From the NCBI GenBank assembly GCA_038503065.1, contig JBCAMK010000003.1, positions 620,001 through 684,000 on the forward strand: 64,000 nt of DNA, given 5' to 3'. Origin of the DNA: Paragyromitra xinjiangensis (lineage: Eukaryota; Ascomycota; Pezizomycetes; Pezizales; Discinaceae). Both the position numbers and the translations under genes were made by a program. The notes beneath the pieces were generated by a model. The model saw only the letters and a list, made by a program, of their open reading frames with translations. It was not told the DNA's origin and did no database searches. The first letter of the stretch is position 1, and each line of letters begins with the position of its first letter. Positions 1 to 64,000 of the stretch are shown here, one piece after another.

Positions 1-1112
1 CCCTGGCTTTTATATTTTAATATTGATTCAGCCTCGGCCAACTGCCAATACCCAGGCGTGTTCCCTACAAGATATTATGGTAGTACACTCACCAGTGTGC
101 ATACTGGCTAGTACAACGTATATCGATTGATAAACAGTAATCGATGATAGCTGTGCTATTAATTCTTTGACCTACAAATTGAAAGTTCGATTATTTTTGG
201 TATCTCAGAATTAGGTATGAGAGGCGAGTCTAATATTTCCTACTACTTTGGATTGGTGGTCTTGATAATGAATTACAGTTGCACCTCGTTATCCCGTATC
301 ACAGTATATCAGATTCCGTGTTATCCCATACGATATCCCTTAGGCAATTATTTTTTATGAATCTCTAATATGGAAAGACAAAGCTACCACATCTTCGAGA
401 AAGGTCTTCCGCTTATTGGGGGTTATGGAGTCTATGCTTTTGGTTCAATTTGCCCGAACGAGAGATCCTTGGTTGTTTTGGGTGTCCCTCGCTTAAGTGG
501 TATCCAACTCTTGTTTACTTACTTATATATCAAGGGTGAACGGCATTGCCTCTTAGGGCCCGATCTTAGGGAGATTAATACTCTGGATGGTAGAATTTTT
601 ACCTTTACATACCTTTAGGGCTATACAATATTTTGTAGCGAACAGCCATTAGAAAAAAAAAGGAGGGCGGTGAGAAAAATCACCAAGAAAAGCGATATAG
701 CAGGCATTTCTATTAATTAGCATATTCGGCTACCATAAGCCCATGGTCGATTTGTAAACCATTAATCATTAGTAGAACTATATGCTTTGTTTTCTGCTAT
801 CTTTGTCACGGAAGATGCTGCGACAGCAACCGATCACTGTACAACAGAGAAGCGAACCTTCAATTAAAATATCTGGAAAATTAAATCAAGGAAATCAACC
901 GCCTGCCGTCAAGATATATTAAATGCTAGAAACAGAAGCGACCGAATAGGGCAAGACCAATGCAGAATGAAATATTTCCCAAACACCAAGAAGGCTTAAT
1001 GCGACCAGAAAAAATAGGAAAGAAAACCATCGTACCTCGTGAGTGAGAGCTTAATCTTAGTGTTGAAATCCGCTTCGTATGCCGACACGCACGAGGTTAA
1101 ACTCGTTAGTGA
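1..1112. other. Intergenic region, AT-rich, with an orphan transposon end
   Basis: No convincing gene is visible. The short open frame at 370-618 has no recognisable domain. At about 275-340 there is a sequence starting CAGTTGCACCTCGTTATCC after a TA. It closely resembles the terminal repeat of the small element at 5426-5613, so it is probably an orphan end of a related Tc1/pogo-like element. No matching opposite end was found nearby. Confidence 0.5.
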
Positions 1113-2829
1113 TCAGTTGTGATCACCAGCCCCGACTTCAACATTTAAGCTTTCCATCGTCCCACTTCTCCCCTGCCTTACAACGGGTTCATGCCCTACA
1201 ACCGCCGCGCCAGCTCCCATTTCCCAATCTCTCCTTATTTCTTCGAGAACTTTTTCGCACCAAGTTCTTATGTCTTTATCGAACGCTCGCCAACCTTCAT
1301 CAGTTCCATTAACTACCGCCAAGACATCAAACTTCAGCCTAACTTCCCACCGTATCTCCGCCGCTTTCTTCCAATAACGGAGGTTTTCAGCCGATCTATA
1401 AGGCTTTGTAAATTCTGTGTGGTAACTTGGTATTTGGCCAAAAGGGCGTTTTGAGCGACGCACCACGGCATTGTGTATCAGGATTAGCCGGAGACCAGAT
1501 CGTAGAGCCGAAAGAAAAGGCGTGGGAAGGGTCGTCGTTTCTGATATTTCGGTCACTAGAGGCAAAGGTTCCGGGGAGGAATCAAAGTAGGATAGAAAGA
1601 GTCGGTTTCGATCTATTAGCGTCAATATCAGTTTTAAGCATTATTCCTCTGAAGCAGATAGCGGGATACAAACCCATATCCCGCCCTTCCCAATCACCCT
1701 CAAGCCATTCCCGTCCTTTTTTCCGCATCTCCGAAATTGCCATTTCTTCAGCAGCTAGTGATTCTTCTATGCTACTAATCCACCTGACCACCGCGTCCCT
1801 TTCCTCAACTTTTACCCCGCCTTCAAATTTCCGTTGGGCCATGCTCTTCAAAACATCTAGAATTGCCAGGAATTTTTCCCTGAGTGTTTTGTCGTCTTTT
1901 GTAGAAAGAAGGAGAGAAGAATCGGTTGTGTAATAGTAAGCCTTGGCAGCTCGTATAGCAGAAGTTGCAAGTTCAACTAACTCTGTTCCTTGAAGTTCAT
2001 TGAATCCAGGTGGCAGTTCAACTCCCCCATCCTCGCCTTTCTTTGTACCTTTCCCTAGCGTTACGGGACTTTGCATCCACGCGCCCTTTGTGACCGCCAA
2101 AGCTCCCCTAAGCCGTTCCCGCAAGATAGCCGGGTCTGGGGTGGGTGGTATCGACTTGGTTTGAGGGTTGTATGTTGATGTTGTAGGGGGGAGCATTGCG
2201 GATTCGTCGAAGTCGAAGTCATCCAACATTTCTGATTCCGAGGGTGATTCCGAGAAAAATTCAAGTTCACTAGGGACGAGAAGATCTGGGGAGGAGCGAA
2301 GTGAGGAATAGGTCGAATCTTGGAGAATACTTGATGAAGTTGTGTCTAGCATGAGTGAATTAGAGTTTTGTGAACTTTGTTTTGTCTGTAGCCCGCTATG
2401 CGCACGTAAGAGGGTTAGCATAGGAAATGAATAGAATGGCGGTATCAGGTTAAAAGAGCGAAATACTTACGCCCCTTTACCGTCCAGCAAGCCTGTTTTT
2501 GCGAAGAAGTATTGTAAATGAGCTATGCTTCCTAAAGCCATTACACTTTCTCGTGATCTGGCGGATGATGAGAACTCTGTGCCTTGAGGTCGCATGAACC
2601 CCCTTCTGCGAGTAATAAGCTCATTGCGCCCAACTGATGATCTTGCTGAGGAGGAAGAAGACGCTGTTGATGATGAAGACGCAATCCGTCTGAGAGGAGG
2701 AGGAGGAGAAACCCCTGGGGACGGGGGTGTTGTTGGAGGTGTATTGGAAGGGGATGTCATGATGAGAGAGGTAAACTTAGTTGGAGTCGAGCGAGGAGAC
2801 GGAACGGGTGTATGATCAGCGGAGGACAT
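1113..2829 (-). CDS. Conserved-looking fungal protein of unknown function, three exons
   Basis: The model is exons 2829-2471, 2395-1674 and 1612-1113, giving 526 aa. Intron 1 (2396-2470) has a GTAAGT donor, a GCTAAC branch-like site and a TAG acceptor. Intron 2 (1613-1673) uses GTTTGT and TAG and is the only junction that keeps the frame. The first ~60 residues are rich in Ser, Thr and Pro. A compact segment near residue 100 reads SIAHLQYFFAKTGLLDGKG. An acidic patch (ESEMLDDFDFDES) follows, then an amphipathic helical region (IRAAKAYYYTTD...), and a charged C-terminus. I do not recognise the family. The neighbour on the right, TGS1, is divergently transcribed across a 784-bp gap. The gene model is good because both junctions restore frame. 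The function is open. Confidence 0.75.
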
Positions 2830-3613
2830 TGCTTCTAGGGAAATTCACAGCAGAGAATTGGTAGCCGAAATATTGGGTGCGTGCAGCAAGTACATGTGCA
2901 AATATATAGACTACAAAGTTAACAGCAAGGTGGCGCTGATGGATAGGTGGGGGAGCTGCTCAGATGGGGAAGAGGTGGAGCAGGGAAGAGCGCGGCAGAA
3001 AGGATTGAGATGAGGGCTTGCGTGTGGAAGAGAGGAAAAGGCGATTAACCTGGAATAGGACGATGAACCCGGGAATAGAACATGAAGAAGTCCAGATGGA
3101 AGAAAGAGAGGCTTGACCCGTAACCCTTCATAAACTTGGCCTAACATAGAGGTTCTAAATTACATGACTACAATAATATTATAAGCCATCCCCAACGCAG
3201 TTCTCATTTCTAAGCCCTCTCGTGAATATCTGTATTTTTCCGTGCTTGGGGTATCAAACAATATGTTTGACTGGTTCTGATGGTTCCTCCTGACCGTGTA
3301 CTATTTTTTTGATGGCGGACTAACCTGATCGATAGTTTTCCTTATGTTAGATGGTTTATCCTTCATGATAACTTACGCGCCACTCTCTTTGCTGATTAGC
3401 CATCGTTGCTCACCTCCATTTCGCGGTTCTATCACGTGTTTGACTCAATCTTTGTTGGATGCAAGTTGCTACCATGATCGCAGCAACAGTAGTCTAATCC
3501 ACACCCTACACTCCACACTCAATTTTTGGTATTGGCGTCTGTAAAGGCCTTCGCCAACTGAAGTGCATGCTCCCAATCGCCACCTCGGCTCAGTTCTTAG
3601 ACATCGATCTAAA
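2830..3613. promoter_or_regulatory. Divergent intergenic region between the unknown gene and TGS1
   Basis: This 784-bp stretch must hold the promoters of two genes transcribed away from each other. I see no clear TATA box or strong repeat. The ATG contexts at both ends are acceptable for fungi (aaaATGGC for the right-hand gene). Confidence 0.4.
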
Positions 3614-4592
3614 ATGGCACAACCCTACTCACTCACTGGCGACGACGGCCTAGTTCACGATTCTTTGCCCCCGGAAGGCAGGAAGATCTCCTACGCTTCT
3701 AGCACAGTTCCTGATGATGTGACAGTGTTCTCTGAAGAAAACCCGCCTGATGGTGTGATTCTCAAGTCAGTTATCGTTATATGCATCCTACAATATCCAG
3801 CTTTGCTATGTATATCATGTCATATTTCGCTGACGTCCTTTTTGATTAAGCTATTGGAGGCAGCGAAACACGCTTTTTGCTCGCTATGAGGAAGGGGTTT
3901 GGCTTACCCGTGCTGGGTGGTATGAAGTCACGCCGGAAAGGGTCGCTGCGTATATATGCTCTATCACCTAAGATGTTACATTTTATACAGATACTGATAT
4001 TCCACCTGCTAGAAAAATTGCTCAGCATATTATGCAATCCCCCATTCATACCATCATCGATGCATTCTGCGGTGTTGGCGGTAACACAATTCAGTTTGCC
4101 CTTTCAGCTTCGTGTAAGCGTGTCATTGCGATTGATACCGACCCAACCGCGATATTGTGTGCGAAACACAATGCACAGATTTATGGCGTTTCCGACAAGA
4201 TCGAATTCATTATTGGCGACTTTTTTGAGTTGCTCAATGCCAAGGAGCCGAAATTAAAAGCCGATGCCGTTTTTCTGTCTCCGCCGTGGGGTGGCCCATC
4301 CTACAGAAATGATGAGATATTTGATCTAGAAGATATGATTCCGTATTCTGCGTATGATATTCACCTGTTCCACTCATGTAAAATGCCATTGGATTGTTCT
4401 GCCATATACAGTAGCTAACACGAATGATGTAGGACATACATATATTCCCAAGCTTCAAAAATATCTAAAAATATCGCGCTCTATATTCCGCGAACCTCGA
4501 ACCTTAACCAAGTAGCTAAAATGGTTCCAGACGGGGAAAAAATGCAAGCCATACATTATTGTGTGCAACGAAGAAGCAAGGTAGTTGCTTGA
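3614..4592 (+). CDS. TGS1: Trimethylguanosine synthase (RNA cap guanine-N2 methyltransferase)
   Basis: Predicted nuclear enzyme that uses S-adenosylmethionine to turn the m7G cap of snRNAs and snoRNAs into the 2,2,7-trimethylguanosine cap. Exons are 3614-3765, 3851-3949, 4013-4377 and 4453-4592, giving 251 aa, close to the size of the yeast enzymes. The N-terminal part carries the family pattern YWRQRNTLFARYEEGVWL, then GWYEVTPE. The AdoMet-binding motif is IIDAFCGVGGNTIQFAL, followed by the acidic strand IAIDTDP. The catalytic motif is SPPWGGPSY, where the Trp stacks on m7G in this family. The C-terminus reads NIALYIPRTSNLNQVA. All three introns (85, 63 and 75 bp) restore the frame and remove stop codons. 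Intron 2 was placed at the GTATAT donor and CTAG acceptor because this rebuilds the conserved TPE...IA.HI pattern; this is the least certain junction. Confidence 0.93.
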
Positions 4593-6783
4593 TAGTCACT
4601 TCAGCCTCGAGCCAAAAATCTCCATCTCTCTAACATTCACATCGTGTAGGCACTAACAGTTTATTTCGGTGATTTATCGAGAATCAGCGTCGAGGAGGTA
4701 GTAGAGGAGGGATCCTTGTAATTTGTTTTGGAAATTTCTGAATGGAGAAATTAGATAGTTTGTCAGAGAGTTTAAAATTCGTGCCGCGTATCAAGAATTT
4801 AGATCGGGTTTCGAGTCAAAAGCTCACACAACGTGATCTCGACCCCACACCAAATTCCGTAAGCGGCTGAAATATAGCCCAGGTGGTTCGATTCTTGGTA
4901 GGCCACTGATGCTGATAGCATTAACCCCCGTTTGAGAAAAAGGCACACAACCATTGTCGAATATACACGTGGATTGAGCAGATGACATGGCCAGATTGAA
5001 CCAAACTCACGTTAGACTGGAGTATAGTATTTCATATTTTCGGCGAAATAGATAACTACATCATCCAATCAAGTATACCCTCCCCTTGCGTTTGATTATG
5101 CCGCCATGGACTCCCAAGCGGATATGGACTGTGGAGTGCAGCTAGGTATTTGATTGTACAAAACAGGAGAAACGTTAGGGGAATCTTAATCGGTTCGCTA
5201 GACAGAATATAGGTCAGGTTCAACTTTGCATGTAACCGTAGCGGACCCTAGTAGCTAGTATATGCGTTGAGAAAGAACGTAACTAGGCGGAAGCATGTGC
5301 TGGGGACGGCCGAAGTGGAGAACAAGAATGCAGTATTAATAATTTTGAAGGTACAAAATCACGGCGAATCCGGGTGTTTGTCTGAGTGCTGTGAGAACGA
5401 TACCGGGGGTGCATCAAGATCCATACAGTCGCACCTCGTTATGCCGGACACCAAGAATCTAGTGGATCTCGTATGGGATAGCAAGTCTTCCCAAAGAATC
5501 TGGGACAACAAATTTATTTTGCAGTAGAAAAAATGTTTTGGTCAGGGCATTTTGTACGGGGCAGCAAGGGATTTGGAATACCGAGTTCCAGCATAGCGAG
5601 GTGCGACCGCACATATTAGGCACTTTCTTCTAAGTTTCGAAGGATTTCGGGACTTTTATGTGATAATAGTGTTTTTCAGCCCTTTGATGGTTCAAATAGT
5701 GCTTCGATAATATACTGTCAACGACTGATCGCTTTACGGCAGTGATGGTTTCCAGGGTCTATGGGTAGCGCCAGAAATTAGTTCTTCAAGGTATTCGTAC
5801 AACGCTCGAGTTAGTTTCCACCCACCTACACAACTTTTCATAAATTCTTTAGTTGGACGGCCTTCTGAGTGTATAGTTAGAATGAATGAGGTGCAGCAGC
5901 GAACTAAAGTCGATGTTCGTTATGTGGCCTTAATGGTGAAGCTGTGGATCCTCACTTTATATTGTACTATCGGGCCGGGTCTAATTACACTTCTTTACCG
6001 GAGCAATATCATTCCTAGCAGCTACTAAGTCTCTTATAGTACAACCTCACGCATGCGCGCGCGCTCGGTGAATAAAGTTTTATGCTTATCTAGGCCTAAA
6101 TTTTTATTATTTTGGATTACTTTGAGAAGGAGCAGATGATATTTCTAGAGCTTTGCTGGTACCACTATACATATATCATGGATTCGCAGCAACACTCTGG
6201 GCATGGGTTGTTTCCCCTTGACTGGGATAATATGTATAGCCTCGTCAACGAAATTAGAATGCATTTGGAACCTGCGGATTTGGGTTAGGTGGGCAAGTAG
6301 ATGGGTAGGTGAAAGTGTTTTGATATCGTTGGAACGGTATTCTCGGAAAGTTTTCCGGCTGATCTTTTTAAAAATTGCTTTCCGGGTCTTCTCTTTCATT
6401 ATTAGTAGTCATCGTGGTACAAGAGATGTGGCCAGATTGAAAATTCAAAGCATCTGTGATCGGTCACCTTGAAAGGACAGATGTCAGCAAGGGTACCTGT
6501 CAGTAAGGGACTCCCAGCCGTGAGCCGATCACTAAAAGACCACAGTATCCTTTCCTGTGCTAGCCAATCAGCGGTCTCTGTTGTATAGATAACCTAACCC
6601 TGCAGCACATCTCCAGCAACTGCGTTTGCATTCAAGAACACCGTAACTTCTCCATTCTTTCCACCTGTCTCTCCTCCAGTATTCCACCCCGAAAACAATT
6701 ATCAACTTACATCTATCTGTACTAAAAACCAACAAGTTCCATCACCCATCGTATTTTCAGCTCTCTGCACTTTCACCGTCACA
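4593..6783. other. Intergenic region with one MITE and the PDI promoter
   Basis: No gene is recognised in this 2.2-kb gap. Open frames at 5267-5527 and 6145-6472 show no domain, and one overlaps the inverted-repeat element at 5426-5613. A short alternating CG run lies near 6055-6063. The last ~250 bp before the PDI start contain a CCAAT box (near 6563) and pyrimidine-rich stretches typical of promoters of highly expressed fungal genes. Confidence 0.4.
5426..5613. mobile_element. MITE-like element with ~22-bp inverted repeats and TA flanks
   Basis: The left arm, CAGTCGCACCTCGTTATGCC, starts after a TA at 5424-5425. The right arm (about 5588-5610) is its imperfect reverse complement, reading CGGTCGCACCTCGCTATGC on the other strand, with a TA soon after at 5614-5615. 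It has no coding capacity. A TA target and a CAGT start fit the Tc1/mariner-pogo superfamily. The same end sequence recurs at about 275. Confidence 0.6.
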
Positions 6784-8656
6784 ATGAAGCAGTTTAAAGA
6801 GCTTATCATTGCGGCTACTTCCCTTTTGGCTGCCGTTGCTTATGCTGAGGATGTCGCTTCCGACGTCAAGGTATTGCAGAAAGATACATTCGATAGTTTT
6901 GTGAGCGACCACCCTCTCGTTCTCGCAGAATGTGAGTCATTTTCCTATCCGTTCACCCTCATCGCTGCTCTTTTCCCAGGCACGGAGGAAAAATCTACAG
7001 CTTCGCCTATATCATGCCATATACTGAATGTTCCCCTTTGTAGTCTATGCTCCATGGTGTGGTCACTGCAAGGCTTTGGCTCCCGAATATGAGGATGCTG
7101 CTACCAAGTTGAAGGAGAAGGATATCCCACTTACTAAAATTGAGTAAGCTCTCTCGTTTCCCTCATCACTATCGATGCATTAGCTAACACTTTTCCAGCT
7201 GTACGGAGGAGGCCGAGCTTTGTGAGAAACACGGCGTGCAAGGTTACCCAACCATCAAGGTCTTCCGTGGTCTCGAGAACAGTTCTCCTTACAGTGGCCA
7301 GAGGAAGTCAGACTCGTGAGTAGCCTTAAAAAAATAGGGGAGGCACTACTGTTACTAATTGTTCTTTCTAGAATTGTCTCCTATATGACAAAGCAATCTC
7401 TTCCAGCGGTCTCCGTACTTGACAAGGATACTATTGCAGAGTTCAAGACAGCGGATAAGGTGGTACTAGTCGCCTACTTCAACGCCGAGGACAAGGATTC
7501 CAACAACACATTCACTTCGGTTGCTGAATCACTACGCGATTCCTTCCTCTTCGGGGCGACTTCTGACCCTGCTCTCGCTGAGGCAGATGGCGTCACAATG
7601 CCTGCCATTGTCCTTTACAAGACTTTTGATGAAGGAAAAGATGTTTTCGACGGGAAATTCGACGTTTCGGATATCACCTCCTTCGCTAATGCTGCCGCTA
7701 CTCCTTTGATCGGGGAGGTTGGACCAGAGACCTACTCTGGATACATGGCTGCTGGGATCCCGCTAGCATATCTCTTTGTCGACAATGAAGAGATTAAAGA
7801 GAAACTCGTGGCCGCCGTCAAGCCCATTGCCACCGAATACAAGGGCAAGATTAATTTCGCTACCATTGACGCTGTCGCTTTCGGTGCCCATGCCGCAAAT
7901 CTTAATCTCGAGTCCAAGTGGCCTGCCTTCGCTATTCAGGAGACTGTCAAAAACCAAAAATTTCCTTTTGACCAGGAGAAAGAGATTACCCAAGAAGCTG
8001 TTGCAAATTTCGTGAAAGACTTCGTTGAGGGAAAAATTGCTCCTAGCATCAAGTCCGAGCCAGTTCCTGAGACCCAGGAGGGCCCTGTTCATGTCGTTGT
8101 TGCCAACAACTTTGAGGAGCTTGTCATCAATAACGAGAAGGATGTTCTTGTTGAGTTCTATGCCCCCTGGTGTGGACATTGCAAGAACCTGGCTCCGAAA
8201 TACGAAGAGCTGGCCAAACTCTATTTCGATAACCCCGAGTATGCCGACAAAGTCATCGTTGCCAAGGTTGATGCTACTAGCAATGATGTTCCAGTTGACA
8301 TTCAGGGCTTTCCTACCATCAAGCTATATCCATCTGGCGCGAAGGATTCCCCTGTTGATTACGCGGGTACTAGGACGGTTGAGGATCTTGCCAACTTCAT
8401 CAAGGCCAATGGCGCGTACAAAGTTGACGCTTACGTTCCTCCCCCACCAGAGCCCGAAGAAGCCGAAGAACAAGGCGCTGGTGAGAGCCTTGGTGAGGCA
8501 GCAGCAGCAGCTACTGAAAATGTTAAGGAAGCTGCTCAGGAAGCCTATGAGACTGTTATCTCTAGCACTGACGAAGTACGTTATTTATTTTTACCGTATG
8601 GCTAATGAACCTGTTACTGACTTCTATTGCAGGATCTTGATCATGACGAATTGTAA
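6784..8656 (+). CDS. PDI1: Protein disulfide isomerase
   Basis: ER-lumen oxidoreductase and chaperone that forms and rearranges disulfides in secretory proteins. Exons are 6784-6931, 7044-7143, 7199-7315, 7372-8575 and 8633-8656, giving 530 aa, the usual PDI length. Residues 1-~21 form a signal peptide ([21 protein letters not shown]). The first thioredoxin domain has [10 protein letters not shown], encoded across the intron 1 junction. Two non-catalytic thioredoxin-like b domains follow. The second catalytic domain has [21 protein letters not shown] proline/glutamate-rich acidic tail follows. The last exon encodes only seven residues plus stop, DLDHDEL, so ER retention by HDEL depends on splicing of the 57-bp last intron. 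Reading through it would give an HDEL-less C-terminus. All four junctions keep frame. Confidence 0.98.
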
Positions 8657-9115
8657 ACTTTTGTGATACACAAGGTCGCAATTCATCAGTAGCAAAATGA
8701 ATGATTGACGGCAATACCCGAGTGGTTTGAAATAATGAAATTCTGTGCCGCAAATGGGTACAGCTGGGTCTGGTTTGCATCTTCGCATTGGAAATTTTTT
8801 TAGTCGTTGGCCTGTTTTTTGTTTCTTTTATATTTTACTATTTTGTCTCTGGTGTCATTTTCCCAGCTGTATTGTACGACCATCAAAAAAGTTTTCCCGA
8901 ATTGATCTTGAACTTCATTTGTATTTCTGGTGCCATGAATCGACTGCCCAGCCTATATCAAATGTTCCCAGAACCCATCAAAGTCTTGGATGCTTGGCAG
9001 GCTGCCTTTAACCTTGGGGAGGGTATTGCCTTGGCATCACGTGTTATGCTACCATCTATCCATTTGTTTCTCAACGGCAAACGTAAACCGCCAGAGCTCC
9101 TGAACCCATCACCAT
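8657..9115. other. PDI1 3' region and GRASP promoter
   Basis: This 459-bp gap separates two genes on the same strand. An open frame from 8788 runs into the next gene's start region and encodes a hydrophobic N-terminus, but it is in a different frame from the GRASP gene and has no recognised domain. I treat it as chance. Confidence 0.4.
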
Positions 9116-10380
9116 ATGTCGTGGCTTAAGAAATTTCTACCTATAGTTGAGGATCGCCCTCGAGGCCCTGGTAATGGCTTTGGCTTTCAAGTTCTGAGAA
9201 ACGTTAATCCACAGCTGGAGCTCGAACCATGGTTTGATTTTGTCTGCGGCATCAATGGACGGCAGATTGTAAATATTCCTGAACTTTGCCTTGTTTGTCT
9301 GTTCGTGGGCTAATTTTGTTGACTTCTGTGTTGGTAGGAAGATGGAAACTCTATGCTATTCTCTCAGGAGATCAGAAATTGTGCTGGCCGGGACGTTACT
9401 TTGATGGTGTGGTGTGCAAAGGTACGTTTCCCTTCCAGGTGTACTGCCATTTTTGTTGATAATCTCTCTAGGGACAACGTTTGCGCGATTTGGTGATTTC
9501 GCTTCCGCCAGATGCTTCAGGCCTAGGCCTTACACTACAATGGTGTCCTCTTGCTGTCACTGAAGATGTCTGGCATATTCTTGATGTCGCGCCCAGCTCC
9601 CCCGCAGATCATGCTGGTCTTCTACCCTATGGTGACTATATAATTGGAACACCCGAGGGTATTGTTCGTGGTGATTCGGGGCTCGGAGGATTTGTGGAAG
9701 ATGTGTGTTATTTGTCCTTTGGAATGTCCTGCGCTGCTAACTTTGATTGTAATTTGCAGCACATCGACAGGCCCCTCCGTCTATATGTTTATAATCACGA
9801 ATACGACGTTACCCGCGAACTATCGATAACACCCCGGCGTAATTGGGGTGGCGAGGGTGCTCTTGGTTGCGTGTTAGGCTTTGGTGCTCTCCATCGGCTC
9901 CCTGTGCCGCTAACGGAGCCTCCCCAGGCTCCTGGTGAAACACTTTTTGAGTATAGTGCCACGGATCATAGTGGCTCACATCTTTTTCCACCCACAGAAC
10001 CAGTCCTTGCGATCCCTACAGCCTCGCAGTTTACCACGTCAACACCGCCGCCATTCTCAACAATATCTCCAAAGCGTAATTTTCTTGTTCCGCATCAAAT
10101 ATTGTCAGCCTCACCTCCCCCTCCTAAGAATGTGTCAACGAGACATAAATCTAGGCATGCACACCACATGAACATATCAGCCATGGATGCGTATATGAGG
10201 GAAGGTGAACAGAAGAGCCAAGAGGAAGATTTCGCTAGCAGGACAGGCTCCCCTGTTGTAGGTGGAAGCGGGAACGTACCTCCACCCCCAAAGGGTGCTT
10301 TGCCACCTCCACCAAGACGCGCGCAAACGCCTCTTACAGCCACAGCTAACCAATATTCGTCTTCTGCTACTCTTTCGTGA
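9116..10380 (+). CDS. GRH1: GRASP-family Golgi reassembly/stacking protein (Grh1-like)
   Basis: Peripheral membrane protein of early Golgi and ER exit sites, involved in membrane tethering and unconventional secretion. Exons are 9116-9268, 9338-9421, 9472-9702 and 9760-10380, giving 362 aa. The two tandem PDZ-like domains of the GRASP region are clear: PDZ1 with GFGFQVLRNVNPQLELEPWFDFVCGINGR and the SPADHAGL linker, and PDZ2 with HIDRPLRLYVYNHEYDVTREL and a WGGEGALGC.LGFGALHRLP ending typical of GRASPs. The C-terminal ~150 residues are Ser/Pro-rich low complexity, as in other GRASPs. The N-terminus is MSWLKKFLP; there is no N-myristoylation glycine at position 2, so an acetylated amphipathic start like yeast Grh1 is possible. 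The third intron (9703-9759) is 57 bp, in frame and stop-free. Confidence 0.93.
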
Positions 10381-10833
10381 TGGCAAGATATCTATGGATA
10401 AGAATGGTACTGGCTGATACTCAATTGGGTAATCATGCCAAACCAATTAGAAAAAGTTGATTTTAATTGATATTGGTATTGATTTAGCATTATTGCGCTG
10501 TTTTGTATGCTGGAGTTTACCTTAGTCTAGATAATCGGTCACTTATAGTGCATGCTGCTAAGACAGTTGATCGCAATCTACTAAGCCATTTACCTCTACT
10601 CTACAAGTTGTGGCATGTATATTCACAATTAGGCTCGTGTGAAAATGATATTAGGTGCATTGTAGTCAATGCGAAATTTATCACGCGTAGATTCGGACAA
10701 CTCTTGGCATACGGCAACCGCGTCTGTGTTACATCACGCGGTGCCCAATAATAATTACTACGTGAAAGTACTTCAGCTCGCTTCCCTCCTTTCTCGAGCA
10801 TCTTCACCTACCCTTCACCAGATATACTCAACA
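10381..10833. other. Intergenic region before UNG1
   Basis: A 453-bp gap between genes on the same strand. It probably holds the GRASP 3' UTR and the UNG1 promoter. No further feature is seen. Confidence 0.4.
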
Positions 10834-12185
10834 ATGTCAGGTCCTATCAAGCGAAAGGCCGTTGAAAACCCAACGACGACTCCCAAAAAGGCCCGTGCTA
10901 TAACCTCATTCTTTGCCTCGTCTGGAGTATCCTCATCTTCCGGTTCCAACTCTACAGCATCGTCTACGTCAAATTTTGACAAGGAGAAATGGATTTCAAA
11001 GCTTTCAGAGGAACAAAAATCCCTTCTTAGCCTTGAAATTGAAACGATGCACGATAGCTGGTTAGGTGCTCTTAAGGAAGAGCTGACCACTCCGGATTTT
11101 CTATCTTTGAAGCGGTTCCTCCAAAATGAAAAGGGAAAGGGCAAAAGGATTTATCCCCCCGAAAAGGATATTTACTCATGGTACTTTCAGGTTTCCTTTA
11201 TATATATATCGGCATAAAGTCCTTCAATTCTGAAGACACAAGGTCCAACGACTAACATAACTATTTGTGTTATAGGACGCGATATACTCCTCTTGACACG
11301 GTCAAAGTTGTGGTTCTCGGCCAAGACCCTTATCGTATGCCCCACAATCCCTGCTGCTGGGCAAAAGCTAATCATAAAACTAGATGGCCCAAACCAAGCT
11401 ATGGGACTTTCCTTTTCGGTTCGGCCGCCGACCCCCGCTCCACGGTCATTGAAAAACATATACATTGCATTGAAGAAAGATTACCCTTCCTTTAATCCGC
11501 CCCCGAACAATGGCGGACTTTTAGCACCTTGGGCAAGTCGCGGCGTTCTCATGCTGAACACTTGCCTAACCGTTCGAGCCTCAGAAGCAAACTCTCATTC
11601 TAACAAAGGCTGGGAGAGGCTTACCCAACGAGCCATTGACGTTGTTGCCCAAAGACGGATTAGGGGTGTAGTTTTTATGGCCTGGGGAAGCCCAGCCGCA
11701 AAAAGAGTCCTGAAAGTTGATAAAAGGAAACATCTGGTGCTCAACAGTGTCCACCCCAGTCCTCTCAGTGCGAGTAGGGGATTTGTAAGTAGACCCCTTA
11801 TTTTTTCAATACTATTTTTACCTAAGTTATATCGAGAAAGTGACTGATTTGCTATGATATCTAGTTTGACTGCGGTCATTTTAGGAAAGCAAATGAGTGG
11901 CTGGAGTTGCGATACGGTGAAGGGGGTGGGATAAATTGGAATCTTGATGGTAGCGACGCGCCAATAAAGAATGCTGTGCTGAAAAAAATGGACAAAATAA
12001 ATGTGTCTTCCGGATCCGGAGGACAACTGTCGGGACCGAAGGAACCGAGCACGCAAGAAGATGGTGTTTCTGGAAACTTTGAGGATGAGTTTGATGCAGA
12101 CGAGGAGGAAGCCATGGTGCAGGCAGCGATGGAAATAGAAAAAGAGGAAGGCGAGAAAGAGAAAAGAAAGGAGGGGCATAAGTAG
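10834..12185 (+). CDS. UNG1: Uracil-DNA glycosylase (family 1)
   Basis: Base-excision-repair enzyme that removes uracil from DNA in nucleus and mitochondria. Exons are 10834-11180, 11276-11334, 11384-11784 and 11865-12185, giving 375 aa. The basic N-terminus with KRKAVENPTTTPKKAR looks like a nuclear localisation signal, followed by ITSFFA, a PIP-box-like element (PCNA contact, inferred). The catalytic water-activating motif GQDPYHGPNQAMGLSFSV is split by the 49-bp intron 2 (11335-11383) and rebuilt exactly by splicing. The uracil-binding Asn is in GVLMLNT. The minor-groove leucine loop is HPSPLSASRGF, with FDCGHFRKANEWL after intron 3. After the catalytic domain a ~75-residue acidic tail rich in Glu and Lys is unusual for UNG and may be lineage-specific. 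All junctions keep frame. Confidence 0.97.
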
Positions 12186-13545
12186 TACAGGCAGTGAGGT
12201 TTGATAGTGAGGCCGAGAAACGTGCATGTTCTAGCGAATGCATGATGGACAGGCTCGGGAATGGTGGCTGGTATTATTTATTGAGTCGTCAGATCCCTGC
12301 TCATTTTCAGTGGTATTCCCAAATCTTTATTTTTTTAGATATTTCATGTTTCTCCCCTTAGCTATTCTGCTAGTAATACAATACAATATAATAGTTTTAG
12401 CTTGCCCTGGCCATGGGGTGGGCAAAATCTGCTTCGTCGCTTAATATTCAACCTATATAATTGTGTAGCTCCATAGCAACACTTGACTTTTCGAGGCTAT
12501 TTTCTCTTTTCGAGCTGCAAAAATTCCTCCCAAAGACAGCCCAGCGTCTAACCTCACTGTTGGCATTAGATCTCTTGTAGAATATCGACTTTAGGTATGA
12601 CGTTTGAATCCACCGCTTTTCTCAGCTCGGAGGCTTCTTTTACATGCTCACTATCCCGAACCAAGTGATCTTTAGGTATTGTCTCTAGCTTCAGGTTTCT
12701 GGCTACCTTGAGTCCTTGGGCCTGGATACGTGTCGTTTTTGCTAACTGCAGTGGCTGGGTCCCGTCATTATCGTGTAATACATGTAATTTCCGGTTCTCG
12801 GGCCTCCACTTGTTTTTTTGTTCTTTCTTTTTTTTTTTAGTCATGATTTCATTTATTTCTGAGTATAAGGGTATCGCATGCAACAGAAGATATGGCGTGA
12901 ACAAAACCCAACTACATGTAGTTTTTTGTTTGTATTTCATATGATTAGATGGCTACCTCAGGTGGATTGTATGCTAATAAATCGAGCAGGTGAAAAGATA
13001 TGGCTTAATATTATCGGCGTCGTTTGCGGGCAAATGTTGAAGGTTTATAGGACGAATCGATCGCCAACCAAATATTTAGGAATCGTTCCTGTGGTACATG
13101 TCCTTCTTAAAGAGAAGTTCTCTAGGTGATAACGTACCACAATTCAAAGGGGTCGAATATCAGAGAAGCGACCAGGGAAAGCGACAATTGGGCCACCCTG
13201 TCATTATCTGATCTCAATCACCAGCAGAAAACAATTTACATCCCATAAAACATAAGAAGAGAAGTTAAGTATGAAGAAACCTTTTGATGCTTGTATCCCA
13301 CTATGTATGTTCTGATATCTTTGCCCTTATGCTAACACTCGTACGCATCCAAAATGATGGCCTGTGTGATTTCAACTTCTGTAGTGCATTTGGAATATGG
13401 GGATAGCGCTCTAGAAAGAAAAACAAAATGTGGAAATGAATATAACAAGAATTTTTTTTAGATATTGGCATAGCTTTCTTGGCCCCAAACCTCCCCAGCG
13501 GGGGTTACACCTATCTTTAGCACGGTCTGGTGGCGCATACTAGTT

Positions 13546-13845
13546 ACAAGCGTACGGGGGTGAGGTTGGGACGGCCAGTTTTTCAGTACCCTTGCCGTTC
13601 CAACTTCACCCCCATATGCTTGTACTCGCGAATTTATTTAGTATCAAGCGAGCCTAAACCCTAACCCACAGCGAAGAAAATGAACTGATGCATCTAAGTT
13701 CAGCAATTGTGGTCCAAACAACTTAAAAATGTGTGCAAAAGAAAGATAAGAGGTTAAAAATAAACCACAATTTTTTTGGATGCGAATGGGATATGCACCT
13801 AGTGTGGGTTAGGGTTCCGACTTTATAAATTTGCGAGTATAGCAC
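13546..13845. repeat. Nested imperfect inverted repeats, possible degenerate MITE
   Basis: Arms of 29 bp at 13546-13574 and 13595-13623 are near reverse complements (ACAAGCGTACGGGGGTGAGG against ACAAGCATATGGGGGTGAAG). A second, outer pair lies at about 13619-13671 and 13800-13845: ACTCGCGAATTTAT...CCCTAACCCACA against its inverted form. The CCCTAACCC core looks like a telomeric hexamer but occurs only once per arm. No coding sequence is present. Confidence 0.5.
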
Positions 13846-14012
13846 GCCTTTGAAAGGTGAGATGTATGTTTTACTTGGCGTTTCACTGATTTGAAGGTGT
13901 CTTTGGTAGTCAAGGGAAATATTGGAAAGGGCCGCAGGAAAAGCGGAAGCATTGCGGGGATTTCCCTAGGTACTACGGCATTCTGATATGAGGGTGGTGC
14001 TCAGGTACATAA

Positions 14013-14186
14013 TACAGTCACTCTCGGCCACTTGACGAAACTGAGCATTTGACGAACGTGGGGTCTGTAAAGGCAAAAGTTGGACTCTCTGACCACTGGC
14101 GAACACCAAAGGAAGTCCTATTCCTAGTATTCCACACTCCTGTTCGTCAAATGGCTGGTTTCGTCGAGTGGCTGGGAATGACTGTA
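14013..14186. mobile_element. 174-bp MITE with ~50-bp terminal inverted repeats
   Basis: The left arm begins TACAGTCACTCTCGGCCAC, the right arm (read on the other strand) TACAGTCATTCCCAGCCAC. Both continue with TTGACGAAAC-like and CATTTGACGAAC blocks, so the similarity runs about 50 bp inward. Ends read TA-CAGT...ACTG-TA, which fits a TA target duplication and a Tc1/mariner-pogo (Fot-like) origin. It has no coding capacity and would need a transposase in trans. Confidence 0.75.
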
Positions 14187-14743
14187 GCGTTTGCGTGTGG
14201 GGTTACAAATTAGTGCTGGGGGAATTTCGCCAGTTGCTATTACTCTTTTAGGATCGCCAAACGAGCCCCTTCATCTCCAAACAACCTATCACAACTTTTA
14301 GGGACTTCATATACCAAGCGCTTTTAGTGCCCCTGGAATGATCCGTCATATTAATTCCATAATTAGTGCCATCTTGTTGATCAGGCGTATATCTTGCGTA
14401 TCGTCTTCCATTTGTTACTGCTGGATTTTTTTGATATACTCTGCTGCGCTCTTGACCCTTTCTTTCGTTTGACTTTTCATAATTTTCTACTAGGCGGAAT
14501 TTATTTCTAAGTCACCCTTTCAGGTATCATTCCCTTAGTTCATCATGCATAACTATCGTGGCCTTGGATTGTCTTTCGACTGCATCTTGTGCTTTGCTTC
14601 CTACTCCTCCTTCTCCTCCTGGTCAGATGCCACGCGAGGCGATTTTATCTTTAACTTACGTTTCTAGGCATTTTCCTGCAACTTAGCCAGAAAAATTCAT
14701 ACGCGAATTCTACTGGTTTATTTCACTGGTCTCTGCCTCCTAA

Positions 14744-15676
14744 ATGGGGTTGGTGCATCGCAATGTCAGTGATGACATTACGAACGTTTCGTCGACATTT
14801 ACTTCCTTTGACAAATGTAGGATTATAAAGCTTGCTTATCTGGATGAAATAGGGGTATCTGCTAATAGTTCTATTGTTAGGCATGGCAAGGGATTTTTGC
14901 AAGTGTGTAATTGACTCTTAGGCTCGATGATCATTGTTTGGGGGTCAAATTGCTGATTTAATCTCAGGATCCCCTTCATCATTGTCTGCATAATTGTTGG
15001 GCTGATGATCCTCTCTATTATATGGTGTTTCTTCCGCTGCTGCCTCTGTGGCTATCGTTGTTGTACCTGCTGTTGTGGTGGTTGTGGGGGTCGTCGTGAA
15101 AGATCAGACGGAGGGTCCGAGCGAACCACCACGCTCATAGTAGAACAACCACCCTACAGCGAGCCTCCACGATATGCATACTACGACAGTGCAAATGATG
15201 ATGCACTGCCTATCATGCCATCTCTCGAGAAAACCCAGTGTATCGCGGTATCCGTGAGCGAAGAGCATGAACTGGCTTTCATGAGGCCTGCAATTATAGA
15301 AGACGTATCTTTAAGGCATCGATACGGCGATGGTGAATCATCGCAAGGTCTTAGATACATTAATAATAGCCTCCAACATCCTTCTCCAATACGACAGTAC
15401 TGGCCAGATGCTTCTGGTTCACAAGCACCACAATACCGATATAAAGCTAGCTTTATACCACCTATTCAAGAAACTGGATATGAGAAAGAAACCATCGAGT
15501 ACCACCAAAATCCGGGGAGAAATCAGAAGATTTCAGGTAATCTCTCAGAACCATCACTTAATCGGGGCGGAGAACGAAAGAACGGTAGGAATGATTACCA
15601 GGATTTAGTGGATCACCATCTAGATATCTCGAGCTACCAAAGTCAGCGGAGCCAACAAGAGTGGACCAACGTTTAA
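14744..15676 (+). CDS. PIN2-like single-pass membrane protein with Cys-rich juxtamembrane region
   Basis: Resembles the fungal PSI+-inducibility PIN2 family. Exon 1 (14744-14816) encodes a short N-terminus ending TFTSFDKC. Exon 2 (14881-~14905) encodes MARDFCK. Exon 3 (14968-15676) encodes IPFIIVCIIVGLMILSIIWC, a transmembrane helix, followed by a dense cysteine run (FFRCCLCGYRCCTCCCGG) that is a likely palmitoylation cluster. The cytoplasmic ~180 residues are disordered and rich in Tyr, Ser and Gln. The pattern S-[FW]-D-[KN]-C-MA...CKW...membrane helix...Cys cluster is the family hallmark. The exon 2/3 donor could not be placed with a canonical GT while keeping frame, so either a non-canonical site is used or this copy has a small error there. 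Role: plasma-membrane or endomembrane protein of poorly defined function. Confidence 0.72.
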
Positions 15677-15944
15677 TTATACGTGTGGGTGAGTGGGGGA
15701 ATAGCCGAGTGGTTTCCTCATTGCTTTCGTATAATTCGATGGGTTATGGATAGGTATGCATATGGGTTGGTTAGATAAATTTCTGTTGCATACTATTTTG
15801 TAATTTCATCGGGTAGGAGGGCTGATTGAAGTCTTTTCAGCAACCATAGAGGTCCTAGGCAACTAAACCTAAACTTCCAAGAAAAAATCTGCCTACATAA
15901 GATTAAACCCAAAATGGATGGGGTCGCTGCAAGTCAATATCAGG

Positions 15945-16015
15945 TTTATTTATTGCTCGTATTGCATCAATCCATAACGGATATGAAATACAGTGAAAAG
16001 AAACCCTATGACCGC
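15945..16015 (-). mobile_element. LINE family-1-like 3'-end fragment
   Basis: Matches the 3' terminus of the full-length LINEs at 23838 and 44087: a TTTATTTATT tail, GCTC[GA]TATTGCAT, the palindrome ATCCATAACGGAT, then ATAC AGTGAAA and CCCTATGACCGC. Only about 70 bp are alike, so it is a severely 5'-truncated insertion or a shared 3'-end module. Confidence 0.65.
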
Positions 16016-16019
16016 TAGC

Positions 16020-16200
16020 AATGGTCTTGGGGCGAGGCGGGGCGGGCGGACCTCCTTCGCCCCGCACCATCGATGGGGTGAAAATATTGGCCTCCGCCCC
16101 GCCCCGTCGGGGTGATAACTGGCGGGGCCCCGTCGGGGCCACATTGATTAAAATATATCAATGTAGGTCAATGGGGCTGTTGACTTGACTTTGCCCGGCC
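16020..16200. repeat. GC-rich patch with imperfect inverted repeats
   Basis: Strings of GGGGCGGGGC and CCCCGCCCC, with GGGGCCCCGTCGGGGCCAC-like palindromic pieces, stand out sharply from the AT-rich surroundings. It could form stable hairpins. The origin is unknown and no coding frame is convincing. Confidence 0.5.
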
Positions 16201-16541
16201 CCAACGTGGGGAAACTCTTAATTTTTGTTGAAGCGTATCGTAGAATTAACTCACTTCCAGTAACCTATTAGCGCTACCGCCGGGTTCCTGAAACATATCT
16301 GTGGTCTTTGGCAGCAAATAGCGGTTTGAGCAAGCTCGGTGCATGCTTTTCTGAGGTATACTAGTAAGCTACCGCTGTTTTCTTTGCTGCAGATGCCCTT
16401 GCGTTTTACCGCCGACCCCAAGGCGTTCTGTGATGCATTCCACTTTGCCTTACTGATATACATTGCTTTTACCACCAACTGTAACAGGCGTAACGGGTAC
16501 GCCGTTACTGCCTTAGCGTGTGAAGTAGAATAGGGTTGGGC

Positions 16542-16980
16542 TGATGGGAGAGTAGGAGCCTGCATGGGTGGGGTCCTACATGCAGGGAGCTACTGAGTCC
16601 CACTTGTTGGATATTTACCTCCTTTCGTGCCACTTCCGGCCTTTCTCTATTCATTTGGCTCTATTCTTTTCTCCACCTACGTAGGGCTTCTATAACATAC
16701 GTAGGCTTTTCTACTATTCAGGTTTCTTACTATTCCTTGCTGTTTTGGTCTTTGGCTATCAATTATTCAAGCGGCTATTCGGTATATTGGGCTTATTCGG
16801 AGGCTGCTTTGGGCCTGGAGGCGCTGACCGCGAGGTATATGGTAGAAGGGCTCTGGTTGGTTGATTACTTGTCTCTATATATAGAGGCTTTCTGTCTCTT
16901 CTTATATTCTTTCTTCTCTATCAAATACTGTTCTATTTGGCGAGTAAGCTCATGGGCTTATGGCAGGATGGTGTGACGGA
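16542..16980 (+). mobile_element. Possible solo or partial Gypsy LTR
   Basis: The segment starts TGATGGGAGAGTAGGAGCC and continues CATGGGTGGGG. It resembles, in inverted orientation, the sequence at about 33830-33877 next to the Gypsy gag (TGATGGGACTGTAGGAGCC on the minus strand). This suggests an LTR of the same family. The 3' boundary is a guess. Confidence 0.35.
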
Positions 16981-17098
16981 CCCACAAGGCTATTACATGT
17001 GAAAGGAAGGATAGACCCGGGCAGACGGAGAGGTACAAGGACAAGCATGAGTGGAGTGGCTACCACATACTAGGGAACACCTGTACCCCGCTGACCTA

Positions 17099-17215
17099 GT
17101 TATTTATTTATTTTATTTATTATTCATACTCACATGCATCCGAAACGGATATGGCGTACAGCAGAAGAAAACCCAACAGGAACATAAAACAAAACAAAAC
17201 AAAACAGACTAATCC
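17099..17215 (-). mobile_element. Related LINE 3'-end fragment
   Basis: Begins with a TTATTTATTTA tail, then CATGCATCCGAAACGGATATGG and CGTACAGCAGAAG, and later CTAATCCTCCACC. The order and spacing match the 3' end of LINE family 1 (tail, palindromic ATCCGNAACGGAT, ATGGC.TACAG, AAATCCTCC) but at lower identity. It is therefore a different, related family. Confidence 0.55.
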
Positions 17216-17937
17216 TCCACCAATTCCAACATCAGCAAAAATAATTATCGCCTCCAGGAGTTTGGGCATGTCTCCTGGGGAGGCAATTTCCTCCCTGACC
17301 TCCATAAGGAGTGGTCACGCTACTACTTCCTTCTGGAGGATATACCTTATCCTTTTGACTCCTTTTAATCTCCTGGAGGAAATGGCCACTCTTCATCACT
17401 GATGTACACTTGTGGAGCGCCTAGCAACTCCTTCATATCTTGAGGAGGATAATGCTTCTCTTCCCCGCAAAATTTCAGGTGTTTTGCTTAGTAATTGCAG
17501 CTCAGCACGTGATATTCAGATTTGATTGGTTTTATTCTTCTATTCGTTCAATTGATAGTGTTGTCACGTAGGATATCAAGTATCCTCTACCTACTCCCAT
17601 ACCACGCCTACATCAGGAAAAGTTAAAAATAGTCCCTGGGGGTCACTGGGGGTCCCGGGGATAGCTGGGATAGCTGAGACACTACCCGATCCCAAGGGAC
17701 AAGATGGTATCCCGGGAGACGTTGGCACTAAGCTTTGTTTCCCTGAGAAGCTCATGGTTTGCCTGTGGGATCGCGTGTGAATATATCTGGGAATATGGTG
17801 GACAGTCTGGTTTGCTCCTAGGAAGCTGCAGATGGTCTTGGTGTATTTGTGAACATTCCTTGGGACCTAATGTTTTGAACAACTTTGTCGCGATTTAAAA
17901 TAATCTATTGCGTTCTACTTTTCTACTATTGGTGATA

Positions 17938-18165
17938 TTTCCCCTCTTTGGGGCTCACCCCACCAAAAAACCCGCCGAGCCCCCCCTCAAAATTGTCGCC
18001 AGTAAACCAGTTCTTGTCCGATTGACTTGAAACTTGCACATCTACGCCACCTACATACCACAGCTCAGGATTTTAGTTTCAGCCGAATTGGCCCATAGGC
18101 GCCTGAGTAGTACTGATTTTATCGCCCAAAATAGCCAGAAATCTCGGAATATCTCAGGGAGCGAG
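17938..18165 (+). mobile_element. Fragment of the LINE family-1 5' UTR, inverted relative to copies A and C
   Basis: About 220 bp match, as reverse complement, the 5' UTR of LINE copies A (30975-31190) and C (50265-50490). Shared blocks include CTCTTTGGGGCTCACCCCACC, ACCAGTTCTTGTCCGATTG and GGCGCCTGAGTAGTACT. The LINE lies on the minus strand in A and C, so this fragment is in plus orientation. It lacks both the 5' terminus and ORF1. LINE fragments normally keep their 3' end, so an isolated 5' piece implies deletion, recombination or a shared ancestral sequence. Confidence 0.7.
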
Positions 18166-18251
18166 GTCTTGTCAAGCCCTTTGGTATCCCCAAAGGTGAG
18201 AATCTCAAGGAGCGAGGTTTTGTCAAGCCCTTCGGTATCCCCAAAGGTGAG
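18151..18251. repeat. Two tandem ~50-bp units
   Basis: Units at 18151-18200 and 18202-18251 both read ATCTCA[AG]GGAGCGAGGT, then CAAGCCCTT.GGTATCCCC and AAAGGTGAG. They differ at only a few positions. Confidence 0.7.
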
Positions 18252-18252
18252 C

Positions 18253-18799
18253 AGTGCTACTTGAAAGAGACTTTTGCTACTATGATAATACAATGTTTTC
18301 CACAGGCCTCACGGAAGGTAAGAATCGAGGTGATTCTGGGGGTTCGCAGCGACAGCGACGACGATGTTTCTGAGGTAGAAACAGAGATGGTATTTCTATA
18401 ACAGTATGGTAAAAGTAAAGTAAGAAACGTTGCTTAAGGAAAGAAAGAAAGAACAATCACAACCGCGGAAATCCATCGCTTATATACCCAATCTTCCCCT
18501 TTCTATGACTCATCCATGACTCAACCAATCGAGGCAACCCGACCGAATCACAAAGAAACACAACGAAATAATACAATGACTAATCCTTAACACCGCACCT
18601 GTACCTGACCCCATCCATGAAAAGAAGTGCTACTTGAAGGAGACTTTGCTACAATGATAGTAAAATGTTTTCCACAGGTTTCACGTAGGGTAAGAATCAA
18701 AGTGATTCTGGGGTATGTCAGCGACAGCGACGACAATGTTTCTGAGGTAGTAACAGAAATGTTATTTTAATAACAGTACAGTAGAAGTAAGGTAAGAAA
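18253..18799. repeat. Direct repeat of ~175 bp separated by ~200 bp
   Basis: Copies at 18253-18427 and 18626-18799 share AGTGCTACTTGAA.GAGACTT, ATGTTTTCCACAGG, AGCGACAGCGACGAC and ATGTTTCTGAGGTAG. Copies this close together could be remains of LTR or tandem-array decay. No coding capacity. A second weaker direct repeat of about 60 bp lies at 18852-18913 and 19011-19072. Confidence 0.65.
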
Positions 18800-19100
18800 T
18801 TGAATTTTATTTCGCATTAAAGCAACTGAATGCTTATCGCGCGCCAACACACTACGACTAACTACAGTAATTATGGTACACTACCAACCGCACATTGCGT
18901 TACAGCGCAGGCCATTATCATAGCTCCTCTGAGAGAAAAACAACATAAACGTAGGAGAAAAGGAAATCCAGCCACGGAAACCCAAAACCTACACCACAAA
19001 ATACAAGCAACTCAACTAACTACAGTACCTATGGTCTAAGTACCAACTGCACATCCTGTTACAGGGTAGGCCGAAAGAAGAGAAGCGACGTCAAGTAGGG

Positions 19101-19602
19101 GAGTCTGGAACACTGGCAAAGTGTTAGTCTTGTTTATTGAGGATAATTTTGACCAAGAGCGAGGGTTGGTCGGTCGATGGGGTGAAGGAGTGAACTCCCT
19201 CCATCAGCAAAAAATGTGTTCCTCAATAGAGTTGTGAGCGTTGCTCATGCCTCGGTCACTTCGCTGGAAATTAGCTTAATGTATTTTGCCTCGGCAGCCT
19301 CCGCGTCGCTAGAAGGACGATATTCGTCCTCGCTGACCTCTGCCGAGGAACTGAACATCCCTCTATTCCCCGCCGAGGCACTGAACATCGCTCTGCTCTC
19401 TACAAGCCTGATAACTGATTCCCGCGCTCTATTGAGACTATAATTTGGTCCTATTTCCTCTAGTGAGTATTTACTTTTCAAAGGCCCTCTGTGGAGACTG
19501 TCGGCTCGTTTGATAGATCTTTGACTTAATATTTCATTCATTCTTCAAACGTCCTTTATCTGACGAATCTCGTCACATTCTATCATTCTTATATTTATAT
19601 CT
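19101..19602. other. 3' flank of a decayed Plavaka element with short imperfect repeats
   Basis: This lies downstream of the minus-strand Plavaka pseudogene. CCTCGG and GCCGAGG blocks with ACTGAACATC repeats occur at 19250-19400, and one copy of the ATTCGTCC motif (19322). It is probably the subterminal region of the element. I could not find a matching terminal inverted repeat. Confidence 0.4.
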
Positions 19603-22110
19603 CTAACATACTAAATTAAATGTCTTCAGATCTATTCTACTATTTACAAACCATTTCCTATTCTCCGCTCCTGCCTGCTCTGGGACCAAATGTGCGATGC
19701 CCATAATGGAATTAATATTAACACATGTCAGGCTCCTATTCGTCCTTCTTCCGACGCGCACAAGCTGATGGGGCTTCTGCAAAGCCCCGCTTTGTTCTGG
19801 AACCAAAAGCTCAACGACCACCAAACGCATCGACACCGCTTCACCTTCTCCTCTTACTTTCAGCAGACAGCGTAATTCCGCCGGAATTCGTCCTTGCAAT
19901 GCTCCATACCAGCTTTCATCTCCCATAAATACCCATACCCAATCTGATCTTGCTCGACTTGAGCCACGCCAAATCGTTTCTCCTGTAGCCCGCGCGAAAT
20001 GCCATTCCCACTCACTCTCATCCTGAAACCCTTTCACTGGTATCCGAAGTAGGCGATAGTGCTGAGCAGCAAACTCGGCAAGCCTAATTTCGTCCGGTAC
20101 TGGCTGTATTTTGGCTGTTTGGCGCAAGTATGCTGCAATTAGAGTAGCAAGGTTCGGTACGTTGCAAAATCTAGCGGCTTGTCCAACATTGCTGACCAGT
20201 CGGGGGGATGTTCTAGATCCCAAACGACGAACGGGAGCTTCTTTCGGCTTAGATTCGTCCCTTTCATTCATATTCCGCATCTGGAAAGTGTGCTGCCGTG
20301 CCATACTGTTGAGAATTTGAGTGGAGGCATCGTTCTTATTAGACCTCCGGTAGCTAAGCTTCAGCGCCTTGTGGCTACTCTCTCCAAGCTCTGTGGAGAA
20401 GGAGGGTATGTTTCCAAAGCGTTCGACATGGTCATGGAAATGGGCTAACAAGTGGATTTTAGGGAAGTTGAAGTCAGCGTTATCCCTAGAGAACTGCTCA
20501 ACCTCTGCCTGAATGCTAAGACAATTTTTGGCTTCTTGACGACGGCGGGCGGCTTTAGAAAGTCCTTTCTGTGCATCAAGCTCCTCTTGATACTGCGCTC
20601 ACAACTGTGCTGCAAGTGCTCGACTGCCGCGTTTCGTCCCTTTGCCACTTCTAAAAGTCAGGAATACCTCTTTATCTGCATGGAAGTTCCTCAAATATGT
20701 ATCCATCCAATCAAGCAACTCTCCAGTATGACTTCTATACTGAGCCATCAGTGCAAAATCCACCAAATTCCAGACGCAGCTGATCGCTTTATCAAACTCC
20801 GGACGTTGCTTGTCTGTTGGGTGCCGAAGTGCGGCTGCAAGACACGGTAAAAGGATCCGAATCAACATTCGCATCGCTTTTCCCTGCCATTGACTAACCT
20901 GGCTGTACTCCTTCTTTGGTGCAGCGAATCCTGGGTAGGGTGGAAGAGCCTTCCAGATCTCGTCAAATTGCTCTTTGCGGCCATGCTTCTTCAAAAAGGC
21001 CATCAGTCATCCCATCAAATGAACGAAGATCCCTAGATATACGACATGTAGGAGGTCCGGCTTGGGTAAGTCGCTACATTGGACGAATGGAAGATCCCAA
21101 AGGACGCCACGCGTCAGTTTAACTCCCTGTCGCTCCAACTCATTGCCGGCCTCATCATTCCCTGCCTCGTACCTTTCAAAAAGCTTTATATATTCCGTAT
21201 GGTTGCGAAGATCTGCCGGACGATATTGAAGATCTCCCAGCCGGGATTCGTCCTCTTCACAAACTGGGCAAAGGTTGCCAACAATGTTGTGCAGCATCAC
21301 ATTCTCCTTATGGTCCGCAATCCAAGCAGCAAGTATAGGAAAGCACTGGCGCCGTTTGCCGTCTCCACAGTCTATTGGTAAACCTTTACCAGCCTCCTCC
21401 AATGGCTCCAAAATCAGTTCGAGGACCTCCTTGAGAATATCATGACTTCGCTTCCGTAGCACATCGTCCTTTTGCTTGGAGCCAGAATACTTTGGAGGGA
21501 TGGGAAGCAGCGCTATGAGGACGTTTGCAAGCATGGAAAGGCTGTTTCTCGTCCGGGACTTGATATTGCCTATCGTCATGTATACTGGCCACGCTTTCTT
21601 GTCTCCAGAGAAATTCGTCAGGTGCGTCTCATCAGAGGAAAGGATTATCGGAACGACAGTTGACCCATATGGAAGCTCTTCCTAGATCAAGAAAAGATGA
21701 ATAAAGTCAGCAATAGGACGAATAAAAATATCTAGAGGACGAACCTGAGTATCCCACCACCAATTGGCAGTATGCATCTCTGAATACATCCTATGTCCCT
21801 CACTATTAGACTCTCGAATTGGTGCATATACCATATCCGAATTGTAGCATGGCTGAGCTAATAGATAGGCGGCACAAGCAACAACATCCCGGTAGAAGAA
21901 TGATGTTGAAGAATCAGGACGTAATTCGTCCACTCCCTCCTTCACCACATCCTCGCCAGTACTAAACTCAACCTCTCCACTCATCCAGCTCGACCATCCA
22001 AGGCTCGATTCCATTTGGTCGACTTTCTGCATCAGCGTATAGCTGGAGCTGAAGGAACTGTTGCCAGCGAGTCCTTCGGCAAAGAACATCAGCAAAAAGG
22101 GATGCCCGCC
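19603..22110 (-). pseudogene. Decayed Plavaka-type transposase gene (subfamily 2)
   Basis: A first exon (~22110-21740) encodes LMQKVDQMESSLGWSSWM...FYRDVVACAAYLLAQPCYNSDMVYAPIRE and ends EMHTANWWWDTQ. A small intron (about 21680-21740) leads to a second exon (about 21680-19603). That exon starts EELPYGSTVVPIILSSDETHLT and includes NFSGDKKAWPVYMTIGNI, the cysteine pair CPVC, KPDLLHVVYLGIFVHLM and the C-terminal IAHLVPE...WFVNSRIDL. These are hallmarks of Plavaka transposases (CACTA-related). The same frame runs to the end but has TGA stops at about 21007 and 20599. By comparison with the family, the first sits where Trp is expected and the second could come from a CGA Arg codon, so both fit C:G to T:A transitions. 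The N-terminal zinc-finger part is missing; sequence of another element begins near 22110. Confidence 0.85.
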
Positions 22111-22804
22111 TGGGCGCGATGGGCAAGAACCTGGGCGTAGCCCCAACGCCCAGTACGCCTGCTTGCGTCCAGCTGCGTCCATACGTCTAATATGCTGGTA
22201 CTATGGTACGCTATCCCGCCCAATCTCGCCCAATCTCGCCCAATGCGCTTGTACGTCTTATATTTGGATATCCTCGTACTGTAGGATGCTTCCATGCGCC
22301 TACTGCGTTAGTATGTCAGTACGTTCGTAGTATGGTACTCCCTGCCTCGTCTAATGCTTCCATGCACCTAATATCCGGATACTCACGTACGGTGGTATGC
22401 TTCCATGCGCCCACTGCGTGGTATGTATAGTACGCTGGCAGAATGGTACGTCCACTTTCGCCCAATGCGCTTATACCCCCAATAAGCTGGTACTACGGTA
22501 CGTCTGGGTCTCGCCCCATACTCTCGTACGCTTAGCCCTACTTGCAGTACATCTATGCATGTGCCCAAGTGCCCCATATGCAGTTTCACTCATCCAATGG
22601 CCTAGCTGGGTCTAAGGCGCGCGTTGGATTATCACAAGAGATCACTCGAGTATTCTCTTCAGGCGACAACGCAAACTTTGGTCTCAATATGCTAGATTAT
22701 GATACAATATCTCGGGCAATCTCACATCCCGCCCCCTTCTCCCCTCGCCCACTCAGGATTGGCGACCTAGCTAGGATGTGTCGGCCAGCGCCCGATACCC
22801 ACTA
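22111..22804. repeat. Subterminal-type region of a second Plavaka element, rich in GTACG words
   Basis: The DNA between 22190 and 22600 is packed with GGTACG, CGTAC, CGCCCAATGCG and GCTTCCATGCGCC words at short spacing in both orientations. There is no convincing reading frame. Multiple short motifs near the ends are a feature of CACTA-like elements. It sits directly 3' of the transposase fragment at 22805-23837. The junction with the previous pseudogene near 22110 is probably this element's end. Confidence 0.5.
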
Positions 22805-23837
22805 TCAGTATATCTCGTTGAAGGTATCTAGATCTATGGTGTTGTTGACATACCACCGCGTATTCTCAGGCCCAGGCGATTCAGGTACGAGGTGAGCCAT
22901 ACTGGTGATGCTTTTGATGTTGATAATCCATGTCTCATCATTCGTGCTAGGGCGAGATACTCGTACCATCCCGTGGATAGGGTCCACCTGGCCGCCTGAT
23001 TCAGGTCGCAAGGGCTGTACCGCTGCCAGAAGTAATGGCCTTTGTGTTGGATCCCGAAGCTTTAGAAAGCGTAGGACCCGAGCTGGTCGCTTGCCTCGTA
23101 GGGCTCCATACTGATCTTCCGGGCCGAACTTGCACCAGGCCCAGTCGCTTCTTGCCTCACGACCCCAGAAGGGTTCTCCTCCAGTCGCTCGAAGGATATG
23201 GACCACTGACTCGTCTCCTAGCCCGAGGCGGTGGACTGGTACGTGAAGAGCGTTGAAAGCAGTAACTTTCCATAGCCCAATATTCGGCATGACGCTGCGG
23301 GCATGGCCAAATTCTCGACGGTAGTACTGGACGAGGTATGCTTCTAAGGGAAGCCTCGCCCCAGGCAGGACGAATTCACATACAGATACAGTTTCCCTCT
23401 CTGAGGCGACGCGCCGCCTAGCATTGATAGGTTCAACTGTATCAGGGAATTGAGGATGTATGGTGGTACTGACTGGGGCGTTTGGGCCATCCCAAGGGTC
23501 TTGATCTTTCCTACGGCAGGCGCTAACTAGCCGATTGGTCTCTGGGGGCAGGAGATGTAGGATGTCTGCCATCTCGGTGGTACAGTGACCCTCACGCGCA
23601 AGCTGAATTAGGTTTTGCTGGTGCATAGCTAGTCCGTGTTCACGATTATACCCTGCTAGGATCTGAAGCGTGGCATCAACCCTATTCGTCCGACGGTATG
23701 GCTCTTTGATCTGATCCTTGTGGGCCGTTTCCCCCGCCTCAGTTGAGTACTGAGAAATACCGCCATACCTGCATATCTGCTCCGAGAAGTGGGACAAAAG
23801 ATGCATCTTAGGGAAGTTGAAGTGGGAGTGCTCACGG
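22805..23837 (-). pseudogene. C-terminal half of a Plavaka-type transposase (subfamily 3), cut by LINE A
   Basis: An open frame of 333 codons starts at MHLLSHFSEQICRYGGISQYSTEAGE, preceded by FNFPK-like codons up to the LINE boundary at 23838. It aligns with the C-terminal third of the complete transposase at 36716-39606: MRHYTESI...D.EQSEAAHSWMIKEAYRSTNK there corresponds to HFSEQICRYG...TEAGETAHKDQIKEPYRRTNR here. Both end with the IxRAVHLIxAE / ITSMAHLVPE and VNNTIDLDTFN pattern. The N-terminal two thirds are absent on the other side of the LINE, so the gene is truncated. The remaining frame itself has no stop. Confidence 0.8.
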
Positions 23838-24268
23838 TATTTATTTATTTATTTATTTATTGCTCATATTGCATAAATCCGTAACGGATATGGCATACAG
23901 TGAAAGGAAACCCCATGACCGCACAATAACTAACAAAGGAAAATCCTCCGCGAACATGAACCAACTAATTAGTAGATATCCACATCAGATATCCCTTCGC
24001 GAAAACAAAAGAAACATAAATCAAAACAAAATAACAAAAGGAAAATAACAAAAGAGGAAATAACAATTTTTATCTCAAAGTTCTACCGAACAGTAGAAAC
24101 GAACGGAATATCAATCGACAGGGTAAAATCATAGGGAAATACTCAAACAGTTTTTATAATCAGAAATCCTCCACACGGTCATGTTCCATCTCACCCCACT
24201 TTCAGGGTATTCATCAGTTTTATATCGTCCTTCACCATCGCATGCTTTGGGCCTATAGCCCGTTCTTA

Positions 24269-27200
24269 CTAGCCGTTCTCTCTTTCTCCTTCGCTCTCTT
24301 CCTCTTCGTCGTTGTAGAGGTATATTCCTTGGTGGGAGTACCTGTTGTCTTCTTGTCGTTCCAGGGTCCAATTTCTGGTAGCGATTTGGGTTGGTGTGAG
24401 AAATGTTTCAATGGTGGCAGCCAGGCCAGCATTGGTATGCATCGCAGTTCTCCATGTGAGTGGCATTGGTTTAAGGGCTGCTTTGAGTGCTTTGCGATGG
24501 GTAGGAAGTGGTTCCTGGCCACACTCTAGCAGTAGGTGTTGTGGTGTTTGGTTATTGAAGCCACACTTGCATTTGGTGTCTTCAATGTTGTTGGTAGGGA
24601 TTCTGGCGAGGTAGGATTTGGTGTATCCATGTCCGGTTCTCATTTGAGTGATGGTGGAGGCTGTTCTTCTGGGGATGTTTCCCCTCAGCGGGGCACTTGG
24701 TTTCAGTGCTGGTTGTCCGTAGTAGCTGCGCCCTTTCTTTGCCTGCTTCCATTTGGCTTTCCATGTCGTCAGGGAGTGTTCCTTGATGTTTCTCTTGAGG
24801 TATGTGATGGAGGTGAGGACATCTGATTCTATCCTGGTTCCTTGGGCTCCTATCTTGGCGAGCTTATCAGCTAGCTCGTTGCCGGCAACGTTGACATGTC
24901 CTGGTACCCAATAAACATGGGTTTTGATGCCACTGTCTTCGAGTTGAAGCAAGTTGTTGCGGGCTTCAATGACCAGGTGTTGGCCTGGCATAGGGAGGGG
25001 TGTTGTCATTCGTTGTACTGCTGCTTGGTTGTCACAGTAGATGTAGACATCGTTTGTCAGGTGAGGTGATCGCTGTACTTGTAGGATTGCATGCTTAGTG
25101 GCTTTTGCAATACCATAAAGTTCTGCGTCGAAGACTTCATTTTCTTTGCCGAGGTGGTAGGATTTGTTGACCACAGCGTGACCTCTGCGGAAACCAGCAA
25201 CTCCAGCTCCTGTTTTGCCTTCCAGGAGGGAGCCATCAGTGTAGAATACTAGGCGATCAGTCCTAGTACTGTCTCCAGCTGTGTGGTTCCGATGGTTTTC
25301 TGCTGCTGCTTCTTTGTCTGCAGGGTCAATGTAGATGTCTATGGTGTTTTGGTGCCATGGTGGACATGCCAGATTGTCTACGCATTCAATCTCTGATTGT
25401 GGCTGGACCCATTTGTTGGTAGATGCCAGTATCCTATGTAGTCTTGTTTCGTATTTGGGGGAGGTGGTGGTTTGGTGCCATGGAGTGTTGTTGGAGCTAT
25501 CTGGGTTGTCGTTTTCCTGGGTTGAAGGCCAGGAGTCAGGGCAGAGGGAGGTGATGGGATGGGTGTTGGGTAGGGAAAGGACTCGGAGTGCATATTTCCT
25601 TTGCAACTCGTCCAATCTGATTGGGGTAGGGAGGAGTCCTGTCTCTGCTTCCAGGGCATGGACAGGTGAGGTTCTGAAGGCTCCAGCAATCTTGCGCATT
25701 GCTTGATTTTGGACTTTCTGGATGGTGTTGCTGAGTCCAATCTGCCCGTTCCACCATACTTCAGCTCCGAAGTCACTGATGGTGGCTACACAGGTTTGGT
25801 AGAGTTGGTGGAGTGCTTTGTAACTCAGTCCTTTTTCTGTGCTTGCGAGACGGGAGATAGCCATGAAGGCTCGAAGTGCGGAGGCAGCTTTGGTCTTCAC
25901 ATGATGCTTGAATGTGAGTTTGCGGTCAAACCAGACACCCAGCCATCGCTGGACATCTGCAGCCTCAATCACATTGCCATCAGGCATTGTAACTTTGGCT
26001 TCATCAGAGGTGTCAGTTGTTCGTCTGGAGTGGAAGTGAGTGAGTTCTGTCTTTGGATTGTCAAAGTACAAGGCATTTTTCTCACCCCATTCGGAGGAGG
26101 TGAGTGCCATTGCTTCCAGTGTTCGAGAGTTTTCTGCTTCAGATTTTCCTGTAACCAGAAGGCCGACATCATCAACATAGCTGGGGCAGGTGGAATCAGG
26201 ATATTTTTCTTCTAGCTCGTTGAACAACGGAGCCAGGTAGAGGAGGAAGAGGATAGGGGAGGTGGGGGATCCTTGTGGGATGCCAGTTTGAATGGGTGCC
26301 ATGGATTCAATTTCACCGTCGAATGCCATGCAGGCTGTTCGATTGCTGAGGAAGGAGTCCACCCATTGGCAGATGGGAAGTGGGAGGTCCAGTTCTATCA
26401 TGGTCTTGATCAGTCGTCGTTTGAATACAAAATCATATGCACCTTTCACGTCCATACAAAGTGCAGAGAGTGTTAGGCCTTTCTTTTTGGCTGCATCGGC
26501 AAGCGTGCTGATAAGCATGCAAGCATCCACAGCTGATCTTTTTGGTCGACCTCCAATTTGCCATCTATGGAGAAGGTGATATCTTTCTGCCATAAATGCT
26601 AATCGGGTTGCTATGATTTTTTCTGAGACTTTGCCAAGGCAGTTGAGGAGTGATACTGGTCTGTAGGCTTTTGCTATTGTATAGTCAGGTTTATTGGCCT
26701 TTCTGATGATTGCAATTGTAGCTTCACGCCATATGGTTGGGTGGTATCCTGCTTTCATGGTGGCTTTGTAGAAGGAATTGAACTGCGTTGGGTCGACTTG
26801 GTATGCTTTTTGAATGCATAGGAAGCCAATTCCATCAGGTCCAGGGGCTTTCTTTGGTGCTGAGGTCATGATTGCTTTCCGAATCTTGTTGTTGGTGAGG
26901 TCTTTCCATGGGATCTTGTGTTTTCCTGCTGGAACAGGTTCATCAAGTTCCACTGAGGGAGGGGGAGGGAATAGAGTTGCTCGGAAGAGATTGGCTTTCT
27001 CTTCAAAGGTTTTGGACTCTTGGAGGGTGGTGGGATTGTGTAGGGTGGGGGTGCGTTCACATCTGCGAGGCTTGGTGTACCTCATTGTTGTGAAGACATC
27101 TTTTCCGTGAGCTTCTTCTAGGAATGTATTCCAGTGTACACTTTTTGCTGTTCTGATTCGTCTGAAGTAGGATGTTCGCAGGTTTTTGAATCTTCGCCAC

Positions 27201-29221
27201 ATGGCTGGAGTCTGATCTGTTCTCCAGTCCCTGAGGGCTGTCTTCATATGTCTGCGTCCTTCTTTGATGTCTTCATTCCACCAAGGTTTGGCGAAGGGCG
27301 ATGGTTTTCGTTTGGGCACATGGATGTTAGCAGCTGCTATGATTGAATCTCGTAGGTGTTGAGCTGCTTCGTCTAGGTTTGAATGGGTTGGGTGGGAGTG
27401 TAGGAACTCCCAGGTGTCTTTAGTAGTGATGGAGGAAAGGGTGAAAGTTTGTTGGAAGCCATCCCAGTCCGCCTTGGCCCAATTAAATTGTTCCGTTGAT
27501 GGTGGGGGGGCACATTCCAAAGAGTCGGAAGCAATTTCAAACTGAACCACTTCATGGTCGGATCCTGTTGCAAGGTCTTCCATGACTGCCCAGTTCATAA
27601 TCAAGTCTGTCATCGGTGAGGAGGAGAAGGCAAGATCCAAAACGGATCTGCCAGTGCCTGTTGGGTAGTTGTAGGTATAAATGTCAGGCTCGTTAATGAG
27701 GGTGGAATTGAATTCTTCTAGTATAGCTAGAAGAGCTTCATGTCGTTTTGGTGAACGGACACGTGAGTCCCAGAGAGGATGGTGGGCATTGAAGTCACCT
27801 GCCATGATACAGCGTTCTGGTAGCTTTAGTCCCACAAGTACACGTTCAACTGTGTATTGGGGGTTCCCTGACGACATGGAAAGCCAAATGGAAGCAGGCA
27901 AAGAAAGGCCGCAGCTACTACGGACAACCAGCACTGAAACCAAGTGCCCCGCTGAGGGGAAACATCCCCAGAAGAACAGCCTCCACCATCACTCAAATGA
28001 GAACCGGACATGGATACACCAAATCCTACCTTGCCAGAATCCCTACCAACAACATTGAAGACACTAAATGCAAATGTGGCTTCGATAACCAAACACCACA
28101 ACACCTACTGCTAGAATGTGGCCAGGAACCACTTCCTGCCCATCGCAAAGCACTCAAAGCAGCCCTCAAACCAATGCCACTCACATGGAGAACTGCAATG
28201 CACACCAATGCCGGCCTGGCTACCACCATTGAAACATTCCTCACACCTACCCAAATCGCTACCAGAAATTGGACCCTGGAACGACAAGAAGACAACAGGT
28301 ATTCCCACCAAGGAATTTACCTCTACAACGACGAAGAGGAAGAAAACGAAGGAGAAGGAGAGAACGGCTAGAAAGAACGGGCTACAGGCCCAAAGCATGC
28401 GATGGTGAAGGACGATAGAAAACTGATGAAGACCCTGAAAGTGGGGTGAGATGGAACATGACCGTGTGGAGGATTTCTGACTATGAAACTGTTTGAGTAT
28501 TTCCCTATGATTTTACCCTGTCAATTGTTATTCCGTTCGTTTCTACTGTTCGGTAGAACTTTGAGATAAATTGTTATTTCCTCTTTTGTTATCTTTTATG
28601 TTATTTGTTTTTGATTTACTTTTCTTATGTTTTTCGCGAAAGATATCTGATGTGGATATCTACTAACTAGTTGGTTCATGTTTGCGGAGGATTTTCTTTT
28701 GTTAGTTATTGTGCGGTCATGGGGGTTTCCTTTCACTGTATGCCATATCCGTTACGGATTTATGCAATATGAGCAATAAATAAATAAATAAATAAATAAG
28801 TGTATTGGGGGTGGCTGTCAGGAGATCGTTGTGATGCTGCAGGTTGTTCATTGTAGATGTTGAGGAGGGTAAAGGAAGGAATGGAGGGGGTTGACAGCTC
28901 TATGGCCTGTACATCTTCGTTATTGATGATGTCGGGCCTTGGCTGATATTTCAGGAAGAGGTTGGATTTTGATATAAAGGTCATGGTTCGAGGGCGGTTA
29001 ATACAGCTTGGAATCATTCTTGCGAATGACCCATGAGATATTGATGTCCAGGAGTTTGGTGGTGCGTCAGGGGAAGTGTCGGGCATAACAAAGGGTTCTT
29101 GAATAATAACTATATCAGCCGTTTCTGAGGCTGAGTCGAGGAGGGATAACATAACATTTTGGTTTCTTCGGCAGTTGTGTTGCATCAGGCGAATCTTGTG
29201 TGGGTTTGGTTGCACAATCAT
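24269..29221 (-). pseudogene. LINE A ORF2 (endonuclease, reverse transcriptase, RNase H), disrupted
   Basis: The 5' part (29221-28813) encodes MIVQPNPHKIRLMQHNCRRN and the first half of an apurinic-type endonuclease domain (IIQEPF). It is interrupted after PDSHPQYT by the nested copy B. The frame resumes at 27864 with VERVLVGLKLPERCIMAGDFNAHHPLWDSR and runs to the stop at 24269. Reverse-transcriptase motifs AYRPVSLLNCLGK, GIPQGSPTSPILF and YVDDVGLL are present, then RNase H (FYTDGSLL, DAELYGI, CDNQAAV, GNELADKLAK) and a terminal CCHC-like knuckle (CKCGFNNQTPQHLLLEC). It starts with a 4-bp overlap with ORF1, suggesting coupled or reinitiating translation. Copy A is dead because of the insertion. 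Confidence 0.92.
27865..28799 (+). mobile_element. LINE family-1 copy B, 5'-truncated, nested in copy A
   Basis: A 935-bp insert in plus orientation carries only the end of ORF2 (27865-28371, from SLTTWKAKWK to NEGEGENG stop), the 3' UTR and a TAAA-type tail. It is flanked by a perfect 13-bp duplication, GTGTATTGGGGGT, at 27852-27864 and 28800-28812. Diagnostic differences (GFDNQTPQ, LPAHRK, EEENEGEGENG) match copy C, not host copy A (GFNNQTPQ, LPTHRK, EEESEGERENG). Confidence 0.95.
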
Positions 29222-30822
29222 TGTTCCACCATGATGTCTTTTTCAGTTCGGGAGAGGTCTGGGCGTGCAACACAGGATCTGTCAGTGGCTTTATGTGTGC
29301 CACCACAGTTGATGCATTTGGGAGGCATGTGGGCGCAGGAGTCAGTGGCTCTGCAAGTCCCACAGAAGTGCTTGTTGGTAGCATGTTCGTGTCCACAGTA
29401 GGCACAGGCTGGCTTGGTGGAGGGGCATCTCTGGAACTTGTGTCCAAACTTTTGACAGTTAGAACATTGGTCCCCAGGGCGCGCAGTCAAGTAGGCTCCG
29501 GTCCTGTGTCTTTGGCCAAAGATGAGGATTCCGTTTTTGATCAGTTTGTTGTACATGCTTTTGCTGGTGATGGCAATCATCACCGAGCTGTGGGACTTTC
29601 CATTTCTCTTGTCAGGGTGGGTCATGTAGCGAGGAGGTGCTGCCAGTTTGAGATCACTGTTTTGGTATTCCAGTTCATTTTGCAGGTCGCTCATGCCGGT
29701 ACGATTGTCGGGGTATTCCATGATTGGGACTCCGTGAATGGCAACCTTGTGCCAGGACTCCTGTTTGGAGAGAAAGAGAGCTTTCTCATCGCTTTCCTTC
29801 ACAACTTTCTCAATGGTGGCCTTGTGCAGGTCAAAGTCAGTGCTGGTGAATCCATTGCGAGTGTAGAGCAGGAGATTTGCTTTCAGGTTCCAGGAGATTC
29901 CTGAGATCTGGAGGCTTTCTGGTGCTTTGGCAGTCAGGAGTTCTTTGTTGATGGTGTTGCGCAGGACAAGGAGATTGAGGCTTTCTTCTTTCTGATCACC
30001 ACTGCGTTGGACAATCATGTTCTTGGTGAGTTCTGGGGTTGGAGTTGTGGGGGTGTCAGTGTTGGCCTTCGCAGGCTTTCCATCTTTCGCCACAGTGGCC
30101 CAAGTCTTTGGTGCAGGAGGTGGAGGAGGGGGAGGAGGTGCTGGCGCGTTTTCAGTTGCTTTTCCCTTTCCCTTGTTCTTCTTGGGTTGTTGGGGAGCGG
30201 TGGGGATTGTTGTTGCTGTGATTGCTGGTACGACAGGAGTTGCTTTCAGGGTGCGGTGGATTGAATCCACTTTCCCGATCACAGTGTGGCTCATGGAGCC
30301 CAGGGAGGTTGAGATTTGGGTGGTGAGGTTGCTAACCATCATCTTGAGCTCAGCGATTTCCTTGTTCAGGTGTTCATTCTGTGCCATGAGGTGCTGGTTG
30401 ACATCGTTTTGACTCATTGGGAGTGCAAAGTAGCTGGGAGTGTGTTTGGGAGGGGGAGCAGATTGCTGTTGGTTGCCAAAGGTTCTCTTTGACGGGCCAG
30501 CTGCGGATCTGGTCCTGGTCATTGGTTCTGGCTCGTAGGTGAGGTCAATTCCTCCCAAAGTGTTTCTAAATGATAGAGGATGTGTGGGGGAGTTGCCAGC
30601 TGAGGAGAAGAATGGTGGTGGGAGTGTAATCTTGCGAGCAAATGGTGCCGGGAGAGGTTTGGTGGTGGAGGAAATAGGGTCGCTGCTCATGATGTCTGGA
30701 GCATGCTGGCTGACGTTCAAGAATCGGTTGGTGGCCGTCATGGTAGGGCTGGAGGGAGGTGAAGATGGAGGTACGACAGGAAGTTCCGTGTCGTCTTGCA
30801 TTTCATCCCCGTGGGCCGACAT
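29218..30822 (-). CDS. LINE A ORF1 protein (gag-like, CCHC zinc knuckles)
   Basis: The frame is 534 aa and intact. The N-terminus is Pro/Ser-rich; residues ~130-200 contain a helical segment (LMAQNEHLNKEIAELKMMVSNL), a likely coiled coil for trimerisation or RNA binding. A Pro run (APPPPPPPPAPKTWATVAK) precedes a folded central region. The C-terminus has three Cys/His knuckles: CSNCQKFGHKFQRC, CAYCGHEHATNKHFC and CINCGGTHKATDRSC. It binds LINE RNA to form the ribonucleoprotein. ORF1 starts about 540 bp from the element's 5' end and its stop overlaps the ORF2 start by 4 bp. Confidence 0.9.
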   Translation of the reverse strand: MSAHGDEMQDDTELPVVPPSSPPSSPTMTATNRFLNVSQHAPDIMSSDPISSTTKPLPAPFARKITLPPPFFSSAGNSPTHPLSFRNTLGGIDLTYEPEPMTRTRSAAGPSKRTFGNQQQSAPPPKHTPSYFALPMSQNDVNQHLMAQNEHLNKEIAELKMMVSNLTTQISTSLGSMSHTVIGKVDSIHRTLKATPVVPAITATTIPTAPQQPKKNKGKGKATENAPAPPPPPPPPAPKTWATVAKDGKPAKANTDTPTTPTPELTKNMIVQRSGDQKEESLNLLVLRNTINKELLTAKAPESLQISGISWNLKANLLLYTRNGFTSTDFDLHKATIEKVVKESDEKALFLSKQESWHKVAIHGVPIMEYPDNRTGMSDLQNELEYQNSDLKLAAPPRYMTHPDKRNGKSHSSVMIAITSKSMYNKLIKNGILIFGQRHRTGAYLTARPGDQCSNCQKFGHKFQRCPSTKPACAYCGHEHATNKHFCGTCRATDSCAHMPPKCINCGGTHKATDRSCVARPDLSRTEKDIMVEQ

Positions 30823-31361
30823 GGTTCCGGAAATTTTCGGAAATTTTGGTGTAACAGAAACTAAAAATAAATTGCCGAGACAAAAGTTGATTGGACGTTG
30901 AAGACCGGAGGCTGATTGGGTTCCACCGATGGAATGTTCCAGAAGGTAGCAGGTGATGTGCTGTCAGTCAGAATTGCAATATTCCGAGATTTCTGGCGAT
31001 TTTCGGCGATAAAATGAGTACTACTCGGGCGCCTGTGGGCCGATTTGGCTGAAACTAAAGATCCTGGGCCATAGTATGTAGGCGGCGTGGATGTGCAAGT
31101 TTCAAGTCAATCGGACAAGAACTGGTTGACTGGCGACGATTTTGAGGGGGGGCTCGGCGGGTTTTTTGGTGGGGTGAGCCCCAAAGAGGGGAAATGAAGG
31201 GGAAAATCACAACAACTTCTGCAATAGAAGAGATGGATTTCCCAGGAGGTGTAGAAGGGGGTAAAAGGGGGCGCTGATTCCGAATATGAAGTCGGTTTGA
31301 TGATATCTCTGTTGGTTGTGGAGTTATTTTCGAAAATTCGTCCTGGTAGAATGGTTGTCGC
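30823..31361 (-). promoter_or_regulatory. LINE A 5' UTR / internal promoter region
   Basis: About 540 bp upstream of ORF1, nearly identical to copy C (50113-50654) and partly present at 17938-18165. Non-LTR elements usually carry an internal promoter here; no specific core element is recognised. The GGTGGGGTGAGCCCC block and the surrounding GC-rich piece could fold. Confidence 0.5.
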
Positions 31362-31368
31362 TGGACAT

Positions 31369-32991
31369 CTAGTGGAATATCCAATCGAGGGCTAGTTCTG
31401 CGTTGAGGCCTTGGGATATTTTATCATCCACTACCTCGCCGCTATAGCCTGTCTTCCACATCAACTGCACAATCTGGTCCAAGAAGGCATCGATACCGGC
31501 GGTCTGTGAGAGCTTATCCCACTTAGCTACCGCTTCTTCCCTGGTGACTCTATCCCCAAACGAAGACCGGAACGAAAGTGTGAAGGTGGCCCAAGAGAAC
31601 CAGTGAGCATCCAAGACTGCTGGACGCCCTGCGGCCCTATCAGCTGCTCCTTGGTCGATGAGGTTGTAGTAAGCCTCATACCAGTTGAGCACTGCGTTGC
31701 CTTCCAGGAGATTGCCAGTGTAACGGATCTTCATGACATCCTGTTGGAAGGAGGATGCTTCTATCGAGAAGACGTTCTCACACTGGCGTAGGAAACGGTT
31801 GACATCATGGGCTTCTCCCTTGAACTTAGCAGGTTGTGGTGCCTTGGGTTCTCGGGTCCTGCTGGCAGTGTTAGACATGCCGCCGCCTGTTCCCATCATC
31901 ATGGCCATCATCTCCATCATCCTCTTCTCCTGCTTCCTCATCTTGCGATGGTAGTACCTCTTCCAGGCTTTAGGATCTGCACCCTCAGGTTCAGAGTCAC
32001 TATCACTGGAATCCGGGTCCCTACCACCACCTCCTCCTACCCTTCTGCCTCCTCCTCCACCTCCTCCTTGTCCACCATTGTCTCCTCCATTGCCCGCTGC
32101 TTCTCCTTCTCCTCTATTCTGCTCCCTTGGTGTTGCCGGCCGGTCGAAGGGGGGCGGAGGTGAATTAGCAGGTGGTGTTCTCTGTGGTGCCCGTCCTGAT
32201 GTACCCTGAGGGGTTACAGGAGGCAAACCACCACCACCAGAGCGCTGAGATCCTTCAAGTCCCCAGATACTCGAACCATAGCCGCGTGAAGGGGGTAGGG
32301 GTGTTCTGGATCCGCCAGAAAGGCCGAGGGGCATCCAGGACTCGTCTATAGGAGCCTGGCTTTGTGCCCTTCGTCGAGGTTGTGGTGCTGGAGGTGGGGG
32401 TGCGAGTGGTAGGGGAAAGGACTCTAAAGGGAACGTAGTGTTAGACCTGGGCCTTCCTACTCTTTCTTCCGGAGCCTTGATGTGTAGCTGTCCACTCCGG
32501 ATAGCTTCCTGCACAATGGTTAGGTAGTCCGGTGGAGCAGCCTGCTCCGGTAGATCTAGGTCCATAGGTTCCGTTCCGCTTAGTTCGTCCCTTGACAGCA
32601 GCAGGTGTTGCACTCGCTGCTGTAGGTGTTGGGCCTGATCATTCAGGTAGTTCATGGCATCCTTCATGAGGGTTTGCTCAGCTGACTGCCGTTCCTCTAA
32701 CATCCGTAAGGCATGTCCTGCCTGGGCAACCGTGCTGTTGATGTAGCTCTTCATGTGCTCTTGGTAGTGCTCAAAGAACTCAGCGATGGTGACCTTGGAC
32801 CGATCTGTCCAGTTGGTCTGGACACCTGGGATGTACTTCTCGAGGGTTGTCTTTGGGGCTTTGACTAGCTGTGCATCTTCTCCGTCTCCAACCGCCAGCA
32901 TCTTCTTCTCCCATTGAATCTGAAGGGGAGGAGCGGGTGCTCCTAACGCTGGGGTGTTGCGGCTGGAGGATCGTCCAGAACGTGATGCCAT
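31369..32991 (-). CDS. Ty3/Gypsy retrotransposon Gag, element truncated
   Basis: The first ATG in frame gives a 540-aa protein; the open frame extends upstream without another ATG. The N-terminal region contains a helical stretch (HYQEHMKSYINSTVAQAGHALRM). The middle is disordered, with Pro/Arg/Gly-rich tracts (QGGGGGGGRRVGGGGG, acidic DSSDSDSEPEG). The C-terminal capsid-like domain matches the retrotransposon gag pattern: PAKFKGEAHDVNRFLRQCENVF, then VLNWYEAYYNL, then WATFTLSFRSSFGD. The stop (31369) lies only 8 bp before the LINE A junction. No zinc knuckle, protease, reverse transcriptase or integrase is found on the other side, so only the 5' part of the element remains. Confidence 0.85.
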   Translation of the reverse strand: MASRSGRSSSRNTPALGAPAPPLQIQWEKKMLAVGDGEDAQLVKAPKTTLEKYIPGVQTNWTDRSKVTIAEFFEHYQEHMKSYINSTVAQAGHALRMLEERQSAEQTLMKDAMNYLNDQAQHLQQRVQHLLLSRDELSGTEPMDLDLPEQAAPPDYLTIVQEAIRSGQLHIKAPEERVGRPRSNTTFPLESFPLPLAPPPPAPQPRRRAQSQAPIDESWMPLGLSGGSRTPLPPSRGYGSSIWGLEGSQRSGGGGLPPVTPQGTSGRAPQRTPPANSPPPPFDRPATPREQNRGEGEAAGNGGDNGGQGGGGGGGRRVGGGGGRDPDSSDSDSEPEGADPKAWKRYYHRKMRKQEKRMMEMMAMMMGTGGGMSNTASRTREPKAPQPAKFKGEAHDVNRFLRQCENVFSIEASSFQQDVMKIRYTGNLLEGNAVLNWYEAYYNLIDQGAADRAAGRPAVLDAHWFSWATFTLSFRSSFGDRVTREEAVAKWDKLSQTAGIDAFLDQIVQLMWKTGYSGEVVDDKISQGLNAELALDWIFH

Positions 32992-33084
32992 TGCTGTAGC
33001 TTGGGGTATAGGAGTGCCCGCTGTGGTAGTTCGATTGTACTGGTGCTGGAACAGTGATTTTGCAGATACTGCTCGTCCAGCCAC

Positions 33085-33901
33085 TCAGGGTAGGTTTCCT
33101 GCCAATAGATGTGGTCAGGAATCAAAGGTTTCCTCTTCAAACAGCTGAAGAGGACCGAAAGCCAACTCATGTACCGGTGGGCTACAGGAAGTGATTCTGA
33201 AGGTGAAGTAGAGAGCTAAGATTCTACTGTAACGGGGGTAGGCCTAGGTAGATAGGCTAGGTGTACGGCCGTTGCGAAATGGATATAGATCAAGTTCAGA
33301 ATCCGATTCTTTTCGTGCAAACTACTCAAGAATCTTAAGGGCTCAACTATCGCTTGAAGAAAGAGCAGCAGGGTGGAGCATTCGCGATGTATTTAACACC
33401 TGCGTTCCGCAGTCCTTACTCTGCCGTGCTCTAGTGGGGGACTGGGTTTGACCCGGAGTCCCATTGCCAAATGGACTGGTGTTCTACTCCGGAAGACCTT
33501 CCGTACTTCCGGGGGGCTATGCTCCAAGAGCTGCCACACCTCCATTAGCAATCTGACCACTCTAGACTCTATGAACCACCGGCATAGTCCTGCACACTGC
33601 AGTCCTACATGCACGGCGCAGTTCAGTCTAATCCGCATGTGTTTTACTAGTAGATAGCGCTGCCAGTGCGTTGCCTATCAGCTTCCGCTGATGCATACTG
33701 CACAGGTTGATTCAGAACTCTACCACTTCCTCGGAGTGGTAGATGCAGCCGTCTATGTGCTGCCAGCTCGTCAGCTGACGCACATGCGGTTCCTCTGTAT
33801 CAACCAGATCAGTGGAACGCGGTAGCTTTCTGCATGTGGGAGCAACCCCACCGATGCAGGCTCCTACAGTCCCATCAGTCCGGCCCTGATCTACTACACA
33901 T
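33085..33901 (-). mobile_element. Gypsy 5' LTR and leader (probable)
   Basis: Upstream of gag on the minus strand there is no other gene. A start like TGATGGGACTGTAGGAGCC (minus strand, from about 33877) recurs in inverted orientation at 16542, consistent with an LTR end. Between 33180 and 33420 a leader with few features follows. The second LTR and exact primer-binding site were not found, so the boundaries are approximate. LINE copy D begins right beside it at about 33902. Confidence 0.45.
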
Positions 33902-35237
33902 ACTAGAGGCAGTATATAACAAGCGACCGCCCACCTCGCTTCCACTTTTCCTCCATCATCTCCGACTGCAAACTCAACACCACAAATTACCTCTCCCAGA
34001 ACCTCACGAAACCAAAAAGTCTTTATCTCTTTGGCCTCGTGTATCACTACACCCCACCTCGCTTCTGGGAACTCATCACTCCCATCGCTCCCCCATCATC
34101 CTGGCTCCCAATACTCCTCCCAGAGTATCGCCATCACCACCTGCAACTCCCGTCCGACTTGTTTGGGCACCCATCACACCCACACCTCTCGCTGGGCGCA
34201 AACGCACCTCCAGCCACCTCTCTCCCCACCTCACCCGCACCTCCAATATGTCCGCACATGAAGGCAGCACCGCTCTCTCCGCCTTTGATCCTACTGATCT
34301 CCCAATGGAAGATAAACCCACCTCCAACCACAGCAGCTCCTCCAGCGAACACGATGACGACGAAAGCGTTGGAGGCCAAGCATACAACTCCAACCTCAAC
34401 TTTACTCAAATCCCTGCCGAAGACATGGCGAACATGACCAATGCCACCTCCACCAATTACCTCGCCTGGTTCATCCAAACCCAATTCAACACCATGAAAG
34501 ATGAATTTGAAAGACAAATGGACAGCCTCCAAGCCCAGATCAAATTCAACAACATCCAAAACACAAACACCACTTCAAAACTCGCCGAAATTAAGGCACA
34601 AAACATCTCCCTTCAAAACACAGTCCGCTCCTTAGACGCCAGACTCCTCCACATTCAAACCAACCAAAACGTTCAAACCACCCCTTCCAACATAAACAGC
34701 AAACCTTCCACCACAAACACAACCAAACCACCCATCAACCCCGCCAAAACACAAGAATCCTACGCCAGCAAAATCACAGCTGCACCTGGCGAAGCTAACT
34801 TCACAACCGTCACCAACAAAAAGACCCCAAAAATTCAGCCATTATACAAACCTGAGTTCACCACCGACAAAAGGGAAATCATCGTCGAACTCACAGAACC
34901 CCTACCCATCTCAGCCACTCCAGATTCCATACTAAACGCCATCAACAACCGACTAGGATCCGTCAACACATGCATCCTAGCAGTTCGAAAAACCAATAAT
35001 GACAACCTCATCCTCACCACCAAACCAAATGAAGCCGCTGACAAATTCATCGAACAATTTGAACATGAAATCACCTCAGCATGCAATCTCCTCAAAATCC
35101 CAATCACCAACATCAGAGTCAACAGCAGATGGTCCAAATTTATCATCGACGCCGTCCCCCTTAACTTCAACCTCGAACCTGTCACACCCACCACTATCAC
35201 CAATGCCCTCCAAGCTGCCATTCCTGACGTACAACTA

Positions 35238-35250
35238 CGTCGCGAAAAGC
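35238..35250 (+). repeat. Left terminal inverted repeat of the giant element
   Basis: CGTCGCGAAAAGC, identical to the reverse complement of 54717-54729 over all 13 bases. Beyond this the two ends diverge. Confidence 0.95.
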
Positions 35251-35459
35251 CCCAAAAAAGTCGTAGGCCGCGGTAAAATTTAGCAATTTCCGGTAGCCTC
35301 GCCTAACATATGGGTCCTACCACGCGCCTCCCATAGCATATCCGTGCTTTTGGTAGTCTCTCAAAGCGCATGGCGCCTTTAGCGAGCAATCTCGTAGCCT
35401 TCCCGTATACTTTCGGGAGGCTTTGTGTGTTAGCTCTCCTTTCATGGTCTTTCGCGATG

Positions 35460-35830
35460 CCCGCCAATATCCGTGCACTCTACCACCCACTCTGACGTGC
35501 CCACCATTTTGCTACCATTGCTACCATGGGCTTTCACCGGGCTTGCTAATATCTGTGCAACTCTGACATGTCTACCATTTTGCTACCTTTGCTACCGCGG
35601 GCTTTCACCATGCTCGCTAATATCCGTGCACTCTACCGCTAACTCTGACATGTCTACCATTTTGCTACCTTTGCTACCGCGGGCTTTTACTATGCTCGCT
35701 AATATCCGTGCACTCTACTGCTAACTCTGACATGTCTACCATTTTGCTACCACTAACTCTGACATGCCTACTATTTTACGTGCTTTCGCTATGTTTGCTA
35801 GTTTAAGTCCTTTGATTCGCTACTAGACGT
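35460..35830. repeat. Tandem ~82-bp repeats near the left end
   Basis: At least three imperfect units share TCTGACATGTCTACCATTTT, GCTACC.TTGCTACCGCGGG and CTCGCTAATATCCGTGCACTC. Clear units are at 35562-35643 and 35644-35725, with degenerate units on either side. Each unit carries one CTCTGAC word. Confidence 0.8.
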
Positions 35831-35904
35831 GCTTTCGCTATGTTCGCTACCAGTATGCCACAAGAAACAGAAACACCCCAAGTACTAGCTAAAGACCTAT
35901 CCTA

Positions 35905-36615
35905 ATCCAACATGAATATGAAAAAATTCCCTGTAATAACGTCCTGCGGTTGCCATCTGATCTACTGGGAACCGCCACGAAGACTAAGGACCAAGTGCAA
36001 AGTTGACTCCTTCTGGGTGGCCTAGCTTGCCGTCGAAAATGAGACGCTGCTGGTCTGGAGGAATGCCTTCCTTGTTCTCATCCAACATGAATATGAAAAC
36101 ATTTCCCGTAATCGCGTCCTGCAGTGCCATCTAATCTACTAGGAACCGCCACGAAGACTGAGGACCAAGTGCAAAGTCGACTCCTTCTGAGTAGCCTAGC
36201 TTGCCGTCGAAAATGAGACGCTGCTGGTCTGGAGGAATGCCTTCCTTGTTCTCATCCAACATGAATATGAAAACATTTCCCGTAATCGCGTCCTGCGGTT
36301 GCCATCTGATCTACTGGGAACCGCCACGAAGACTAAGGACCAAGTGCAAAGTCGACTCCTTCTGAGTAGCCTAGCTTGCCGTCGAAAATGAGACGCTGCT
36401 GGTCTGGGGGAATGCCTTCCTTGTTCTCATCCAACATGAATATGAAAACATTTCCCGTAATCGCGTCCTGCAGTGCCATCCGATCTACTGGGAACCACCA
36501 CGAAGGCTAAGGACCAAGTGCAAAGTCGACTCCTTCTGAGTAGCCTAGCTTGCCGTCGAAAATGAGACGCTGCTGGTCTGGAGGAATTCCCTCTTTGTTG
36601 TCCTCAATCTCGACA
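35905..36615 (-). repeat. Four tandem ~175-bp units encoding a ubiquitin-like peptide
   Basis: Units begin at about 35905, 36079, 36253 and 36428. On the minus strand each unit can be read as …LDENKEGIPPDQQRLIFDGK and continues LGYSEGVDFALGP before a stop. The core KEGIPPDQQRLIF.GK matches 15 of 16 residues of the most conserved ubiquitin segment (residues 33-48). In two units an upstream ATG gives a short frame starting MALQDAITGNVFIFMLDENK. The rest of ubiquitin (MQIFVKTLTGK start, LRLRGG end) is absent. The array is probably a captured ubiquitin or ubiquitin-fusion gene fragment amplified in the transposon. No evidence that it is expressed. Confidence 0.85.
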
Positions 36616-36715
36616 CACTCGGACTTCGCCTCTGACACCAACACTCTGACACCAACTCTGACACCAACACTCTGACACCGACCCTCTGACACCGACCCTC
36701 TAACGCCGACCTTGC
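36616..36715. repeat. CTCTGACACC repeat cluster downstream of the transposase
   Basis: At least five copies of CTCTGACACC separated by AACA or GACC lie within about 80 bp, directly 3' of the transposase stop codon. They belong to the element-wide motif set. Confidence 0.85.
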
Positions 36716-39606
36716 CTAATAAACCGTGTTAAACATCTCTAGATCGATGTAGTTGTTGATGAAATATCGCCCTTTTTTGCCTGCTTCTGCAGCGATGAGG
36801 TGAACAGCACGGGATATACGGCTCACTGGAATAATTCTCCGCTTTGTCGTGACTCCGGTATCCGATAGCTCCGATTGTTTACGGACTTCTATCATGCCGC
36901 TGTTTGGGTTAGGCCTACCGGCATTCATCACAGTCAGATATTCCACCAACGCCAGTTCGTGGCCTATTTTGCGAAACTTTGGACGACCGTTGTCTTTATT
37001 TCCATCGGGGACCTTGTCGATGAAGGTGAAAACACAAATGAGCTCTGCCGGCTTCAAGCCAGTCTCATTGAAGTAGCTCTGGTTAGGCCCACTAACCCCA
37101 GGCTCTGTTTGAATGAGGACGTGGTCGTACCGGGAGCCATCTCCCCTCCAATCGGTCACACATCGCGCAAATTCTGTGCAGAATTCCTCGGGGTCGTTGT
37201 GAGAAGGGAAGCTGGCCACCACTCCTGTGCCCATCGTAACCTTTTGTGCTGCAATCCAGGGGATACTGCTTCGATATTGTGTCAAATGATAACTAGTGTT
37301 CGCCCCGGATTGGATTGTAAAGAGATAATCCCGTACAAGCTTCAGCAACTCTGACGCGGACGCCAACTCTGACGTGGGCGCCAACTCTGACGTGGGCGCC
37401 AGCTCTGACGTGGGGGCCAGCTCTGACGTGGGGGCCAGCTCTGACGTGGGGGCCAGCTCTGACGTGGGCGTCAACTCTGACGCTGACACGTTGATGTGGC
37501 GCGGTAGCTGCAGTTTTCCCATCAAAACTTGCTTGGGAATATGCCCACTTATGACAGTTTTCCTTTCTTTCCGACCGACTCGTAACTCATCCACAAGAGA
37601 TAAACAGACTGTTGCCCATCGTGAGCCGGTCTTTATCAGATGTTGCAGCAGCGCGGTTCGTGCTTTAAGTTTGAACAATCTATCCTCCCATCTTAGCATT
37701 TGCAAAAGCGGCTTTACCTTGTTCGTTGATCGATAGGCCTCTTTGATCATCCAGGAATGCGCGGCTTCACTTTGCTCTGTGTCAGAGTTGTCACATGATC
37801 CGAAGTCGCGTATACTCTCGGTGTAATGGCGCATCATGTGAAGCTTTGGTATGCGGTCAAAGTTTCCAGAGTCCCTGGATTCCACGAAGTTCCCCAAAAG
37901 AGACTCGTAGCCCGCCATTGCTTTATCCATCATTTCCAGGGTGTTCTCTGTATGGGAGTGATAGCCGGCAAACATAATGAATTCAGTAAGATGTTTCAGA
38001 CATCTCAAGTGCTCCAGTCGTCTTTTAAAAAATGGTGCTAAGACCCCGATCCACACCTTCAGCATGTGCTTGTATTCTGCCCCCGTCCACTGAGAAATCT
38101 GGGAAAATTTGTGACCGAAGTTCTTCAGATCACTAAACAGGGGTATCTCTGCGAACCGCTGATCAATCTCCGCGATGACGTGTGGTCCATGCTCCTGTAC
38201 GAGATATGTACATACCCACTTCCATGTATGGTCCTTCAGGACGCCCTTGAGTAATTGATGAAGCCGGTCTGGATTGATTGCATGATAGATATTGCAGTGA
38301 ACGTGGTGGGCGGCAAAGTTTTCGAAATCAAATCTCCACTGCCCTACGGCTTCGAGCTCCGCTGTCGACATTAGAGCATAGCGGGTGGGATCTCTGGGGG
38401 TAGGCGGGACCCCAGTCAGAGTACTTAAGTTGTCGGGCGCGCATTCGCACCTAGGGCACCACATAGACTTTACCAATGTCAGAGTGACCATTTCTGGGTA
38501 ATCGGCTATCCATGTCGCGATGCGGGGAAAGACTTTCCTTGTATATCCGTCTGCACAAACGACATCTGCCCCTTCCTGGCCTGTGGATTCAAAAGGGCGC
38601 AACATCTGCCGGATTGCCTCGTGAAAGGTCTTTCTCGTCGTTTCTCTTGCTGGGTTCTTTGGGATTTTAGGGAGGATTCCAAGCAAGACCAACCCATTCA
38701 TTCTGACGGCTCGTCGTTTCTTTTTCGCGAGGTTTCCAACCGACATATATACTGGCCATGCACTCTTATCACCGCTCAATGTGGATAGCATTGTTTTGTC
38801 GCTACCGATAATAATCGGTGCAATCGTTGCCCCCTTGGGAGCGTTCTCCTAGTTGGAAGTCAATATAAACATCGGTGTCAGTGTCAGTGTCAGTGTCAGT
38901 GTCAGTGTCAGAGTCAGGGAGCCGAGACTAGAAGGGCTTTTACCTGTTGCCGCCACCACCAGTTGCCTGTCCACATCTCAGAATATAATCGTTTGCCGTT
39001 GGAACCATAATCCTTTATCGGAGAATAAGTCAAGTGGTCTTTGAAAGGTAGGTGGCCGAAAAGATATCTTAGGATTGCCATTGGATCTCGATACCAGTAT
39101 TCCACCTCTTCACCTTCGATATTAACCGTACCCTCCATCCATTCGCAGTCAAGTCCGTCATCCATAGCATGTATCAACTCGCGGAAATGATCGGCACTTT
39201 TAATATTGATCTTATCATTGAATATTCCACGACGTATCATACGATCCAGGGCGGCCTTTCCCGTATTCTCCTCTACATGGGTACGGCAGAAGTCCCATTG
39301 TAACTTTGATTTGAAAGGAAACAAAGGATGCCAATCGGGGCTATCACATGGATGAGTTACTGGTGGGCATGGTAGAGCGATGCCCGCATCAGGAAAAGTA
39401 TCTGGTCTTCGGGGCGCACCCTCCTCCTCCTCCTCCTCCTCCTCCTCCTCCTGTCCGGGACAGCTATTGTCCGCGTCGTCTTCATCGAACCTTACACGAT
39501 CTCGGGACTGCTTATTGTGAGTTCGACGATGATGGACAGTCAAGCCACCTGGGCTAACAAAGGACTTTCCACAGATTCCACAAAGAAAATCCAGTCCAGA
39601 GGGCAT
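36716..39606 (-). CDS. Plavaka-type transposase with N-terminal C2H2 zinc finger, intact
   Basis: Exons are 39606-38944 and 38848-36716, giving 931 aa without stop or frameshift. Residues ~6-28 form a C2H2 finger (CGICGKSFVSPGGLTVHHRRTH), probably for DNA binding. An acidic run of glutamates follows. The conserved WYRDPMAILRYLFG...MWTGNWWWRQQ block ends exon 1. Exon 2 starts ENAPKGATIAPIIIGSDKTMLS and continues LSGDKSAWPVYMSVGNL, CADGYTRKVFPRIATWIADYPE, CPRCEC and INPDRLHQLLKGVLKDHTWKW, as in Plavaka/CACTA-related transposases. The 95-bp intron (38849-38943) contains a GTCAGT microsatellite. About residue 645 a SELAPT repeat is encoded by eight 18-bp repeats, each carrying the element-wide GTCAGAG word. 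The ATG was chosen because upstream codons have only non-ATG starts. It catalyses excision and insertion in the nucleus. Likely functional by sequence. Confidence 0.93.
38849..38943 (-). repeat. Transposase intron with (GTCAGT)n microsatellite
   Basis: Nearly half of this 95-bp intron is a run of about six GTCAGT units (38876-38912) ending CAGAGTCAGG. The donor is GTAAAAG and the acceptor ACTAG. Such runs also occur in the helicase intron at 50669-50831. Confidence 0.85.
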
Positions 39607-40160
39607 TGAAAGGGCGGCGGGATCGCTGCTTGAAGTTAGACAATCAAACAAACGAAGCAAAAACAAAGGGTTCTAGCTCTGACACTGACACTGACACTGA
39701 CACCAACCGACTCTAACTCTGACGTGGTGAGATCTGGGCGGACGTATATAAGCTGGATTGTAGGTCAGATTCGTTGGTGGCTGTTGACTGCCTTTGTTTG
39801 CTTGTTAAAGGGATAAGCCGAATCGGGAAACGAGGCTGCAGCCGGAAGCACCTAACCTGGCTAGACCAGCCGCCAACGTCATTGAACAAACACAGCAACC
39901 TCAACCTCCGCTTCCGCCTCGCCATCACTACCACCACCACCACCACCACCACCACAACCACCACCACCCTTGCAATCTCGGGAAGCAGCATTTGGGCATC
40001 AGAGACATCGAACAATCAACGTCAGAGGACTATACCCCGCTATGTATATAAAGAGACCGCTCGCCCGGCTAGCTGCAAGTCTATACTCGCCTATCCGAGT
40101 CCTCCACCCAAGCGACTTCTTTGACAGCACTAGCATACCTACTCTGATAGCGACTTGACA
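39607..40160. promoter_or_regulatory. Divergent promoter region between transposase and helicase genes
   Basis: The 554 bp between two divergently oriented start codons carry a CTCTGAC/CTGACA cluster (39675-39725), a (CCA)n run (about 39929-39965) and TATA-like sequences TATATAAGC (about 39745) and GTATATAAAGAG (about 40045-40055). The latter lies about 110 bp before the helicase ATG and is a plausible TATA box for that gene. Binding of the transposase to the motif cluster could regulate both genes; this is inference. Confidence 0.55.
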
Positions 40161-43100
40161 ATGGCACAAGCAGGTGGTAATATTCGAGAGTGGCCGATAG
40201 CCGCATCTAATTATACCGTCGAAAATGTGAGAACTGCCTTTAAGTTGGACAAGTCGGAGACGCAGGAATTTCTCGGCTCAGATGCTGTTACCGATGCCGT
40301 TTCAGAGCTAGTAGCATGGAAGACGAAGTATGCCACTGCTCAGTCGCCTTCACTAGCGCAAGTTACCACAAGGAATATTGTCCCCGCCGGCCAGCAACCT
40401 GTGGGAAAACTTCAGGTATATCAATCTAAACACCCACTCTGACATCACGTACTCTGACATCGGTTATCTCTGACATCGCACACTCTGACATCTCTTGATA
40501 TAAATAGGAAGATATGACCATACTCGAGGGCCTAGTCGATGGTGCTCGGGTTTTTTTTGCTCTTGGTCCCAATGACCCCGTAGTTCTCAACGATATTCGC
40601 GATGCCCATCGGGTTCTAGGCTGTGCTGCTCGGCAGGCCGTACGCAGTGGCGGCACCCGGCTGCCACCCCGAGACGGCCAGCGGCTCCAGCTCCGGCTTC
40701 TGTAGCTACTACTCCAAGGGCATCTCGACGATCAGCAACCGCAGGCACTTCTTCTTCGTCTGCCACTCCTTCGACCGCCACCTCAAGTGCGAGAAGGCCA
40801 GCAACCCGGGCCCCTTCTACCTCTCAAGCCTCTCCTTCGACCCAGGTCGGTGCTAGAAGAAGCACTGGTGCTAGGAGTACTTCTCGGTCTCGAACTTTGG
40901 CAAGGCGCGATGCCGTCCCTGCAGCCCGTACAGCTCCATCCCAGCGAGACTCTGGGAGCCCACCACGCAGCAGGATTCGAGTGGAAGACCGTGGAGATCC
41001 GGAACCCACGATTGAGAAACGAGTCGATCTTCAAATGGTATGGGATAATCACCCACCGGAAGTGCCGAAAAGGAGCGCCCTAAAGTTTCAGGCAAACATC
41101 CAACGCCGCCTGCAGTACTGGGGTGACTTCGAGCGCTGGGTAGAGACCGAATATGGCCTATCTTTCCTTGGGTTACGAGTCGCTCAGTACTTGGCCAGCA
41201 CCACGCCATCACCGCAACCGAAGTTTGATCTGGACGATTATGAGCTTACAGAGGCGGATTGGGAGTTTGCTGTATCCAATGCTAGCCGCATGGGGATCTT
41301 AATGGTATCACTCACGACCGCTCCACAAGCTCCAGCTCCAGCCCCAGCACCTCCCCATGTGTCAGTGTCAGAGTCGGCAGCGCAGGACGAAAACAACGAT
41401 ACCGCAGACAATGAGGAGAGGGAGAGGGAGAGGGAGAGGGAGAGGACCGACCAAAGCCTCCGGCGATCCACCAGCAGAGTGGCAAACCTTCGCATTGGCA
41501 ACGAAGCTCCTGAAGATCAAGATGTTGAAATGCCTGACCGGCCCCAGGAGACGCTATCCACGGCGCGCAACCCGGCTAGGCAATCACGCCAGGCTGCTAG
41601 AACACCCACACCCGTTGATGAGCAGGACCCGATGGAGGATGAAACAGAACATCAGCGCGCAGCTGAAGGGAAGGGGAAGCAGAGGGAGGAAGGGAGGGAG
41701 GGGAGGATCAGGGCGCAGCTGGAGGGAAGGGGAAGCAGAAGGAGGGGAGGGGGAGGAAGGGAAGGAGGAAGGGGGGAGGAAGGGGGAGGAGGGGGGAGGG
41801 GGGGGATAACCCACCGGCGGATAGCAGCGAAGATTCGGCCAGTTCGCAGTCGGAACCAGATATCGGTGAAATAGTGAAACCCACGCGGCGTCTCACCGGC
41901 ATTGGCCGGGGCGGGCCTGACAGCCAGGTTAAACCCAGGCCGAAGGTTCTGATCAACACAGATGCCGACTTTGATCTAATTGCCGGGCTCCATTCGATAA
42001 AATAGTTCTTGGTGAGACTGGAGATGATTCTCGGAAGGAAGGGCCCGATGACGCCGAAGGAGATACAGCTAGTGTTGAATGGTACGAGTCATGCTCTGAC
42101 AACCCACTCTGACAGTACACTCTGACAGTCGGCGTTTAATTTAGGTTGCACAGAATCCTGGATAACGAGATCTTCCAAAGGGAGAATCTCCAAGAGTCGT
42201 TCACTGCCTTGGGCATAGACCCGGCGACACGGGCTTTTCCATTGATCAAACCTCCATTCAAATTTATGGACCACCAGATAATCGGCATCAATTGGATGAA
42301 GGAAAAGGAAGAGGGTTTAGCATATGGGGGACTCCTCGCTGATGACTGTGGCACGGGTAAAGTAAGTGTTCAATCAAACCGTTCCACATCACTCTGATAT
42401 TATTTCTTATTCCTGACTCGGACCAACCAGACAATGACACTGCTGGGACTACTGTGTATTCAAGCTCATGAGTACGAAGCACGTCGGGTCCAGCAAAACT
42501 TGACTACGGAATTCTACCAGCAGGCTCTCGGGACCTACGAACGATCCAAAAGGGAAGGGACACTCAAGGAGGGAGATATGAAGCCCGGAACCCGGATAAG
42601 ATCTTCATGGGACCGACGTTGATAATCTGGTACCAATAACTCTGACACTCACTCTGACACTGTCAGTACTGACTCTGACGTTTGTGATCTTTAGTCCGGT
42701 TCCAATGATTTCGGAATGGCAAGAGGCAATTCGTAGCAACACTCTACTCACTCCGATTCTCCACTACGGCAACACTTTTTTCGATAGGAGGGCTTGGCAC
42801 CAAATCAACTCTGCCAGCAAATTCCCGTGGCGCCATGTCATCATTACCACAAAGGAAACGTTGATGAAACGTTGGAACACCAAGGACTTCCGGGGCCGAA
42901 GATTTTGGGGTACTGAAGACTTGCTTCTTCAGCGTTTAGTACTCGACGAAGCTCATCGCTTCCGAGTGTCCGGCGCCCCCCCAGCAGGCGTCATTAGCCC
43001 CACCACAGGATTACTTTCCCGCAGCAACCCAAACAATGCCATGGCAATGTGGGCAAAAAATTTGGACTCGCTAAATCCAGAGGCCAAATGGATGTTAACG

Positions 43101-44073
43101 GCCACCCCTCTAGTAAGTACCATGTCAGACCTCCGGTGGGTATGTCGGTTCCTACAACGGCCTGAGTGGCTATCGGACAACCTGCCCCCAGATACGTTTG
43201 CCAATAAACACGACATCGAGTTAGGAGCGTGGTTCCAAAACCCTGATCGACCCAGCGAGGACGGAAATAATCTGGATGCAGCCTTTACTCCTGTCGCAGA
43301 TCCGTTCCGGGATTATAAGGCACATGGCTCTTATGTCCACTGCACAACAAAAGCCTGGAACGCCTTTATCTGGGGCAATCTCAATAATGCATCGAAGTTG
43401 CAGCACCTCCAGCGCACAGGAATGATCACCCCGAGCCAGCGGCAACATTTGTCAGACTCCCTGCGGATAGTGGGAGGATATGCGCAAGAGATTTTGCGTA
43501 CTCTGATACTCCGCCGCTCGATGGTCAGCAGGATTCCGTTTCGGGTGGGTAAGCCGATTATCGATATACCCGTCATGAAGACTGTCACCACTCGCCTGCA
43601 GTTCGCAGATGACGGATCCAAGGATGTTTATTCCTTCCTAGTCGACAATTATGCCCAAATACGCGCTTCTTTTGGCAGGTCAATAGCAGAAGGGCAGCAA
43701 GCGCCAATTCCAGGCCATAAATTTGGCCCCCGTTGGCGTTATATTTGTTTGGTTTCATTGTCCCCTTTGCTTGCCTATGCTTCCTTTGCCGAGGAGTTTT
43801 CCACGGAGAACTTATTCAGCAAGGACCGGGCGGATGAAGGCCGTCCACACCGTTTGAAGGTGAAATCTCTGCTGACGAAGTTCCGCGAGCAAATGCCGGA
43901 CAGGGGAACAGATTTCTACCCGGAATCTATGGCCAACATGAGCGATGAGGATATGGTCCGGGCAATGGAATTCTGCAGTCCAAAATTGGGTCGACTCAAA
44001 GATCGATTGCACGAATTGGTCACTTTGGGCGGGAAGAAGGTTATATTGTGGGTCTATTGGCCTCTGTCGCAAT

Positions 44074-44086
44074 GGCTAATTCAAGA
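44074..44086. repeat. Target-site duplication of LINE C, left copy
   Basis: GGCTAATTCAAGA, repeated exactly at 50655-50667. In the helicase gene it encodes the end of WLIQE. Confidence 0.97.
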
Positions 44087-44506
44087 TTATTTATTTATTT
44101 ATTGCTCATATTGCATAAATCCGTAACGGATATGGCATACAGTGAAAGGAAACCCCCATGACCGCACAATAACTAACAAAAGAAAATCCTCCGCGAACAT
44201 GAACCAACTAGTTAGTAGATATCCACATCATATATCTTTCGCGAAAAACATAAGAAAAGTAAATCAAAAACAAATAACATAAAAGATAACAAAAGAGGAA
44301 ATAACAATTTATCTCAAAGTTCTACCGAACAGTAGAAACGAACGGAATAACAATTGACAGGGTAAAATCATAGGGAAATACTCAAACAGTTTCATAGTCA
44401 GAAATCCTCCACACGGTCATGTTCCATCTCACCCCACTTTCAGGGTCTTCATCAGTTTTCTATCGTCCTTCACCATCGCATGCTTTGGGCCTGTAGCCCG
44501 TTCTTT

Positions 44507-47500
44507 CTAGCCGTTCTCTCCTTCTCCTTCGTTTTCTTCCTCTTCGTCGTTGTAGAGGTAAATTCCTTGGTGGGAATACCTGTTGTCTTCTTGTCGTTCC
44601 AGGGTCCAATTTCTGGTAGCGATTTGGGTAGGTGTGAGGAATGTTTCAATGGTGGTAGCCAGGCCGGCATTGGTGTGCATTGCAGTTCTCCATGTGAGTG
44701 GCATTGGTTTGAGGGCTGCTTTGAGTGCTTTGCGATGGGCAGGAAGTGGTTCCTGGCCACATTCTAGCAGTAGGTGTTGTGGTGTTTGGTTATCGAAGCC
44801 ACATTTGCATTTAGTGTCTTCAATGTTGTTGGTAGGGATTCTGGCAAGGTAGGATTTGGTGTATCCATGTCCGGTTCTCATTTGAGTGATGGTGGAGGCT
44901 GTTCTTCTGGGGATGTTTCCCCTCAGCGGGGCACTTGGTTTCAGTGCTGGTTGTCCGTAGTAGCTGCGCCCTTTCTTTGCCTGCTTCCATTTGGCTTTCC
45001 ATGTCGTCAGGGAGTGTTCCTTGATGTTTCTCTTGAGGTATGTGATGGAGGTGAGGACATCTGATTCTATCCTGGTTCCTTGGGCTCCTATCTTGGCGAG
45101 CTTATCAGCTAGCTCGTTGCCGGCAACGTTGACATGTCCTGGTACCCAATAAACATGGGTTTTGATGCCACTGTCTTCAAGTTGAAGCAAGTTGTTGCGG
45201 GCTTCAATGACCAGGTGTTGGCCTGGCATAGGGAGGGGTGTTGTCATTCGTTGTACTGCTGCTTGGTTGTCGCAGTAGATGTAGACATCGTTTGTCAGGT
45301 GAGGTGATCGTTGTACTTGTAGGATTGCATGTTTAGTGGCTTTTGCAATACCATAAAGTTCTGCGTCGAAGACTTCATTTTCTTTGCCGAGGTGGAAGGA
45401 TTTGTTGACCACAGAGTGACCTCTGCGGAAACCAGCAACTCCAGCTCCTGTTTTGCCTTCCAGGAGGGAGCCATCAGTGTAGAATACTAGGCGATCAGTC
45501 CTAGTACTGTCTCCAGCTGTGTGGTTCCGATGGTTTTCTGCTGCTGCGTCTTTGTCTGAAGGGTCAATGTAGATGTCTATGGTGTTTTGGTGCCATGGTG
45601 GACATGCCAGATTGTCTACGCATTCAATCTCTGATTGTGGCTGGATCCATTTGTTGGTAGATGCCAGTATCCTATGTAGTCTTGTTTCGTATTTGGGGGA
45701 GGTGGTGGTTTGGTGCCATGGAGTGTTGTTGGAGCTATCTGGGTTGTTGTTTTCCTGGGTTGAAGGCCAGGAATCAGGGCAGAGGGAGGTGATGGGATGG
45801 GTGTTGGGTAGGGAAAGGACTCGGAGTGCATATTTCCTTTGCAACTCGTCCAATCTGATTGGGGTAGGGAGAAGTCCTGTCTCTGCTTCCAGGGCATGGA
45901 CAGGTGATGTTCTGAAGGCTCCAGCAATCTTGCGCATTGCTTGATTCTGGACTTTCTGGATGGTGTTGCTGAGTCCAATCTGCCCGTTCCACCATACTTC
46001 AGCTCCGAAGTCACTGATGGTGGCTACACAGGTTTGGTAGAGTTGGCGGAGTGCTTTGTAACTCAGTCCTTTTTCTGTGCTTGCGAGACGGGAGATAGCC
46101 ATGAAGGCTCGAAGTGCGGAGGCAGCTTTGGTCTTCACATGATGCTTGAATGTGAGTTTGCGGTCAAACCAGACACCCAGCCATCGCTGGACATCTGCAG
46201 CCTCAATCACGTTGCCATCAGGCATTGTGACTTTGGCTTCATCAGAGGTGTCAGTTGTTCGTCTGGAGTGGAAGTGAGTGAGTTCTGTCTTTGGATTGTC
46301 AAAGTACAAGGCATTTTTCTCACCCCATTCGGAGGAGGTGAGTGCCATTGCTTCCAGTGTTCGAGAGTTTTCTGCTTCAGACTTTCCTGTAACCAGAAGG
46401 CCCACATCATCAACATAGCTGGGGCAGGTGGAATCAGGATATTTTTCTTCTAGCTCGTTGAACAAAGGAGCCAGGTAGAGGAGGAAGAGGATAGGGGAGG
46501 TGGGGGATCCTTGTGGGATTCCAGTTTGAATGGGTGCCATGGCTTCAATTTCACCGTCGAATGCCATACAGGCTGTTCGATTGCTGAGGAAGGAGTCCAC
46601 CCATCGGCAGATGGGAAGTGGGAGGTCCAGTTCTATCATGGTCTTGATCAGTCGTCGTTTGAATACAAAGTCATAGGCACCTTTCACGTCCATGCAAAGT
46701 GCAGAGAGTGTTAGGCCTTTCTTTTTGGCTGCATCGGCAAGCGTGCTGATAAGCATGCAAGCATCCACAGCTGATCTTTTTGGTCGACCTCCAATTTGCC
46801 ATCTATGGAGAAGGTGATATCTTTCTGCCATAAATGCTAATCGGGTTGCTATGATCTTTTCTGAGACTTTGCCGAGGCAGTTGAGGAGTGATACTGGTCG
46901 GTAGGCTTTTGCTATCGTATAGTCAGGTTTATTGGCCTTTCTGATGATTGCAATTGTAGCTTCGCGCCATATGGTTGGGTGGTATCCTGCTTTCATGGTG
47001 GCTTTGTAGAAGGAGTTGAACTGGGTCGGGTCAACTTGATATGCTTTTTGAATGCATAGGAAGCCAATTCCATCTGGTCCAGGGGCTTTCTTTGGTGCTG
47101 AGGTCATGATTGCTTTCCGAATCTCATCGTTGGTGAGGTCTTTCCATGGGATCTTGTGTTTTCCTGCTGGAACAGGTTCATCAAGTTCCACGGAGGGAGG
47201 GGGAGGGAATAGAGTTGCTCGGAAGAGATTGGCTTTCTCTTCAAAGGTTTTGGACTCTTGGAGTGTGGTGGGATTGTGTAGGGTGGGGGTGCGTTCACAT
47301 CTGCGTGGCTTGGTGTACCTCATTGCTGTGAAGACATCTTTTCCGTGAGCTTCTTCCAGGAATGTATTCCAGTGTTCACTCTTTGCTGTTCGGATTCGTC
47401 GGAAGTAGGATGTTCTCAAGTTTTTGAATCTTCGCCACATGGCTGGAGTCTGATCTGTTCTCCAGTCCCTGAGGGCTGTTTTCATGTGTCTGCGTCCTTC

Positions 47501-48511
47501 TTTGATGTCTTCATTCCACCAAGGTTTGGCGAAGGGTGATGGTTTTCGTTTGGGTACATGGATGTGGGCAGCTGCTATGATTGAATCTCGTAGGTGTTGA
47601 GCTGCTTCGTCTAGGTTTGAATGGGTTGGGTGGGAGTGTAGGAACTCCCAGGTGTCTTTAGTGGTGATGGAGGAGAGGGTGAAAGTTTGTTGGAAGCCGT
47701 CCCAGTCCGCCTTGGCCCAATTAAATTGTTCCGTTGATGGTGGGGGGGCACATTCCAAAGAGTCAGAGGCAATTTCAAACTGAACAACTTCATGGTCGGA
47801 TCCTGTTGCAAGGTCTTCCATGACTGCCCAGTTCATAATCAAGTCTGTCATCGGTGAGGAGGAGAAGGCAAGATCCAAAACGGATCTGCCAGTGCCTGTA
47901 GGGTAATTGTAGGTATAAATATCAGGCTCGTTAATGAGGGTATAGTTGAACTCTTCTAGTATAGCTAGGAGTGCTTCATGTCGTTTTGGTGAACGGACTC
48001 GTGAGTCCCAGAGAGGGTGGTGGGCATTGAAGTCACCTGCCATGATACAGCGTTCTGGTAGCTTTAGTCCCACAAGTACACGTTCAACCGTGTATTGTGG
48101 GTGGCTGTCAGGAACTCGTTGTGATGCTGCAGGTTGTTCATTGTAGATGTTAAGGAGGGTAAAAGCAGGAATGGAGGGGGTTGACAGCTCTATGGCCTGT
48201 ACATCTTCGTTATTGATGATGTCGGGTCTTGGCTGATATTTCAGGAAGAGGTTGGATTTGGATATAAAAGTCATGGTTCGAGGGCGGTTAATGCTGCTTG
48301 GAATCATCCTTGTGAATGACCCATGCGATATTGATGTCCATGAGTTTGGTGGTGCGTCAGGAGAAGTATCGGGCATAACAAAAGGTTCTTGAATAATAAC
48401 TATATCAGCCGTTTCTGAGGCTGAGTCGAGGAGGGATAACATAACATTTTGGTTTCTTCGGCAGTTGTGTTGCATCAGGCGGATCTTGTGTGGGTTTGGT
48501 TGCACAATCAT
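44507..48511 (-). CDS. LINE C ORF2 protein (endonuclease, reverse transcriptase, RNase H)
   Basis: 1334 aa, intact. Residues 1-~230 form an AP-like endonuclease (MQHNCRRN, IIQEPF, AGDFNAHHPLWDS, LDLAFSS, GSDHEVV) that would nick the target. The reverse transcriptase spans about residues 450-750 (KKAPGPDGIG, AYRPVSLLNCLGK, DVKGAYDFV, GIPQGSPTSPILF, YVDDVGLL, LGVWFDRKL). RNase H lies near residues 980-1110 (FYTDGSLL, DAELYGIAKATKHA, CDNQAAV, VPGHVNVAGNELADKLAK). A CCHC-type knuckle (CKCGFDNQTPQHLLLEC) is near the C-terminus. The domain order and the RNase H fit the Tad clade of fungal LINEs. The ATG overlaps the ORF1 stop by 4 bp. Confidence 0.96.
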   Translation of the reverse strand: MIVQPNPHKIRLMQHNCRRNQNVMLSLLDSASETADIVIIQEPFVMPDTSPDAPPNSWTSISHGSFTRMIPSSINRPRTMTFISKSNLFLKYQPRPDIINNEDVQAIELSTPSIPAFTLLNIYNEQPAASQRVPDSHPQYTVERVLVGLKLPERCIMAGDFNAHHPLWDSRVRSPKRHEALLAILEEFNYTLINEPDIYTYNYPTGTGRSVLDLAFSSSPMTDLIMNWAVMEDLATGSDHEVVQFEIASDSLECAPPPSTEQFNWAKADWDGFQQTFTLSSITTKDTWEFLHSHPTHSNLDEAAQHLRDSIIAAAHIHVPKRKPSPFAKPWWNEDIKEGRRHMKTALRDWRTDQTPAMWRRFKNLRTSYFRRIRTAKSEHWNTFLEEAHGKDVFTAMRYTKPRRCERTPTLHNPTTLQESKTFEEKANLFRATLFPPPPSVELDEPVPAGKHKIPWKDLTNDEIRKAIMTSAPKKAPGPDGIGFLCIQKAYQVDPTQFNSFYKATMKAGYHPTIWREATIAIIRKANKPDYTIAKAYRPVSLLNCLGKVSEKIIATRLAFMAERYHLLHRWQIGGRPKRSAVDACMLISTLADAAKKKGLTLSALCMDVKGAYDFVFKRRLIKTMIELDLPLPICRWVDSFLSNRTACMAFDGEIEAMAPIQTGIPQGSPTSPILFLLYLAPLFNELEEKYPDSTCPSYVDDVGLLVTGKSEAENSRTLEAMALTSSEWGEKNALYFDNPKTELTHFHSRRTTDTSDEAKVTMPDGNVIEAADVQRWLGVWFDRKLTFKHHVKTKAASALRAFMAISRLASTEKGLSYKALRQLYQTCVATISDFGAEVWWNGQIGLSNTIQKVQNQAMRKIAGAFRTSPVHALEAETGLLPTPIRLDELQRKYALRVLSLPNTHPITSLCPDSWPSTQENNNPDSSNNTPWHQTTTSPKYETRLHRILASTNKWIQPQSEIECVDNLACPPWHQNTIDIYIDPSDKDAAAENHRNHTAGDSTRTDRLVFYTDGSLLEGKTGAGVAGFRRGHSVVNKSFHLGKENEVFDAELYGIAKATKHAILQVQRSPHLTNDVYIYCDNQAAVQRMTTPLPMPGQHLVIEARNNLLQLEDSGIKTHVYWVPGHVNVAGNELADKLAKIGAQGTRIESDVLTSITYLKRNIKEHSLTTWKAKWKQAKKGRSYYGQPALKPSAPLRGNIPRRTASTITQMRTGHGYTKSYLARIPTNNIEDTKCKCGFDNQTPQHLLLECGQEPLPAHRKALKAALKPMPLTWRTAMHTNAGLATTIETFLTPTQIATRNWTLERQEDNRYSHQGIYLYNDEEEENEGEGENG

Positions 48512-50112
48512 TGTTCCACCATGATGTCTTTTTCAGTTCGGGAGAGGTCTGGGCGTGCAACACAGGACCTGTCAGTGGCTTTATGTGTTCCACCACAGTT
48601 GATGCATTTGGGAGGCATGTGGGCGCAGGAGTCAGTGGCTCTGCAAGTCCCACAGAAGTGCTTGTTGGTAGCATGTTCGTGTCCACAGTAGGCACAGGCT
48701 GGCTTGGAGGAGGGGCATCTCTGGAACTTGTGTCCAAACTTTTGACAGTTAGAACATTGGTCACCAGGGCGCGCAGTCAAATAGGCTCCGGTCCTGTGTC
48801 TTTGGCCGAAGATGAGGATTCCGTTTTTGATCAGTTTGTTGTACATGCTTTTGCTGGTGATGGCAATCATCACCGAGCTGTGGGACTTTCCATTTCTCTT
48901 GTCTGGATGGGTCATGTAGCGAGGAGGTGCTGCCAGTTTGAGATCACTGTTTTGGTATTCCAGTTCGTTTTGCAAGTCGCTCATGCCAGTACGATTGTCA
49001 GGGTATTCCATGATTGGGACTCCATGGATGGCAACCTTGTGCCAGGACTCCTGTTTGGAGAGAAAGAGAGCTTTCTCATCGCTTTCCTTCACAACTTTCT
49101 CAATGGTGGCCTTGTGCAGGTCAAAGTCAGTGCTGGTGAATCCATTGCGAGTGTAGAGCAGGAGATTTGCTTTCAGGTTCCAGGAGATTCCTGAGATCTG
49201 GAGGCTTTCTGGTGCTTTGGCAGTCAGGAGTTCTTTGTTAATGGTGTTGCGCAGGACAAGGAGGTTGAGGTTTTCTTCTTTCTGATCACCACTGCGTTGG
49301 ACAATCATGTTCTTGGTGAGTTCTGGGGTTGGGGTTGTGGGGGTATCAGTGTTGGCCTTCGCAGGCTTTCCATCTTTCGCCACAGTGGCCCAAGTCTTTG
49401 GTGCAGGAGGTGGAGGAGGGGGAGGAGGTGCTGGCGTGTTTTCAGTTGCCTTTCCCTTTCCCTTGTTCTTCTTGGGTTGTTGGGGAGCGGTGGGGATTGT
49501 TGTTGCTGTGATTGCTGGTACTGCTGGAGTTGCTTTCAGGGTGCGGTGGATTGAATCTACTTTCCCGATCACAGTGTGGCTCATGGAGCCCAGGGAGGTT
49601 GAGATTTGGGTGGTGAGGTTGCTAACCATCATCTTGAGCTCAGCGATTTCCTTGTTCAGGTGTTCATTCTGTGCCATGAGGTGTTGGTTGACGTCGTTTT
49701 GACTCATTGGGAGTGCAAAGTAGCTGGGAGTGCGTTTGGGAGGTGGAGCAGATTGCTGTTGGTTGCCAAAGGTTCTCTTTGACGGGCCAGCTGCGGATCT
49801 GGTCCTGGTCATTGGTTCTGGCTCGTAAGTGAGGTCAATTCCTCCCAAAGTGTTCCTAAATGATAGAGGATGTGTGGGGGAGTTGCCAGCTGAGGAGAAG
49901 AATGGTGGTGGGAGTGTGATCTTGCGAGCAAATGGAGCCGGGAGTGGTTTGGTGGTGGAGGAAATAGGGTCGCTGCTCATGATGTCTGGAGCATGCTGGC
50001 TGACGTTCAGGAATCGGTTTGTGGCCGTTATGGTAGGGCTGGAGGGAGGTGAAGATGGAGGCACGATGGGAAGTTCCGTATCGTCTTGCATTTCATCCCC
50101 GTGGGCCGACAT
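48508..50112 (-). CDS. LINE C ORF1 protein (gag-like, CCHC zinc knuckles)
   Basis: 534 aa, the same length and nearly the same sequence as copy A ORF1. Differences are few (for example PPKRTPSY against PPKHTPSY, and CPSSKPAC against CPSTKPAC). It carries the same helical segment, Pro run and three C-terminal Cys/His knuckles. It acts as the RNA-binding partner of ORF2. Confidence 0.93.
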   Translation of the reverse strand: MSAHGDEMQDDTELPIVPPSSPPSSPTITATNRFLNVSQHAPDIMSSDPISSTTKPLPAPFARKITLPPPFFSSAGNSPTHPLSFRNTLGGIDLTYEPEPMTRTRSAAGPSKRTFGNQQQSAPPPKRTPSYFALPMSQNDVNQHLMAQNEHLNKEIAELKMMVSNLTTQISTSLGSMSHTVIGKVDSIHRTLKATPAVPAITATTIPTAPQQPKKNKGKGKATENTPAPPPPPPPPAPKTWATVAKDGKPAKANTDTPTTPTPELTKNMIVQRSGDQKEENLNLLVLRNTINKELLTAKAPESLQISGISWNLKANLLLYTRNGFTSTDFDLHKATIEKVVKESDEKALFLSKQESWHKVAIHGVPIMEYPDNRTGMSDLQNELEYQNSDLKLAAPPRYMTHPDKRNGKSHSSVMIAITSKSMYNKLIKNGILIFGQRHRTGAYLTARPGDQCSNCQKFGHKFQRCPSSKPACAYCGHEHATNKHFCGTCRATDSCAHMPPKCINCGGTHKATDRSCVARPDLSRTEKDIMVEQ

Positions 50113-50668
50113 GGTTCCGGAAATTTTCGGAAATTTTCGTGTAACGGATACTAAAAATAAATTGCCGAGACAAAAGTTGATTGGACGTTGAAGACCAGAG
50201 GCTGATTGGGTTCCACCAATGGAATGTTCCAGAAGGTAGCAGGTGATGTGCTGTCAGTCAGAATTGCAATATTCCGAGATTTCTGGCGATTTTGGGCGAT
50301 AAAATGAGTACTACTCGGGCGCCTGTGGGCCGATTTGGCTGAAACTAAAAATCCTGGGCCGTAGTATGTAGGCGGCGTGGATGTGCAAGTTTCAAGTCAA
50401 TCGGACAAGAACTGGTTGACTGGCGACGATTTTGAGGGGGGGCTCGGCGGGTTTTTTGGTGGGGTGAGCCCCAAAGAGGGGAAATGAAGGGGAAAATCAC
50501 AACAACTTCTGCAATAGAAGAGATGGATTTCCCAGGAGGTGTAGAAGGGGGTAAAAGGGGGCGCTGATTCCGAATATGAAGTCGGTTTGATGATATCTCT
50601 GTTGGTTGTGGAGTTATTTTTCGAAAATTCGTCCTGGTAGAATGGTTGTCGCGCGGCTAATTCAAGAA

Positions 50669-50831
50669 GTAAGTAGCCTTCTGTCAGTGTCAGTGTCAGT
50701 GTCAGTGTCAGTGTCAGTGTCAGTGTTGGCGTCAGCGTCAGTGTCAGTGTTGGCGTCAGCGTCAGTGTTGGCGTCGGCGTCGGCCCCACTTGATCTCTTA
50801 ATCGCTCGATCATGTTCTAACATAAAACTAG
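50669..50831 (+). repeat. Helicase intron made largely of GTCAGT and GGCGTCAGC units
   Basis: The 163-bp intron has a GTAAGT donor and a CTAG acceptor. Its first half is (TGTCAG)n followed by GTTGGCGTCAGCGTCAG units. It lies only two bases after the right target duplication of LINE C. Confidence 0.8.
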
Positions 50832-51314
50832 TACGTTCGACTGCTCGGGATTACCTGCTTCGCTGTCTACAGTGGTCTAAGCAATAAGAATCGTGACAAA
50901 ATAAAGGATTCATTCAATAAAACCAAGGACATCGACGTTCTGGTCCTCTCCTATCTCTGCAGCAACGAGGGCATCAATCTTCACTATCAATGCTCGGATA
51001 CCATCATGGTAGAGCAAGGTCTTTCCTATGCATCGGAGCATCAGGCATGGAGTCGGGTCCGCCGCATCGGGCAAAAGGAAGAGCAAAACACCGAGCGTCT
51101 AGTTAATCTCCAAACGATCGATACATTGATCGAGAAGGCCCAGCGGGAGCGCCAGAGCCCTATGCTATATGCATGGGGAATTATGGAGAGCCTCGGGGGA
51201 ATAGCAGACACAGACGAGGTCTTTGACACGTTGATCGGCAAGATACCTCCAGCGGTTTTAAGAGACCAGATTATTGGACGCGGGGGCCCAGATGAGCTCG
51301 AAATAGAGGACTGA

Positions 51315-52063
51315 CTCGGCACTCATCAGACTTCTATTCTGTCAGAGTTGCGCCGGTTAGGATATGGGTATTGGTTTTCTTTCTTGTTTTGTTCGGGTAT
51401 TACTATGGGTACGGGATGGGTACGGGATGGGTACGGGATGGGTATCGGGGGACAGGGTATTGGTTTTCTTTTCTTTTGTCTGGGTGCTGCTGCGGGTACG
51501 GGTATCGGGGGGATATGGGTATTCGTTTTCTTACTAGTTTTGTCCGGAGCCCGATGAGCTCGAAACAGGCGGCTGACTCGATATTTGTCAGACCTCCTAT
51601 TCTGTCAGAGTTGCGCCGTCGGGGGTATCAGTTTCCCTTCTTATTTTGTCAGGATATTACTATAGGTATGGGACGGGTATCGGGGGCATATTTTTGGTTT
51701 TCTTTATTTCGTTTCTGTTTTTTCCATGGGTTATCTTTATTATGTGGCGGAGGGTTTACTTTTACTATGGGGACGGGCTCGGAGTACTGCAAATTTGTAT
51801 TTATTGGGAGGAATAGGAAGGTTTTTTTCGAGTGAGAAGACATGATATTCGACTTGAGCCTAGCGTCGCAGATCCTTCCAGCTCCGCGGGTCTCAGGCCT
51901 CCCAGTACCGTGGATCCCCCTTTATCTATCCCCCTTTCTTCTTACGATCCCTCTCCCTCTTCTACCAACCATCATAGCCTTGCATTACTGCCTTCACTCC
52001 CCTGTTTCGCCCCATCACCCTTGTTTCCCCCCCTTGATTGTATTTGTATTAAACATCCTCGCC
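51315..52063. repeat. Intergenic G-rich minisatellite and DUF6532-gene promoter
   Basis: Between the helicase stop and the next start, a GGGTACGGGATG-type minisatellite occupies about 51405-51460, with GGGTATCGGGGG pieces to about 51540. A duplicated block including GAGCTCGAAA..GG.GACTGACTCG and CTATTCTGTCAGAGTTGCGCC occurs at about 51296-51356 and 51556-51616, so the end of the helicase gene has been partly copied. G-quadruplex formation on the plus strand is plausible. Confidence 0.65.
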
Positions 52064-54020
52064 ATGCCTCCAAAAAGTCAAGCAATATACCCTGATACAC
52101 AACGAAAGACGCGTAATTCAGCTGCATCGTCGTCTACAAATACTGACAGCAGACGTGGCAGAGTTTCGAGAAAACCCTCGGGTGGTCACGCGTCGACACG
52201 TCGAAGGGCCACCACTGCCCTGACACTACCAGACAGCCAGGCAGCCAGCCAGTCAGAGTACGACTCTGACACGGCGACGGGGGCAGATGTTCTCGCAAGT
52301 TCCAACATTTTGGTGCCAGCTACTCCTTTCGAACCTTCTACCATGCCACCTCCTCCTCCTCCTCCTCCTCCTACTCCGCCACCTCCTCCCCCTACTCCGC
52401 CACCTCCTCCCCCTACTCTTCCTCCCCCTTCGCAGACACCCCAAACCGAGCCCTTGAGCATACTATCGTCTCCTCCAGTTGCTGTCACCGCTACCCAACA
52501 TCCGCCTTGTGCTCAGCGGAGTCCGAGAGAGCTAGACTTAACTCCCCAGACCCCGCTCCCCAGCATTCAGCAAAGCCCAGATCTAGGAGATTTTGAGGAC
52601 TTGGGGGCAACTAGAAGTGATGATGATTCTTCCGGGCCGTACTTGCTATACTCTTCCAATAGAACTCCGACCCCATTTCAACCGCCTGTGAGGAAGTCTA
52701 TTGGACCTGGCGTAAGCTATCCCCTTCAAATAGGATATGTATCCTGCATCGGCTTCAACTCTGACATTTACTCTGACATTGGCTTACTCATACTGATAGT
52801 CCTCCGTTTCCAATTTGTCTTCAAGCAGTGGACACGATAGTAATGGGAGCGGTAGCTATGCCGGCAGCAATTTCCGAAAAAGGAGGTCGGCCTCGACGCT
52901 GTCAGACTCGGTCCCGCCTAGTGAGGCAAGATCACGGGACAAGAGAAAAATAGGCACACTGAGGGATAGAGGTGAGCTTAATCCCAACTGGTCAATTGCA
53001 AGAGATATATTCGTACTACGAATACAGACGGAAAACCCCTACCCCCGGCCAGACGTGCAGGAGATGATGGCTGTTTCTGTGTTTCGAGAGGCGTATGGGG
53101 AATCGGGTGATTGATTCGACCTCAGCGAGATCGGCGATACCGAAATTCACATGGTATCAACCTTCCTTTCCTGTACGCAGTTAGTGGAGGCTGACACTGA
53201 GGCTCTGGCATAAAGTTGGCAGACCGTATATCAACCTCCCGAGGGTACTTTGCCGAAGCGGCTAGGGAGTGTGTTTGTAAGGTGTACGGCCTTGATACAT
53301 TGAAGGGAGACGACCTCCTTAATCGCGTTCGTAGGCTTATACGCGATAACAGTCATCGTTTCCACTTTTCGGATGAGAAGAAAAAGGCGAGTTACCAGTA
53401 GTTTCCTTAACCGCTCGTCCTTCAGATCACAGTAGAGTGCTAACCCGAACACAGGTCCCGAAGAAAATGTTTTGCCATTTCGCAATCGCTAATGTAATTC
53501 ACGGTGCTTGGTACGGCAAAAAAACATATGCACGCCGACCTCACACCCGAAAATATAGCGACGAGATTAGCCCAGTGGCCTTGGTTTTGGCGACAGTAGC
53601 TATCCGGTACGCTCTTGACAATTGGTCTTCGGGGGAGTATCTTAGGAAAAACTTTGAAGGAGGGACGTTTAAAGGTGAGCCTGTGTGTATACCGTGTCCA
53701 TTCGGAACGTCAGAGTCGGAACGTCAGAGTCGGCATGTCAGAGTCGGCATGTCAGAGTCTGCACGTCAGAGTCTGCACGACGGGGGATATTGTACAATTA
53801 TCAGAGCTGATTGCAAGGCGAAGGGGTCTACGATGAGTATACCAATCAGTGGAACACAATACCGAAAGAATCGCAGCGAATTATCCTCGGCATCCAACTA
53901 ACGGAGGTAAAAAGGTTATCGGGATGGGAGACTGGCGATGGAGGGAAACCGGCGGTGGTGTGGAACCCGGAGGTGGATTTGCTTGCGGACGATAGCGATG
54001 ATTCTGGTGACGGCTGTTGA
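52064..54020 (+). CDS. DUF6532-like protein gene of the giant element
   Basis: Exon 1 is 52064-52711 (ATG in a good context, gccATGCC) and encodes a Ser/Arg/Pro-rich disordered region with a polyproline run. Intron 1 (52712-52799) contains two CTCTGACATT words. Exon 2 (52800-~53100) encodes WSIARDIFVLRIQTENPYPRPD, exon 3 (~53215-~53398) STSRGYFAEAARECVCKVYGL and FHFSDEKKK, exon 4 (~53455-53674) FCHFAIANVIHGAWYGKK, then PVALVLATVAIRYALDNWSSGEY. The last exon (53818-54020) encodes GEGVYDEYTNQW to an acidic C-terminus. This order (NPFP-like, YFR..A...V...YGL, FHF, W[FY].K, IALVLTAI...LDEW) matches my memory of DUF6532, a domain common in mushroom-forming fungi. The exon 2/3 and 3/4 junctions could not be fixed with canonical sites, so mild decay is possible. 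Intron 4 (53675-53817) holds five GTCAGAGTC words. Function unknown. Confidence 0.68.
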
Positions 54021-54729
54021 TGGGAATGGGATTTAGGGGAAAGTATATTACAGCGTAGAATAGAATGATAGATTAGCATAGATTAGCATAGATTAGCGTA
54101 GCATAGCATAGCATAGCATAGCAGAGAATAGAAGAAATAAATATAATCTCCGGGCACAATGTATCACTCTGACAGCGTCAGAGTAGTATACGAAATGACA
54201 ATTAGAGAGATTTGAGAACACTCCCAGAAGACTATCGTCGCGTACACGAAGCCTCCTAAAACACGCTCCGAAGCATATACAAAGCTTCCCCAATTCCCTC
54301 TGACAGTGTACGAGAACGCTCCCAAAAGACTATCATCACGTACACAAAGCCTCCCAACACACGCTCAGAAGTGTACACAAAGCCTCCCCAATTCACTCTG
54401 ACAGCGTACAAGAATGCTCCTAGAGGACTATCATCGCGTACAGGGAATCTACAGAATGGCTTCGAGGAGCCGCGCAAGTTACATTTCCAAAGGTCTCGAT
54501 AGTTTACCTATTGGCTGTCAAAGCTTATTGAAAGCACGGTGAAAGCACGGTAAAAGCACGGTCAAAGCAAATGAAAAACATGGGATATGCTTTTGGTTGT
54601 CTCTTGATAGACATTAAAAAGCTCGATTGGTCGTTTTCGCCTATTTCGCCTATTTTTGTTACCATAGCGTGTCAAAGGCTATGGTAACACGCAAAAGGCG
54701 GGTGGTAGCAAATCAAGCTTTTCGCGACG
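54021..54729. repeat. Right subterminal region: tandem repeats and hairpin
   Basis: GATTAGCATA / GCATA units lie at 54065-54122. Three imperfect ~105-bp units (starting about 54207, 54309 and 54416) share GAGAACGCTCCCA.AAGACTATC, CGCGTACAC.AAGCCTCC and CCAATTC.CTCTGACAG. AAAGCACGGT units lie at about 54530-54570. Next comes a perfect 11-bp hairpin, GTTACCATAGC at 54658-54668 with its complement at 54678-54688, then the right terminal repeat. Confidence 0.8.
54717..54729 (-). repeat. Right terminal inverted repeat of the giant element
   Basis: GCTTTTCGCGACG, the exact reverse complement of 35238-35250. It is followed by TA and then LINE D ORF1 sequence. Confidence 0.95.
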
Positions 54730-55167
54730 TAGCCCAAGCCCCAAGGTGGCTCTCCACAGAAGAAAAGCGAGTCGGCAAGAAAGCCTCTTCCATCGTCATC
54801 GCCCTACCAGCCAGACACACCCTCAAATCCCTGGGCTTTACCTACCTCAACATCCTAAACGCCACATGCAAAATCCGCGAATATCACCCCATAAACCCAA
54901 CCACCCAATGTCGCAACTGTCAAAAACTAGGACACCATGACGCCACATGCAAACAAGAAATCGCCTGCGCCATCTGCGCACTTGCTCACCACACCAAAGA
55001 CCACAGATGCGATCAAATCACCTGCAAAGGAGGCGCCAGATGCACGCACATGCCTCTCAGATGCGCATGTTGCAACACCAATCAACACACCGCCATCAAC
55101 TGCCCCAAAAAAATGAAAACCAGAGCACTCTACCTTGCTCAACGCGCACATAAACCCAACAACCGTA

Positions 55168-58100
55168 ATGATTAAACACACAACACACATCACAGGCATA
55201 GCCCAAGTGCAACAACTGAATTGCGCTAAAGGAAAGGCCTCCACTCTTTCAGTACTCCATCACGCAAACATTAACACTCAACTCGCCATACTCGCACTAC
55301 AGGACCCATGGTCAGAAACCCAAGGCCTACCACCTAACATTCCAAACTTTCACCGTTTTTCACCAACCAACCAAAATCCCAAATGCGTCACCTACATAAA
55401 CGCAAACATGAACCTAAACCCGCACATTTCAACCTCTTTTTTTAACAACGCCATTTCAATCATCATAACCACCGCGATAGGTGAGATCGAAATCTCCAAC
55501 ATCTACGCCAACCACACACCAACAACACACACCTACCTCAACATGCACAACTTCCTTCCCATGCACATGATACTAGCAGACACTAACCTACACCACACAT
55601 GGTGGTATGGCTCTCAAACTGACTATCACACTTCCTCCATCAACAACACCAGACCAACAGCCAACCAGCTCGTTGACTGGCTCGAAGACCATAATTACCA
55701 ACTCATCAACCACCCAGGAACCTTCACACACTTTCCTAGAAACGGCAACAAAAATTCCATCATCGATCTTACCCTTTTCAGAAACATACAACAATATCTT
55801 ATAACGTGGCAATCTGATCAGAACCTCAGGGACAACTCCGACCACACCTTAATCACAACAACAATATTCCTTCCACCAAAACCCACAGCTACACCCAAAC
55901 GCAACCTCAGCAAAGCAAATTGGACCTTATTCCACACCATAATACAACAATCAGCACTTAACAATTCCCAACCCACCAACGCCAGCGAAACCACAAAAGA
56001 ATGCGAACAGCTCACATCTCTCATACAATTCGCCACAATCACAGCCATACCATTATCAAAGCCCAGCCAACACTCCAAAGGTTGGTGGACCAACGAACTC
56101 TCCAAACTCAAAAGGAAAATAAACACCATAAATCACACACTCAGATCACCCAATCCACCACAAAACGCCAGGAAAACCCTTCAACTCCTTCGCACACAAT
56201 GGAAATCCGAAATCATCGAAGCAAAAAAACATCACTGGCACCAACGCCTTTCCACCAACGATCCCAGGCAAATATGGCAAGCTATCAAACAAACCAATGG
56301 CCGAAGACCCCCCACCACCATACAAGCATTACATAACGCACCCAATTTTGAAACACAATGCAACGCTTTTAAATCTGCTTTCTTTCCCACCATTACTGCC
56401 TCCCCTCAGCCACTACCACAAAACTGGCTCCCTCCACCCGCATCAGACCAATCCTCCAATACACCCCACATCACCCCAGAGCTAATCTCAAAATTACTCG
56501 CCAAAACCTCTCCTGCGTCTGCACCAGGACCAGATGGGATCCTTTATCCTCACATACAACACGTTCATCAAGCCGCCCCCTCACTCATACCCAAAATCTT
56601 CACAGCCGCCCTCCACTTTGGTGCCTTTCCTGATGTATGGAAACAAGCAATCGTCACACCCATACCCAAATCAGGCAAAGATGACTACACCAAACCCAAC
56701 GCCTATCGGCCCATCTCACTGCTATCATGCCTTGGCAAGCTACTAGAACGCATCATCACCAGACAATTAGAACTTGCTGCAATAAACTCAGGCGCAATCA
56801 ATCATCAGCATACAGGTGGACGCACAGGAATCTCAGCAATAGATGCCCTGCAACAAATCATCACACCCTCTCAATCCTGGCTCGACACCCCTGCCACAAC
56901 AGGACACCAAAAACAACTCCGACCCTCTATTCTCACCACAGACATCGAAGGAGCATTCAACTGCGTCATCCATCAACAAATGATTGCCATCCTTCTTCAT
57001 TTCAAATTCCCTACGTACCTCATACAATGGTACCGAACTTTCACCACCAATCGAACCATAGCTTTTAGATTCAACAACACTACAAGTCCAACAACACCCT
57101 TCAACAGTGGACTCCCACAAGGATCCGCCGTTTCCTCCATTGCCTTCACTATATATAGCGCTGCCCTAGATACCGAACCTTCACCTTCCAACCTCACTTA
57201 TTCCAACACTTACATTGATGATAACGCCATGCTACAAGCAAGCTTTTCGCAAAAATTCGCCACCATGACATTACAACAACGCTTAAATTCTAAAATCCAA
57301 AGAGGATCATACCTCAACATCCTCTTCTCCCCGCCAAAAACAGAACTCATGCACCTGCGACTTAGCTCCAGAGCAAAAGATCCCACACCTACCCCCATCA
57401 CACTCTACGATCAAAGCATCCTACCCTCTGAACAAAACCGCATGCTTGGCCTCATTATCGATCGAAGATTAACCTTTCACCAACACACTCATCACATTGT
57501 TGCTTCCCTTCTCAAAACCAAAGGAATCATCTATCCCCTTCTCAAATCCATACACCTCACCCCCGCCACCATACATCACATACTGCACATAGTTCACATT
57601 CCCAAAATGCTATGGGGCTCCCCCATATGGTGGACGGGCGCCCCCACCATCATAGACAACATTCAACCAGCATATCACAGCCTTGCTCGCCTCATCACTG
57701 GCCTCCCCAGGAACACCAAAATCCCCCAGCTACTACGTGAAGCTTCCTTACCACCACTCAATCTACTCCTGGATTATCACACACAAAAATATGGCATCCG
57801 CATTCTAAAAAATAATGCACATAACCCAGCCTTCCTCCCATTATTAAAATTCCTTCCACAAAAAACAAATTATAAAGGCACAGGGCTCAAAAGAATAGCC
57901 TCCCTACTTCAACCCCTCATCAATAATCAACCCCTCGAAAGACTTGATTTTCCCTTCCAACCACACTTCCTCACACCAAATTCCCTACGAATCTCCCAAC
58001 TTTCCAAACAACAAACAGCCACACAACACATCAGCTGGACAGGCACCCTCACAAACGCCTGGCTTCTATACACTGATGGTTCCCTCAGCGAAAACGGACA

Positions 58101-58860
58101 CACATCCTCTGGAGTCTACATCGCCCACATACGCTACAGCATCACCACCCAAACCTTCACACATTCTTGCGCCCTCGGACATCACGCCGAAAATGAAGAT
58201 GCTGAAATCCACGCCATGCAAGAAGCTTTATCTTTACTACTTCAACACATCATCTATCCAACATCCATTTACCTATGCGTCGATAACCAAAACGCCCTCA
58301 AGTCACTTACAGGAGGACCTACACATAACAAAGAATATTTATGGCACGCACTCAACGCATGCAATTCACTCCAGAATATAGGCTGCTCCATTATTGGAGT
58401 ATGGACCCCTTCCCACACACAAATATTCGGTAACGAAAAAGCCGATCAACTAGCTACGATCGCCCATAACAAACCCCTCTGCCCATGGCATCGCCTCACT
58501 CTTGGACACCTTTCACTCTTACCCAAAAAACATTTACTAAAAACATGGGCTCTCAACACCACAGAGCCCACCGCATTCCACATTGCACAACACCTCACAC
58601 CGCTCTCACGTAAACGATTTTCCAAACTCGCGAAAATACGCAACCAAGTACACTTCATTGATCCCACCGGATTCACTGACCCCCTCACATGCGCATGCGG
58701 CGAACAGGATGGCTCTCATCACCGCATCATGTCTTGCAAACTTAGAAATAAAGAACGACAAGATTTCTTTAAAGATTCGGAACCAAATTGGGATATTTTC
58801 TTTTCGCCTAAGTTAAATTTCTTTGATTTCTTTTCTTATAGTGATTCTATTGGATTATAA
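55168..58860 (+). CDS. LINE D ORF2 protein (endonuclease, reverse transcriptase, RNase H)
   Basis: 1230 aa, intact. The ATG (MIKHTTHITGIAQVQQLNC) overlaps the last codons of ORF1 by 8 bp. The N-terminal third is an endonuclease-like domain (LALQDPW, LADTNLHHTWWYGS, IIDLTLF, DNSDHTLI), with DTNLHH where most LINEs have GDFNAH. Reverse transcriptase motifs: ASAPGPDGI, AYRPISLLSCLGKLLERI, DIEGAFN, GLPQGSAVSSIAF and YIDDNAM. RNase H: LYTDGSLSENG, DAEIHAMQEAL, CVDNQNALKSL and GNEKADQLA. A C-terminal knuckle CACGEQDGSHHRIMSC is present. Codon use is strongly A/C-rich, unlike LINE family 1. Confidence 0.94.
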   Translation: MIKHTTHITGIAQVQQLNCAKGKASTLSVLHHANINTQLAILALQDPWSETQGLPPNIPNFHRFSPTNQNPKCVTYINANMNLNPHISTSFFNNAISIIITTAIGEIEISNIYANHTPTTHTYLNMHNFLPMHMILADTNLHHTWWYGSQTDYHTSSINNTRPTANQLVDWLEDHNYQLINHPGTFTHFPRNGNKNSIIDLTLFRNIQQYLITWQSDQNLRDNSDHTLITTTIFLPPKPTATPKRNLSKANWTLFHTIIQQSALNNSQPTNASETTKECEQLTSLIQFATITAIPLSKPSQHSKGWWTNELSKLKRKINTINHTLRSPNPPQNARKTLQLLRTQWKSEIIEAKKHHWHQRLSTNDPRQIWQAIKQTNGRRPPTTIQALHNAPNFETQCNAFKSAFFPTITASPQPLPQNWLPPPASDQSSNTPHITPELISKLLAKTSPASAPGPDGILYPHIQHVHQAAPSLIPKIFTAALHFGAFPDVWKQAIVTPIPKSGKDDYTKPNAYRPISLLSCLGKLLERIITRQLELAAINSGAINHQHTGGRTGISAIDALQQIITPSQSWLDTPATTGHQKQLRPSILTTDIEGAFNCVIHQQMIAILLHFKFPTYLIQWYRTFTTNRTIAFRFNNTTSPTTPFNSGLPQGSAVSSIAFTIYSAALDTEPSPSNLTYSNTYIDDNAMLQASFSQKFATMTLQQRLNSKIQRGSYLNILFSPPKTELMHLRLSSRAKDPTPTPITLYDQSILPSEQNRMLGLIIDRRLTFHQHTHHIVASLLKTKGIIYPLLKSIHLTPATIHHILHIVHIPKMLWGSPIWWTGAPTIIDNIQPAYHSLARLITGLPRNTKIPQLLREASLPPLNLLLDYHTQKYGIRILKNNAHNPAFLPLLKFLPQKTNYKGTGLKRIASLLQPLINNQPLERLDFPFQPHFLTPNSLRISQLSKQQTATQHISWTGTLTNAWLLYTDGSLSENGHTSSGVYIAHIRYSITTQTFTHSCALGHHAENEDAEIHAMQEALSLLLQHIIYPTSIYLCVDNQNALKSLTGGPTHNKEYLWHALNACNSLQNIGCSIIGVWTPSHTQIFGNEKADQLATIAHNKPLCPWHRLTLGHLSLLPKKHLLKTWALNTTEPTAFHIAQHLTPLSRKRFSKLAKIRNQVHFIDPTGFTDPLTCACGEQDGSHHRIMSCKLRNKERQDFFKDSEPNWDIFFSPKLNFFDFFSYSDSIGL

Positions 58861-59060
58861 GTACATGCGAATAGTAGGGAATGATCGATTTGTTTTCTTT
58901 TCGGTTATTTTTCTTTCCTTGGGAAATTTTTATTATTATTTATTTTTCTTTTTAGTTAGTTATTTTTAACGGGGAGGATTTATTTTTGTAGTTGGCGGCG
59001 GATGAGGCGATATACTTTAGTATTAGGGCCGTAGAATTAAAACACTAAACACTAAACACT
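58861..59060 (+). other. LINE D 3' UTR and ACACTAA tail
   Basis: About 200 bp of T-rich 3' UTR end in an ACACTAA tandem of roughly three units (59039-59060). Copy E's 5' terminus follows with no spacer. No poly(A) and no TTTA tail as in family 1. Confidence 0.7.
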
Positions 59061-59402
59061 AGAGGCAGTATATAACACGCGACCGCCCACCTCGCTTCTA
59101 TTCTCCCTCCCTCATCTCCGACCGCAAACTCAACACCACAAACCACCTCTCTCAGAATCCCACAATACCAAAAGTCTTTATCTCTCTGGCATCGTTTATC
59201 ATCACACCCCACTCCGCATCTGGGAACTCATCACTCCCATCGCTCCCCCATCAACCTGGCTCCCAATACTCCTCCCAGAGTATCGCCATCACCACCCGCA
59301 ACCCCTGTCCGACTTGTTTGGGCACCCGTCACACCCACACCCCTCGCTGGGCGCAAACGCACTTCCAGTCACCTTTCCCCCCACCTCACCCGCACCTCCA
59401 AC

Positions 59403-60836
59403 ATGTCTGCACCTGAGGGCAGTACCGCCCTCTCCGCATTCGACCCCACTGACCTCCCAATGGAGGACAAACCCGCATCCAACCACAGCAGCCCCTCCAG
59501 TGAACACGACGACGATGAAAGCGTCGGAGGTCAGGAGTATAACTCCAACCTCAACTTCACCCAAATCCCTGCCGAAGATGTGGCGAACATGACCAACGCC
59601 ACCTCCACCAATTACCTCACCTGGTTCATCCAGACCCAATTCAACACCATGAAAGATGAATTTGAAAGACAAATGGACAGTCTTCAAGCCCAGATCAAAT
59701 TCAACAACATCCAAAACACAAACACCACCTCCAAACTTGCCGAAATCAAAGCACAAAACATCTCCCTCCAAAACACAGTCCGCTCCTTAGATGCCAGACT
59801 CCTCCACATCCAAACCAACCAAAAGGCTAAAGCCACTCCCTCCACCACGAACAGCAAACCTCCCACCACAAACAACACCAAACCATCCAACACCTCCAAC
59901 AAAATGCAAGAATCCTACGCCAGCAAAATCACAACTGCACCCGGCGAAAACAACTTCACCACCGTCACCAACAAAAAGACCCCGAAAATACAACCACTAT
60001 ACAAACCTGAATTCACCACTGATAAAAGAGAAATCATAATCGAACTCACAGAACCACTCCCCACCTCAGCCACCCCAGATTCCATACTCAATGCCATCAA
60101 TAACCGACTAGGGTCCGTCAACACGTGCATCCTAGCAGTCCGGAAAACCAACAACGACAACCTCATCCTCACCACCAAACCTAATGAAGCCGCCGACAAA
60201 TTCATCGAACAATACGAACATGAAATCACCTCAGCGTGCAACCTCCTCAAAATCCCAATCACCAACATCAGAGTCAACAGCAGATGGTCAAAGTTCATCA
60301 TTGACGCTGTCCCCCTTAACTTCAACCTCGAACCCGTCACACCCACCACCATCACCAATGCCCTTCAAGCCGCCATCCCCGACGTACAGCTAGCTCAAGC
60401 TCCAAGATGGCTCTCCACAGAAGAAAAGCGAGCCGGCAAGAAAGCTTCTTCCATCGTCATCGCCCTACCAGCCAAACACACTCTCAAATCCCTAGGCTTC
60501 ACTTATCTCAACATCCTAAACGCCACATGCAAAATCCGCGAATATCATCCCATCAACCCAACCACCCAATGCCGCAACTGCCAAAAACTAGGACATCATG
60601 ACGCCACGTGCAAACAAGAAGTCGCTTGCGCCATCTGCGCACTCGCTCACCACACCAAAGACCACAGATGCGATCAAATCACTTGCAAAGGAGGCGCCAG
60701 ATGCACACACATGCCCCTCAGATGCGCATGCTGCAACACCAACCAACACACCGCTATTGACTGCCCTGAAAAAATGAAGACCAGAGCACTCTATCTTGCT
60801 CAACGCGCACAAAAACTCAACAACCGTAATGATTAA
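59403..60836 (+). CDS. LINE E ORF1 protein, uninterrupted
   Basis: 477 aa, intact. Begins MSAPEGSTALSAFDPTDLPMEDKP and ends QKLNNRND. It reads DVQLAQAPRWLSTEEKR without interruption where copy D carries the giant element, so it is the natural empty-site reference. Same central coiled-coil-like stretch (DEFERQMDSLQAQIKF) and three Cys/His knuckles (CRNCQKLGHHDATC, CAICALAHHTKDHRC, CACCNTNQHTAIDC). The first 35 residues are acidic. Confidence 0.95.
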   Translation: MSAPEGSTALSAFDPTDLPMEDKPASNHSSPSSEHDDDESVGGQEYNSNLNFTQIPAEDVANMTNATSTNYLTWFIQTQFNTMKDEFERQMDSLQAQIKFNNIQNTNTTSKLAEIKAQNISLQNTVRSLDARLLHIQTNQKAKATPSTTNSKPPTTNNTKPSNTSNKMQESYASKITTAPGENNFTTVTNKKTPKIQPLYKPEFTTDKREIIIELTEPLPTSATPDSILNAINNRLGSVNTCILAVRKTNNDNLILTTKPNEAADKFIEQYEHEITSACNLLKIPITNIRVNSRWSKFIIDAVPLNFNLEPVTPTTITNALQAAIPDVQLAQAPRWLSTEEKRAGKKASSIVIALPAKHTLKSLGFTYLNILNATCKIREYHPINPTTQCRNCQKLGHHDATCKQEVACAICALAHHTKDHRCDQITCKGGARCTHMPLRCACCNTNQHTAIDCPEKMKTRALYLAQRAQKLNNRND

Positions 60837-63800
60837 ACACACAACACACATCACAGGCATAGCCCAAGTGCAACAACTGAATTGCGCTAAAGGAAAGGCC
60901 TCCACTCTCTCAGTACTCCATCACGCAAACATCAACACCCAACTTGCCATACTCGCACTACAGGACCCATGGTCAGAAACCCAGGGCCTACCACCCAACA
61001 TTCCAAATTTCCACCGCTTTTCACCAACAAACCAAAACCCTAAATGTGTCACATACATAAACGCAAACATGAACCTAAACCCACGCATATCAAATTCTTA
61101 CTTCAACAATGTCATTTCAATTATCATAACCAGAGCAATAGACGAGATTGAAATCTCCAACATCTACGCCAATCACACACCAACAACACACACATACCTC
61201 AACATGTACAACTTCCTCCCCATGCACATAATACTAGCAGATTCCAATCTACATCACACATGGTGGTACGGCTCCGAAACCGATCACTACACTTCCTCCA
61301 TCAACAAAACCAGACTCATAGCCAATCAGCTTGTCGACTGGCTCGAAGATCACAATTACCAACTCATTAACCACCCAGGAACTTTCACACACTTCCCTAG
61401 AAATGGCAACAAAAAGTCCATCATCGACCTCACCCTGTTCAGGAACATACAACAATACCTCATAACATGGCAATCTGACCAGAACCTCAGGGACAACTCC
61501 GATCACACCCTAATCACAACCACTATCTTCCTCCCACCTAAACCCACAGCCACACCCAAACGCAACCTCAGCAAAGCAAACTGGACCCTGTTCCACACCA
61601 TAATACAACAATCAGCACTCAACAAATCCCAACCCACCAATGCCAGCGAAACCACAAAAGAATGTGAACAACTCACCTCCCTCATACAATTCGCCACAAT
61701 TACAGCCATACCACTATCAAAGCCCAGCCAACACTCCAAAGGCTGGTGGACCAACGAACTATCTAAACTCAAAAGGAAAATAAACACCATAAACCACACA
61801 CTCCGATTACCCAACCCACCACAAAACGCCAGGAAAACCCTCCAACACCTTCGCACACAATGGAAAAAAGAAATCATTGAAGCCAAAAAACACCACTGGC
61901 ATCAATGCCTATCCACCAACGATCCCAGACAAATATGGCAAGCCATTAAACAAACCAATGGCCGCAGACCCCCCACCACCATACAATCACTACACAACGC
62001 ACCCAACTTTGAAGCACAATGCAACGCCTTCAAATCCACCTTCTTCCCACCAATACTCGCCTCCCCCCAGCCATTACCACAAAACTGGCTTCCCCCACCC
62101 GCATTAGATCAATCCCTCAACACACCTTACATCACTTCAGAATTAATTTCAAAGCTACTCGCCAAAACCTCTCCCGCCTCCGCACCAGGACCAGATGGAA
62201 TCCTCTACCCCCACATACAACATGCTCATCAAGCTGCCCCCTTACTCATTCCCAAAATTTTCTCAGCTGCCCTCCATTTTGGCGCCTTCCCTGATATATG
62301 GAAACAAGCCATCGTCACACCCATACCCAAATCAGGTAAGGACGATTACGCCAAACCCAACGCCTATCGACCCATTTCACTATTGTCATGCCTTGGCAAG
62401 TTACTAGAACGCATCATCACCAGACAACTAGAACTCGCCGCAATAACTTCAGGCGCGATCAACCATCAACACACAGGAGGACGCACAGGAATCTCAGCAA
62501 TAGATGCCCTCCAACAAATCATCACACCCTCTCAATCCTGGCTCGATAATCCTGCCACAACAGGACACCAAAAACAACTGCGACCCTCCATCCTCACCAC
62601 AGACATCGAAGGAGCATTTAACTGCGTCATCCACCAACAAATGATCGCTATCTTTCGTCACTTCAAATTTCCCATGTACCTCATACACTGGTACCAAACT
62701 TTCACCACCAACCGAACCATAGCCTTCAGATTCAACAATACCACAAGCCCAACAACATCCTTTAACAGTGGACTCCCACAAGGATCCGCCGTTTCATCCA
62801 TTGCTTTCACCATATACAGCGCCGCCCTAGACACTGAACCACCAGCCTCCAACCTCACTCACTCCAACACCTACATCGACGATAATGCCATGCTACAAGC
62901 AAGTTTTTCTCAAAAATTCGCCACTATGACATTACAACAACGCCTAAATTCTAAAATCGAAAGAGGCTCATACCTCATCATTCTTTTTTCCCCGCCTAAA
63001 ACAGAACTTATGCATCTGCGACTTAGCTCCAGAATCAAAGATCCCACACCCACCCCCATCACACTTTATGATCAAAGCATTCTACCCACCGAACAAAACC
63101 GCATGCTTGGTCTTATAATTGACCGAAGATTAACCTTCCATCAACATACTCACCACATCGTCGCTTCCCTTCTCAAAACCAAAGGAATCATTTATCCCCT
63201 CCTCAAATCCATACATCTCACTCCCGCCACAATACACCACATATTGCACACAATCCACATCCCCAAAATGCTATGGGGCTCCCCCATATGGTGGACGGGC
63301 GCTCCCACCATCATAGACAATATTCAACCAGCATATCATAGCCTCGCTCGTCTCATCACTGGCCTTCACAGAAACACCAAAATCCCCCAACTATTGCGCG
63401 AAGCCTCCTTACCACCACTCAACCTCCTCCTGGACTACCATACACAAAAATACGGCATACGCATTCTAAAAAACAATGCGCACAATCCAGCCTTTCTCCC
63501 ATTACTCAAGCTCCTTCCACAAACAATAAATTACAAAGGCACGGGACTCAAAAGGGTAGCCTCCCTACTTCAACCCCTCATCAACAATCAACCCCTCGAA
63601 AGACTTGATTATTCCTTTCAACCACATTTTCTCACACCTAATTCCCTGCAAATCTCTCAACTTTCCAAACAACAAACAGCCACGCAACACATCAACTGGA
63701 CAGGCACTCTTGAAAATGCCTGGCTCCTATACACAGACGGTTCCCTCAGCGACAATGGACACTCCTCTTCCGGAGTCTACATCGCCCACATACGCTACGG

Positions 63801-64000
63801 CATCACCACCCAAACCTTCACACATTCCTGCGCTCTCGGACATTACGCTGAAAACGAAGATGCTGAAATTCACGCCATACAAGAAGCCCTGTCCTTACTG
63901 CTTCAACACATTATTCACCCAACTCCCATATACATATGCGTCGACAACCAAAACGCCCTAAAGTCACTCATAGGAGGACCTACACATAACAAGGAATACC
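60829..64000 (+). CDS. LINE E ORF2 protein, partial (runs off the window)
   Basis: Starts with the same MIKHTTHITGIAQVQQLNC as copy D, overlapping the ORF1 stop by 8 bp. In the parts I read, no stop was seen, and the frame stays open at 64000 after about 1057 codons. Endonuclease, reverse transcriptase (GLPQGSAVSSIAF, YIDDNAM) and most of the RNase H region (LYTDGSLSDNG, CVDNQNALKSL) are present. By comparison with D, about 170 C-terminal residues lie beyond the window. Confidence 0.85.
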   Translation, partial: MIKHTTHITGIAQVQQLNCAKGKASTLSVLHHANINTQLAILALQDPWSETQGLPPNIPNFHRFSPTNQNPKCVTYINANMNLNPRISNSYFNNVISIIITRAIDEIEISNIYANHTPTTHTYLNMYNFLPMHIILADSNLHHTWWYGSETDHYTSSINKTRLIANQLVDWLEDHNYQLINHPGTFTHFPRNGNKKSIIDLTLFRNIQQYLITWQSDQNLRDNSDHTLITTTIFLPPKPTATPKRNLSKANWTLFHTIIQQSALNKSQPTNASETTKECEQLTSLIQFATITAIPLSKPSQHSKGWWTNELSKLKRKINTINHTLRLPNPPQNARKTLQHLRTQWKKEIIEAKKHHWHQCLSTNDPRQIWQAIKQTNGRRPPTTIQSLHNAPNFEAQCNAFKSTFFPPILASPQPLPQNWLPPPALDQSLNTPYITSELISKLLAKTSPASAPGPDGILYPHIQHAHQAAPLLIPKIFSAALHFGAFPDIWKQAIVTPIPKSGKDDYAKPNAYRPISLLSCLGKLLERIITRQLELAAITSGAINHQHTGGRTGISAIDALQQIITPSQSWLDNPATTGHQKQLRPSILTTDIEGAFNCVIHQQMIAIFRHFKFPMYLIHWYQTFTTNRTIAFRFNNTTSPTTSFNSGLPQGSAVSSIAFTIYSAALDTEPPASNLTHSNTYIDDNAMLQASFSQKFATMTLQQRLNSKIERGSYLIILFSPPKTELMHLRLSSRIKDPTPTPITLYDQSILPTEQNRMLGLIIDRRLTFHQHTHHIVASLLKTKGIIYPLLKSIHLTPATIHHILHTIHIPKMLWGSPIWWTGAPTIIDNIQPAYHSLARLITGLHRNTKIPQLLREASLPPLNLLLDYHTQKYGIRILKNNAHNPAFLPLLKLLPQTINYKGTGLKRVASLLQPLINNQPLERLDYSFQPHFLTPNSLQISQLSKQQTATQHINWTGTLENAWLLYTDGSLSDNGHSSSGVYIAHIRYGITTQTFTHSCALGHYAENEDAEIHAIQEALSLLLQHIIHPTPIYICVDNQNALKSLIGGPTHNKEY

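Follow-up and report, generated by a model that had tools for sequence, protein, structure and literature searches.

The founding paper on Plavaka transposons is reportedly that of Iyer in 2014. The Plavaka families described in Kojima 2025 (PMC12730594) come from Agaricomycotina and are of two kinds, PlavakaA with termini TGT..ACA and PlavakaB with termini CATCA..TGATG. The extra gene of these elements encodes a TET/JBP dioxygenase. According to the same paper, fungal DNA transposons of several lineages have repeatedly acquired a TET/JBP gene, possibly for counter-silencing, and in some of them gene order and orientation are conserved. The words SNF2 and DUF6532 do not occur in the main text of that paper.

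Large relatives with several genes have been described elsewhere. In the families of Chondrus crispus (CACTA/EnSpm), the elements are 16-20 kb long and have 4-5 ORFs (PMC6431247); the passage concerned leaves the extra ORFs undescribed. Many genes of the Plavaka giant repeats of Amoebidium are tyrosine recombinases, and the passages on them mention neither SNF2 nor DUF6532 (PMC11244446).

The element described here belongs to a family, family 1, that resembles these systems in part. Like the Chondrus crispus elements it is a large member of the CACTA clade with more than two genes, and it makes 2-bp target duplications as Plavaka of Agaricomycotina does. Its termini, CGTCG..CGACG, differ from the TGT..ACA of PlavakaA and are two bases off those of PlavakaB. 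Instead of a TET/JBP gene, it carries genes for an SNF2 ATPase and a DUF6532 protein. A literature search found no paper that combines Plavaka with SNF2, although an earlier description is possible, and none that combines Kyakuja with SNF2. In the literature searched, DUF6532 appears in one paper, as a domain named in the same sentence as Plavaka.

Structure of the element

The window is the whole stretch of 64,000 nucleotides that was analysed. The element spans positions 35238-54729 (~19.5 kb) and contains the following features.

35238..35250, plus strand: left terminal inverted repeat CGTCGCGAAAAGC, TA adjoining outside
35902..36599, no strand: ~175-bp tandem repeats near the left end; positions 665-1537 of copy G match 665-1362 of the window element
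36716..38791, minus strand: transposase exon 2, 691 aa counted from the first ATG; its Plavaka domain bears the residues D, D, C(2)C, H(3)H and E
38914..39666, minus strand: transposase exon 1 ORF, C2H2 finger and first part of the Plavaka domain; the splice was read from copy P
40161..40420, plus strand: helicase gene start (MAQAGG...), of which the first 260 nt were aligned; exon end not fixed
41925..44086, plus strand: SNF2 ATPase core exons up to the LINE, with motif I LADDCGTGKT, DEAH and LTATP
44087..50654, minus strand: LINE inside the helicase gene, two ORFs of 534 and 1334 aa
50832..51314, plus strand: SNF2 ATPase C-terminal exon, 160 aa and stop, motifs V and VI
52051..52761, plus strand: DUF6532 gene, low-complexity N-terminal part
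52800..53153, plus strand: DUF6532 exon, one stop in the window copy
53216..53674, plus strand: DUF6532 exon, frame broken by a 7-bp deletion common to its subfamily
53818..54012, plus strand: DUF6532 C-terminal exon
54717..54729, minus strand: right terminal inverted repeat, TA adjoining outside

A sequence-only reading of the window had described perfect 13-bp terminal inverted repeats flanked by TA, a LINE ORF1 split exactly by the insertion and a length of 12.9 kb without the internal LINE. Direct reading at 35238 and 54729 confirms the repeats and the TA just outside each end, and the length is 12,912 bp. When the flanks are joined without the element and with one TA, they align to the uninterrupted ORF1 copy over 2036 bp at 90.5%, with a single gap; the frame is 477 aa in both, and only one TA stands at the intact site. 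A target duplication of 12-13 bp, GGCTAATTCAAG(A), borders the LINE inside the helicase gene.

Copies and target sites

Exact matches to the terminal repeat number 34 in the genome, against 2 for a reversed-pattern control. Ten long copies have both ends, and seven short elements have the same ends. Nine of the ten long copies carry the regions of all three genes collinearly, as judged from matches longer than 150 bp; the tenth, the outer nested copy, has no helicase region. These nine lie in different places with different flanks and are 94.1-99.7% identical end to end; matching short duplications border seven of them. The number of ~175-bp tandem repeats varies among copies. The most recently amplified copies form a younger subfamily with 98.1-99.6% identity. 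The sequence-only reading had asked whether further copies with the same ends exist and whether the three genes stay together, and in this genome the first holds, and the second in nine of the ten long copies. The two findings that it had named as counting against it, an absence of other copies and a consistent absence of the helicase and DUF6532-like genes from other Plavaka copies, did not appear there.

Of the 17 two-ended elements, 14 have a matching target duplication 2 bp in length (CG, GG, CA, CA, TA, AT, TT, TA, TA, TA, TA, TG, AT and TA), within the 2 or 3 bp that characterise the Plavaka superfamily. The TA on both sides of the window element is such a 2-bp duplication; TA occurs in six of the 14 matches, and the varied duplications rule out TA-specific insertion. 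Among the 17, no matching duplication was found for the long copies P and Q and one short element. An inversion between P and Q was considered as the cause of their unmatched flanks; by inspection, one junction fits and the other does not. A search for subterminal repeats gave a few shared 9-mers, none convincing as an array of binding sites.

Singleton C>T changes fall at CpG in 41 of 86 cases and at CpA in 10, two further changes next to a gap having been set aside from the 88. This preference rules out classical RIP of the CpA type. It would be consistent with copies that are CpG-methylated and silenced, and the bias could have other causes.

Genes of the element

The transposase is the only one of the three genes whose frames are open throughout in the window copy. 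The Plavaka domain (PF18759) scores 163.1 and 67.5 bits in its two exons, over the Pfam cut-off of 26.3. The full Plavaka transposase of the sequence-only reading is present; the C2H2 finger assigned to it falls just below its own cut-off (24.7 against 25.2 bits). Of 39 aligned proteins, 38 or 39 keep each of the residues D8, D97, C112/C115, H318/H322 and E339/E342, and the C and H pairs are situated between D97 and E339/E342; the catalytic D and E would be among these residues. In a transposase tree, a check that had also been proposed, family 1 stands apart from the 30 named homologues, drawn from the best 120 of 385 matches, and from the 4 other homologues used. The tree used 40 of 124 prepared rows, the window's second Plavaka piece having been set aside. 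The genera of the named homologues are, we assume, Agaricomycetes.

The identification of the second gene as an SNF2-type ATPase stands. In the spliced core of 816 aa, PF00176 (the SNF2-related domain) scores 88.6 bits and PF00271 27.4 bits, both over cut-off. The core contains LADDCGTGKT, VLDEAH, LTATP, SYLCSNEGINL and QAWSRVRRIGQ, which we take to be SNF2 motifs I, II, III, V and VI. Both RecA-like domains accompany these motifs, the combination by which an SNF2 ATPase is recognised. The best match in the PDB is Rad5. Among the 8000 candidates scored, which were those sharing most words with the helicase, the only high-scoring relative named as a fungus was from Trichophaea hybrida, presumably a Pezizomycete. 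This relative is what supports an ascomycete host here, short of proof. Within the genome, family 1 pieces lying away from Plavaka match the helicase at C11:1.43 Mb (92-95%) and C6:1.47 Mb (45-61%). Further matches were found at C21:431055 (38% over 74 aa) and as two short stretches of 34% that belong to the second family described below. Two scans of viral contigs for relatives of the transposase and the helicase confirmed none.

The third gene, earlier called DUF6532-like, does encode this domain: in copy P, PF20149 scores 91.2 bits on the spliced protein, over the Pfam cut-off, and covers profile positions 3-193 of 194. Pfam describes DUF6532 as a family of unknown function. With the spliced protein as query, no relative was found at E 1e-3 or below among 1094 candidates, and none in the PDB up to E 5.

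Constraint and decay

Exon borders were read by eye from GT-AG sites, and codon comparisons of at least 60 codons were used. Between two subfamilies, one represented by copy P and the other by the window copy and copy N, dN/dS is below 1 for all three genes. The synonymous and nonsynonymous changes are 51 and 32 in the transposase, 33 and 33 in the helicase and 18 and 16 in the DUF6532 gene, with p of about 5e-13, 4e-6 and 3e-4 respectively; this is one comparison along one split, and the neutral nonsynonymous share was set by the author at 0.76. Exon 2 of the DUF6532 gene, compared between copies P and M, shows no visible constraint, with 9 nonsynonymous against 2 synonymous changes (ratio 1.34). 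Within the younger subfamily few changes are available, and the transposase ratios range between 0.41 and 1.32.

Individual copies have decayed in different ways. In copy P the helicase core and DUF6532 exons are open and the transposase frame is interrupted. In the window copy the LINE interrupts the helicase gene, two of whose small exons have each lost 1 bp by comparison with copy P, and the DUF6532 gene has a frameshift and one stop. The term "autonomous multi-gene transposon" therefore does not fit the window copy, in which two genes are broken, while the family as a whole may be autonomous.

Every one of the seven younger-subfamily copies looked at (window, N, H, G, K and A-inner, with B read by alignment) has the 7-bp DUF6532 frameshift, which counts against autonomy. 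Because this frameshifted subfamily amplified most recently, DUF6532 is not needed in cis. An intron absorbing the deletion was considered and rejected, since the outer nested copy is open through the region without the presumed donor site; the intron options for the younger subfamily would remove residues that are kept in P.

Plavaka partners across the genome

Matches to Plavaka, DUF6532 and SNF2 were counted across the genome, and all counts are lower bounds on account of repeats and large families. At 53 of the 97 Plavaka loci found, a DUF6532 gene lies upstream within 10 kb and on the opposite strand; it is upstream but on the same strand at 8 and downstream at 9. Head-to-head pairing of DUF6532 with Plavaka recurs in this genome. 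Some of the linked loci are copies of others, so that the p-values for linkage overstate their independence. A divergent DUF6532 partner without SNF2 in the tested place is found at 47 of the 97 loci, and 36 have neither partner there. An example that looks like a two-gene element, with Plavaka and DUF6532, is the 12.6-kb stretch C11:1102825-1115424. A Plavaka gene lies no more than 15 kb away at 19 of 52 SNF2 loci; the nearest Plavaka is divergent at 18 of these, and on the same strand at a locus on C10. The three-gene unit proposed from the window is supported, but was drawn too narrowly: DUF6532 recurs with other Plavaka genes, and an unlike SNF2 occurs in a second Plavaka family.

That second family, here family 3, is represented by the element C11:1526418-1543631, which has 19-bp ends CATCAGCAAAACCGATTCT and a TA duplication. 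A copy on C1 has the same end points and matches it at 99% at either end. Its termini, CATCA..TGATG, are identical to those of PlavakaB. The genes of family 3 are Plavaka, two SNF2 genes and DUF6532, and the SNF2 genes occupy the same position as the family 1 helicase but are of an unlike type. In a small set compared without a tree, the family 3 SNF2 protein scores 58 bits with the family 1 helicase and 79-88 bits with four distant SNF2 proteins, of which two come from Streptomyces. In later comparisons the C7 protein was represented by one exon only.

Since two unlike types thus occupy one position, Plavaka elements probably acquired SNF2 ATPases on two occasions. The Plavaka and DUF6532 pair is probably the core, with the SNF2 gene as an addition between the two. 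A broader proposal is held tentatively, at somewhat short of even odds: Plavaka elements would be two-gene elements at heart, with transposase and DUF6532 head to head, and in this fungal lineage SNF2 motors would have entered one and the same slot on two or more independent occasions, for counter-silencing, as TET/JBP genes were recruited in other fungal DNA transposons. Alternatively, both SNF2 types may descend from one early capture and have diverged beyond recognition. The shared position and orientation fit such a history, which is nevertheless somewhat unlikely in view of the higher scores of the family 3 protein with distant SNF2 proteins than with the family 1 helicase. Double recruitment, if true, parallels the repeated capture of TET/JBP genes.

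Proposed mechanism and alternatives

The reading preferred here, with a probability of roughly 0.8, is a real multi-copy family of cut-and-paste transposons of the Plavaka lineage (CACTA/EnSpm-Transib clade, "CMCT"). Its members are about 13 kb long, with the transposase gene on one strand and, head to head with it, the SNF2 gene followed by the DUF6532 gene on the other. The DDE transposase with its C2H2 finger would cut and join the ends. In CACTA elements, a second protein binds the ends; DUF6532 may be an accessory protein of this kind, possibly end-binding and suppliable in trans. The SNF2 motor may slide nucleosomes or strip proteins off silenced, CpG-methylated copies, making ends or promoters accessible.

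It is unlikely that the SNF2 ATPase is instead part of the transposition machine, acting in synapsis or release of the ends or in target choice. Such a role would agree with the location of its gene, flanked by transposase and DUF6532 in nine of the ten long copies, with its constraint between subfamilies and with the different SNF2 type in the same place in family 3. Since 47 of the 97 Plavaka loci have DUF6532 without SNF2, however, the basic reaction seemingly proceeds without it, and the apparent two-gene element on C11 points the same way. That both accessory genes are captured host genes carried as passive cargo is quite improbable. The frameshift of DUF6532 in the younger subfamily and the loss of the helicase region from one copy are what cargo might show, but all three genes are constrained between subfamilies, DUF6532 is linked in one orientation at many loci, and two unlike SNF2 types share a position; beyond the family pieces and the second family, the only match to the helicase found in the genome is the one at C21:431055. 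Hardly credible is an accident of nested insertions, which the abundance of nested elements might suggest, in the face of nine collinear copies with different flanks, seven of them with duplications.

Under the preferred reading of an accessory SNF2 motor, access to ends buried in silenced chromatin can be tested with purified proteins. The recurrent head-to-head linkage with Plavaka transposases likewise gives DUF6532 a testable role.

Nested elements and neighbouring genes

The region is full of nested elements, among them the LINE in the helicase gene and the nested copies on C1. The ends of the Plavaka inside the nested C1 locus were searched for and could not be fixed, the region being too nested. 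The window also carries a host gene for protein disulfide isomerase.

The element and its insertion site

The transposon in the window belongs to a family of about 13 kb (family 1) in which a Plavaka transposase gene stands head to head with genes for an SNF2 ATPase and a DUF6532 protein. The element and its architecture, as described here, are given a probability of roughly 0.8.

Features of the window copy
35238-54729, element bounded by perfect 13-bp inverted ends, with TA outside either end
44087-50654, LINE inside the element, between duplications of 12-13 bp

Without the LINE, the element measures 12,912 bp. The sequence-only reading had described perfect 13-bp ends, TA on both sides and an insertion that splits a LINE ORF1. 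The ends and TA were read at both borders, and the flanks bear out the split ORF1: joined without the element and one TA, they align with a second LINE copy at 90.5% over 2036 bp, with 1 gap. That copy is uninterrupted, has a single TA at the matching site and encodes an ORF1 of 477 aa, equal to the frame rebuilt from the joined flanks.

The TA flanks hold for the window copy but not as a family rule. A 2-bp target duplication is present in 14 of 17 two-ended elements, long and short; it is TA in 6 and CA, AT, TT, CG, GG or TG in the remainder. Because the duplicated dinucleotide varies among elements, insertion proceeds without TA specificity, and TA-specific insertion is rejected. In the other three of the 17 (copies P and Q and one short element), the flanking 2 bp do not match.

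Two LINE copies in the window (24269-30822 and 44507-50112) are much alike by eye, with an ORF1 of 534 aa in each. The copy within the transposon has an ORF2 of 1334 aa, whose counterpart in the second copy is broken into 1224 and 153 aa.

Copies in the genome

The genome searched comprises 48.2 Mb in 22 contigs (C1 to C22), the window included. The terminal 13-mer has 34 exact matches, against 2 for a reversed-pattern control, and the stretches around all sites were retrieved for comparison.

Long copies with both ends, by contig
C1, copies B, A-outer and A-inner (the last two a nested pair)
C3, the window copy
C5, copy G
C6, copy H
C11, copy K
C14, copy N
C17, copies P and Q

The sequence-only reading had proposed looking for further copies with the same ends and asking whether the three genes occur together. 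Ten long two-ended copies exist in this genome, and all three genes are collinear in nine; the exception, A-outer, lacks a middle part that includes the helicase. There are also four short pairs (1.8-2.6 kb), which have only about 200 bp, at one end, in common with the long copies, and three other short elements with one mismatch in one end. The left end of a copy on C13 is not exact, a copy on C3 sits at the end of its contig, one match on C17 is apparently a chance occurrence, and two additional helicase loci (C22 and C11, 1.43 Mb) have no exact end.

The window copy, B, G, H, K, N and A-inner form a younger subfamily with mutual identities of 98.1-99.6%. P and Q make up the other subfamily, 99.7% identical to each other and 94.1-95.3% to the younger one. 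Among singleton C-to-T changes in the seven younger copies, 41 of 86 fall at CpG and 10 at CpA. Classical RIP does not match this pattern; the CpG bias suggests methylation of the element copies.

Introns and spacers of the element contain many CACTCTGACA-like repeats. These include CTGAC, which we take to resemble a branch site, and intron lengths may change through copying of the repeat.

The three genes

The transposase is encoded in two exons and contains a C2H2 finger and a Plavaka domain (Pfam). The proposed Plavaka assignment stands; the finger, at 24.7 bits, is slightly below the Pfam cut-off. In an alignment of 39 proteins, each of the residues expected in the CACTA/RAG1 group (D, D, C(2)C, H(3)H and E) is conserved in 38 or 39.

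The other two genes are as first proposed. Spliced from copy P across four GT-AG introns, the helicase core is 816 aa long and contains the SNF2 motifs (SNF2-rel_dom 88.6 bits, Helicase_C 27.4 bits); its closest solved structure by sequence is Rad5. The DUF6532 protein, also spliced from P, matches PF20149 at 91 bits over profile positions 3-193 of 194.

When 5.8 billion proteins were searched for helicase relatives and the 8000 best candidates scored, 16 matched: seven distant SNF2 proteins and nine relatives with 33-59% identity, of which one, from Trichophaea hybrida, alone has an organism name. A diverged relative (45-71%) lies in two halves on opposite strands, 35 kb apart, at C6:1431806-1432839 and C6:1468131-1469410; perhaps this is one gene split through an inversion.

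Between subfamilies, there are 51 synonymous and 32 nonsynonymous changes in the transposase, 33 and 33 in the helicase, and 18 and 16 in DUF6532. The nonsynonymous share of all three is below the neutral share, which we set at about 0.76, in what is a single comparison along a single subfamily split and not a set of independent replicates. Constraint does not show in DUF6532 exon 2 between P and a further copy, M (2 synonymous, 9 nonsynonymous). Inside the younger subfamily, transposase ratios range from 0.41 to 1.32, from few changes.

Several genes are broken. In the window copy the LINE interrupts the helicase gene, which also differs from that of P by two 1-bp deletions; in copy N, five aligned helicase exons are free of indels and the two exons checked contain no stop. 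A frame-breaking 7-bp deletion in a DUF6532 exon (window 53216-53674) is common to all seven younger copies, so the latest amplification proceeded with a broken DUF6532. At this site the frame is open in P and A-outer; M has no indel there and a stop in the other exon, and Q has its own 1-bp deletion. The younger subfamily may obtain DUF6532 from P-type copies or other Plavaka families, or the protein may be dispensable.

A second SNF2-bearing family

A 17.2-kb element at C11:1526418-1543631 (family 3) has perfect 19-bp ends, CATCAGCAAAACCGATTCT, with TA on both sides. A copy at C1:2806977-2823759 is 99% identical at both ends, and homology stops at the element ends. These ends occur 80 times in the genome at up to one mismatch, against 0 for a reversed control; in many short pairs the two ends lie about 2-3 kb apart. 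With the head-to-head gene order of family 1, the C11 element encodes a 1003-aa Plavaka protein and also has two SNF2 genes and a match to DUF6532. Its SNF2 genes are 52% alike; one is fragmented on C11 and whole on C1. A family-3 SNF2 protein scores 58 bits with the family-1 helicase, not more than with distant SNF2 proteins, for example those of Streptomyces (82-87 bits), and these pairwise scores suggest separate recruitment in the two families.

A 12.6-kb pair of family-3-like ends, with one mismatch each, encloses Plavaka and DUF6532 matches at C11:1102825-1115424; SNF2 is absent there among the genome matches listed. A repeat of about 245 bp at C11:1525202-1525446, with 97-100% identity at 36 or more other places, is unrelated to the finding.

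Relationship to known Plavaka elements

In a quick tree of 40 transposases, the family-1 protein clusters with three database proteins without an organism name. A fully supported branch separates this group, together with two further Plavaka proteins encoded in this genome, from 34 others. These are four unnamed proteins and 30 named transposases from genera that we take to be all mushroom-forming.

In the consulted parts of Kojima 2025 (PMC12730594), two types are described from Agaricomycotina, PlavakaA (ends TGT..ACA) and PlavakaB (CATCA..TGATG), and some elements there bear TET/JBP genes; neither SNF2 nor DUF6532 is a word of its main text. Family 3 has the PlavakaB ends, whereas those of family 1 are two bases off. 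Plavaka is also known from Rhizophagus, according to an excerpt of PMC11075540. No literature joining Plavaka or Kyakuja with SNF2 was found, and novelty is only as sound as that search. EnSpm, SNF2 and transposon together gave only plant papers, judged by titles; broader searches gave nothing on point among the matches listed. In the portions of literature found, DUF6532 appears only within a list of domains.

Possible roles of the three proteins

Most likely, the transposase would cut and join the element DNA, and DUF6532 would be an accessory able to act in trans. We infer that the SNF2 motor may open silenced copies, because SNF2 occupies the same slot in two families and is under constraint, and because C-to-T changes in the copies are CpG-biased, which suggests methylation. 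Such a role in anti-silencing or access is favoured tentatively, at a little under even odds. The motor might instead act directly in the transposition machine, which we consider unlikely, and carriage of the gene as passive cargo appears improbable.

Linkage across the genome

At least 125 Plavaka matches fall into 99 loci, and at least 88 DUF6532 matches into 82, though linked loci are often copies of one another. DUF6532 lies within 12 kb of Plavaka at 59 of the 82, divergently at 49, where 4.2% of the genome is that near. For SNF2, 19 of 52 loci lie within 15 kb of Plavaka, 18 divergent from the nearest, where 5.0% of the genome is as close. With wider merging the Plavaka loci number 97. 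At 53 of them DUF6532 lies upstream, within 10 kb and on the opposite strand; at 8 it is upstream on the same strand and at 9 downstream. No SNF2 gene is at the tested place in 47 of the 53; eight of the 97 loci have SNF2 there and not DUF6532, and 36 have neither.

More broken Plavaka-like frames lie amid other repeats on the minus strand at window 19603-23806, where the genome search gave one Plavaka match (C3:641013-642053). Another Plavaka lineage, 55% identical to the C11 one, is found at C7:211500-219500; its neighbours are an SNF2 gene (C7:222707-224633) and DUF6532 (C7:226078), in the order of the C11 element.
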